Below, one piece after another: positions 1 to 42,585 of a stretch of DNA of 42,585 bases. Source of the stretch: Methylotenera oryzisoli (lineage in GTDB: Bacteria > Pseudomonadota > Gammaproteobacteria > Burkholderiales > Methylophilaceae); NCBI GenBank assembly GCA_945878695.1, contig CAMDXI010000011.1, positions 1 to 42,585 of the forward strand, given 5' to 3'. The translations under genes and the position numbers were made by a program. The notes beneath the pieces were generated by a model. The model saw nothing but the letters and a program-made list of their open reading frames with translations. It searched no databases and was not told the origin of the DNA. The stretch's first letter is position 1. The number at the start of each line of letters is the position of its first letter.

Positions 1-1232
1 TCATTCAACAAGCCGGTAAAATCTGCCAGCCAAGCAGAAGGCCATTGCTTGGGCTTGGCTTGAAAGGCGGCAATCTGTTTTAGCTGAGCCAATAAGCCGG
101 ATAACGCCCAGCCGTCGTTTTCACAGCGCGCGACTTGTTTGATTAAGCCATCTAAACGGTAGCTGGCATTCAAGTGTTTGCGTAAGTGCGCATCCAAGCG
201 GGCGCGGGCATCGCGCTCTGCTGGCAGGCCCCAATAGTGATCGAGTAATAAGGCCGTCACCTGCTCAAACTGCAAACTGGCTTTGTGGCTAGCGAGGCTT
301 AATAACTGCAAGGCACTGGCAACCAAGGGGTATTCCGCCAGCGCCAAACCTAGAGAAAAATCGTAACAGCGAGGCAATTCGAGCAAACTACCGTGCAAGG
401 TTTGCGGGTGAAAAGCGTCGTCCAACAAATCGGTCAACAAGCGCCTGACATGACTCAAGGTCGGGCTAACGATGGCCAATTGCGCTTGAGGATGGAATGC
501 CAATTGCTGCTGCGCCCAAGCCACCACCGCCCGGCATTCTGCATTGAGGTCAGTCAAGCCATGGCATGCCACTTCGGCAGGTTTAGGGTACTTATAAGCA
601 GCACGCTCAATGCGGATGCCGTAAGCGCTTAAACAATCAAACAAGCGTTGCTCTAATGGCGTGATGCGATCAAAGCCGGCCAATTCGATGCGTGTTGGCA
701 GCTTAATGCTGGCTTGAATGGCCGCTTGGTGTTGGCCTAACAGGGCAATTTGCAGTGCCATTAACTGGCCGGCCGGCATGGCCTGTTGGCTATGGCACAA
801 ACTAGCAAACACGCTGCGCCAACGCAAAAACTGGCGCGTTTCTTGGCTCATGAAATCGTGATTGATGTCGGCATCGCTGATCTGCCAATTGAGCATTAAG
901 TCATGGGCTTCAATGGCGGTCTGCGCCATCGCGCGCACGTCAAACAATGCACGCGCCTCATGCTTAGCCAAGCAATCGTTGATGGCTTGCTCCCACAAAT
1001 GGGCCTCAGCCAAGGCGCTTAATTGCGTCAGGGGCAATACCTCATCCGGCAATAACCCTAGGAGGTTGGCCTGCTCAATCACGCCATCCAACCACATGGG
1101 CAAGGTGGTCGCCTGTGCCGCAGACCACTGCGCTTTATTTTCAGACTCTGCTTGCTGTTGCTCACGCAGAGCCATGCCACGCACCAAGCGTGCGGTAGCG
1201 CAAATAATCAGGGAATCTGAGGAAAAAGCCAT
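1..1232 (-). CDS. AddB-like probable DNA repair protein (N-terminal part, runs off the window)
   Basis: An uninterrupted reading frame starts at the ATG complementary to 1230-1232 and leaves the window at base 1, giving about 410 residues of N-terminal sequence. It begins MAFSSDSLIICATARLVRG, which resembles the N-terminus of the betaproteobacterial 'probable DNA repair protein' family (AddB/RecB-like nuclease-helicase relatives). Further on, a WAQQQLAFHPQAQLAIVSPT segment matches the part of that family where the helicase-like fold resumes. No Walker A P-loop is visible at the N-terminus. The PD-(D/E)XK nuclease domain expected at the C-terminus would lie outside the window. Such proteins are thought to act in double-strand-break processing beside a UvrD/AddA-like helicase. 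Family assignment is by recognition of the sequence style and is moderately sure. Confidence 0.65.
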   Translation of the reverse strand, partial: MAFSSDSLIICATARLVRGMALREQQQAESENKAQWSAAQATTLPMWLDGVIEQANLLGLLPDEVLPLTQLSALAEAHLWEQAINDCLAKHEARALFDVRAMAQTAIEAHDLMLNWQISDADINHDFMSQETRQFLRWRSVFASLCHSQQAMPAGQLMALQIALLGQHQAAIQASIKLPTRIELAGFDRITPLEQRLFDCLSAYGIRIERAAYKYPKPAEVACHGLTDLNAECRAVVAWAQQQLAFHPQAQLAIVSPTLSHVRRLLTDLLDDAFHPQTLHGSLLELPRCYDFSLGLALAEYPLVASALQLLSLASHKASLQFEQVTALLLDHYWGLPAERDARARLDAHLRKHLNASYRLDGLIKQVARCENDGWALSGLLAQLKQIAAFQAKPKQWPSAWLADFTGLLN

Positions 1233-1288
1233 GGCGTAATTGTAGCGTTTACATGGCTCATATAACGAGCGTGTTGGGGAATAATTTA

Positions 1289-1378
1289 TGGCGGAAGAGG
1301 CGGGATTCGAACCCGCGACAGAGTTGCCCCTGTGCCACCTTTCCAGGGTGGTGCCTTCAACCGCTCAGCCACTCTTCC
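1289..1378 (-). tRNA. tRNA-Ser (GGA anticodon)
   Basis: The reverse complement folds as a class II tRNA with a long variable arm. The acceptor stem GGAAGAG pairs with CTCTTCC, followed by discriminator G and an encoded CCA. The T arm carries GGTTCGAATCC. The anticodon loop reads CTGGAAA, giving anticodon GGA, which reads serine UCC and UCU codons. It lies 57 bases upstream of the repair-protein start on the same strand. Confidence 0.97.
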
Positions 1379-1454
1379 GAATTGGATATGTTTTAAAACG
1401 CAGGCATTATAGTGCATAACTGCCGGCCTGTGCGATTTGCCGGCATCTTAGTCA

Positions 1455-2567
1455 CTAGCGTCTGGCGTCGCCCCAACGTAATGGGCAGCGGTCATCGCCT
1501 AAGTAGTAAGTGACCCCCGCCCTATCCACACAATAACTGGCTGAGACTATCATCTCGTTGGCAACAGCTTGGTCACTGATGCCGGTGTATTCGAACAAAA
1601 TGGAGCGGATGACTTTGGCATTTTTACCTATGCGCGAGCCGTGTGAAATCCAACACGGGCCAACGATCTCGGCGCCCGCTTCTATCTGCGTGCCCGAATC
1701 GATGTAGACCGGGCCAGTGATGTTGACCTTATCCCAATCTATGCGAGTATTAAGGCCCACCCATATACCTGGCCGCACTTCGGTGCCAGGCATTTTCATG
1801 TAAGAAATCTCGCCGCGCAACACGCGCTGCAGCACTTCCCAATAATCGGAAATACGGCCTATGTCTATCCAGTTGTAGTGGCGATTCTGCGCATAAAACG
1901 GCAGATTTTTTTCCACTAATAAGGGAAACAATTGGCTACCAATATCGAAGTTTTGATTGGCCGGAATTAAATTGAGCGCGGCCGGTTCAAAAAAGTAAAT
2001 GCCGGTGCTGGCTAAATTAGACCGCGCTGCGGATGGTTGCGGCTTTTCTTGAAACGACACCACCCTGCCGTCTTCATCGGTTTCGACTATGCCGTAATTG
2101 CCCACCTCGGCATGCGGCACTTGCATGGTGACCACGCTGACCAATGCACGTTTTTTCTTGTGCTCCAGTAAAGCTGCAGTGATGTCTAAATCTATCAGCG
2201 CATCGCCGCATAGCACGATGGTGGTTTGATCAAAAAAACCGCCAAAATCTTGTATGCGGCGCATGCCGCCGGCTGAGCCTACTGGGCTGGCAGTGAGCTC
2301 ACCGTGTTGAAACTGACCCTCGTAGGAATAACCAATTTGCACGCCCCAGCGCTGGCCATTGGAAAAATACTGTTCGATTTTTCTATTTAAATGCGCCACA
2401 TTGACCATGATTTCCTTTACGCCATGACGCGCCAAGTGCTCTATCAGGTATTCCATGACCGGTTTACCTAAAATAGGGATCATCGGTTTGGGCATGTCCT
2501 TAGTCAGGGGACGCACGCGCGTGCCTTGGCCGGCGGCTAAAATCATGCCTTTAAGTGGGTTGGTCAT
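1455..2567 (-). CDS. NDP-sugar pyrophosphorylase / mannose-1-phosphate guanylyltransferase-like protein
   Basis: The protein (370 residues from the chosen start) opens with MTNPLKGMILAAGQGTRVRP, the nucleotide-binding signature of the nucleotidyltransferase fold, with LTKDMPKPMIPILGKP following. The VLCGDALIDLD segment is the metal-binding aspartate region. The C-terminal third (GPVYIDSGTQIEAGAEIVGP and onward) looks like a left-handed beta-helix of hexapeptide repeats. It should transfer a nucleotide onto a hexose-1-phosphate, in the manner of GDP-mannose or dTDP/UDP-glucose pyrophosphorylases, but substrate cannot be read from sequence. A longer frame reaches 2594. I prefer the ATG at 2567 because AGGAAA lies about seven bases upstream and the extra residues are not family-like. 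Confidence 0.85.
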   Translation of the reverse strand: MTNPLKGMILAAGQGTRVRPLTKDMPKPMIPILGKPVMEYLIEHLARHGVKEIMVNVAHLNRKIEQYFSNGQRWGVQIGYSYEGQFQHGELTASPVGSAGGMRRIQDFGGFFDQTTIVLCGDALIDLDITAALLEHKKKRALVSVVTMQVPHAEVGNYGIVETDEDGRVVSFQEKPQPSAARSNLASTGIYFFEPAALNLIPANQNFDIGSQLFPLLVEKNLPFYAQNRHYNWIDIGRISDYWEVLQRVLRGEISYMKMPGTEVRPGIWVGLNTRIDWDKVNITGPVYIDSGTQIEAGAEIVGPCWISHGSRIGKNAKVIRSILFEYTGISDQAVANEMIVSASYCVDRAGVTYYLGDDRCPLRWGDARR

Positions 2568-2694
2568 GGGGTGTTTCCTAAGCGATGTGCGCATTCATGA
2601 TGGCTAAATTATCGCACGAAGCCGCCACACTAGGATTAACTCGAAGCGAAAAATGCGAGACCAGACTAACGCTCAGGCAAAACAAGGGAAGATT

Positions 2695-2768
2695 TGGAGG
2701 CGCGAACCAGAGTCGAACTGGTCTAAACGGCTTTGCAGGCCGCGGCATAACCGCTTTGCTATCGCGCC
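2695..2768 (-). tRNA. tRNA-Cys (GCA anticodon)
   Basis: The reverse complement begins GGCGCGATAGC and ends in TCGCGCC followed by U73 and CCA, the usual cysteine discriminator. The anticodon loop reads CTGCAAA, giving GCA. The T arm carries GGTTCGACTC-type bases read across the complementary strand. It lies downstream of tRNA-Gly and pgsA, matching the order pgsA-glyW-cysT known from Escherichia coli. Confidence 0.96.
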
Positions 2769-2821
2769 ATGTGGGTCAGAAAAAGCTAGAACGCTGATTC
2801 TTTGTACCGGCTGAAACTAAA

Positions 2822-2849
2822 ACGGCGAAAGCATGGTTGCATTCGCCGT
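2822..2849 (-). terminator. Perfect hairpin between tRNA-Gly and tRNA-Cys, terminator-like on the minus strand
   Basis: Bases 2822-2829 (ACGGCGAA) and 2842-2849 (TTCGCCGT) form a perfect 8-bp stem around a 12-base loop. Read on the minus strand, the direction of tRNA transcription, the stem is followed by GTTTTAGTTT, which resembles a weak intrinsic terminator. It sits after tRNA-Gly and before tRNA-Cys. It could limit tRNA-Cys expression or act as a processing signal for the tRNA precursors. Confidence 0.55.
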
Positions 2850-2872
2850 AATACGCCAATTTACTAAATTCG

Positions 2873-2948
<76 letters not shown>

Positions 2949-3019
2949 GTCGTTAAGACAGGCGCCATTATAGCGATTTTATCTATAGCGTCAAGCCATA
3001 ACACGAGGCTAGCGCTTAT

Positions 3020-3616
3020 TTATTTGCCTTTTAATTTAGGCCAAGCGGCTTTTAGATAATAAGCCATTGATAGCAATGTCAAAATCGCAGCCACAACGAT
3101 GAGCACGTGACCCCAATCTTTGGTGGAGAAAATACCAAGCGGGCCTAAGTCCAAGTCATCCCAATACAGCAAGAATAAAATGGCGGCCATTTGCACAAAG
3201 GTTTTCACTTTGCCTATCATGGCCACGCCCACGCTGCTGCGCTGGCCTTCACCGGCCATCCACTCGCGCAAGGCGCTGATGGCTATCTCACGGCCTATGA
3301 TGATTAAAGAAACGATGGCACCGACCCGACCAAATTCCACCAAGACGATTAAGGCGGCCGCCACCATTAACTTATCCGCCACCGGGTCCAAGAAAGCACC
3401 GAAAGCCGAGGTTTGATTCAGCCGACGGGCCAAATAGCCATCCAACCAATCGGTGATGGCGGCAATGGCAAACACACTGGTGGCAAATACGTTCACCCAA
3501 TGCGAGGGCATGGCACTGAGTTTATGCAGGTTTTCAGGCCAATAAAACGCACCGACAAAAACCGGAATCAACAGGATGCGCAACCAAGTCAACATGGTAG
3601 GAATATTGGGCTTCAT
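3020..3616 (-). CDS. pgsA: CDP-diacylglycerol--glycerol-3-phosphate 3-phosphatidyltransferase
   Basis: This is the committed enzyme of phosphatidylglycerol synthesis: it condenses CDP-diacylglycerol with glycerol 3-phosphate to phosphatidylglycerophosphate in the inner membrane. The 198-residue protein carries the full CDP-alcohol phosphotransferase motif D-G-x2-A-R-x8-G-x3-D-x3-D, read here as DGYLARRLNQTSAFGAFLDP followed by VAD. It has several hydrophobic helices (MLTWLRILLIPVFVGAFYW, ALIVLVEFGRVGAIVSLIII, VLIVVAAILTLLSMAYYL). Length is normal for the family. The start at 3616 (MKPNIPTMLTWLRI) fits the usual short N-terminus. It lies 32 bases after uvrC, with tRNA-Gly and tRNA-Cys downstream, a classic proteobacterial arrangement. 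Confidence 0.97.
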   Translation of the reverse strand: MKPNIPTMLTWLRILLIPVFVGAFYWPENLHKLSAMPSHWVNVFATSVFAIAAITDWLDGYLARRLNQTSAFGAFLDPVADKLMVAAALIVLVEFGRVGAIVSLIIIGREIAISALREWMAGEGQRSSVGVAMIGKVKTFVQMAAILFLLYWDDLDLGPLGIFSTKDWGHVLIVVAAILTLLSMAYYLKAAWPKLKGK

Positions 3617-3648
3617 TTACTGCCTCGCTCTATTCAATGTGCCGCTCA

Positions 3649-5448
3649 TTAATGCAATTCTCCGTAGATTTTTTCGGCCAAGCTCGGGCTAATGCCTTCC
3701 ACTTGCGCCAACTCGTCCATACTAGCATTTTTTATCGCATCCAAGCCACCAAAGCGGGTCAACAAGGCTTTGCGGCGTTTGGCGCCTATGCCTTCTATGT
3801 CTTCCAAGCTGGAATGCATGCGCGCTTTTGCCCGCTTCGCCCTGTGGCCAGTGATGGCAAAACGGTGGGCTTCATCGCGAATTTGTTGCAGTAAATGCAG
3901 GCCTTTGTTGTCTTTTTCCAAGTTAAGCATTTCACCGGTGTCCGAGAATATCATGGTCTCCAAACCGGGCTTGCGCGCTTCGCCTTTGGCGATACCCACT
4001 AGCAAAATGTCGGGCAAACCGACCTCGGCCATCACCTCAACCGCGACCGATAACTGGCCTTTACCGCCGTCGATGAAAATAAGATCCGGCCGCACCCCCT
4101 CCCCGGCCGCCACTTTTTTATAACGGCGCGTCAGCACGTCACGCATGGCGGCATAATCGTCGCCTGGGGTAATGCCGGTGACGTTATAGCGACGGTACTC
4201 GCTGTTTTGCATGTCGCCCCTATCGAACACCACGCAACTGCCTATGGTGGCCTCGCCCATGGTATGGCTGATATCAAAACATTCTATGCGCTGGGTGCTG
4301 TCGGGCAGATTCAAAGCCTCATGCAGGGCAAGCAACTTCGCACTTTGATTGGCCGCACTGGCAGCACGCTGGCTTAAGGCTAACTCGGCGTTGGTCTGTG
4401 CCATTTTTAACCAAACGCGCTTGTCGCCTATGGCGTTGCTGTTGATCTTGACCTTGCGACCGGCTTGCTCGCTTAACACCTGCTCTAACAAACTGCCGTC
4501 CACCTTGATGCCCAACACGATTAAGGGCGGGGTATTTTGTGCCACGTAATGCTGAGCCAAAAACGCCAGCACCGTGGTTTCCAAACTCTCGCCATCGGTG
4601 TTTTTTGGCATGTAACTGCGGTCACCCAAATGCCGACCACCGCGCACCATGACCAAGTTGATGCAATGCTGGCCCTGCAGCTCAGCGCAGGCAATGACGT
4701 CGGCATCGGCCACGTTAAAGTCACTGACAAACTGCTTGGCTTGCACCTGACGCAGGGCTTGCATGCGATCGCGAATCAGCGCGGCTTGTTCATAGGCTAA
4801 ATTGCTGGCGGCTAAATTCATCTGCTCGGCCAGCGTGTCTATCACTTCGTTTGTTTTGCCTTGCAAAAACAGCGCAGCCTGTTCCACGTCATTGCGGTAG
4901 TCGGCATCGCTGATCAAGCCCACGCAAGGTGCCGTGCAACGCTCAATTTGGTGCTGCAAACAGGGTCGACTGCGATTGCTGAACACGCTGTTTTCACAGG
5001 TGCGTAATTTAAAGACTTTTTGCAGCAACTGTATGCTCTCGCGCACGGCCACCGCGTTGGGGAAAGGCCCAAAATATTGCGCGCCCTTGCGTTGAGTGCC
5101 GCGATGAAAAGCCAAACGCGGTTGCGAGTCGGCGCTTAGCGTGATGTAGGGGTAGGTTTTGTCGTCCCTAAACAAGACGTTGTAACGCGGCATCAAGCTT
5201 TTGATTAAATTATTTTCCAGCAACAAGGCTTCCGCTTCATTGTGGGTCACGGTCGTGACGATATTAGCGATATGGCTCACCATCAAGCGCGTGCGTGGGC
5301 TGGGCAGGTTTTTATTAAAGTAAGATGACACGCGTTTTTTTAGGTCTTTGGCTTTGCCTACGTAAATCACCTCGTCGCTGGCGTTGAGCATGCGGTAGAC
5401 GCCTGGCAGATTCGGCAAAGTTTTTAAAATAGGTTTAGCATCAAACAT
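3649..5448 (-). CDS. uvrC: Excinuclease ABC subunit C
   Basis: UvrC makes the dual incisions of nucleotide excision repair after UvrA and UvrB locate a bulky lesion. The 599-residue protein shows all expected parts: an N-terminal GIY-YIG nuclease (PGVYRMLNASDEVIYVGKAK from about residue 15), a conserved cysteine patch (CENSVFSNRSRPCLQHQIERC), a UVR/UvrB-binding motif around residues 200-235 (LAYEQAALIRDRMQALR), an RNase H-like 5' incision domain (IECFDISHTMGEATIGSCVV, FIDGGKGQL, and HRFAITGHR), and C-terminal helix-hairpin-helix repeats (DIEGIGAKRRKALLTRFGG). The start MFDAKPILKTLPNLPGVYRM matches family practice. It begins 15 bases after the RIO kinase stop and is followed by pgsA, so a co-transcript is likely. 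Confidence 0.98.
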   Translation of the reverse strand: MFDAKPILKTLPNLPGVYRMLNASDEVIYVGKAKDLKKRVSSYFNKNLPSPRTRLMVSHIANIVTTVTHNEAEALLLENNLIKSLMPRYNVLFRDDKTYPYITLSADSQPRLAFHRGTQRKGAQYFGPFPNAVAVRESIQLLQKVFKLRTCENSVFSNRSRPCLQHQIERCTAPCVGLISDADYRNDVEQAALFLQGKTNEVIDTLAEQMNLAASNLAYEQAALIRDRMQALRQVQAKQFVSDFNVADADVIACAELQGQHCINLVMVRGGRHLGDRSYMPKNTDGESLETTVLAFLAQHYVAQNTPPLIVLGIKVDGSLLEQVLSEQAGRKVKINSNAIGDKRVWLKMAQTNAELALSQRAASAANQSAKLLALHEALNLPDSTQRIECFDISHTMGEATIGSCVVFDRGDMQNSEYRRYNVTGITPGDDYAAMRDVLTRRYKKVAAGEGVRPDLIFIDGGKGQLSVAVEVMAEVGLPDILLVGIAKGEARKPGLETMIFSDTGEMLNLEKDNKGLHLLQQIRDEAHRFAITGHRAKRAKARMHSSLEDIEGIGAKRRKALLTRFGGLDAIKNASMDELAQVEGISPSLAEKIYGELH

Positions 5449-5463
5449 AAGGGGTGGCCGATC

Positions 5464-6327
5464 TTATAGCAGCGGATCGGCTTTCGCTTCAGCCAGACGG
5501 ATTAGGCGGGCAGCTTCGGCTTTTTTCGTGTCCTCAATTTCGCGCATCACGCCTTTTAAATCCACCGCCTTATGGCTGACATGAAAACGCCCGGTCAGGG
5601 CCGTATCCGGCTTTAGGTCGCCGCGGGCGTATAAGGCCCACATCTCCTTGGCGTATTCGCTGCTGAGCAAGTCTGGAGCAAAATGCCCAAAGTAATCTTT
5701 TAAATTATTCACGTCGCGTTCCAACATCTCGCGCGCGTTGTTGTTGGCTGCCGCATCCACAGCTTGCGGCAAATCGATAATAACCGGCCCACGCTCGCTC
5801 ATTAAAATATTGAATTCAGACAGATCGCCGTGCACGATACCGGCACAAAGCATGCGCACCACCTCTTGAATTAAGCCTTGATGATGCAAACGCGCTTGCT
5901 CGGCGGTCAAGCTGATGTCATTCAACCTGGGCGCAGCATGGCCATTGGCGTCCACCACCAATTCCATGAGCAACACGCCCTCATAAAAGTTATACGGCAC
6001 CGGCACACTGACCCCGGCATCAGCCAACTGGTATAAAGCATCCACTTCGGCACTTTGCCAAGCGGCTTCTTGCGACTCGCGACCAAATTTCGAGCCCTTG
6101 GCCATGGCGCGACCTTGCCGGCTATTTTTAACCCGGCGGCCTTCGGTGTAATCCACGCTTTGCCTAAAGCTGCGCTTATTGGCTTCTTTGTAGACTTTGG
6201 CGCAGCGCACCTCCTCGCCACAACGCACCACGTAAACGGTGGCTTCCTTACCGCTCATCAATTGGCGCAAGACCTCATCTATCAAGCCGTCTTCTAAAAG
6301 GGATGCTAAGCGCGCGGGTGTTTTCAT
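5464..6327 (-). CDS. RIO-type atypical serine/threonine kinase
   Basis: The 287-residue protein has the compact RIO kinase fold. The nucleotide loop is LMSGKEATVYVV (residues 23-34), the ATP lysine is K44 in CAKVYKEAN, and the RIO flexible-loop region is RQSVDYTEGRRVKNSRQGRA. The catalytic loop is IVHGDLSEFNIL with D168 and N173, and the metal-binding aspartate is D185 in VIIDLPQAVD. All catalytic residues are present, so it should be active. RIO1 in archaea and eukaryotes acts in small ribosomal subunit maturation; the role of bacterial RIO proteins is not established. It lies 15 bases upstream of uvrC on the same strand. There is no clear ribosome-binding site (GGTGG is the best candidate). 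Confidence 0.9.
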   Translation of the reverse strand: MKTPARLASLLEDGLIDEVLRQLMSGKEATVYVVRCGEEVRCAKVYKEANKRSFRQSVDYTEGRRVKNSRQGRAMAKGSKFGRESQEAAWQSAEVDALYQLADAGVSVPVPYNFYEGVLLMELVVDANGHAAPRLNDISLTAEQARLHHQGLIQEVVRMLCAGIVHGDLSEFNILMSERGPVIIDLPQAVDAAANNNAREMLERDVNNLKDYFGHFAPDLLSSEYAKEMWALYARGDLKPDTALTGRFHVSHKAVDLKGVMREIEDTKKAEAARLIRLAEAKADPLL

Positions 6328-6372
6328 GGCTGCATTCTACCACCGGGCCTAGCCGGCTTTTGCAAACGGGAT

Positions 6373-6558
6373 TCAAGCATCGGCTAGCAAACTGCCGGCA
6401 ATGGCCCAATCTTCATAGCTCACTTCTTCAAAAGTGATGTAGGTGTAAGAAGCCGGTTTGTGCGCTACCCGCTCCAATGTTTCGGTAAACTCCTTGGCAA
6501 TCTGCGCTTTTTGTTCACGCGTCACGCTACCGGCTAATTTAATGTTGACGTAGGGCAT
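6373..6558 (-). CDS. 4-oxalocrotonate tautomerase family protein
   Basis: A 61-residue protein beginning MPYVNIKLAGSVTREQKAQI. After removal of the initiator Met, Pro-1 becomes the catalytic base of the tautomerase superfamily, and the length is typical of the homohexameric 4-oxalocrotonate tautomerase subunits. Such enzymes interconvert enol and keto forms of 2-oxo acids, but many chromosomal copies have no known substrate. AAGGAG lies six bases upstream of the start, so the start is secure. It follows the DUF1643 gene by 11 bases, suggesting one transcript. No aromatic meta-cleavage genes are nearby, so a catabolic role is not supported here. Confidence 0.88.
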   Translation of the reverse strand: MPYVNIKLAGSVTREQKAQIAKEFTETLERVAHKPASYTYITFEEVSYEDWAIAGSLLADA

Positions 6559-6569
6559 GGTGTTTCTCC

Positions 6570-7094
6570 TTAAGGGATGGCAAAGGGTTCTGGGGTCTTA
6601 GCATAGCCTATGTAAAGCGGGTGTTGTGGGCTGCCGTCTTTGTTTAATTGCAAACACATTACCTTGTGTTGCAAACCGGCAGCTTTGAGTAAGGCCAGCA
6701 CATGCTGTGCCCTGGGGGCGGCTAAGGCATGCTTACCCCAGCCGCAGACCGTGACGTCGGCCAACGCAACCGCGCGCAGAATGCAGTCATCGGCCTCAAC
6801 GCTGTCGCCCAATAAATTATCAGTGGTATGCAACAAGGTGGAATCGGTTAAGCGAAACGGAAATAAGTTAACGATGATCATGCTGCCGTAGCCCATGGCG
6901 ATGGCGCGGCGCTGGCAGCGCTCTATGGTGGGGTCGTTAACCACTTCATCGGCCGTGCTGGGATTGAGCATTAAAAATGCGATGGCCGGCAGCGACACAT
7001 CCCAATCGCGGCGCAACCAATAGCGGTAATGTTCGCAGTCGGAAAAATGCGCCAGCGATTGCTGAAATAAACTCTGGTGCTGCCTAGTGATCAT
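6570..7094 (-). CDS. DUF1643 family protein
   Basis: From the chosen ATG at 7094 the product is 174 residues. It shows the hallmark DUF1643 blocks: AFLMLNPSTADEVVNDPTIE (residues 39-58) with RCQRRAIAMGYG, then IIVNLFPFRLTD (73-84), VTVCGWGKHA (114-123), and MCLQLNKDGSPQHPLYIGYA (146-165). The family function is unknown. A longer frame extends to 7172 inside the upstream exporter gene but adds atypical residues, so the shorter start, overlapping the exporter stop by 11 bases, is preferred. It lies between the CDF exporter and the tautomerase gene on one strand. I can offer no biochemical role. Confidence 0.8.
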   Translation of the reverse strand: MITRQHQSLFQQSLAHFSDCEHYRYWLRRDWDVSLPAIAFLMLNPSTADEVVNDPTIERCQRRAIAMGYGSMIIVNLFPFRLTDSTLLHTTDNLLGDSVEADDCILRAVALADVTVCGWGKHALAAPRAQHVLALLKAAGLQHKVMCLQLNKDGSPQHPLYIGYAKTPEPFAIP

Positions 7095-7812
7095 ACCCAC
7101 GATCATGCTCGTGATCAGCATGCCCCCAAGCCTGGGGCGCATGGACGCCGAATAAGGTGCGCGCAAGGTCACGCAACAAATTGAAGGTGAACAGCAAGAG
7201 AAAAACCGAAATAAACAAAGATAAGATCGGGTCTATAGGCGTCCAGCCGGTGAAATACACCACTAAGCCGGCCACCACAGCGGCGATGGAGCCGAGCAAA
7301 TCGCCCATCACGTGCAAAAATGCCGCACGGTTATTTAAACTTTCGCCGTGCTGCAGGCTTTGCTGATGCAGTTGCTTAGCCACAATTAAATTAACGATTA
7401 AACCCAAGCTGGCGATCAGGGTTAAGCCCAATCCTTCAACCGCATGCGGCTGTTTAAATCGCGCAATGGCCTCAACGATGACCCAGCTTATAACCAGCAA
7501 CATGGTCAGCGCATTAATCATGGCCACGGTCAATTCGGCATAGCTGACGCCGGAGGCATGGCGCGCTACCTTGGGTTTGCTGGCGAGTATCGCCGCCAAC
7601 CAGGCTAGGCCCAATGCCGCGACATCCGAGAACATATGGCCGGCATCGCTTAACAAGGCCAGCGAACCGGTATACCAACCACCTACCGCCTCAATGATGG
7701 CAAACAAGAAAATCAGTGCAAACGGCACTAGGTAATGGTGGTGACCATAGTGAGCGCCGTGGTGACCGCCGTGGTGGCCGCCGTGGTCGTGCGTATGTGG
7801 GGGATGCGTCAT
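7084..7812 (-). CDS. CDF family cation exporter (ZitB/CzcD-like), lacking a C-terminal cytoplasmic domain
   Basis: The protein (242 residues) is a cation diffusion facilitator with six predicted membrane helices. The ZitB-type metal site is visible as SDAGHMFSD (D56, H59, D63) in helix 2 and HVMGDLLGS (H167, D171) in helix 5, so Zn(II) or a similar divalent ion is the likely substrate. It is expelled across the inner membrane in exchange for protons. The first 26 residues contain 12 histidines. The protein ends soon after helix 6 with a second short His/Asp-rich tail (GHADHEHDRGYDH). The usual cytoplasmic ferredoxin-like domain of about 80 residues is absent, and the frame shows no sign of disruption. 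It overlaps the DUF1643 gene start. Confidence 0.9.
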   Translation of the reverse strand: MTHPPHTHDHGGHHGGHHGAHYGHHHYLVPFALIFLFAIIEAVGGWYTGSLALLSDAGHMFSDVAALGLAWLAAILASKPKVARHASGVSYAELTVAMINALTMLLVISWVIVEAIARFKQPHAVEGLGLTLIASLGLIVNLIVAKQLHQQSLQHGESLNNRAAFLHVMGDLLGSIAAVVAGLVVYFTGWTPIDPILSLFISVFLLLFTFNLLRDLARTLFGVHAPQAWGHADHEHDRGYDH

Positions 7813-7899
7813 AAATGAAATGCTAACCGAAATTCATTTTATTGCGCATTTTTATCGTGAAAAATGCATGGTCACAAGCGTATCGATTGCAGCTTAATT

Positions 7900-7905
7900 T
7901 ATAAT
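7900..7905 (+). promoter_or_regulatory. Candidate -10 element for rlmJ
   Basis: A consensus TATAAT lies 24 bases before the rlmJ ATG in the 116-base gap between the divergent exporter gene and rlmJ. No convincing -35 is seen at the usual spacing. GGAAA about nine bases before the ATG is a plausible ribosome-binding site. Confidence 0.4.
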
Positions 7906-7928
7906 GCTGCATCTTATGGAAACCTTTT

Positions 7929-8771
7929 ATGCTTAGCTACCGACACGCGTTTCACGCAGGCAACCATGCTGACGTTCTTAAACACTACGTGCTCAGCTTG
8001 GTGCTCGCTTACATGAAGCAAAAAGACAAACCGTATTGGTATATAGACACGCATGCGGGTGCCGGCTTGTACCAACTCAAGGACGGCTACGCCAGTCAGA
8101 ATGCCGAGTTTGAGCAAGGCATAGCCAAGCTGATGGCGGCCGAGCAATTAGCGCCGGCCTTAGTCGATTTTGTGGCATTGATTAAAAGCTTTAACCACGG
8201 CGAACTGGATTTCTACCCAGGCTCCCCGCTGTTGGCGCAGGCCTTATTGCGTGCCGATGACAAAATGCGCTTGTTTGAGCTGCACCCCAGCGACCACGCC
8301 TTGCTCACAGCCAATTTCCAAGGGCAGGCTAAACAAGTGCAGATCGCCCAACAAGATGGCTTTGCTGGCATCAAAGCCTGCTTGCCACCGCCACCCCGAC
8401 GCGCGGTGGCATTGATAGACCCGCCATATGAAGACAAGCAAGACTACCAACGCGTGGTCGCCTTAGTTAAAGACAGCCTTAAGCGCTTTGCTAGCGGCAC
8501 TTACCTTATTTGGTACCCAATACTGCAAAGGCCAGAACCGGGCCAAATGATCCAGGAATTGATGGACTTGCAAGCGCCTAACTGGCTGCACGTGAGTTTG
8601 TCTATACACGCGCCTAATACAGATGGCTACGGCATGCATGGCAGCGGCTTATTTATTCTTAACCCGCCTTGGACCTTGGCCAAGGATTTAGTCGCGACAC
8701 TACCCAGTCTTTGCCAATTATTGGCACTGGATGACAGCGCGCATTTCACGCTTGATCACGACATGGCTTAA
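7929..8771 (+). CDS. rlmJ: 23S rRNA (adenine(2030)-N6)-methyltransferase
   Basis: RlmJ methylates N6 of A2030 in 23S rRNA using S-adenosylmethionine. The 280-residue protein starts MLSYRHAFHAGNHADVLKHY, which is diagnostic for the family. It carries the class I methyltransferase SAM loop YIDTHAGAGLYQL (residues 38-50) and the catalytic N6-adenine motif DPPY at 164-167 within ALIDPPYEDK. The length equals that of E. coli RlmJ. It stands alone on the plus strand, divergent from the CDF exporter. Identification is very secure. Confidence 0.96.
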   Translation: MLSYRHAFHAGNHADVLKHYVLSLVLAYMKQKDKPYWYIDTHAGAGLYQLKDGYASQNAEFEQGIAKLMAAEQLAPALVDFVALIKSFNHGELDFYPGSPLLAQALLRADDKMRLFELHPSDHALLTANFQGQAKQVQIAQQDGFAGIKACLPPPPRRAVALIDPPYEDKQDYQRVVALVKDSLKRFASGTYLIWYPILQRPEPGQMIQELMDLQAPNWLHVSLSIHAPNTDGYGMHGSGLFILNPPWTLAKDLVATLPSLCQLLALDDSAHFTLDHDMA

Positions 8772-8782
8772 TGCATTTTTGC

Positions 8783-8791
8783 TGATACAAT
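8783..8791 (+). promoter_or_regulatory. Candidate extended -10 promoter for the UPF0114 gene
   Basis: TGATACAAT forms an extended -10 element (TG, one base, TACAAT) 36 bases before the start at 8827. There is no rlmJ terminator between, so read-through is also possible. Confidence 0.35.
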
Positions 8792-8826
8792 TAAAGCTCT
8801 TTTTAACCTAAGCAATCGAGCCCTCT

Positions 8827-9369
8827 ATGCAAACTAAAAAACCCGTATCGACCGTGCAATACAAACAAAAAAGCATGATGACCAATATTTTATTTGGCAG
8901 CCGCTGGTTGCAATTGCCGCTGTATCTAGGCTTGATCGTTGCACAGGCGGTTTACGTGTTTTTCTTTGGCGTGGAATTGGTGCACTTGGTGGCCACCGCC
9001 AACGCCTTGGAAGAAGCGCACATCATGTTGATAGTGCTAGGCTTAATTGACGTGGTGATGATTTCAAACTTGCTGATCATGGTGATCGTGGGCGGCTACG
9101 AAACCTTTGTTTCGCGCTTAAATCTAGAGGGTCACCCGGATGAACCGGATTGGTTATCGCACGTGAATGCCAATCTATTAAAAGTAAAATTGGCGACAGC
9201 CATCATCGGCATTTCATCCATACACTTGCTCAAAACGTTTATCAATGCCGAAAATTTAACCGACAAAGTGTTGCTATGGCAAACCATCATACACATGACT
9301 TTTGTCGTGTCAGCCGTGTCGATTGCTTACATAGACAAACTCATGAGCCACTCAGACCAACAACATTAA
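8827..9369 (+). CDS. UPF0114 (YqhA-like) inner-membrane protein
   Basis: The 180-residue protein has about four membrane helices, among them LPLYLGLIVAQAVYVFFFG, VVMISNLLIMVIVGGYETFV and IIHMTFVVSAVSIAYIDK. The VGGYETFVSRLNLEGHPDEP segment and the LKVKLATAIIGISSIHLLKT segment closely resemble the E. coli YqhA family. The molecular function of UPF0114 is not established. The E. coli protein lacks the first 16 or so residues seen here, so translation from the paired Met codons at 8875/8878 is possible, although neither start has a good ribosome-binding site. The stop codon overlaps the stop of the convergent DUF2914 gene. Confidence 0.88.
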   Translation: MQTKKPVSTVQYKQKSMMTNILFGSRWLQLPLYLGLIVAQAVYVFFFGVELVHLVATANALEEAHIMLIVLGLIDVVMISNLLIMVIVGGYETFVSRLNLEGHPDEPDWLSHVNANLLKVKLATAIIGISSIHLLKTFINAENLTDKVLLWQTIIHMTFVVSAVSIAYIDKLMSHSDQQH

Positions 9370-10472
9370 TAGGCTATCTTGATCGGCGTGGCCGGTGTTT
9401 GCACCTGCGCCACGCTGAATTCATGCACCGCCACGGTTTTATTGTTTTCCGTTTCCACACTCACCCGCCAATCGCCAGCCTGTAAACCCTGTTTGTAAGT
9501 GTAGCCTCTAAAGCCGTTTTCACGGCCACCGGCCAAGCTGTAGCCTATGCGTGATTGGGTTTGCCAGCCGCGTTTTTCATCGTGCCATTGCCAGCGATGG
9601 TAGAGTCGGGTGTTAAGGCCGCCAGGCGCAAACACCGAGGAAAAGAAATACACACGCTGCCCGGTCGTGACCTCTAAATCGTTACTGGTTTTACGCCAAA
9701 ATACCCACCAAGACGACGGTTGCTGACTCAATTGGTATTCCCCACCCACTTTCGTTAAGGCATACGCCACCGCTAAATCACGCTTAACCAAGGGCACAGG
9801 CGGAATCACATCAAAGCGGTAGGCCAGCATCAATAGCAATGCGATCAGCCAAACTGGCTTGATATTGCCGTTGTGTTTGCGCGTTTTTTTATATAAACCG
9901 TAGGCTAAGCTCGCCCCCAACAGGGTGCTTAAATAAAACCACGCGGCATGGATGCTGCCCAACAAAAACGGCAAGGCAAAATTAAGCAACAACATGGCAC
10001 AAAAACCAAACAGCGCCCAACTGATGGTGAATTGCCGGTATTTGCTCTCCATGTACTCATTGCCGACCAACAAAGCGCCTAAGAGCAAGGTCATCACCCA
10101 GGCTAAACCATGGCTAGCACTTTGAAAATACAGGATGAATAAGGGGCTGAGCATGCTGCCAAATAAAAACTGCAGCAGGAAATAAGGTAAGTTAGCCCAA
10201 GTTGCAATGGTTGCGTGCAAACGCAGATACAGCTTGCCTAGCCAGCGTGGCCAGGTGCTGGGCCAAACCACTGCAGGCTGACCCAAGCCATACAATATGG
10301 CGGCGGCGGCCGACAAATAAGCCGACAGTATGATCAAATCGAAGGCGGCGACATGCCGCCCTATGGTCAGCGCATCCCAGATAAAGCCACCAAAAAAGAA
10401 TAAGGCCGGCATAAAATCCCGAAGCTTTACTAGGTGGTGGTAAGCGCGCGTTTGTTTTATTTTGGCCAGCAT
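9366..10472 (-). CDS. Integral membrane protein with C-terminal DUF2914 domain
   Basis: The 368-residue product has roughly 260 residues of hydrophobic helices (for example FMPALFFFGGFIWDALTIG, LIALLLMLAYRFDVIPPVP) followed by a soluble C-terminal domain. That domain contains YFFSSVFAPGGLNTRLYHRW, GYSLAGGRENGFRGYTYKQG and GDWRVSVET, the pattern of DUF2914. These tail domains are predicted to be extracytoplasmic. Function is unknown. It begins ten bases after the neighbouring small membrane protein gene, so the two are probably co-transcribed. Its stop shares the bases TTAA with the stop of the convergent UPF0114 gene. Confidence 0.8.
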   Translation of the reverse strand: MLAKIKQTRAYHHLVKLRDFMPALFFFGGFIWDALTIGRHVAAFDLIILSAYLSAAAAILYGLGQPAVVWPSTWPRWLGKLYLRLHATIATWANLPYFLLQFLFGSMLSPLFILYFQSASHGLAWVMTLLLGALLVGNEYMESKYRQFTISWALFGFCAMLLLNFALPFLLGSIHAAWFYLSTLLGASLAYGLYKKTRKHNGNIKPVWLIALLLMLAYRFDVIPPVPLVKRDLAVAYALTKVGGEYQLSQQPSSWWVFWRKTSNDLEVTTGQRVYFFSSVFAPGGLNTRLYHRWQWHDEKRGWQTQSRIGYSLAGGRENGFRGYTYKQGLQAGDWRVSVETENNKTVAVHEFSVAQVQTPATPIKIAY

Positions 10473-10482
10473 AGGATAAGGA

Positions 10483-10914
10483 CTAGAGCAAATTAGCTAA
10501 GACAAAGCCAATGACAATGCCGGTAATGAGCGCGATGGTAACCCCGCGGTAGCTGATCACGTCTTTGGAATAGCCACGCTTGATGGCGATGTAGGAGACC
10601 AAATAACCGATGGCATTGAGTAACCAGATGATGGACAAGCTTAAGACTTTTACCAGCAATGGGCCGACGATGGGCACCATGCTAATCAGGGCCAACAACC
10701 AGGCCAAGACATGCGAGGCCGCAGCCACCAGCAACACGCCGCTGGTTACGGCTTTGGCATGCCAGCCAAAACGCCAAGCGGCATAGACGGCCAAGGCCAA
10801 CAACAAGGTCAAAGGCAACATCCACTTCCAGGCACCGCGCTTGGGCGTCTCGGCTAGGCTAGCCTCACTAAAAATATGGGCATCGGGATTGTCGACTGGG
10901 GACTGGCTGACCAT
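10483..10914 (-). CDS. Uncharacterised small membrane protein
   Basis: A 143-residue protein with a soluble N-terminus of about 28 residues and four likely membrane helices (WMLPLTLLLALAVYAAWRFG, AVTSGVLLVAAASHVLAWLL, VLSLSIIWLLNAIGYLVSYI, and GVTIALITGIVIGFVLANLL). I do not recognise the family. It precedes the DUF2914 protein by ten bases on the same strand, so the two probably work together or in the same membrane process. The start at 10914 has only a weak upstream purine run. Confidence 0.7.
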   Translation of the reverse strand: MVSQSPVDNPDAHIFSEASLAETPKRGAWKWMLPLTLLLALAVYAAWRFGWHAKAVTSGVLLVAAASHVLAWLLALISMVPIVGPLLVKVLSLSIIWLLNAIGYLVSYIAIKRGYSKDVISYRGVTIALITGIVIGFVLANLL

Positions 10915-11018
10915 AAGGCACTCTAGGGTTAAATAACAGCGCCAAATATAGCCCTATGCGCAACCTTTTACAAGCTAAGGCAGCGCACGGGAGCGATTTT
11001 ATAGGGTTTTGCTAAAGC

Positions 11019-13595
11019 TTAAACTGCGGCTATGGGGATGATTTTTTTCGCGTTAGCCTTGCTCAGCGCGTAGTCTGGCATTTGATCAAAACTCAAATAC
11101 TTATAAATTTCCGCGCTGTTTTTTAATTTATTGCCCACGGTTTCCAAGTACTCGGCATGGCTAGGAATGCGGCCTAATTTGGCACACACCGCAGCCAATT
11201 CAGCCGAACCCAAATACACGCGCGCGTCCATGCCCATGCGGTTATCGAAGTTACGCGTACTGGTGGAGAACACCGTGGCTTTATCGGCCACCCGAGCTTG
11301 GTTACCCATGCACAATGAGCAACCAGGAATTTCCGTACGCGCACCGGCGACACCAAATACCGAGTAGACGCCTTCGTCGCGCAATTGCGCTTCGTCCATA
11401 CGCGTTGGTGGCGCTATCCATAAGCGGGTAGGAATGTTACCCGAGCCTTCCAACACCTTGGCTGCCGCCCGGTAGTGGCCGATGTTGGTCATGCAACTGC
11501 CGATGAAGACCTCGTCTATCTTATCGCCCACCACCGCAGACAAGGGCTTGATGTCGTCTGGGTCATTCGGGCAAGCCAACAGCGGCTCGGTAATGGTGTT
11601 AAGGTCAATTTCAATGACGTGCGCATACTCGGCATTGGCATCCGGCTCTAGCAATTCCGGCTTAGCCAACCAAGCTTGCATGCTGGCAATGCGGCGTTGT
11701 AAAGAACGTGCATCTTGGTAGCCGTTTTCTATCATATTTTGCATGAGCACAATGTTAGAGTTTAAAAACTCGATCACCGGCTCTTTGTTCAACCTAACGG
11801 TGCAGCCGTTGGCCGAGCGTTCAGCGGAGGCATCGGCAAACTCAAAAGCCTGCTCCACTTTCAAATCAGGCAAGCCTTCAATTTCTAAGATGCGGCCATT
11901 AAACACGTTCTTTTTACCTTGCTTGCCCACCGTTAAATCGCCGGCTTTAATCGCCGCATACGGAATGGCATTGACCAAATCGCGCAAGGTAATGCCAGGC
12001 TGCATGATGCCTTTAAAGCGCACCAAGACTGATTCTGGCATGTCCAGCGGCATGGCGCCCATGGCCGCGGCAAAGGCCACCAGACCTGAACCGGCTGGGA
12101 ATGAAATACCAATCGGGAAACGCGTGTGCGAGTCACCGCCGGTGCCCACGGTGTCTGGCAATACCATGCGGTTTAACCAAGAGTGGATCACGCCGTCACC
12201 TGGGCGCAAGCTGACGCCGCCACGACTGCTCATGAATTCTGGCAGGCTGTGTTGCAATTTAATGTCCACCGGTTTCGGGTAGGCAGCCGTGTGACAAAAA
12301 CTTTGCATGACTAAATCAGCGCTAAAGCCTAAGCAGGCCAGTTCTTTTAACTCGTCGCGGGTCATGCCGCCTGTGGTGTCTTGCGAGCCAACGGTGGTGG
12401 CCTTAGGCTCACAGTAGGCACCTGGGCGCACGCCCTTGCCTTCAGGTAGGCCACACGCTCTGCCGACCATTTTTTGCGCCAAGGTATAACCCTTGCCGCT
12501 GTCTTTTGGCGCCACGGCGGTAATAAATTGTTGGGTGGCTGGCAAACCTAAAGCGGCTCGCGCATTAGTGGTTAAGCCGCGGCCTATGATCAAGGCAATA
12601 CGGCCGCCGGCACGCACTTCGTCTGGCAAAGACACGGGCGATAAATCAAAGTTTGCGATTTCTTGGCCGGCTTCGTTTAACACTTTGCCAGCGTAGGGTT
12701 GCAAGGTGATGACGTCACCGGTAGCCATTTTGGATACGTCGCACTGTATGGGCAGCGCACCCGAATCTTCGGCGGTATTAAAGAAGATAGGCGCAATTTT
12801 ATTGCCCAATATCACGCCGCCGGTGCGTTTATTTGGAATGTTAGGAATGTCATTACCCATAAACCATTGCAAGGAATTGATGGCCGACTTGCGTGATGAA
12901 CCGGTGCCGACCACGTCACCCACGTAGGCCAAGGGCAAGCCTTTTTTCTGCAAATTGGCTATGGTGTTTAAGCCTTCTGGCATTTTATTGATTAGCATGG
13001 CCTTAGCATGCAAAGGAATGTCTGGGCGGCTCCAAGCATCTTGTGCTGGGCTCAAATCATCGGTATTGGTCTCGCCATCGACTTTGAACACCACCAGTTT
13101 AATCTCTGCGGCCAAAGCCGGCGCTTGGGTAAACCACTCGGCATTGGCCCATGAAGTGATGAGTTTTTTCGCGTGCGGGTTACCGGCCTGCATTTTTTCA
13201 GCCACGTCGTGGAAGGCATCAAACATCAATATGGTTTTGCTTAAAGCCGCCACGGCCGCTTCGGCCATGGGTGTGTCCAGCAAGGACACCAAGGCTTGCA
13301 CGTTATAGCCGCCCAACATGGTGGACAACAATTGCACCGCGTGCGCCGGATTAATTAACGGTGACTTGGCCACGCCATTGGCAATGTCCGCCAAAAATGC
13401 GGCTTTGACGTAAGCGGCTTGGTCCACACCGGCTGGCGTGCGATTGGTAATTAAATCCAGCAAGGTATCGGCTTGATCAGCCGCTGGATTCTTTAACAAT
13501 TCAACCACTTGCGCGACTTGTTCGGCGTTGAGTGGCAAAGGCGGCAGTTGTTCTGCGGCGCGTTCTTGAACGTGAATTTGATAAGCTTTTAACAT
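11019..13595 (-). CDS. acnB: Bifunctional aconitate hydratase 2 / 2-methylisocitrate dehydratase
   Basis: AcnB interconverts citrate and isocitrate through cis-aconitate and, in bacteria with a methylcitrate cycle, also hydrates 2-methyl-cis-aconitate to 2-methylisocitrate. The 858-residue protein has the AcnB layout: N-terminal HEAT-like domain (residues 1 to about 160), swivel domain ([18 protein letters not shown]), and the catalytic core. The iron-sulfur cysteines lie in [15 protein letters not shown] and [13 protein letters not shown] near the C-terminus. [18 protein letters not shown] is the conserved substrate loop. Length matches E. coli AcnB (865). It has its own candidate promoter, and stands near prpB, prpC and prpD, consistent with a dual TCA and methylcitrate role. 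Confidence 0.97.
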
Positions 13596-13635
13596 GGTGT
13601 TCGCAATCTTTAGTTTGGTTAATATTTAAGGGTTG

Positions 13636-13644
13636 ATTATAGCA
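13636..13644 (-). promoter_or_regulatory. Candidate extended -10 promoter of acnB
   Basis: On the minus strand TGCTATAAT forms a perfect extended -10 element. The -10 hexamer (13636-13641) ends about 40 bases before the acnB ATG at 13595. No good -35 is visible, which is common for extended -10 promoters. It would uncouple acnB from the upstream EF-hand gene. Confidence 0.5.
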
Positions 13645-13705
13645 ATTTGCAAGCCAGACTTGGTTTTAGCTGCGTTAATTTTCACGGGTACGATAGGCAA
13701 GCGCA

Positions 13706-14011
13706 CTACTGGTAAATAGTATTAGCAAAAGGCGTGCCACAACTCTGGCCTTTGGCTGAGGCTTCCATTTTATCCATCAGCTCTTTTTCATAGCCCTTGC
13801 CGTGCTTTAATTCTAAAAACGCCCGCACTTCAAAGACATCGGCAAAGCCATTTTTATCGGTGTCCATCAAGGCAATGTTGTCGGCCACCGATGGCCCAAT
13901 ATAGCGACCGTCTTGATCGGTTAAATAGCCCAATAAGTCAGCGGCGTGGGCCATGCACGGCAACAGCATCAAACACAATGTAAGCTTGCAGCCTAACTTA
14001 AGTGCTGGCAT
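13706..14011 (-). CDS. Small exported EF-hand protein
   Basis: A 101-residue protein starting at the ATG at 14011, which has GGGAG eight bases upstream; a GTG at 14026 is a less likely start. Residues 1-23 form a signal peptide ending Ala-His-Ala, with cleavage before ADLLGYL. One canonical calcium-binding EF-hand loop is visible at residues 50-61 (D50, D52, N54, D58, E61 in DTDKNGFADVFE). A second D-x-D-G stretch, TDQDGRYIG, is incomplete. A single late cysteine (C91) is present. It should be periplasmic or secreted. It sits between fum and acnB; a link to central metabolism is not evident. Function unknown. Confidence 0.72.
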   Translation of the reverse strand: MPALKLGCKLTLCLMLLPCMAHAADLLGYLTDQDGRYIGPSVADNIALMDTDKNGFADVFEVRAFLELKHGKGYEKELMDKMEASAKGQSCGTPFANTIYQ

Positions 14012-14055
14012 AGCGAATACTCCCACTTAGTTTTTTGACTTTGCTTGATCGCCAA

Positions 14056-14085
14056 ACGGGCCCGCTTACGGCTAGCTTGGCCCGT
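14056..14085 (-). terminator. Hairpin downstream of fumarase, possible weak terminator
   Basis: ACGGGCC at 14056-14062 and GGCCCGT at 14079-14085 make a 7-bp GC-rich stem with a 16-base loop, just after the fumarase stop. Only three T residues follow on the minus strand, so termination would be partial; it may instead protect the 3' end of the long operon mRNA. Confidence 0.4.
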
Positions 14086-14103
14086 GCAATCATGCGCTGC
14101 CCA

Positions 14104-15627
14104 TTACTTTACATGCAATTGTATGGCTTGCTGTGCGATTTTTTCTTTCCACAATGCCGGTCCAGTTTGGTGCACTGACTCGCCATGGCTGTCCACGGCG
14201 ACCGTAACCGGCATGTCTTCTACAGTAAATTCGTAGATGGCTTCCATGCCCAAATCGGCAAAAGCCAACACTTCGGCTTTCTTGATGGCTTTGCTCACCA
14301 AATAGGCCGCCCCGCCCACTGCGGTTAAATACACCGAACGGTGTTTGGCGATCAGCGCTATGGTTTCATCGCCACGCTCGGCTTTACCGACCATGCCCAA
14401 CAAGCCCACTGGGCCCAACATCATCTCGGTGAAACCGTCCATGCGCGTGGCCGTGGTCGGGCCAGCCGGCCCTACCGCCTCGTCGGCAACCGCATCCACC
14501 GGGCCCACGTAATAAATAAATCGATTGGTAAAATCCACCGGCAAGGGCTCGCCCTTGGCCAACATGGTGGCGATGCGTTTGTGCGCGGCATCACGACCGG
14601 TTAACAATTTACCGCTTAACAGCAGGGTTTGGCCTGGTTGCCAGACCTGTATGCTGTCTTTGCTCAAGCTATTCAAATCCACCCTCAAGGCGGCACTGCT
14701 GGGTGCCCATTGCACTTGCGGCCAATCGTTTAAGTTAGGCGGCGTTAATTGGGCCGGTCCACTGCCATCTAATTCAAAATGCACGTGGCGGGTCGCGGCG
14801 CAGTTAGGAATAATCGCCACCGGCAATGAGGCGGCATGGGTCGGGTAATCCAATATTTTTACGTCCAATACCGTGGCCAGCCCGCCTAAACCTTGGGCGC
14901 CTATGCCTAGCGCATTCACTTTTTCAAAAATGTCCAAGCGCAATTCTTCTATGCGATTGTTGGCACCCCGTGCTTGCAATTCGTGTATGTCTATAGGCGC
15001 CATCAAGGATTCTTTAGCCAGCAACATGGCTTTCTCGGCGCTGCCGCCTATGCCTATGCCTAGCATGCCAGGTGGGCACCAGCCCGCACCCATTTTAGGC
15101 ACCACTTCCAGTATCCAATCGACTATGCTGTCGTTGGGATTGAGCATGGCCAGTTTGGCTTTGTTTTCTGAACCGCCCCCTTTGGCGGCTATGCTTATTT
15201 CAACTTTATCGCCCGCTACCATGGACACGTGCACCACGGCCGGGGTGTTGTCTTTGGTGTTGCCGCGCTTACCCGCTGGGTCACTGACAATAGAGGCCCT
15301 GAGCTTATTCTCAGGCAAGGTGTAGGCGCGACGCACGCCCTCGTTGACCATTTGCTCTACCGTTAACTGGGCTTCCCACTTTACTTGCATGCCAATTTGC
15401 ACAAAAGCCACGACGATGCCGGTGTCTTGGCATAGCGGCCGTTTGCCCTCGGCGCACAGCCGCGAGTTGCTTAAGATTTGTGCAATGGCGTCCTTGGCTG
15501 GCAGCGACTGCTCGGCTTCATAAGCACGGCCCAAAGCTTGGATGTAATCCAGCGGATGGTAATAGGAGATGTACTGCAGGGCATCGGCTACGCTGTCTAT
15601 AAAATCGTCTTGTTTGATGGTGGTCAT
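14104..15627 (-). CDS. Class I (iron-sulfur) fumarate hydratase
   Basis: From the ATG at 15627 the protein is 507 residues, fusing the alpha (N-terminal) and beta (C-terminal) parts of class I hydro-lyases. Three probable [4Fe-4S] cysteines are C66 in LCQDTGIVV, C184 in GAGWCPPGML, and C276 in IPNCAATRH. The C-terminal beta domain shows GPTTATRMDGFTEMMLGP. It hydrates fumarate to malate in the TCA cycle. Class I fumarases of E. coli and Burkholderia xenovorans are also known to hydrate mesaconate to (S)-citramalate, which is relevant to its neighbours. A longer frame to 15717 overlaps the upstream gene and is rejected. It follows the acyl-CoA synthetase by under 30 bases, as the last gene of the sdh operon. 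Confidence 0.93.
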   Translation of the reverse strand: MTTIKQDDFIDSVADALQYISYYHPLDYIQALGRAYEAEQSLPAKDAIAQILSNSRLCAEGKRPLCQDTGIVVAFVQIGMQVKWEAQLTVEQMVNEGVRRAYTLPENKLRASIVSDPAGKRGNTKDNTPAVVHVSMVAGDKVEISIAAKGGGSENKAKLAMLNPNDSIVDWILEVVPKMGAGWCPPGMLGIGIGGSAEKAMLLAKESLMAPIDIHELQARGANNRIEELRLDIFEKVNALGIGAQGLGGLATVLDVKILDYPTHAASLPVAIIPNCAATRHVHFELDGSGPAQLTPPNLNDWPQVQWAPSSAALRVDLNSLSKDSIQVWQPGQTLLLSGKLLTGRDAAHKRIATMLAKGEPLPVDFTNRFIYYVGPVDAVADEAVGPAGPTTATRMDGFTEMMLGPVGLLGMVGKAERGDETIALIAKHRSVYLTAVGGAAYLVSKAIKKAEVLAFADLGMEAIYEFTVEDMPVTVAVDSHGESVHQTGPALWKEKIAQQAIQLHVK

Positions 15628-15655
15628 ATTGGCTTTACCGTTGCTATAACGTGGC

Positions 15656-17287
15656 TTACCTAGCCGATTTGGCGTAGGCAATTTGGTTGTTGATGTCCTT
15701 GCGTAAGATTTTACCATTTTTGGTGCGTGGAAAATCCTTGGTCAAATACACGGTTTTTGGGGTTTTGTAGGCGGCCAAATGCTGCTTACCAAAGGCCAAC
15801 AATTCATCGGCTGTGACGCTGGCGTCGGGCTGCAAGATCACGTAGGTGACCACCAATAATTTGTCTTTTTCCAACTCTTCACCCACCGCTGCGCAATCGG
15901 CCACCGCTGGGTGCGATTTATACACGCGTTCGATTTCATAAGGCGACACGCGGTAGCCAAAGCTCTTGATGATGTCGTCTTTACGGCCCAAGAACCAGAT
16001 GTAGCCATCGGCATCGTAACGCGCGTAATCACCGGTAAAGAACCAGCCATCGTGCTTGTATTTGGCTGTTTCTTCGTCCAAATTCCAATAACGTAAAAAC
16101 AAACCGGGGTCGCTATCTGGCACGCATATCATGCCCTCTTCCCCTGGCGGCAAGGCTTCTAAAGTGTCGGGGTTGAGTAATTGTATGGCATGGCCGGGTT
16201 GCGGGAAGCCGGCAGAACCAGGGCGTATCGGTCTAAACACACTTTGACTTAAGTAATAAGAGAACTCACTCATGCCCACTGCTTCAAAAATATCGCGTCC
16301 GAAACGGCCACGCCATTGTTGCAAAACTTCGTCGGACAAATGCTCACCAGCACTCATGCAGTGCCGTAAGCTAGGCACATCGGCTTGAGCGGCCGTCGAT
16401 TTTTGAATGATTTGACGGTATATGGTGGGCACCCCAACAAAAATAGTGGCGGCGTGTTTGGCGATCAATCGGGTCCATAAATCGGCATCGTTTTTACCTT
16501 CGTGCACGATCACGGTTTTACCCAAATACAAGGGGTCCATCAAGCCGGTACCCAATACATAGGTCCAGTTAAATTTACCCGAGTGCATGATGCGATCTTG
16601 TTGGTCTTCGGCAAAATTAAACCAATATTTAGCGGCTGGCTCACGGCCAATCAAGGCGCGGTGGGCGTGCAACACGCCTTTGGGGTAACCGGTGGTGCCC
16701 GAAGTGTAAACCAGGTAAGCGGGGTCATCGGCGGCCGTGGGGTGGTTGCCTTCGCAATGGCTAATGGCGGCCAATTGTTGGCTTAAATCGCTGACCTTTA
16801 AGCTGGCATGCGGCTGAATCTCACCGACACCGGTTAGAAACACCTGTTTTAAATTTGGTAAATTGGATAAATGGTCTTGCAAAGCCGGCCATGCCGCCTT
16901 GTCTGTTACCAACACCGTGGCTGCCGAATCTTTAGCCAAGTAGGCCACTTCTTCGGCGGTCAGCAAGGTGGAAGTAGGCACGGAAATAGCGCCGCGCTTC
17001 ATGGTGCCCAAAAAGGCAATCGGGTAATCCAGGCTGTTAGGCAAACGGATCAGCACTCGGTCGCCTGCTGCCACGCCACTGTTGCGCAACAACTGGGCAA
17101 ACTGATCGGTGCGACTGGCCAATTCGGCAAAAGTCATTTGCGAGGTGCCCAGCGCGTCGTCTTCCACTATCATGGCCACCGTCTGCGCGATCGGCGTGTG
17201 CAAATGCTTATCGGTGCAAGCCGCGCCAATATTAAATTGCTTAGGCACGGCCCACTGCCAGACTGGAAATTCTTCAAATTTTTGCAT
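15656..17287 (-). CDS. AMP-forming acyl-CoA synthetase
   Basis: The 543-residue protein belongs to the acyl-adenylate-forming superfamily. It activates a carboxylic acid with ATP and CoA. The P-loop motif is YTSGTTGYPKG (residues 194-204), with GMSEFSYYLSQSVF as the A5 region and GWFFTGDYARYDADGYIWF as A7/A8. The C-terminal catalytic lysine is K526 in KNGKILRKD. It most resembles medium-chain and benzoate-CoA-ligase-like members, but the substrate cannot be read from sequence. GAGGAT lies upstream of the start. Between a CitE-like lyase and a class I fumarase, a short or dicarboxylic acid such as propionate, mesaconate or citramalate is a reasonable guess only. Confidence 0.85.
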   Translation of the reverse strand: MQKFEEFPVWQWAVPKQFNIGAACTDKHLHTPIAQTVAMIVEDDALGTSQMTFAELASRTDQFAQLLRNSGVAAGDRVLIRLPNSLDYPIAFLGTMKRGAISVPTSTLLTAEEVAYLAKDSAATVLVTDKAAWPALQDHLSNLPNLKQVFLTGVGEIQPHASLKVSDLSQQLAAISHCEGNHPTAADDPAYLVYTSGTTGYPKGVLHAHRALIGREPAAKYWFNFAEDQQDRIMHSGKFNWTYVLGTGLMDPLYLGKTVIVHEGKNDADLWTRLIAKHAATIFVGVPTIYRQIIQKSTAAQADVPSLRHCMSAGEHLSDEVLQQWRGRFGRDIFEAVGMSEFSYYLSQSVFRPIRPGSAGFPQPGHAIQLLNPDTLEALPPGEEGMICVPDSDPGLFLRYWNLDEETAKYKHDGWFFTGDYARYDADGYIWFLGRKDDIIKSFGYRVSPYEIERVYKSHPAVADCAAVGEELEKDKLLVVTYVILQPDASVTADELLAFGKQHLAAYKTPKTVYLTKDFPRTKNGKILRKDINNQIAYAKSAR

Positions 17288-17325
17288 GGTCTATCCTCTA
17301 TCCGTTTTAACTTTTTTTGTGCAAA

Positions 17326-17341
17326 CAGCCGAATCAGGCTG
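17326..17341. repeat. Short hairpin in the CitE-acyl-CoA synthetase gap
   Basis: CAGCC (17326-17330) and GGCTG (17337-17341) form a 5-bp stem with a 6-base loop in the 64-base space between these two minus-strand genes. There is no T-tract on the minus strand, so it is not a terminator; it may be an mRNA processing or stability element. Confidence 0.3.
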
Positions 17342-17351
17342 CTGCGTCTAG

Positions 17352-18479
17352 CTACAATATGGCGCCGTATGGCCAGTTTTGGCGTATGACTTGGGCCGGC
17401 AATAATTCCAGCACGTGTAAGGCAAAGTTTTTGTCTTCCGGGGTGATCGCTTGTAAGGCATGCGCGCGCAACAAGGTTTGCAAGGCTTTACCAAACATAG
17501 GTGGATCCAACATTTCCCCTTCAAATTTAATCGCCCCACCGTGTAAGGCATCGGCTTCGATGGCCGCTTTGAGGATGCGCACTTTTTGGTTCACTTCAGT
17601 GGGCGATGGCGTGTAAGCGGTTTTGCATAAATGAATGTGTCCAGGGTGGATCACTTGCTTACCGGTTAAGCCCATGGCCGCTTCTTGGCATGCGTGCTTG
17701 TAGACGATGCGCGACTCGTTATCGCCGTGCAAATCCAACCAACGGCGCACGTCATGCGGTTCCAGAAACTTTTCTGGCATGATATTGCTGCCGATTAAGG
17801 TTTCCACGCCCCCTATCACGCCCTTACCGGCAATACGTGCGTCAAACATCAAGTGGTTCATGTAGAACTGCAATTCTTCTATCCAGTTTTCCGGTGTGAT
17901 GTGTATGCCCATGGCTTTAGAAAAGTCATGGATACCAAATACCACGTGCTTAACCGTGTTGTATTGCAATAACTCTGGGGCAATTTTGAGCGATTTAGGG
18001 TGCTCAATAATCGGCTGTATGGTGATGTTAGGGTTAATCTCTATTAAGAAATTGGACAAATCGCGCACTTCAGCCGCGCCGTAAGCCTCGCCTGCTTTGG
18101 CCAACATCACCACGTCTATGTATTCCGACATGTCCTTGACCAACTGCATGTCCTGCTCGTACTCATCGGTACGGAAGGAGTTAGCGCGGATGGCGATGGT
18201 CACTTTTTGGTTAACCTTACGCAGCAAAGGCAGCTCTTGACGCAATAAATCGCGGCTCATTTCTTTTTGCCGGCAACCGTCTTCCAAGTCAAAAATCAAG
18301 GTGTGCGCTTGCGTGTTGTGCGCGTGCTTGCGCATGCGGGCCGCAGCTTGCGTCAAATCTTCGTATATGCCCAGTGCCGGCGAGTATTTAACCGGTGGGT
18401 AATACAGCTGAATGCCGGGCCAGCTTTCGCCTAACATGGCGCTGTTGCTATAGCATTTGATTTTGCTTGAGTGGGTCAT
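17352..18479 (-). CDS. HpcH/HpaI aldolase / citrate lyase beta (CitE-like) family protein, 375 residues
   Basis: A CoA-ester lyase-type TIM barrel. Recognisable blocks are TLIFDLEDGCRQKE (around residue 60), VTIAIRANSFRTDEYEQDM with the CoA/substrate arginine, IQPIIEHPKSL with the probable metal-binding glutamate, and HVVFGIHDFSKAMG with the metal-binding aspartate. Then comes GLTGKQVIHPGHI, the usual CitE C-terminal motif. Family members cleave or form malyl-, methylmalyl-, citramalyl- or citryl-CoA. It is longer than typical CitE (about 290-330), with an N-terminal extension and a C-terminal tail. It lies directly downstream of sdhE and upstream of an acyl-CoA synthetase and fumarase. The specific reaction is inferred, not seen. 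Confidence 0.85.
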   Translation of the reverse strand: MTHSSKIKCYSNSAMLGESWPGIQLYYPPVKYSPALGIYEDLTQAAARMRKHAHNTQAHTLIFDLEDGCRQKEMSRDLLRQELPLLRKVNQKVTIAIRANSFRTDEYEQDMQLVKDMSEYIDVVMLAKAGEAYGAAEVRDLSNFLIEINPNITIQPIIEHPKSLKIAPELLQYNTVKHVVFGIHDFSKAMGIHITPENWIEELQFYMNHLMFDARIAGKGVIGGVETLIGSNIMPEKFLEPHDVRRWLDLHGDNESRIVYKHACQEAAMGLTGKQVIHPGHIHLCKTAYTPSPTEVNQKVRILKAAIEADALHGGAIKFEGEMLDPPMFGKALQTLLRAHALQAITPEDKNFALHVLELLPAQVIRQNWPYGAIL

Positions 18480-18512
18480 AATCGCTCTTTCACTAATGTA
18501 ATGATGGCTAAA

Positions 18513-18818
18513 TTAGCCTTCGTTTTGGTCACGCGCACTTAATTTAGCCAGCACGCTTTGCAGCGCCTGGTCGTTCGAGTTTTTTGCTTGCAAGGCCGGG
18601 ACCTTGGCAGTTGGGAGCCTTAATGTCACCACGTCTAAAAATTCGTTATCGGGCAAATCCAACAAGCCGTCCAAGGCCAGCAATTCATCTTGCGTCAAGC
18701 CGGCTAGGTAATGGGCGGCGAAACGCTGCAAGACGATATCCAATTCCAATAGCCCACGACGACAACGCCAGCTTAAGCGGCGTACTTCTTCGTCTGTCAT
18801 GTTTGGGCTATTCGTCAT
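18513..18818 (-). CDS. sdhE: Succinate dehydrogenase FAD assembly factor
   Basis: SdhE promotes covalent attachment of FAD to SdhA. The 101-residue protein has the family motif RRGLLELD (standard RRGMLELD) soon after the N-terminus, then FAAHYLAGLTQDELLALDGLLDLPDNEFLD, which is typical. AGAAGATAAG upstream supports the start at 18818. It follows sdhB by 26 bases, its usual proteobacterial place. The tail from about residue 65 onward (VPALQAKNSNDQALQSVLAK) is a little longer than in E. coli SdhE. Confidence 0.95.
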   Translation of the reverse strand: MTNSPNMTDEEVRRLSWRCRRGLLELDIVLQRFAAHYLAGLTQDELLALDGLLDLPDNEFLDVVTLRLPTAKVPALQAKNSNDQALQSVLAKLSARDQNEG

Positions 18819-18844
18819 GGGCTTATCTTCTGTTATGGCGCGGC

Positions 18845-19585
18845 TTATAGCGCTTTAATTTCAATGTGCTTCTTCGCTTTGTTTTTATGCTCGCGCGCTT
18901 GCTCAAATTTCAAATCTTTAATGTTGGCGATGGCCGCATTTGGATTTAATTTTTTAGGGCACACTTCCACGCAATTCATGATGTTGTGGCAACGGTATAA
19001 GCGGTCTGGCTCTTCCAAATTATCCAAGCGCTCGTCCAAGGCTTGATCACGGCTATCCACCATAAAACGGTAGGCTTGCATCAAGCCGGCTGGGCCGACA
19101 AATTTATCCGGGTTCCACCAGAATGATGGGCAAGATGTGGTGCACGCACCGCACAATATGCATTCGTAGAGGCCATCCAGCTTGGCTCTATCGGCCGGCG
19201 ACTGCAGGCGCTCGGTGGCAGGCGCGGCATCGTTGTTCACCAAATACGGCTTAACCGAATTGTAGTTTTCAAAGAACTGCGTCATGTCCACCACCAGGTC
19301 GCGTATCACCGGCAAACCAGGCATAGGCCTTAACACCACCGGCTCTTCTAGGTCAGACAATTTGGTGATGCAGGCCAGGCCATTCTTACCGTTAATGTTC
19401 ATGCTGTCGGAACCGCACACGCCTTCACGGCAAGATTTGCGTAGGCTTAAACTGTCGTCTAAATCTTTAATGCGCAACAAGGCATCCAGCAACATTTGAT
19501 CGCTGTCTTCCAAGACCACGTCGTAGTCTTGCATGTACGGTTTTTTATCCACGTCTGGGTTGAATCGGTAAATTGAAAATTTCAT
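18845..19585 (-). CDS. sdhB: Succinate dehydrogenase iron-sulfur subunit
   Basis: SdhB carries electrons from the SdhA flavin to ubiquinone. In the 246-residue product the [2Fe-2S] ligands are C52, C57, D60 and C72 (SCREGVCGSD and LAC), with the Asp seen in E. coli SdhB. The [4Fe-4S] and [3Fe-4S] ligands lie in CILCGACTTSC (C142, C145, C148, C152) and CHNIMNCVEVCP (C199, C205, C209). KKLNPNAAIANIKDL follows. Length is normal. It sits between sdhA and sdhE. Confidence 0.98.
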   Translation of the reverse strand: MKFSIYRFNPDVDKKPYMQDYDVVLEDSDQMLLDALLRIKDLDDSLSLRKSCREGVCGSDSMNINGKNGLACITKLSDLEEPVVLRPMPGLPVIRDLVVDMTQFFENYNSVKPYLVNNDAAPATERLQSPADRAKLDGLYECILCGACTTSCPSFWWNPDKFVGPAGLMQAYRFMVDSRDQALDERLDNLEEPDRLYRCHNIMNCVEVCPKKLNPNAAIANIKDLKFEQAREHKNKAKKHIEIKAL

Positions 19586-19627
19586 TTTTTATCGTCTCTG
19601 TAAGCTTAACTTGATGTCATGCCGCTA

Positions 19628-21391
19628 TTAATAAACGCGCGCTTTAGGCTCAAAGCTGTCCACGGTTTGCGGTTTCAAGCGCACCGGTTTGTAACTTAAA
19701 CGGTGGCCCTCACGGTAGTACAAGGAATGCGTCAACCACTTCTCATCGTCGCGCTGCATAAAGTCTTCACGCGCATGCGCGCCACGGCTTTCGGTTCTGG
19801 CTTCCGCCGCGTGCATGGTGGCCAAGGCCACTTCCACTAAATTATCCAGCTCCAAGGCATCCACCCTAGCGGTATTGAACACTTGACTCTTGTCTGTGAT
19901 CACGGTGTTTTTAGCCCGCTCGGCGACTTTGTCTATCTCCACCACCCCGGATTGCAACAAATCCGGGAAACGGAATACGCCGCAATGGGTTTGCATGGTC
20001 TCGCGTAGCGCTGCACCCACGTCTTTAACCGATTCGCCTTGGGTTTGCGTGTCCAAGCGATTGAGTCTAGCCAAGGTCTTATCAAAGGCATCGGCGGCCA
20101 AGGGTTTATGGCTGTTGTCTTTTTTCACTTCTTCCACCATCTTGTCGCCGGCGGCACGTCCGAACACCACTAAATCTAATAGCGAGTTAGAACCCAAACG
20201 GTTGGCGCCATGCACCGATACGCAAGCGCACTCGCCTACTGCATACAAGCCATTGACCACCGCTTGAACGCCACTGGCGTCGGGGGCTATCACTTGGCCT
20301 TGTAAATTAGTAGGAATGCCGCCCATCATGTAATGCACGGTCGGCACGATGGGGATGGGGTCTTTCACCGGATCCACGTTTGCAAAGGTTTTGGCAATCT
20401 CGCGTATGCCGGGCAATTTATCGTTAATTAAAGCCTCACCCAAATGGTCTAGTTTTAAATACACCGCGTCTTTGTTTTTACCCACGCCGCGGCCGGCTTT
20501 AATTTCGGTAGCAATGGCACGCGACACCACGTCACGGCTGGCCAAGTCTTTGGCATGCGGTGCATAACGCTCCATGAAACGCTCGCCTTCGCTGTTCAAT
20601 AAATAACCGCCTTCGCCACGCACGCCCTCGGTAATCAACACGCCGGCATTGAGCACGCCGGTTGGGTGGAATTGCCAAAACTCCATGTCTTGCAAAGGAA
20701 TGCCAGCGCGCGCTGCCATGCCCAAGCCATCCCCGGTGTTGATGAAGGCATTGGTGCTGGCCTTGAAAATACGACCGGCGCCGCCGGTGGCCAACAAGGT
20801 GGCCTTAGCGCGTATGCAATGCACTTCGCCGGTTTCTATCTCTAAGGCCAAGACGCCGAGCACGTCGCCGTCTTTATCGCGCAATAAATCCAAGGCCAAC
20901 CACTCGACAAAAAACTGGGTATTGGATTGGATGTTGCGTTGGTACAGGGTGTGCAACATAGCGTGACCGGTTCTGTCGGCCACCGCACAGGTGCGAGAAA
21001 TCGCGCTTTCACCAAAATTTTGCGTCATGCCGCCAAACGGCCGTTGGAATATTTTGCCGTTTTCCAAGCGGTCAAACGGCATACCAAAATGCTCCAGTTC
21101 GTATATGGCCGCGGCGGCGTTTTTACACATAAACTCGATGGCATCTTGGTCACCCAAGTAATCCGAGCCTTTAATGGTGTCGTACATATGCCACAACCAT
21201 TTATCATCAGCGACGTTGCCTAGCGCCGCGGCTATGCCACCTTGCGCGGCCACGGTATGCGAACGGGTAGGAAACACCTTGGACAACACCGCTACTTTTA
21301 AACCGGATTGCGCTAACTGTAATGAGGCACGTAAACCGGCGCCACCGCCGCCTACCACCAATGCATCAAATACTTGCGTTGCAACTGCCAT
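19628..21391 (-). CDS. sdhA: Succinate dehydrogenase flavoprotein subunit
   Basis: SdhA oxidises succinate to fumarate through covalently bound FAD. The 587-residue protein shows the dinucleotide-binding [13 protein letters not shown] near residue 12, the FAD-linking histidine H45 in [10 protein letters not shown], and the active-site segments FWQFHPTG and [30 protein letters not shown] and [21 protein letters not shown] are also present. All are conserved. It is 36 bases beyond sdhD's region and 42 bases before sdhB in the sdhCDAB order. Confidence 0.98.
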
Positions 21392-21432
21392 AAGCCATAA
21401 ACCTTAAATAATAATTAAATTAAGCAACCAAA

Positions 21433-21777
21433 TTAAGCAAACAATAGGTAAGCTGCCCAAGCCAAATACAGCCATAGCAAGATCACCAAGCCCTTCAATA
21501 AGACGCTGCGCAAGGTGTCATTGGGCACGTAATCCTTGAACACATCGCGTATGCCCAGCCAGGCGTGTAGCGTTAAGGCCAACCAGAACAACATGGTCAG
21601 CACACGCCACCAAAGTGGCTGAAAAAAATCGACCCATGCTGCGTAGTCGCTTGGGGCCAGATAGAAAAATCGTCCCGCCGCCAGCACACTGTAGAGTGCC
21701 ATGGCCAAGCCGGTTAGGCGCTGCGATAGCCATGCGCGCATGCCGGGGTAACGTTTGGTTAAGAGTTCAATCCACAT
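21433..21777 (-). CDS. sdhD: Succinate dehydrogenase membrane anchor subunit
   Basis: The 114-residue protein has three membrane helices (AWLSQRLTGLAMALYSVLAA, WWRVLTMLFWLALTLHAWLG, LKGLVILLWLYLAWAAYLLF). It carries the haem b histidine candidate in TLHAWLGIRDVFKDYV, the conserved SdhD motif. With SdhC it anchors the complex and forms the quinone site. The gene begins three bases after the sdhC stop. Confidence 0.93.
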   Translation of the reverse strand: MWIELLTKRYPGMRAWLSQRLTGLAMALYSVLAAGRFFYLAPSDYAAWVDFFQPLWWRVLTMLFWLALTLHAWLGIRDVFKDYVPNDTLRSVLLKGLVILLWLYLAWAAYLLFA

Positions 21778-21780
21778 AAT

Positions 21781-22173
21781 TTATAGCCACAATGTAATGC
21801 TTACCACTAGCGTGGCAAGCAAGCCCAGCACCATCACCACTTTGCTGGTGTAACGGGCTTTCATGAGCGTAGTCATCCAATGCACGTCCATCGCCAAATG
21901 ACGGATGCCGGCAAAGAAATGGTGAAAAAATGCCCAAGCCAAGCCCATCAACACCAGCTTGATAAAAGGCGAATGCAGAAAAGCCAAGACCAACTGCCAA
22001 TCCTCGGCCGAGCGCAAAGACCATTGCAACAGCAGCAAAATGACTGGCAAAATCATAAACAAGGCGCAACCTGTGGCCCTATGCAAGATAGACACCAAGG
22101 CGTTGATGGGTAAACGTATGGTGAACAAATTCAGGTTTTTAGGCCGATTTTTTTTAGCGAGTTTTTGGTTCAT
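21781..22173 (-). CDS. sdhC: Succinate dehydrogenase cytochrome b556 subunit
   Basis: A 130-residue membrane protein with the quinone-site motif VSILHRATGCALF and the haem-ligand region AWAFFHHFFAGIRHLAMD. There are three hydrophobic helices. NLFTIRLPINALVSILHR corresponds to the usual 'NL..IR.P..A..SI.HR' entry. It starts eight bases after the malic enzyme stop, pointing to one mRNA, and precedes sdhD closely. Confidence 0.95.
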   Translation of the reverse strand: MNQKLAKKNRPKNLNLFTIRLPINALVSILHRATGCALFMILPVILLLLQWSLRSAEDWQLVLAFLHSPFIKLVLMGLAWAFFHHFFAGIRHLAMDVHWMTTLMKARYTSKVVMVLGLLATLVVSITLWL

Positions 22174-22181
22174 GGTCAGTA

Positions 22182-23390
22182 CTATTTAGCCTGTTGTGCT
22201 CTGGCGGCATCCGCCACCGCACCGGACACGCGGGCTAATAAACGTTTATCAAACGGTTTAGGAATAATGTAATCCTTACCGAAACTCAAACTTGTTAAGT
22301 TATAGGCTTGCAAGACATCTTCTGGCACCGGTTCGCGTGCCAAAGCCGCCAAGGCATGCGCCGCGGCGATTTGCATTTCATCGCTAATTTGCTTGGCTTT
22401 GGCATCCAATGCACCGCGGAACAAATACGGAAAGCACAAGGCATTGTTCACTTGATTCGGGAAGTCTGAACGACCGGTCGCCATCAGGATGTCATCGCGC
22501 ACGGCATGGGCAATGCTAGGCAGTATTTCCGGATCGGGATTGGCCAAGGCAAACACCACCGGCTTGGCCGCCATGAGTTTTAGCAAATCAGCCGACAAGG
22601 CATTGGCCGCAGACACGCCGATAAACACATCGGCACCCGGCATGACATCGGCTAAGGTCTTAGCCGCGCTGGGGGCCACGGCTAAATGACGGTTGTTATC
22701 GTGCAAATCAGCGCGAGCCGTATCCAGCACGCCAGACTTATCCACCATGGTGATGTTGGTCGCCCCCATTAATTTAAGCAAGCGCGCACAAGAACAACCC
22801 GCTGCACCGGCGCCTAAAAATACAATTTTAGCGCCGCTTAATGTTTTGCCTTGCAATTCCAAGGCATTGGATAAGGCCGCGGCCACTATCACCGCCGTGC
22901 CATGTTGGTCGTCGTGAAACACCGGGATATCCAAACGCGCACGCAATTCATTTTCAATGCGGAAACAATGCGGTGCGGCGATGTCTTCTAAATTAATGCC
23001 GCCAAAGGTAGGCGCAATGTTCACCACGGTTTCGATGAAGGCTTCCACACTGGGGGCGTTGACCTCTATGTCAAACACGTCTATGCCGGCAAAGTGTTTA
23101 AACAACACGGCTTTGCCTTCCATCACTGGCTTACTCGCCAGTGGGCCCATGTTACCCAGGCCTAATACGGCCGTGCCATCGGTAATTACCGCCACTAAAT
23201 TGCCTTTGTTGGTGTAACGGTAGGCGTTAGCAGGATCGCGATTAATTTCACGCACCGGCACTGCTACGCCTGGGGTGTAGGCTAAGGACAAATCGTCTTG
23301 GCTGGCGCAAGGCTTGGATGACTCAACGGACAATTTTCCCGGTTTAGGAAACTCGTGGTAATCCAGCGCACGTTTTTTTAAATCATCCAT
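22182..23390 (-). CDS. Malic enzyme, single-domain form
   Basis: The 402-residue protein converts malate to pyruvate and CO2 with reduction of NAD(P). It begins KKRALDYHEFPKPGKLSVES, a MaeB-type N-terminus, with SLAYTPGVAVPVREI and VLGLGNMGPLASKPVMEGK. Catalytic residues lie in HCFRIENELRARLDIPVFHDDQHGT read in two parts, and the dinucleotide site is KIVFLGAGAAGCSCARLL. E. coli MaeB carries an extra C-terminal phosphotransacetylase-like domain of about 330 residues; it is absent here with no sign of frameshift. AGAGGTAAAAG precedes the start. It opens the sdh gene string, 63 bases after gntR. Confidence 0.92.
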   Translation of the reverse strand: MDDLKKRALDYHEFPKPGKLSVESSKPCASQDDLSLAYTPGVAVPVREINRDPANAYRYTNKGNLVAVITDGTAVLGLGNMGPLASKPVMEGKAVLFKHFAGIDVFDIEVNAPSVEAFIETVVNIAPTFGGINLEDIAAPHCFRIENELRARLDIPVFHDDQHGTAVIVAAALSNALELQGKTLSGAKIVFLGAGAAGCSCARLLKLMGATNITMVDKSGVLDTARADLHDNNRHLAVAPSAAKTLADVMPGADVFIGVSAANALSADLLKLMAAKPVVFALANPDPEILPSIAHAVRDDILMATGRSDFPNQVNNALCFPYLFRGALDAKAKQISDEMQIAAAHALAALAREPVPEDVLQAYNLTSLSFGKDYIIPKPFDKRLLARVSGAVADAARAQQAK

Positions 23391-23453
23391 CGTCTTTTAC
23401 CTCTATTTAATATTGCACTCATAGCCAAGTTAGACTTAGCATCCATTCAAGCG

Positions 23454-24191
23454 TTATTCCAATTCGTTCATGTAGTGGTGGTTGTCCGTCACGCACATGC
23501 CCAATCGCCACTCCATGGGTTTGTCGCCGTAAGTAAAGGACACGCGCTCTATGCTCAAAATAGGCTCGTTCTCTTTTAAGCCTAAGGCATGGGCGACTTC
23601 ACCTTTAGCCCCCACGGCTTTTAAGCGTTCTTCAGCACGCACCATGCGCACCCCAAATTCGGACTCGTACATGCTGTACATGGACCCGTTGTTTTCTTCC
23701 ACGCGGTTGCCGTTCAAGCCTTTAAACGGTGCAGCCGGGACGATGATGTGATCAAAAATTAAGGGGCGACCAGAAAACGTTAATAAACGCTTGATCTCTA
23801 TGGTCGAGGCGCCGGCTTTTAAATCGAGGATTTGCCCCATGCGCACATCGGCTTTGCCTTTAACGCAGGATATGAATTCGTTTTTTAATAATTCTTTCTG
23901 CCCATCTATGGAGGTCAAGCGCAAAAAGCGCAGTTTCATGTTGTCCGCACTGTGGGTGGCGACAAAGGTACCTTTGCCTTGACGGCGAATTAAAATATTT
24001 TCCGTGGCCAAGGCATCGATGGCTTTTCTGACCGTGCCTTGACTGACTTTATAACGGCCCGCTAGATCAATCTCACTGGGGATCATGTCCCCAGGACGCC
24101 ATTCCCCACCAATTAAACTTTGCGTTAACAAGACTTTGATCTGGTCGTAAAGCGGCTTGTAGCTTGGCGAATTGTAATGTTTGTCTATCAT
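23454..24191 (-). CDS. GntR family (UTRA domain) transcriptional regulator
   Basis: From the ATG at 24191 the protein is 245 residues. The N-terminal winged helix-turn-helix shows PLYDQIKVLLTQSLIGGEWR, GDMIPSEIDLAGRYKVSQGT and VRKAIDALATENILIRRQGK, the GntR signature. The C-terminal half is a UTRA ligand-binding domain ending FTYGDKPMEWRLGMCVTDNH. Start codons at 24206 (ATG) and 24209 (TTG) are alternatives. It lies exactly between the divergent sdh-type and prp-type operons, and the intervening 220 bases hold a strong inverted repeat, so autoregulation plus control of both operons is likely. The inducer is unknown; a methylcitrate-cycle or CoA-related dicarboxylate is plausible. Confidence 0.9.
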   Translation of the reverse strand: MIDKHYNSPSYKPLYDQIKVLLTQSLIGGEWRPGDMIPSEIDLAGRYKVSQGTVRKAIDALATENILIRRQGKGTFVATHSADNMKLRFLRLTSIDGQKELLKNEFISCVKGKADVRMGQILDLKAGASTIEIKRLLTFSGRPLIFDHIIVPAAPFKGLNGNRVEENNGSMYSMYESEFGVRMVRAEERLKAVGAKGEVAHALGLKENEPILSIERVSFTYGDKPMEWRLGMCVTDNHHYMNELE

Positions 24192-24227
24192 GATCGTTGA
24201 TCTCATCAAAATTGAATGGCCTAAATA

Positions 24228-24242
24228 AATGAACTATTCATT
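24228..24242. repeat. Short inverted repeat in the gntR leader
   Basis: AATGAA and TTCATT flank a 3-base spacer just upstream of the gntR start. It could be a secondary operator. It is short and AT-rich, so chance is possible. Confidence 0.25.
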
Positions 24243-24265
24243 CAGAGCTAATTTGCAATGACTTA

Positions 24266-24294
24266 TTTATATCATGCTATTTTTTAATAGTCTA
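24266..24294 (-). promoter_or_regulatory. Candidate promoter of gntR (and the sdh operon)
   Basis: On the minus strand TAGACT (24294-24289) and TATAAA (24271-24266) are separated by 17 bases, a good sigma-70 match. The predicted start lies about 65 bases before the gntR ATG. The inverted repeat at 24301-24327 sits immediately behind its -35 box. Confidence 0.5.
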
Positions 24295-24300
24295 GCATTT

Positions 24301-24327
24301 TATATCTTATATAAGACATAAGATATA
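24301..24327. promoter_or_regulatory. Probable GntR operator: perfect 10-bp inverted repeat with an internal 12-bp palindrome
   Basis: TATATCTTAT (24301-24310) and ATAAGATATA (24318-24327) are perfect inverted copies with a 7-base spacer. Within this lies the self-complementary TCTTATATAAGA (24305-24316), so two overlapping dyads are present. It sits between the divergent -35 boxes (minus strand 24289-24294, plus strand 24330-24335), ideal for simultaneous repression. The same 12-mer occurs at 40938-40949. Confidence 0.65.
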
Positions 24328-24329
24328 GA

Positions 24330-24359
24330 TTGACATTTTTAAATAACTCTCTATATAAT
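24330..24359 (+). promoter_or_regulatory. Strong sigma-70 promoter of the citE-maoC-citE-prpBCD operon
   Basis: Perfect TTGACA (24330-24335) and perfect TATAAT (24354-24359) with an 18-base spacer lie about 50 bases upstream of the first ATG. Such a consensus promoter generally needs repression, which the adjacent inverted repeat could provide. AAAGGTAA precedes the ATG as ribosome-binding site. Confidence 0.75.
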
Positions 24360-24411
24360 CGATTCAGCTTAAAAAAATACCCTTGCTTATAAGCTAGATA
24401 AAGGTAATCGA

Positions 24412-25293
24412 ATGACTCAATATTTTCGCCCACGCCGCTCCATGCTTTATGTGCCTGGCTGCAACGCGCATTATCTGGAGCGCGCCAGAACCCTACACGC
24501 TGACTCAGTGATATTGGATCTAGGTGATCCAGTATTAGTAGAATGCAAAGAAGAGTCGCGCGACAACGTCGTGCGCTTTGTTAACGAGGGCGGCTATGGC
24601 TCGCGTGAAGTAGTGGTGCGCGTCAACGACCTAATCTCGGAATGGGGGCCAGACGACATCAAAGCCGCGGCCAAAATCAAAGTAGACGCCGTGTTGTTTC
24701 CCAACATAGAAAGTAAAGAAGACGTGCTGACGGCCCTATCCTTATTGGATGACGCCGGCGGCAGTCACTTGCCTATCATGGTCATGATAGAGAGCCCAAT
24801 TGCCGTGCTGAACGCTAAAGAAATTGCCAGCGCATCCGATCGCATCGTCTGCATGGTGATGGCCACATCGGACCTGATATCGCAATTGCACGCACGCGTG
24901 ACGCATGAGCGCTCCGCCATCCTCACCTCTTTATCCTTGGTGATATTGGCGGCCCGCGCTTACGGTCATGCGGTAGTGGACGGCATCACCAGCGATTTTA
25001 AAAACATGCATTCCTTTGAATACGCTTGCCGCTTGGGCCGCGACATGGGCTTTGATGGCAAATCCTTGGTGCACCCCGCGCAATTGGCTTACAGCAACGA
25101 TGCTTACACGCCGCAAGCCAGCGAAGTGAAAAACGCCAGAGAAATCATCGCCGCTTTAAAAGCTGCGAATGAAATGGGCAAAGGCACGGTGGTGGTCAAC
25201 GACAAATTAGTCGAACGCCACCATGTGCGCGCCGCCGAACGCTTACTTAAATTAAGTGAAATGATCAGCACCTTGGAAGAAAGCCATGACTAA
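24412..25293 (+). CDS. CitE-like CoA-ester lyase, 293 residues
   Basis: A TIM-barrel CitE/malyl-CoA-lyase-type protein of standard length. It starts with RPRRSMLYVPGCNAHYLERA, the usual 'RS.L.VPG' opening. Probable metal ligands are E127 (VMIESPIAVL) and D154 (MATSDLISQL), and R71 (VVVRVND) is the conserved arginine. The C-terminal motif is GFDGKSLVHPAQLAYSNDAY. The usual DLED motif reads DLGD here (around residue 37), an uncommon Glu-to-Gly change. Related enzymes cleave malyl-, beta-methylmalyl- or citramalyl-CoA. It is the first gene of the operon and overlaps maoC by 8 bases, so translational coupling is likely. Confidence 0.87.
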   Translation: MTQYFRPRRSMLYVPGCNAHYLERARTLHADSVILDLGDPVLVECKEESRDNVVRFVNEGGYGSREVVVRVNDLISEWGPDDIKAAAKIKVDAVLFPNIESKEDVLTALSLLDDAGGSHLPIMVMIESPIAVLNAKEIASASDRIVCMVMATSDLISQLHARVTHERSAILTSLSLVILAARAYGHAVVDGITSDFKNMHSFEYACRLGRDMGFDGKSLVHPAQLAYSNDAYTPQASEVKNAREIIAALKAANEMGKGTVVVNDKLVERHHVRAAERLLKLSEMISTLEESHD

Positions 25294-26374
25294 TACGCCA
25301 CACAGCAACAAAATCCGTGCGGGTAACTTTTTTGAGGATTTCAAACTCAATCAAGTGATCACGCACGCCACGCCACGCACCGTAGGCGAAGGCGAAGTGG
25401 CCTTATACATGGCGCTTACCGGCGCTCGCCAAGCCTTGCATTCAGCGGACACGCTGGCGCAATCCTTAGGCTACAACGCGCGGCCAGTGGACGATTTATT
25501 GGCTTTTCACATCGCCTTTGGTAAAACCGTGCCGGACATATCGGTCAATGCGGTAGCCAACTTGGGCTATGCCGAAGTGCGCTTTTTACAACCGGTCTAT
25601 GCCGGCGACACGCTGAGCACCAGCTCCACCGTCATAGGCTTAAAACAAAACTCCAATGGCCAATCCGGCGTGGTCTACGTGCGCTCGGTGTCAACCAACC
25701 AATTGCAGCAACCGGTATTTTCATGGGTGCGCTGGGTAATGGTGCACAAAAAAGACCACAACGCCCCCGCCCCTGCTACCGTTATTCCTAGCTTAGCCGA
25801 CGCGGTCGCCAGTGCGGATTTGGCTGTGCCTGCCTTTTTGGATGCCAGAAAATTCAACACCGCCCAGACTGGTGGCCCGTTCCTATGGGACGACTACCAA
25901 GTGGGCGAACGCATCAATCACCCAGCCGGCATGACCATCAGCGACACCGACCACACCTTGGCCACGAAACTGTATCAAAACAATGCCCGCTTGCATTTTG
26001 ATGAGCTGATGATGAAACCCACTGCTTTTGGCCGACGCCTCATGTACGGTGGTCACATCATTTCCGTTTGCCGCGCCCTATCGCACGACGGCTTGGAAAA
26101 TGCCTTGTCCATCCTCGCCATCAATGCCGGCACGCACTGCAACCCGAGCTTTGGTGATGACACCATCTACACTTGGACCGAAGTGTTGGCCAAAGAAACC
26201 TTGCCTAACCGTGAGGACGTGGGCGCCTTAAGATTGCGTATGGTGGGAGTGAAAAATACGCCAGCCCATACCTTGAGCAGCCGCCACGTGACGCAGGGCG
26301 AGAAAACCACTTACCACCCTAACGTGGTATTGGACCTCGATTACACCGTGCTGATGCCACGTAAACAAGCTTAA
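25286..26374 (+). CDS. Double-hotdog MaoC dehydratase, mesaconyl-CoA hydratase (beta-methylmalyl-CoA dehydratase) type
   Basis: The 362-residue protein has two hotdog domains (about 11-155 and 195-355). The N-terminal region reads GNFFEDFKLNQVITHATPRT, followed by DDLLAFHIAFGKTVPDISVN and VANLGYAEVRFLQPVYAGDT. These stretches closely recall mesaconyl-CoA hydratases of the ethylmalonyl-CoA and 3-hydroxypropionate pathways. The catalytic-type hydratase segment NARLHFDELMMKPTAFGRRL lies in the second domain (about 233-252). The predicted reaction is interconversion of mesaconyl-CoA and beta-methylmalyl-CoA. No crotonyl-CoA carboxylase/reductase or mesaconyl-CoA transferase is in the window. It sits between two CitE-like lyases, which fits use of beta-methylmalyl-CoA by a neighbour. 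Confidence 0.85.
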   Translation: MTNTPHSNKIRAGNFFEDFKLNQVITHATPRTVGEGEVALYMALTGARQALHSADTLAQSLGYNARPVDDLLAFHIAFGKTVPDISVNAVANLGYAEVRFLQPVYAGDTLSTSSTVIGLKQNSNGQSGVVYVRSVSTNQLQQPVFSWVRWVMVHKKDHNAPAPATVIPSLADAVASADLAVPAFLDARKFNTAQTGGPFLWDDYQVGERINHPAGMTISDTDHTLATKLYQNNARLHFDELMMKPTAFGRRLMYGGHIISVCRALSHDGLENALSILAINAGTHCNPSFGDDTIYTWTEVLAKETLPNREDVGALRLRMVGVKNTPAHTLSSRHVTQGEKTTYHPNVVLDLDYTVLMPRKQA

Positions 26375-26395
26375 CTTTGCCTTAGGATTAAAACC

Positions 26396-27394
26396 ATGTC
26401 TACGACCAACCTAGTTCACCCAAACGACGCATTATTTAGCGGGGAAAAATCCTTTCCCATCATTCCGTCTTGCGAGCATTTTGCCGGCAGTGAGAAATTA
26501 ATCCTTAAGGCCTTGGCCATGCAAGACAGCATAGGCCCGGTGTTTGACATCACCTGCGATTGCGAAGACGGCGCGCAAGCCGGTCAAGAACGCGATCACG
26601 CGGCCATGATAGTGCGCGTCTTAACCAGTGCCGACAACAAACACAAAATGGCCGGCGCACGCATACACGATTACACGCACCCGGCTTGGAAACAAGACAT
26701 CGATATCTTGGTGGCCGGCGCAGGGCAAGTGCTAAGCTACATCACCATTCCTAAATGCACCAGCCACGCGCAAGCCAAAGAAATGATCGCCTACATCCAA
26801 AAAGTAGCGACCTTTAATGGCATTACCCGCGAGATTCCGGTGCACATCTTGGTGGAAACGCACGGCGCCTTAAAAGCCGTGCACGACATCGCCACCCTGC
26901 CCTGGCTTCAAGTGCTGGACTTTGGCTTAATGGATTTCGTCAGTGGCCACCACGGCGCCATCCCGGCTTCCGCCATGCGCAGCCCAGGCCAATTTGACCA
27001 CCGCTTATTAGCCCGCGCCAAAGCCGAATTGGTCGCTGCCGCATTGGCTAACGGCGTGGTGCCAGCACACAACGTCACCTTGGATTTAAAAAACGTGGAA
27101 ACCACCCACAGCGACGCCTCACGCGCCCGCAATGAGTTTGGCTTTTTACGCATGTGGAGCATTTACCCCACGCAAATTGAAGCCATCGTCAGCGCCATGA
27201 AACCGAATTTTGATGAAGTGCAAGACGGCGCCAACATTTTATTGGCCGCACAAAAAGCCGATTGGGGCCCGATTCAATACGATGGCGAATTGCACGACAG
27301 AGCCACTTACCGCTATTTCTGGGAAATCCTGCAAAAAGCCAAGCTCACCAAAGTGGCGATACCGGCTGAAGCCCAAGCCGCATTTTTCAGTTAA
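26396..27394 (+). CDS. CitE-like HpcH/HpaI aldolase family protein, 332 residues
   Basis: This protein belongs to the HpcH/HpaI aldolase/CitE family, in a branch often found near TCA genes of Burkholderiales. Key blocks are FDITCDCEDGAQAGQERDHA (around residue 50), ARIHDYTHPAWKQDI, VHILVETHGAL with the metal-binding glutamate, and LDFGLMDFVSGHHGAIPASA with the aspartate. FLRMWSIYPTQIEAI replaces the usual KxxIHP motif. Members are annotated as CoA-ester lyases, and a malyl-CoA or beta-methylmalyl-CoA lyase role would match the upstream hydratase, but the exact substrate is unknown. It follows maoC by 21 bases; AGGATTAAAACC is a weak ribosome-binding site. Confidence 0.83.
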   Translation: MSTTNLVHPNDALFSGEKSFPIIPSCEHFAGSEKLILKALAMQDSIGPVFDITCDCEDGAQAGQERDHAAMIVRVLTSADNKHKMAGARIHDYTHPAWKQDIDILVAGAGQVLSYITIPKCTSHAQAKEMIAYIQKVATFNGITREIPVHILVETHGALKAVHDIATLPWLQVLDFGLMDFVSGHHGAIPASAMRSPGQFDHRLLARAKAELVAAALANGVVPAHNVTLDLKNVETTHSDASRARNEFGFLRMWSIYPTQIEAIVSAMKPNFDEVQDGANILLAAQKADWGPIQYDGELHDRATYRYFWEILQKAKLTKVAIPAEAQAAFFS

Positions 27395-27427
27395 TTTTAT
27401 TTAACCTTAGACCTCTAGGTAAACACC

Positions 27428-28312
27428 ATGACACAAGCCGCAACTGCAGGCGCACGCTTTCGTGCAGCCCTTAAAGCCGAAAAACCGCTACAAATCATAG
27501 GCGCCATCAATGCCTACCACGCCATGCTGGCCACCCAGAGCGGCTTCAAGGCCTTGTATTTGTCGGGTGGTGGCGTGGCAGCCGGCTCGCTAGGTTTACC
27601 TGATTTGGGCATCTCCACGCTAGAAGACGTATTGATAGACGTGCGCCGCATCACCGACGCGGTGGACACGCCTTTATTGGTGGACATCGATACCGGCTGG
27701 GGCGGTGCATTTAATATCGCACGCAGCGTCAAAAGTATCGCCAAGGCTGGCGCCGCCGCGGTGCACATCGAAGACCAAGTCAGCGCCAAACGCTGCGGTC
27801 ACCGGCCGAATAAAGCCATTGTTAGCCTAGAAGAAATGGTCGACCGGGTTAAAGCCGCGGTTGATGCCAAACCCTACGACGATTTTGTCGTTATGGCCAG
27901 AACCGACGCCCTGGCAGTGGAAGGTTTGCAATCGGCCATTGACCGCGCTTGCGCCTGCGCAGAAGCCGGTGCCGACATGATCTTCCCTGAAGCCATCACC
28001 GAATTGGCCATGTATAAACAATTTGCCTCTGCGGTAAAAGTGCCGGTATTGGCCAACATCACCGAATTTGGCAGCACGCCTTTATTCACCGTAGACGAAT
28101 TACGCGGCGCCGATGTCAGTATGGTGCTCTACCCCTTATCGGCTTTCCGCGCCATGAACCAAGCCGCCCTAAGCGTTTACCAAGCCACCCGCCGTGACGG
28201 CACACAAAAGAACGTTGTTGATCTAATGCAAACGCGCGCCGACCTTTATGAGCATTTGGGTTACCACGCCTTTGAACAAAAATTGGATGCCCTTTTTAAA
28301 GGAGAAAAGTAG
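27428..28312 (+). CDS. prpB: 2-methylisocitrate lyase
   Basis: PrpB cleaves 2-methylisocitrate to pyruvate and succinate in the methylcitrate cycle. The 294-residue protein has the family catalytic loop with C123 ([12 protein letters not shown]) and magnesium ligands D86 and D88 ([11 protein letters not shown]). [20 protein letters not shown] is the usual N-terminal barrel segment. Length is normal for PrpB. It precedes prpC by two bases. Confidence 0.96.
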
Positions 28313-28314
28313 TC

Positions 28315-29478
28315 ATGCAAACCACGGCTCAAACCCCAGCAGCAGAAGCGCCTAAAAAGAAAAAAGGCGTGGCCTTGGCCGGCGTGACCGCTGGCAGCAC
28401 AGCAATTTGCACAGTTGGCCATACCGGTAACGATTTGCACTACCGCGGCTACGACATCATAGAGTTGGCCAAGCATGCCAGCTTTGAAGAAGTGGCCTAT
28501 TTATTGATACACGGCGAACTGCCTAACAAAAGCCAATTAGCGGCTTACCATGCCAAACTAAAAAAATTACGCGAATTGCCCGCCGCGCTTAAAACCGTAC
28601 TCGAGCAAATCCCTAAAGACACCCACCCTATGGACGTAATGCGCACCGGTTGCGCCATGCTGGGTACCTTGGAGCCAGAAGTGGCCGACCGCAACACCGT
28701 TGCCGCCCAAGATTTGGGTGACCGCTTAATCGCCTGCTTTGGTTCAATTTTGCTGTATTGGTACCACTTTAGCCACAACGGCAAACGCGTGGACGTTAAC
28801 ACCAACGACGACAGCATCGCCGCGCATTTCTTGCATGTCTTGCACGGCAAAGCGCCTAGCCAATTGCACATCGATGCCATGAACACCTCATTGGTGTTGT
28901 ACGCCGAACACGAATTCAACGCTTCGACCTTTACCGGTCGTGTGATTGCCGGCACCTTGTCCGATATGTATTCCTGCATCACCGGTGCCATCGGCGCCCT
29001 ACGTGGTGCTAAACACGGCGGCGCCAATGAAGCGGCGATGGAGATCATCGAGCGTTACAAAACGCCGGACGAAGCCGAAGCCGACATCTTGGCGCGCATG
29101 GCACGTAAGGAAATCATCATTGGCTTTGGTCATCCGGTTTACACCATCGCCGACCCACGCAATGAATCAATCAAAGCGGTTAGCCGCAAACTGTGCGCGG
29201 ACGCTGGCGACATGACGCTGTTTGATATTTCTGACCGCATAGAAAGCGTGATGTGGCGTGAGAAAAAAATGTTCCCCAACTTAGATTGGTACAGCGCATC
29301 CAGCTACCACATGATGGGCATCCCCACCGGCATGTTCACGCCTATATTCGTTATCTCGCGCACCAGCGGCTGGGTAGCGCATGTGATTGAACAGCGCATA
29401 GACAACAAAATCATCCGCCCCAATGCCGAATACGTCGGGCCGGATAACCGGGATTACCTGCCACTGGAAAAAAGGTAA
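28315..29478 (+). CDS. prpC: 2-methylcitrate synthase
   Basis: PrpC joins propionyl-CoA and oxaloacetate to 2-methylcitrate. The 387-residue protein is a short citrate-synthase-type enzyme with catalytic H234 ([12 protein letters not shown]), H273 (IGFGHPVYT) and D324 ([14 protein letters not shown]). The length of about 380 and position beside prpB and prpD favour 2-methylcitrate synthase over the longer type I citrate synthase. GGAGAAAAG precedes the ATG. A Lys-rich N-terminal stretch (PKKKKG) is unremarkable. It is followed by a 105-base gap before prpD. Confidence 0.95.
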
Positions 29479-29498
29479 GCCCCTCATTTTTGTTTTGG

Positions 29499-29534
29499 GC
29501 CTTGGCGCGACAGCCTTAGCATGGCGCGCAAGGC
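29499..29534 (+). repeat. Imperfect GC-rich inverted repeat between prpC and prpD
   Basis: GCCTTGGCGCG (29499-29509) and CGCGCAAGGC (29525-29534) pair with one bulged base around a 15-base loop. No T-tract follows, so it is more likely an mRNA processing or stability element than a terminator. An A-rich stretch then carries the prpD ribosome-binding site (AAAGGTAATAA). Confidence 0.4.
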
Positions 29535-29583
29535 ACAGGACACAACGATTTGTTTAAAAATTAATAAATAAAGGTAATAAATC

Positions 29584-31044
29584 ATGTCAGCTCACATTTC
29601 AAATGTACGCCCCGCTCCCGACCAAGTCATCGTCGACATCGCTAATTACGTGGCCGATTATAAAATCGAATCCACCGAAGCCTACGACACGGCTCGCAAC
29701 TGCTTAATGGACACATTGGGTTGCGGCTTTGAAGCCTTGGAATACCCAGCTTGCACCAAATTATTAGGCCCAGTGATTGCCGGCACCGTGGTACCAAATG
29801 GCGCCAAAGTGCCAGGCACCAGCTTTCAATTGGATCCAATTTTAGCCGCCTTCAACATAGGCGCCATGATACGTTGGTTGGATTTTAACGACACTTGGTT
29901 AGCAGCAGAATGGGGTCACCCATCGGACAACCTAGGCGGCATTTTAGCCAGCGCGGATTACTTGTCGCGTAAAAATGTGGCCGAAGGCAAAGCGCCCCTC
30001 ACCATCAAAGACGTGCTCACGGCCATGATTAAAGCGCATGAAATTCAAGGCGTGTTGGCATTAGAAAACAGCTTTAACCGCGTCGGCCTAGACCACGTCA
30101 TCTTGGTTAAAATCGCCTCAACCGCGGTCGTCACCAAATTGCTAGGTGGCAACAAAGAAGACATCATTAACGCCGTATCCAACGCCTTTGTGGACGGCCA
30201 AAGCTTACGCACCTATCGCCATTCGCCTAATACCGGCTCACGCAAATCTTGGGCAGCCGGCGATGCCACAAGCCGTGCGGTGCGCTTGGCTTGGATGACG
30301 CTGCAAGGCGAGATGGGTTACCCATCAGCCTTAACGGCCAAAACCTGGGGCTTTTACGACGTGCTGTTCAAAGGCAATGCCTTTAAATTCCAACGCAGCT
30401 ACGGCTCTTATGTAATGGAACAAGTGCTGTTCAAAATCTCCTTCCCGGCCGAGTTCCACGCACAAACAGCGGTGGAGTGCGCCATACAACTGCACGCCCA
30501 AGTAGGCAGCAAAGTGCAAACCATGGAGCAAATTGCGCAAATCGATAAAATCGTGATCACCACGCACGAATCCGCCATCCGCATTATTGATAAAACCGGC
30601 CCATTGGATAACCCAGCTGACCGTGACCACTGTATCCAATACATGGCGACCATAGGCTTATTAAAAGGCAACTTAACCGCCCAAGATTACGAAGACGCGG
30701 CCGCGGCAGACCCAAGGATAGACGCCATACGCGCCAAAATGACTTGCGTGGAAAAAGCCCAGTACACCACCGATTACCACGACCCAGAAAAACGCTCTAT
30801 CGCCAACGCCATACAAGTGTTTTTCAAAGACGGCAGCAGCTCAGAAAACATCGCCGTTGAATACCCAATCGGTCACCGTCGTCGTCGTGGCCAAGGCATC
30901 CCAGAATTGGTGAAAAAATTCAAAGTGAATTTAGCCCGTCGCTTCGATGCCAAAAAACAAGCCGATATCTTGGCCTTGTGCTTGGATCAAGCGAAACTAG
31001 AAGCCACCCCAGTCAACCAGTTTGTTGACATGTTAGTGGCTTAA
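29584..31044 (+). CDS. prpD: 2-methylcitrate dehydratase (MmgE/PrpD family)
   Basis: PrpD dehydrates 2-methylcitrate to 2-methyl-cis-aconitate without an iron-sulfur cluster. The 486-residue protein has [20 protein letters not shown] near residue 40, [20 protein letters not shown] (the conserved D-x-N-D-T motif), and [14 protein letters not shown] in the middle. [20 protein letters not shown] and [20 protein letters not shown] follow. These are strong PrpD signatures. AcnB further along supplies the rehydration step. It is the last gene of the operon, with two hairpins immediately downstream. Confidence 0.96.
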
Positions 31045-31052
31045 GTCAGCAC

Positions 31053-31084
31053 TTGCTGCAAGCCGTTAACGCGACTTGCAGCAA
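31053..31084 (+). repeat. First hairpin downstream of prpD
   Basis: TTGCTGCAAG (31053-31062) and CTTGCAGCAA (31075-31084) form a perfect 10-bp stem with a 12-base loop. Three bases later the main terminator starts, giving a tandem hairpin arrangement that may back up termination or protect the mRNA end. Confidence 0.55.
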
Positions 31085-31086
31085 CC

Positions 31087-31125
31087 ATTAAAAAGCCAGC
31101 CAACAATTTTGGCTGGCTTTTTAAT
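31087..31125. terminator. Strong bidirectional terminator between prpD and purB
   Basis: ATTAAAAAGCCAGCCA (31087-31102) and its exact reverse complement (31110-31125) form a 16-bp perfect stem with a 7-base loop. An A-tract on one side and T-tract on the other make it functional in either direction. Confidence 0.92.
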
Positions 31126-31158
31126 GTAAAATAACGCTTTATTTACGCTGCTTTATAA

Positions 31159-33133
<1,975 letters not shown>

Positions 33134-33140
33134 AGAACCC

Positions 33141-33479
33141 ATGATACGTGCGCTAAGACTGGGGGCCAGCTCTAGCTTGATCGCCCTGATAGCCTTATGC
33201 CTGGCATGGGAAACGGTCTTGGCGCCATTTAAACCGAATGGCTCGTTGTTGATACTTAAAACCCTGCCCTTGCTCTTGCCTTTGTTTGGCATATTGCATG
33301 GCAAGCGTTATACCTACCAATGGACCAGCTTGTTCATCTTGCTTTACTTTATGGAAGGCTCGGTGCGGGCTTGGTCGGACGTGGGCTTATCCGCGCAACT
33401 GGCCTTAGCGGAAGTGGGCTTGAGTGTGGTGTTTTTTATCTGCGCCATCTACTACGCCAAACTGACGCGTAGCCAATAA
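33141..33479 (+). CDS. DUF2069 family membrane protein
   Basis: From the ATG at 33141 (preceded by GAAGAAC) the protein is 112 residues, with four hydrophobic helices (SLIALIALCLAWETVLAPF, LLILKTLPLLLPLFGILHGK, WTSLFILLYFMEGSVRAW and AEVGLSVVFFICAIYYAKL). This organisation and the wording of the second and third helices fit DUF2069. Function is unknown. A GTG at 33126 is an alternative start overlapping the reductase gene. It often lies next to wrbA-like genes in betaproteobacteria, as here. Confidence 0.85.
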   Translation: MIRALRLGASSSLIALIALCLAWETVLAPFKPNGSLLILKTLPLLLPLFGILHGKRYTYQWTSLFILLYFMEGSVRAWSDVGLSAQLALAEVGLSVVFFICAIYYAKLTRSQ

Positions 33480-33492
33480 CAAGCGGGCTCGC

Positions 33493-34860
33493 TTAAGGAA
33501 AGAGTTTACCCGGATTGAGTATATTGGCCGGGTCAAAAGTCAGCTTCAGCGCCTTCATCAAATTCATGGTGGTGGCATCAATCTCACGCGGCACAAAAGC
33601 CCGTTTAGCAATGCCCACACCGTGCTCACCAGACAAGGTCCCTTGCAGTGACAAGACCAAACTAAACACCTCATCCAAGCATGCATAAGCGCGTTTTAGC
33701 TCATCGCCGTTATCAGGGTTGACCAATAGATTGACGTGGATATTGCCGTTTCCGGCATGGCCAAAATTGACGTTAGCGATTTGGTATTGGGCGGCCAATT
33801 TCTCTAAGCCCGTTAACAGTTCCGGTAAATGCGATACCGGCACCGCAATGTCTTCATTGATTTTCTTAGGGGCGATGTCTTTGAGTAAGGGCGACAGCGC
33901 TTTACGAGCGGCCCATAAGGCTTTGGTGTCTTGCGCGACTTTGGCTTCTATTAAGCCATCGACCTGACACGCTGCAAGTATGGCTTGCGTGGCTTCATGA
34001 ATTTCTTGCTCGGCCCCGTCGACTTCTATCATCAAATAAGCACGGGCATTGTCGGGCAATAGATTTTTATGGCGGCCACGAATCAGGGTTAATGCCCCGT
34101 TATCTAAAAACTCCAAGGCACTCGGGGTATAAGGTTGGGCCATGATGGCGGCGATCGCTTTGGCACAACTGTAGGTGTCGGCAAATTCAGCGGTGATGCC
34201 GCCCGTGTGTTTAGGCAAGGGTGTCAGTTTTAGCGTGGCTTCAACGATGACCGCCAGCGTGCCTTCGGAGCCGACTAACAAGCGTGTTAAATCGTAGCCA
34301 ACCACGCCTTTACTGGTGTAACAGCCGGTTTTAATGATGTCGCCATTGCCGGTCACTGCTTTTAAACCCAATACGTGGTCACGCGCCACACCGTACTTCA
34401 CTGCATGCGGTCCGGCTGCACAGGTGGCTAAATTGCCGCCCACGCTGCAATAGGCCGCACTGGACGGATCAGGTGGCCAAAAGAAGCCCACGTCCTTAAT
34501 GGCATCTTGCAACTCTTGGTTGAGCACACCAGGCTCGACTATGGCCATACGGTTATCTGGGTCGACGCTGATGATGCGGTTCATGCGCTCTAAGGACAGC
34601 GCTACCCCACCGACTTCTGGCACGCTGCCACCGGCGGTGCCTGTGCCGCGCCCGCGTGGCACCACGGGGACGTTCTCGGTATTGCACAGCCTAATGACGG
34701 CTTGCACTTCTTCGGCATGGATAGGGAAAGCCACCGCCAATGGCGAGTGGAAAATGCGGGAATTGTCGTAGGCGTAAGCGTAACAATCCACCGGGTCGGT
34801 GTAGAGCCTGTCTTTAGGTAATAATTGGGCTAATTTGGCTAAGAAATCGGTGGCGGCCAT
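33493..34860 (-). CDS. FAD-linked oxidase (D-lactate dehydrogenase / GlcD-like)
   Basis: The 455-residue protein has the PCMH-type FAD domain with VVPRGRGTGTAGGSVPEVGG, then AVKYGVARDHVLGLKAVTGN and VVGYDLTRLLVGSEGTLAVI. The C-terminal substrate domain shows NFGHAGNGNIHVNLLVNPDN with the conserved catalytic His, and LSGEHGVGIAKRAFV. The family oxidises D-2-hydroxyacids such as D-lactate or glycolate. No glcE or glcF is adjacent, and the start lies eight bases after lpdA. A D-lactate to pyruvate role feeding pyruvate dehydrogenase is the best reading, though glycolate oxidase GlcD cannot be excluded. Confidence 0.86.
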   Translation of the reverse strand: MAATDFLAKLAQLLPKDRLYTDPVDCYAYAYDNSRIFHSPLAVAFPIHAEEVQAVIRLCNTENVPVVPRGRGTGTAGGSVPEVGGVALSLERMNRIISVDPDNRMAIVEPGVLNQELQDAIKDVGFFWPPDPSSAAYCSVGGNLATCAAGPHAVKYGVARDHVLGLKAVTGNGDIIKTGCYTSKGVVGYDLTRLLVGSEGTLAVIVEATLKLTPLPKHTGGITAEFADTYSCAKAIAAIMAQPYTPSALEFLDNGALTLIRGRHKNLLPDNARAYLMIEVDGAEQEIHEATQAILAACQVDGLIEAKVAQDTKALWAARKALSPLLKDIAPKKINEDIAVPVSHLPELLTGLEKLAAQYQIANVNFGHAGNGNIHVNLLVNPDNGDELKRAYACLDEVFSLVLSLQGTLSGEHGVGIAKRAFVPREIDATTMNLMKALKLTFDPANILNPGKLFP

Positions 34861-34868
34861 TAAAAAGC

Positions 34869-36647
34869 TTATCTTTTTTTGATGTAGAGGTCGGTAATGG
34901 TACCCTCTTTCATCTCAGCCGCGAAGCAGACTGTTTCAGACAAGGTTGGATGCGGGTGTATGGTTAAGCCCAGATCATGCGCATCGGCACCCATTTCTAT
35001 GGCCAGAACGGTTTCGGCTAGCAATTCACCGGCATTCACACCAACGATACCGGCACCGATTAAGCGGTGGCTGGTTTTATCAAAAATCAATTTGGTGGTG
35101 CCTTCCGTGCGGCCAACAGAAAGTGCACGACCGCTGGCAGCCCATGGGAACGAGGCTTTTTCGTAATCTAGGCCTTGGGCCTTGGCTTCGGTCTCGGTCA
35201 CGCCTGCCCAAGCAATTTCTGGGTCGGTGTAAGCCACGGATGGAATGGTCATGGCTTGGAATTGCACTTTATGGCCGGCAATGACTTCTGCCGCCACTTT
35301 GCCTTCGTGCGTGGCTTTGTGAGCCAACATAGGCTGACCAACGATGTCGCCTATGGCAAAAATATGCGGCACGTTGGTGCGCATTTGTTTGTCCACTGGG
35401 ATAAAGCCCCAGTCATTAATGTTGACGCCGGCTAATTCGGCGCCGATGTTTTTGCCGTTAGGCTTGCGGCCGATAGAGACCAACACGCGGTCGTAAACTT
35501 GCACGTCTTTGGGTGCGGCTTCGCCTTCGAAACTCACGTGTATGCCGTCGGCTTTAGCCTCCATGCTCACGACTTTAGTCGACAGCATGATGCTCTCGAA
35601 GCGTTTCTCCATGCGTTTTTGCAATGGGCGCACAAGATCACGGTCGCAACCTTGCACCAAGCCGTCGGTGAATTCCACCACACTGACTTTAGAGCCAAGG
35701 GCATCGTACACCGTGCCCATTTCCAAACCAATAATGCCACCGCCTATTACCAACAAACGTTTGGGGATGTCGGCCAAGGCCAAGGCGCCAGTGGAATCCA
35801 TGATGCGCTCGTCTGCCGGTGCCCCAGGAAACTTAGTGGCTTGCGAGCCTGCGGCTACGATGGCGTAATCAAAGCTCACCGTGGTTAACTTGCCGTCGGC
35901 TGCCGTTACTGCGATTTGATTGGGGCCAGTAAATTTACCCAAACCTTGCACCACGGTCACGTCGCGTTGCTTGGCCATGGCCGCTAAGCCGCCGGTTAAC
36001 TTACCCACCACGTCGTTGGCTTTCCAATGACGCAATTGCTCAAGGTCTATATTGGGCGAAGAAAAACTCACGCCATGCTGCGCCGTCTCTTCGGCTTCGG
36101 TAATCACTTTAGCCGTATGCAACAAGGCTTTTGATGGGATGCAGCCTACATTAAGGCAGACGCCGCCCAAGGTACTGTAGCGCTCAATCAACACAACTTT
36201 TTTACCTAAATCAGCGGCACGGAATGCCGCGGTATAACCACCAGGGCCGGAACCCAAGACCACCACTTCGGCATGCACATCGGAGGCCGGCACGGCATTC
36301 TTGCTGGCAAGCGGCGCGGCAGCAAGAACAGGTGCAGGTTCTGATTTTGCGGGCGCCTCTGCTTTAACTGGCGTTGCTGCCGCGGGCGCGGGCTTAGCCG
36401 CCTGGGCTTGGCTTTCAACTTGCATCAGCAAACTGTCTTTAGCGACTTTATCGCCCACTTTCACTGTCACGGACTTGACTATGCCCGCCACCGGGGAAGG
36501 AATGTCCATGGAGGCCTTGTCTGACTCGACGGTAATCAAGGAATCTTCTAAAGCCAGCTCATCGCCAACTTTTACCAAGACCTCGATGACGTCCACGCTA
36601 TCAAAGTTACCGATGTCCGGTACCAACACGTCCACTAAATTGCTCAT
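34869..36647 (-). CDS. lpdA: Dihydrolipoyl dehydrogenase (E3) of pyruvate dehydrogenase, with N-terminal lipoyl domain
   Basis: E3 reoxidises dihydrolipoamide with NAD. The 592-residue product has an N-terminal lipoyl domain with lipoyl lysine K44 (ESDKAS), an Ala/Pro-rich linker (about 80-118), then the flavoprotein. FAD binding is GSGPGGYTA (132-140), the redox cysteines are C164 and C169 ([13 protein letters not shown]), and the catalytic dyad is HPHPTLSE near the C-terminus. NAD binding is [13 protein letters not shown] lipoyl-bearing E3 is known in Neisseria and many betaproteobacteria. It follows aceF in the operon. Confidence 0.97.
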
Positions 36648-36714
36648 GCTTACCCTTAGATAAATCTTAAATTCAGATAAAACTTCAATTAACCGCTGTT
36701 TTTAAAGCCCTTGC

Positions 36715-38046
36715 CTAGAGCAACAAGCGACGCACGTCGCTCAACATCATGCGCATGTGGCTAGTGAAGCGTGCGCCATCGGCGCCATCCACCACACGGT
36801 GATCGTAAGACAAGGACATAGGCAACATCAACCTCGCCTCAAATGCCTTGGTCTTGGGGTCGTAAACCGGTTGCATACTGGAGCGTGACACGCCTAATAT
36901 GGCCACTTCCGGGCAATTAATGATAGGCGTAAACATGGTGCCGCCTATGCCGCCTAAGCTGGAGATAGTGAAGCAACCGCCTTGCATTTCCTCAACCTTC
37001 AATTTGCGTTCACGCGCTTTGGTCGACAAATCGGCTAAATCACGGGCAATGTCCAACACGTCTTTTTGTTGCACGTCTTTTACCACCGGTACCACCAAGC
37101 CATCCGGCGTGTCGCAGGCAAAACCGATATTGAAATAGTTTTTCAATATCAAGCTGTCGCCGTCAGGCGAAAGCGAGGCATTGAAGTTTGGGTAGGTTTT
37201 AAGGGCATTCACCGAAGCCTTGATCAAGAAAGCCAACATGGTGAGTTTGACCCCACGTTTTTCCGCATCGGCTTGCATGGATTTTCTGAAGTCTTCCAAA
37301 TCGGTGATGTCGGCTTCATCAAATTGCGTGACATGCGGCGCCGTCACCCAATTGCGGTGCAAATTGGCACCGGATAGTTTTTTGATGCGGGACAATGGCT
37401 TGGTTTCAATCGCACCAAACTTACTGAAATCAATCACCGGCATGGCCAATGTCGCTAGGCTACCGATACCGGCACCCATGTTTTCCGTGCGCGGTTTGGC
37501 CAATTCGGCTTTCACGTAGGCTTGCACGTCTTCTTGCAAAATGCGGTTTTTAGCGGCCGTGCCTTTAACCAATGCCAAGTTAACGCCTAATTCACGGGCG
37601 AATTTACGTACCGATGGGCTGGCATGAGACAAGGTGCCGGCATCCACGACTATGCTCTCGCCAACTGGCACAGGCTGATGCGCCGGCGCTATGGTTTTAG
37701 GTGGCTCGGGCGCGGGTCGGCTGGGTTCAGGAATGGCTACTTCCAACTTCACTGGCGGCGCGCTTGGCTGCTCTTTAGCTGCAGGCATCTCGGCAATTGC
37801 CGCGTCAGCGGCTATATCCAAGCTAATGATTAAATCGCCCTGCGCGATTTTGTCACCGACTTTCATTTTAACGGCTTTAACTACCCCTGCGAATGGTGAC
37901 GGAATGTCCATGGACGCTTTATCCGACTCCACTGTAATCAGCGAATCTTCTTTTGCCACGGTATCACCGACTTTAACTAAAACGTCGATGACGTCAACGC
38001 TCTCAAAATTACCAATATCGGGGACGAGTATGTCTTGTATGGCCAT
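36715..38046 (-). CDS. aceF: Dihydrolipoyllysine-residue acetyltransferase (E2) of pyruvate dehydrogenase
   Basis: E2 transfers the acetyl group from lipoyl to CoA and forms the complex core. In 443 residues it has one lipoyl domain with K43 (ESDKAS), a Pro/Ala-rich linker, a peripheral subunit-binding domain (SHASPSVRKFARELGVNLAL), and the catalytic domain with H416 and D420 (SYDHRVVDGADGARF). E. coli AceF has three lipoyl domains; here one is in E2 and a further one in E3. It lies ten bases after aceE. Confidence 0.97.
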   Translation of the reverse strand: MAIQDILVPDIGNFESVDVIDVLVKVGDTVAKEDSLITVESDKASMDIPSPFAGVVKAVKMKVGDKIAQGDLIISLDIAADAAIAEMPAAKEQPSAPPVKLEVAIPEPSRPAPEPPKTIAPAHQPVPVGESIVVDAGTLSHASPSVRKFARELGVNLALVKGTAAKNRILQEDVQAYVKAELAKPRTENMGAGIGSLATLAMPVIDFSKFGAIETKPLSRIKKLSGANLHRNWVTAPHVTQFDEADITDLEDFRKSMQADAEKRGVKLTMLAFLIKASVNALKTYPNFNASLSPDGDSLILKNYFNIGFACDTPDGLVVPVVKDVQQKDVLDIARDLADLSTKARERKLKVEEMQGGCFTISSLGGIGGTMFTPIINCPEVAILGVSRSSMQPVYDPKTKAFEARLMLPMSLSYDHRVVDGADGARFTSHMRMMLSDVRRLLL

Positions 38047-38056
38047 GGTTGTGTCC

Positions 38057-40729
38057 TTAAACTGTCGTTGGGTTAGGCTTGTTAGCGTCTAACTTGTATT
38101 TTTTAATGGCCTCACTGACTTTGCTAGCCGGCAATTTACCTTCGTCAGCCAAGGCTTTCAGTGCCGCCACAACAACGTAATACCTATCCACTTCAAAGAA
38201 GCTGCGCAAGGCTTCGCGACTATCCGAACGACCGTAACCGTCCGTGCCCAAGGCAACAAATTTGCCTGGTACAAAAGCGGCAATTTGTTCAGCAAAGGAC
38301 TTCATGTAATCGGTTGAGGCGATGGTCGGGCCTTGGGCGCCTTTCATGACTTCCGCCACGTAACTTAAGCGCTGCGGTTTTTCTGGATTAAGCATATTCC
38401 AACGCTCGGCATCCAAACCGTCACGACGCAATTCGTTGAAGCTGGTAACGCTCCATACGTCGGCTGACACGCCCCAATCTTTTTCCAACATATCAGCGGC
38501 CGCAATCACTTCACGCAATATCACGCCACTGCCCATCAACTGGACTTTTTCGCCTTTGGCTTTTGATTTACTGTAGTTATAAATGCCTTTTAGAATGCCG
38601 GCTTCTGCGCCTTTAGGCATATCTGGATGGGTGTAATTTTCATTCATCAAGGTGATGTAGTAATACACGTCCTCTTGATTTTGCACCATGCGGCGCATGC
38701 CTTCTTGAATAATCACGGCCAACTCGTAAGCAAAGGTGGGGTCGTAAGACAAGCAATTAGGGATGGTGGCAGACATTAAATGGCTGTGTCCGTCTTCGTG
38801 CTGCAAGCCTTCACCATTAAGCGTGGTGCGGCCTGCGGTCGCGCCCAACAAGAAGCCGCGCGCACGTGAATCGCCCGCAGCCCATGCTAAATCGCCTATG
38901 CGTTGGAAACCAAACATGGAATAAAAGATGTAGAACGGAATCATCTGTACGCCAGACACGCTGTAAGACGTGGCCGCGGCTATCCAGCTAGAGAATGAAC
39001 CGGCTTCGTTGATGCCCTCTTCCAAAATTTGACCGTCTTTGGATTCTTTGTAATACATCACTTGATCGGAATCCATAGGCTCGTACAACTGGCCTTGGCT
39101 GGCATAAATACCCAATTGACGGAACATGCCCTCCATACCAAAAGTGCGAGCCTCATCGGGCACGATAGGCACAATGTATTTACCCAATTGTTTATCCCGC
39201 ACCAAAGTCGATAAGATGCGGACAAAAGCCATGGTGGTGGAGATTTCACGCTCACCGGTGGACACCAACATGTTTTCAAATGCAGATAACTCAGGCACCA
39301 CCAAATCGTTGCCCTTACGACGACGAGCTGGCACAGAACCGCCCATGGCAGCACGGCGCTCGGCCATGTAGACCATTTCCGGACTGTCAGCGGCAGGTTT
39401 GTAAAAACTCAAGCTCTCGACTTGCTCGTCGGTGATAGGCAGATCAAAACGGTCTCTAAAGGCTTTCAACGAAGTCAAATCCATGCTTTTTTGCTGATGA
39501 GTGATGTTCTGACCTTCACCGGCTTCGCCCATGCCATAGCCTTTAACGGTTTTAGCTAAGATAACCGTAGGTTGGCCTTTGTGGTTCACGGCAGAATGGT
39601 AGGCCGCGTACACTTTGTGCGGATCATGGCCACCACGATTTAAGCGCCAAATGTCTTGGTCGCTCATGGCCGCCACCATTTCTTTTAGCTCGGGGTATTT
39701 ACCAAAGAAGTGCTCACGCGTGTATGCGCCGCCCTTAGCCTTGAAGTTTTGGTATTCGCCATCCACGCACTCTTCCATGCGTTTTTTCAACAAACCGTCT
39801 TTGTCCATGGCCAACAATGGGTCCCAATAAGAACCCCAAATAACCTTCAATACATTCCAACCTGAACCACGGAAATCCGATTCCAATTCTTGAATGATTT
39901 TGCCGTTGCCTCGCACTGGGCCATCCAAGCGTTGCAAGTTGCAGTTAATGACAAAAATTAGATTGTCTAATTTTTCACGGCTGGCCAAAGATATCGCACC
40001 TAAGGATTCAGGCTCATCCATTTCACCGTCACCACAGAATACCCAAACCTTACGATCGCTGGTGTCGGCGATGCCACGGTCGTGTAAATACTTAAGGAAA
40101 CGCGCCTGATAAATACCGGTGATCGGGCCCAAGCCCATGGACACGGTTGGAAATTGCCAGAAATCAGGCATCAACCATGGATGCGGGTAACTGGGTAAAC
40201 CGTTGCCACCGACTTCTTGACGGAAGTTAGTCAACTGCTCTTCAGTAATACGGCCTTCTAGAAAAGCGCGGGCGTAAACACCTGGAGAAGAGTGGCCTTG
40301 GAAGTAGACGCAATCGCCACCAAAATTCTCATTGGCTGCGCGAAAGAAATAGTTAAAGGCCGTGTCGTACAGCGTCGCTGCCGATTGGAAACTGGCAATG
40401 TGCCCACCCACGCCAGGTGATTTTTCATTGGCACGCAACACGGTCATGATGGCATTCCAACGGACCAAGGCACGAATGCGGCGTTCCATTTCCGGATTGC
40501 CTGGCAAGCGTTGTTGCAAGTGCGTAGGAATGGTGTTTACGTAGGCGGTGGTGGCGTTATAGGGTAAGTTACTACCAGAACGACGGGCCTTATCTATCAT
40601 CGCTTCGAGTAAGAAATGGGCACGCTCGGTGCCTTCATTATCGATAACAGCAGTCAGCGCATCCAACCACTCCTGCGTTTCCTGTGGATCCGTTTCAGTC
40701 AAACCCTTAGCTTGTTGATTTGTTGCCAT
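38057..40729 (-). CDS. aceE: Pyruvate dehydrogenase E1 component, homodimeric type
   Basis: E1 decarboxylates pyruvate with thiamine diphosphate and acetylates the lipoyl group of AceF. The 890-residue length equals that of homodimeric AceE (about 887). The thiamine-binding motif is GDGEMDEP (233-240) through NCNLQ (262-266). FQGHSSPGVYARAFLEGRIT and the central LEEGINEAGSFSSWIAAATS are conserved. GGAGATA lies before the start. First gene of the aceE-aceF-lpdA-oxidase operon; the upstream region contains a near-perfect 20-bp palindrome. Confidence 0.98.
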   Translation of the reverse strand: MATNQQAKGLTETDPQETQEWLDALTAVIDNEGTERAHFLLEAMIDKARRSGSNLPYNATTAYVNTIPTHLQQRLPGNPEMERRIRALVRWNAIMTVLRANEKSPGVGGHIASFQSAATLYDTAFNYFFRAANENFGGDCVYFQGHSSPGVYARAFLEGRITEEQLTNFRQEVGGNGLPSYPHPWLMPDFWQFPTVSMGLGPITGIYQARFLKYLHDRGIADTSDRKVWVFCGDGEMDEPESLGAISLASREKLDNLIFVINCNLQRLDGPVRGNGKIIQELESDFRGSGWNVLKVIWGSYWDPLLAMDKDGLLKKRMEECVDGEYQNFKAKGGAYTREHFFGKYPELKEMVAAMSDQDIWRLNRGGHDPHKVYAAYHSAVNHKGQPTVILAKTVKGYGMGEAGEGQNITHQQKSMDLTSLKAFRDRFDLPITDEQVESLSFYKPAADSPEMVYMAERRAAMGGSVPARRRKGNDLVVPELSAFENMLVSTGEREISTTMAFVRILSTLVRDKQLGKYIVPIVPDEARTFGMEGMFRQLGIYASQGQLYEPMDSDQVMYYKESKDGQILEEGINEAGSFSSWIAAATSYSVSGVQMIPFYIFYSMFGFQRIGDLAWAAGDSRARGFLLGATAGRTTLNGEGLQHEDGHSHLMSATIPNCLSYDPTFAYELAVIIQEGMRRMVQNQEDVYYYITLMNENYTHPDMPKGAEAGILKGIYNYSKSKAKGEKVQLMGSGVILREVIAAADMLEKDWGVSADVWSVTSFNELRRDGLDAERWNMLNPEKPQRLSYVAEVMKGAQGPTIASTDYMKSFAEQIAAFVPGKFVALGTDGYGRSDSREALRSFFEVDRYYVVVAALKALADEGKLPASKVSEAIKKYKLDANKPNPTTV

Positions 40730-40761
40730 GCGTGAGATATCTCCGTGTTGTGGTTGCTACG

Positions 40762-40781
40762 CGTATAATTTAAATCATACG
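40762..40781. promoter_or_regulatory. Near-perfect 20-bp palindrome upstream of aceE
   Basis: CGTATAATTT followed by AAATCATACG is self-complementary except for one base pair. It lies 33 bases before the aceE ATG in a 235-base divergent intergenic region. It contains TATAAT on the plus strand and TATGAT on the minus strand, so it may overlap promoter elements as an operator. It does not match the E. coli PdhR site. Confidence 0.45.
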
Positions 40782-40937
40782 AACGCAACTAAACGTGAAT
40801 TAGACTGTTCTATTAAAAGACCAATCATGAATGTTCGTTTAATCTAGGTGTTAGTGTGGCTTTTTTAGCCTTTTTGGTCAAGTTAAACCGTAGATTGCAT
40901 GCGCTCCTTTTGCGAGATTTGCTAGGTTTGTATTACA

Positions 40938-40949
40938 TCTTATATAAGA
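40938..40949. promoter_or_regulatory. Second copy of the TCTTATATAAGA palindrome, upstream of the M17 aminopeptidase
   Basis: This perfect 12-bp palindrome is identical to bases 24305-24316 in the gntR divergent promoter. It ends 15 bases before the aminopeptidase ATG, directly after a possible -10 (TATTAC, 40931-40936), where a bound repressor would block initiation. Flanking bases are not extended as in the first copy. Confidence 0.5.
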
Positions 40950-40964
40950 GTTGGGGAATTAAAA

Positions 40965-42425
40965 ATGCCGGTAAAGTTAGTTCAAAATGCAGAGATATGC
41001 AGTGAAAAAACGCTAAATTCTGAAAAACACATACTTTTCATTATGTCAGAAGAGGTGCCAAGCAAGCTGCCTTTTGTCGACAACTTGCAAGCAAAGCTAA
41101 AACGCATGGGCAGCGAATACCAAGACTTGAATAAGACGCCTGTAGCAGTGGATTTACCCAACAACAGCCTAGCGAGTTTTGTGCTATTAAAAGAAAATTT
41201 GACTGTTTTTCAACGGCATAGCCTGTTAAGAAAAGCCATGAAACCCTTGCTAGATGAGCGTGCTACCGAACTGGCTATTTGCGTTTTTGGTAATGAAGTA
41301 AATAAAGAGGCCAATGCCTGCGCAGCCTATTACGTGGCTACCGCCAACAGCGTGGCACTGCCTAGCAAAAAGGCAAAAAATGAGCATAAGCCCTTAACTA
41401 AAGTTAGCTTGTATGGTTATCAAGCTACGCATAATTACGATTACGTGAATGCGCGCGTGGCCGGCAATGCACTATGCCGGCAATTAACGGTGACCCCGCC
41501 TAACGAACTTACCCCTAGACTATACCGGCAGAAGATTGCCTTATTAGCAAAAGAAATGGGCTGGTCACATCAAGAGTACGACATGGCTACCCTTAAAAAA
41601 ATGGGTGCCGGCGCGTTTTATGCCGTTGGCCAAGGTAGCGACCCCCAGGATGCGGCGATCGTGCGTTTAAGCTACCAGCCTAGCAATGCGTCAAAGCACA
41701 TAGCATTAGTGGGTAAAGGCATTTGCTTTGATACCGGTGGCCACAACCTTAAACCGGCCAAATACATGCAAGGCATGCACGAAGACATGAATGGATCAGC
41801 CGTAGCGCTTGGCATACTTTTAGCGGCCAGCCAACAGCAGTTATCGGCCCGAATTGATTGTTGGTTAGCCATCGCGCAAAACCACATCGGGCCATTAGCC
41901 TATAAACAAAATGACGTGGTCACCTCACTCAATGGTACCAGCATAGAGATAGTCCACACGGACGCCGAAGGCCGCATGGTGCTAGCCGACACGCTGACGC
42001 TAGCCAGCCGCGAAAAACCTGAATTTATGATGGATTTTGCAACCCTTACCGGCAGCATGATTTCAGCCCTGGGCGACAGAATGAGCGGGATAATCAGCAA
42101 CCGTCCCGAATTGGCATGCAAGGCAGTGGGCGCAGGCAGCAAGGCTGGCGAACGTGTGCACGCCTTTCCATTTGACGAGGATTACGAATCGGATTTGGAC
42201 AGTGACATCGCCGACATTAAGCAATGCACACTAGACGGTGGCGCAGACCACATTCACGCTGCTCGCTTCTTAGGAAGATTCATAGAGAACGATGTGCCAT
42301 GGCTGCATGTAGACCTATCTTCAGCCAACCGCAAAGGTGGCTTAGGCGCCATCATGGCTGATACCAATGGCTTTGGTGTTGGATTTGGCTTAGAGATGTT
42401 ACACAGCGTACTCAGCGCACCCTAA
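40965..42425 (+). CDS. M17 family leucyl aminopeptidase
   Basis: A two-metal aminopeptidase removing N-terminal residues from peptides. In 486 residues the catalytic domain holds K251 and D256 (VGKGICFDTGG), K263 (HNLKPAK), D274 (MHEDMNGSA), and D333, E335 and R337 (HTDAEGRMVLADT), that is all metal ligands and both catalytic residues. The N-terminal 170 residues differ from E. coli PepA, and KYMQGMHEDMNGSAVALGIL differs from the classic GAGM..MKYDM.GAA form, so it belongs to a divergent M17 branch and I do not use the symbol pepA. GGGGAA precedes the ATG. It converges on the rRNA operon. Confidence 0.92.
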   Translation: MPVKLVQNAEICSEKTLNSEKHILFIMSEEVPSKLPFVDNLQAKLKRMGSEYQDLNKTPVAVDLPNNSLASFVLLKENLTVFQRHSLLRKAMKPLLDERATELAICVFGNEVNKEANACAAYYVATANSVALPSKKAKNEHKPLTKVSLYGYQATHNYDYVNARVAGNALCRQLTVTPPNELTPRLYRQKIALLAKEMGWSHQEYDMATLKKMGAGAFYAVGQGSDPQDAAIVRLSYQPSNASKHIALVGKGICFDTGGHNLKPAKYMQGMHEDMNGSAVALGILLAASQQQLSARIDCWLAIAQNHIGPLAYKQNDVVTSLNGTSIEIVHTDAEGRMVLADTLTLASREKPEFMMDFATLTGSMISALGDRMSGIISNRPELACKAVGAGSKAGERVHAFPFDEDYESDLDSDIADIKQCTLDGGADHIHAARFLGRFIENDVPWLHVDLSSANRKGGLGAIMADTNGFGVGFGLEMLHSVLSAP

Positions 42426-42447
42426 AATCACCCCACCCTAAAACTAA

Positions 42448-42477
42448 AAACCCCCGCTATTTTCATAGAGGGGGTTT
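42448..42477. terminator. Terminator shared by the aminopeptidase gene and the 5S rRNA end
   Basis: AAACCCCC (42448-42455) pairs with GGGGGTTT (42470-42477), and CTAT with ATAG inside, giving a 12-bp hairpin with one mismatch. On the minus strand it is followed by TTTTTAGTTTTAGG, so it terminates the rRNA operon; on the plus strand it can serve the aminopeptidase gene with only a short T-run. Confidence 0.85.
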
Positions 42478-42509
42478 AGCCGACCGCACGAGGGCAGTCT
42501 GTATAAATA

Positions 42510-42585
42510 GCTTGGCAGTGACCTACTTTCGCATGCAAGAAGCATACTATCATTGGCGCTGGTTCGTTTCACGGCCCTGTTCGAG
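42510..42585 (-). rRNA. rrf: 5S ribosomal RNA (3' part, gene continues beyond the window)
   Basis: The reverse complement contains CGAACAGGGCCGTGAAACG, ATGATAGT and GCGAAAGTAGGTCACTGCCA, the conserved 3' half of proteobacterial 5S rRNA. About 76 of roughly 115 bases are inside the window; the 5' part and presumably 23S and 16S lie further right. The 3' end near 42510 is an estimate. Confidence 0.95.

Follow-up and report, generated by a model that had tools for sequence, protein, structure and literature searches.

A methylcitrate cycle cluster of Methylotenera that probably joins propionate-type carbon oxidation to the splitting of a five-carbon acid

The Methylophilaceae carry a 'methylcitric acid cycle' cluster, listed as prpCBD, cyl1, maoC, cyl2, gntR, mdh, sdhABCD, cyl3, prpE, fum and can (PMC4109929), which is called strongly conserved in the literature on it (PMC4109929, PMC3728764, PMC6794327, PMC5120137, PMC11978286). 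The cluster, its gntR included, shows high in situ expression in two Methylotenera and ranks among the highly expressed gene sets of the genus under near-natural conditions, and the substrate it processes has been called unknown (PMC3728764, as excerpted). In the excerpts of the published accounts the extra genes are merely named, as cyl1-3 and maoC (PMC4109929, PMC3728764), and a function for Methylophilaceae cyl1-3 or maoC was not found in the literature searched, which mostly excluded subscription papers. In a marine relative, CitE-like and CoA-ligase genes with the neighbouring tags NB46_00665 and 00666 are expressed about tenfold higher on dissolved organic matter than on nutrient-poor methanol (PMC5120137, in part); these would correspond to the citE3 and acs genes described below.

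The DNA analyzed here (the window) is a stretch of 42,585 nucleotides from Methylotenera oryzisoli, a small freshwater bacterium that uses methanol, and its gene list is that of the published cluster. All genes named in a first-pass annotation of the window were found, in two divergent runs flanking a 202-bp gap (24210-24411); NCBIfam and Pfam matches and the coordinates bear out both its gene list and its two divergent operons, with sdhE placed by its position and a motif. New here are the predicted identities of CitE1-3 and MaoC, the count of their co-loss and the predicted operator in the gntR-citE1 gap. The features are as follows, with 'above' denoting a match above the model's cut-off.

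11019-13595, minus: acnB, bifunctional aconitase 2 / 2-methylisocitrate dehydratase (TIGR00117, above)
14104-15717, minus: class I fumarase (Pfam, above); its true start probably lies 90 bases inside this open reading frame
15656-17287, minus: acyl-CoA synthetase, AMP-forming (AMP-binding Pfam, above)
17352-18479, minus: CitE3, divergent CitE-like protein (CitE domain Pfam, above; all seven lyase-site residues)
18513-18818, minus: sdhE, by position; relatives have sdhE in the same place
18845-19585, minus: sdhB (NF004616, above)
19628-21391, minus: sdhA (TIGR01816, above)
21433-21777, minus: sdhD (TIGR02968, above)
21781-22173, minus: sdhC (TIGR02970, above)
22182-23390, minus: malic enzyme, 402 aa (Pfam, above); the gene in this place is mdh in the PMC4109929 list
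23454-24209, minus: gntR, GntR-UTRA (HutC type) regulator, SdhR-like (Pfam GntR and UTRA, above; operator match)
24305-24316: predicted SdhR operator core TCTTATATAAGA, mid-gap, at a distance of 95 bases from the annotated starts of both gntR and citE1
24412-25293, plus: CitE1, with the lid Glu of the malyl-CoA-thioesterase (Mcl2) type (CitE domain, above)
25286-26374, plus: MaoC, Mch-type mesaconyl-C1-CoA hydratase / beta-methylmalyl-CoA dehydratase, predicted (MC_hydratase Pfam, above)
26396-27394, plus: CitE2, 3QQW/3R4I-type CitE-like protein (CitE domain, above; all seven lyase-site residues)
27428-28312, plus: prpB, methylisocitrate lyase (NF008455 and TIGR02317, above)
28315-29478, plus: prpC, bifunctional 2-methylcitrate/citrate synthase (NF009006, above)
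29584-31044, plus: prpD, 2-methylcitrate dehydratase (TIGR02330, above)
33493-34860: glcD-like gene (match below its own cut-off)
40938-40949: second exact copy of the operator core, lying between aceE (38057-40729, minus) and a leucyl-aminopeptidase-like gene (40965-42425, plus)

The methylcitrate cycle is represented by PrpB, PrpC, PrpD and AcnB, each above a curated cut-off. The NADP malic enzyme model is 764 residues long, and the malic enzyme aligns with its first half only. The sdhE product matched none of the NCBIfam models, and we take the RGxxE motif to identify it. No transporter for C5 acids was seen inside the cluster.

Comparison with solved structures assigns MaoC to the Mch (mesaconyl-C1-CoA hydratase) type. 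It aligns over nearly its full length with 4e3e (443.3 bits) and with 8hgn, a 'Beta-methylmalyl-CoA dehydratase' (380.5 bits), which agrees with the mesaconyl-CoA-hydratase type proposed for it earlier; it also scores 57.9 bits against PF19315 (MC_hydratase; cut-off, 26.5) and 52.1 bits against the haloarchaeal model NF041625, far under the cut-off of 560. The gene adjoining Mch in Cupriavidus and Sphingobium is CitE2. In Cupriavidus oxalaticus, the Mch-CitE2 pair adjoins an acyl-CoA dehydrogenase and a CoA-transferase that scores best against the succinyl-CoA:mesaconate CoA-transferase model (458.6 bits, under the cut-off of 700); in Cupriavidus lacunae, the neighbors of the pair are an acyl-CoA dehydrogenase and an acyl-CoA synthetase of the NDP-forming type.

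The three CitE-like genes, read in the first-pass annotation as three CitE-type lyases, represent three clades rather than one kind, and the lid Glu of one of the three, CitE1, marks it as the thioesterase type. When lyase-site residues were scored in MCL-R numbering (D42, E44, D45, R76, E141, D168 and D299), all seven were retained in both CitE2 and CitE3. CitE1 has Glu at lid position D299, as do 24/24 CitE1 rows (14 beta-type rows and 10 that either have 40-50% identity or are the Ruegeria protein) versus none of 45 other rows, all Asp. Lid Glu is described as the mark of the malyl-CoA thioesterase group, and the Mg-shell Glu and Asp (E44, D45) as conserved across the superfamily (PMC3832036, in part). 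The window CitE1 retains D45 and has Gly at E44, departing from the Mg shell of the (3S)-malyl-CoA thioesterase group, and the Mg-shell Glu is absent from 10 of the 14 beta-type rows; consequently, the protein is labeled here 'Mcl2-type' rather than a proven Mcl2, and it may be inactive or changed. In a tree, the 24 CitE1 rows form a single clade (support 100/98), and the CitE2 and CitE3 clades lie apart from the MCL rows; the program warns of long branches, such that clades within CitE1, CitE2 and CitE3 are firm and deep joins are not. An automatic count over 86 CitE1-like open reading frames gave 77 Glu, 7 Gln and 2 Asp at the lid, but in eight of the nine non-Glu cases the pattern had caught a later stretch, the true lid reading LVE; the single true exception is a 43% relative (L105, outside the table of 24 + 45 rows) with Gln. 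We propose that CitE2 is a beta-methylmalyl-CoA lyase, and CitE3 is possibly a citramalyl-CoA or malyl-CoA lyase. CitE2 relatives also occur without Mch, in 9/20 order-level loci (eight of these nine with an mdh motif) and in three of five plasmid regions examined, and must therefore serve another use there.

In 187 Methylophilaceae genomes, maoC was found in 116 and citE2 likewise in 116. All three of maoC, citE2 and prpB were present in 109 genomes, none in 70, and the eight partial genomes are all exceptions at contig ends. These genes are thus kept or lost together, which supports grouping the methylcitrate genes with the extra ones, although their adjacency means that deletion of a single block could account for part of the co-loss. 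The order citE1-maoC-citE2-prpB-prpC is consecutive in 20/20 loci chosen within the family, the result of the gene-order comparison that had been suggested, and the association exceeds what chance would give; the co-occurrence earlier termed unusual is not so within the Methylophilaceae, where the cluster had already been described. Elsewhere, the five-gene module is found without adjacent prp genes in Thiobacillus, Tepidiphilus and Gallionellales records, and prpB scored above its cut-off in 11 of 13 genomes chosen because the module does not adjoin prp within the stretch examined. The usual betaproteobacterial locus, in which a citrate-synthase gene, sdh and gntR face mdh-citE2, seems to have been rebuilt here, with citE1-maoC apparently taking the place of mdh and citE3-acs that of citrate synthase.

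An alternative explanation is that the methylcitrate cycle alone, processing propionate, odd-chain or amino-acid carbon, is the function, with MaoC and the CitE proteins serving in side reactions or repair to remove malyl-CoA, beta-methylmalyl-CoA or glyoxylate. The thioesterase-like CitE1 with its changed metal shell and the CitE2 relatives that adjoin mdh in loci without Mch would suit such a role. However, genomes as small as 1.2-1.4 Mb (group g2, e.g., G001, G003 and G007) still retain Mch and CitE2 together with prpB, and the modules that lack adjacent prp likewise argue against this explanation, which is unlikely.

Taken together, these results have led to a model, which we regard as having an even chance of being correct, of a single route in series under an SdhR-type regulator encoded by the cluster itself: mesaconyl-CoA to propionyl-CoA plus glyoxylate, followed by the methylcitrate cycle and a C4 arm. 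In this model, the synthetase would activate mesaconate, or an acid related to it, to the C5-CoA, the Mch-type MaoC would hydrate mesaconyl-C1-CoA to beta-methylmalyl-CoA, and CitE2 would split the latter into propionyl-CoA and glyoxylate. PrpC, PrpD, AcnB and PrpB would then convert propionyl-CoA and oxaloacetate to pyruvate and succinate; succinate dehydrogenase and fumarase would carry succinate to malate, and malic enzyme would carry malate to pyruvate. A CitE lyase would condense glyoxylate with acetyl-CoA and the Mcl2-type CitE1 would release malate, a step proposed because malate synthase (PF01274) was found in 0/187 genomes. The cluster probably joins the burning of propionate-type carbon to enzymes that make this carbon by splitting a five-carbon acid. 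If so, RuMP-cycle methylotrophs of the kind described as lacking 2-oxoglutarate dehydrogenase (PMC4109929, in part) could eat a class of multicarbon acids by linking the lower ethylmalonyl-CoA pathway to the methylcitrate cycle. The series route also points to a food source, open to testing, for a pathway of hitherto unknown purpose: the unexplained genes of the cluster gain definite, testable roles, and mesaconate-type C5 acids become the first substrates to try.

Other pathways were searched for in the same 187 genomes. Isocitrate lyase (TIGR01346) was found above its cut-off in none, with 113 weak matches, of which those listed lie mostly at prpB; accordingly, the two enzymes of the glyoxylate cycle, isocitrate lyase and malate synthase, were not found at the cut-offs used. 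An isocitrate lyase had been considered in some relatives with second TIGR02317 matches of about 100 bits and was rejected on the TIGR01346 result; the single such example read by eye (L241) is a fusion of nucleotidyltransferase-like and PEP-mutase-like parts. Known makers of mesaconyl-CoA were not found either. Crotonyl-CoA carboxylase/reductase (Ccr) was above its cut-off of 378.55 in 0/187 genomes (best score, 105.4 bits; weak matches in 136 genomes), and the ethylmalonyl-CoA pathway was rejected as the mesaconyl-CoA source. The epsilon subunit of glutamate mutase (PF06368) was found in 0/187, against a weak control that rang in 1/14 genomes, and on this result the methylaspartate cycle was rejected.

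The first-pass annotation had instead envisaged two routes for propionyl-CoA, in which propionyl-CoA and glyoxylate condense to mesaconyl-CoA, as in the glyoxylate-assimilating half of the 3-hydroxypropionate bicycle, beside the methylcitrate cycle. Mct of that bicycle is, we presume, a family III CoA-transferase (model TIGR04253 is among the profile matches). The family III model PF02515 gave one 52-residue match, in 1/187 genomes, and none in the host genome, so that the second half of the bicycle is not supported. Cleavage by malyl-CoA lyase is described as reversible (PMC3832036, in part), and the glcD-like gene lies nearby in the window, both of which suit condensation. However, PrpC would compete for the same propionyl-CoA, and the Mch-CitE2 pairs of the two Cupriavidus adjoin CoA-activating enzymes and acyl-CoA dehydrogenases. 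All-or-none retention, in our estimation, suits a series route better than parallel routes in competition for propionyl-CoA; condensation appears decidedly unlikely.

The synthetase is placed nearest to benzoate-CoA ligases among solved structures (224 bits), which are ligases of monocarboxylic acids; activation of a C5 dicarboxylate is inferred, and mesaconate in particular is consequently a guess. Its literature name, prpE, was rejected on model ranking: the PrpE-type propionate-CoA ligase model is absent from its best 25 of 107 models (the 25th at 201.8 bits), and it scores 231.6 bits against the acetate-CoA ligase model TIGR02188 (cut-off, 724.95). By contrast, an AcsA-type protein from a relative scores 554 on TIGR02316. 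Class I fumarases are described as hydrating mesaconate (PMC4682846, in part), and that of the cluster possibly has mesaconase activity.

A further reading makes the left operon a citramalate branch: the fumarase would act as mesaconase, the synthetase would ligate citramalate to CoA and CitE3 would cleave citramalyl-CoA, giving acetyl-CoA and pyruvate. The right operon would deal with mesaconyl-CoA, and the two operons would share their starting C5 acids. In every examined locus listing both, citE3 and acs (at least 55% identity) are neighbors; fum adjoins them in L104, L106 and L111 and lies three genes away in L157. Yet fum may simply serve the C4 arm as a fumarase, and the specificities of CitE3 and the synthetase are predictions; such a branch is improbable. 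In an extension to which we assign a very slim chance, the cluster would be a C5-acid hub giving a bacterium that lacks isocitrate lyase, malate synthase and Ccr an alternative way to run a glyoxylate cycle. Acetyl-CoA and pyruvate would be joined and carried through citramalate to mesaconate by CitE3, the synthetase and a fumarase with mesaconase activity, Mch and CitE2 would yield propionyl-CoA and glyoxylate, and the methylcitrate cycle would return pyruvate. The net reaction, acetyl-CoA plus oxaloacetate to glyoxylate plus succinate, equals the sum of citrate synthase, aconitase and isocitrate lyase, and a CitE lyase with CitE1 would finish to malate.

The series route is assigned to one regulator, and the common control of both operons proposed earlier is supported by the one predicted operator that lies between them and ties them together. 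Positions 24298-24323 agree at 24/26 positions with the SdhR consensus palindrome TCTTATGTCTTATATAAGACATAAGA, as quoted in the part of PMC4494728 available. The exact core recurs in 31/33 homologous gntR-citE1 gaps, the exceptions being L076 (two mismatches) and L084 (one). Thus, the GntR-UTRA regulator fits a predicted SdhR that would bind here. The second exact core, with flanks that agree at only 18/26 positions, is a weaker candidate operator. A wide search found the exact core in 43/61 genomes, and 20 stretches were inspected whose cores lie either elsewhere than in the main gap or in genomes of other families. Plausible targets are mqo (L220, L221); isocitrate lyase in other families (L231 by model, L235 and L236 by likeness); fba (L224 by model, L227 and L230 by likeness); thiolase and acetyl-CoA synthetase (L226); prpBC facing gntR-malic enzyme (L232); and gntR facing mdh (L238) or prpBC (L239). 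In the other eight (L222, L223, L225, L228, L229, L233, L234 and L237), a clear target was not found. One genome, G130, has one operator site although it is without maoC and prpB.

The SdhR regulon derives from Suvorova 2012, the title of which reportedly names malonate and propionate catabolism. Like the window, it has a HutC-type GntR and a matching palindrome (PMC4494728, in part). A neighborhood of mcl2-like, mch and sdhCDAB genes is found in alphaproteobacteria; in that of the lower ethylmalonyl-CoA pathway (Ruegeria TM1040), Mch, a thioesterase-type CitE and succinate dehydrogenase lie close together, as in the window, and in P. denitrificans mcl-2 is Pden_0563 and mch is Pden_0566 (PMC10370305, in part). 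In contrast to that pathway, Ccr is above its cut-off in none of the family genomes, propionyl-CoA would be routed to the methylcitrate cycle, and the window CitE2 and CitE3 belong to clades other than the MCL rows. The second half of the 3-hydroxypropionate bicycle, held by Chloroflexus and presumably also by Accumulibacter, resembles the window in having Mch and a CitE-type lyase, but differs in its family III CoA-transferase, represented here by just the one fragment. The D42 column also separates the two, with Asp in CitE2 and CitE3 and Asn in the Chloroflexus-type lyase (PMC3832036, in part).

Gene calls and profile models bear out the gene set of the first-pass annotation, in which two runs of genes diverge around a gntR regulator gene. 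Spacing inside each run is -62 to 105 bases, as against 202 bp for the divergent gap (24210-24411). The window makes up a single contig of a 1.39 Mb draft genome with 86% completeness.

Minus strand, outward from the gap: gntR, malic enzyme, sdhC, sdhD, sdhA, sdhB, sdhE, citE3, acyl-CoA synthetase (acs), class I fumarase; acnB lies farther off
Plus strand: citE1, maoC, citE2, prpB, prpC, prpD
24305-24316, in the gap: perfect palindrome TCTTATATAAGA, 95 bases from each annotated start (gntR, citE1)

Locus L109, from 'Methylotenera oryzisoli' HRSG-H9-bin-44, has the same gene order, with products 93-100% identical, which places the window in Methylophilaceae. The cluster has already been published as genes of the 'methylcitric acid cycle' in nine Methylophilaceae genomes (PMC4109929), and dissolved organic matter is reported to raise the methylcitrate and C4-arm genes in the marine relative NB0046 (PMC5120137). 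In one family genome (G104, locus L068), an acnB-like gene adjoining prpC stands in place of prpD; such a replacement has likewise been described in 'Ca. M. turicensis' (PMC6794327).

The palindrome and its flanks match the published SdhR consensus (PMC4494728) at 24/26 positions and constitute a predicted operator. The exact core is present in 31 of the 33 gntR-citE1 gaps taken from fetched loci, the window counted, and the exceptions have two mismatches (L076) or one (L084). The exact core occurs twice in the window's genome, and the reversed control not at all; the second core (40938-40949) lies between aceE and a leucyl-aminopeptidase-like gene. Within the window alone, chance could account for two core matches when up to 2 mismatches are allowed, since 21/100 shuffles reach 2, and the case for the operator therefore rests on conservation. 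Beside the second core is a pyruvate dehydrogenase operon (aceE, aceF, lpd and a glcD-like gene; 33493-40729, minus strand), and in family genome G122, two cores share one contig at a spacing of 16,611 bases, versus 16,633 in the window's genome. In three Methylotenera-group genomes, an exact SdhR core (L224:3056, L227:2982, L230:3030) is found directly upstream of a class II fructose-bisphosphate aldolase gene (fba), followed by a triosephosphate-isomerase-like gene, a possible direct link of methylcitrate and RuMP control. Two relatives have a core upstream of the malate:quinone oxidoreductase gene, mqo (L220:3007, L221:2989). Such sites in relatives, ahead of mqo, fba, and further genes of central metabolism, fit the reciprocal behavior of methylcitrate and RuMP genes reported in PMC3728764.

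Malate synthase (profile search) and glutamate mutase E were each found in 0/187 family genomes, as were isocitrate lyase and Ccr over the cut-off; family III CoA-transferase was represented in these 187 by a single fragment. Given that these enzymes were not found and that 2-oxoglutarate dehydrogenase is described as absent from the genomes of PMC4109929, no standard route of glyoxylate or acetyl-CoA assimilation is complete. A 432-aa protein of a Methylophilus-group genome (L241:228-1526), read by eye, resembles a nucleotidyltransferase-PEP mutase fusion and probably belongs to phosphonate metabolism.

Within the family, maoC and citE2 each occur in 116/187 genomes and prpB, over the cut-off, in 110/187; all three are present in 109 and none in 70. 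In the eight partial genomes (G011, G040, G077, G119, G134, G138, G149, G170), every break falls at a contig start or end, and the window's own genus contains both states. Since the three genes are neighbors, their co-loss does not represent three independent events each time.

Outside the family, 399 order-level genomes were searched, and 20 loci were hand-picked from the 192 with a citE2 match. In 11 of these, maoC accompanies citE2. Eight of the nine loci lacking maoC have an mdh motif, as does L089, whose gene was identified as mdh by model; in such loci, mdh-citE2 usually faces a citrate-synthase-family gene, sdh, and gntR. In one order-level genome, a zinc-dependent-alcohol-dehydrogenase-family (MDR) gene (L086:15324-16394) lies on the opposite strand, 31 bases from citE3. 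A further 80 loci were selected by likeness to MaoC. In Methylophaga, another methylotroph, which belongs to the Gammaproteobacteria, loci L112 and L114 have acs-citE3-malic enzyme-gntR facing citE1-maoC-citE2-prpB-prpC-prpD, without sdh. Each of the two loci has the cluster's ten-gene core together with two operator cores, which suggests that the cluster was transferred between methylotrophs. Records from Thiobacillus, Tepidiphilus, and Gallionellales (L104, L106, L107, L110) have acs, citE3, citE1, maoC, and citE2 with prp not adjacent, and a Sulfurospirillum MAG (L157) has citE3, acs, maoC, and citE2. Where the module lacks adjacent prp, prpB is over the cut-off in 11 of 13 genomes searched, the two misses being the MAGs of L105 and L113; no CitE gene was seen at the L113 locus.

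The MaoC protein matches 4e3e (443 bits) and 8hgn, 'Beta-methylmalyl-CoA dehydratase' (380 bits), over nearly its full length, and PF19315 matches it over the cut-off, in support of its first-pass naming as a mesaconyl-CoA-hydratase (Mch) type. Among five plasmid regions with CitE2, Mch adjoins it in two (C. oxalaticus, Sphingobium) but not in the other three. Divergent from Mch-CitE2 in C. oxalaticus are genes for an acyl-CoA dehydrogenase, an MmgE/PrpD protein, and a CoA-transferase whose nearest match is succinyl-CoA:mesaconate CoA-transferase (458.6 bits, below the cut-off of 700). This neighborhood is the best hint that Mch and CitE2 would degrade mesaconyl-CoA.

It had been proposed that propionyl-CoA and glyoxylate are processed by two routes under common control. 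Taken together, the placing of PrpC and a lyase in one operon, the all-or-none retention, and the Cupriavidus neighborhoods lead us to favor a single route in series instead. In this model, the lyase encoded in PrpC's operon would supply propionyl-CoA, which PrpC would take away, and glyoxylate would exit as malate via a CitE lyase and CitE1. Because PrpC consumes propionyl-CoA, a lyase of the same operon is best placed as the supplier. The weak points of the serial route, as judged from sequence, are the synthetase's substrate, the altered metal shell of CitE1, and the uses of CitE2 without Mch.

The three CitE-like proteins differ in their relatives. CitE2 groups with 3QQW (525 bits) and 3R4I (375 bits), both tabulated as CitE-like (PMC3832036); CitE3 is far from all solved relatives (best 45 bits); and CitE1 is closest to malyl-CoA lyases and CLYBL (about 100-127 bits). 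In an alignment of 69 proteins, all seven lyase-site residues are kept in CitE2 and CitE3. The lid position (D299 in MCL-R numbering) is Glu in 24/24 CitE1 rows versus Asp in the 45 others, eight of which are lyase-like proteins whose best window match is also CitE1, at 22-28% identity. According to PMC3832036, this Asp is conserved except for Glu in enzymes clustering with the R. sphaeroides malyl-CoA thioesterase. As a check of columns, Asn occupies the D42 column in all six Chloroflexus-type rows, in agreement with the residue stated there for the Chloroflexus enzyme.

A single clade (support 100/98) unites the 24 CitE1 rows and splits into 14 beta-type rows, including two from Methylophaga and also Gallionella-type lineages, and 10 others, nine alphaproteobacterial and one from an Ignavibacteriota MAG. 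The Mg-shell Glu (E44) is replaced by Gly in 10 of the 14 beta-type rows, the window's included; these ten are one clade, and the four that keep Glu come from loci without adjacent prp. CitE1 is, on sequence grounds, descended from the thioesterase group, but its chemistry may have changed. Many of the 10 non-beta CitE1 genes adjoin mch, and several adjoin sdh too. In P. denitrificans, mcl-2 is Pden_0563 and mch is Pden_0566 (PMC10370305), and a Ruegeria megaplasmid, like several of the non-beta loci, carries a CitE1-type gene by mch and sdh.
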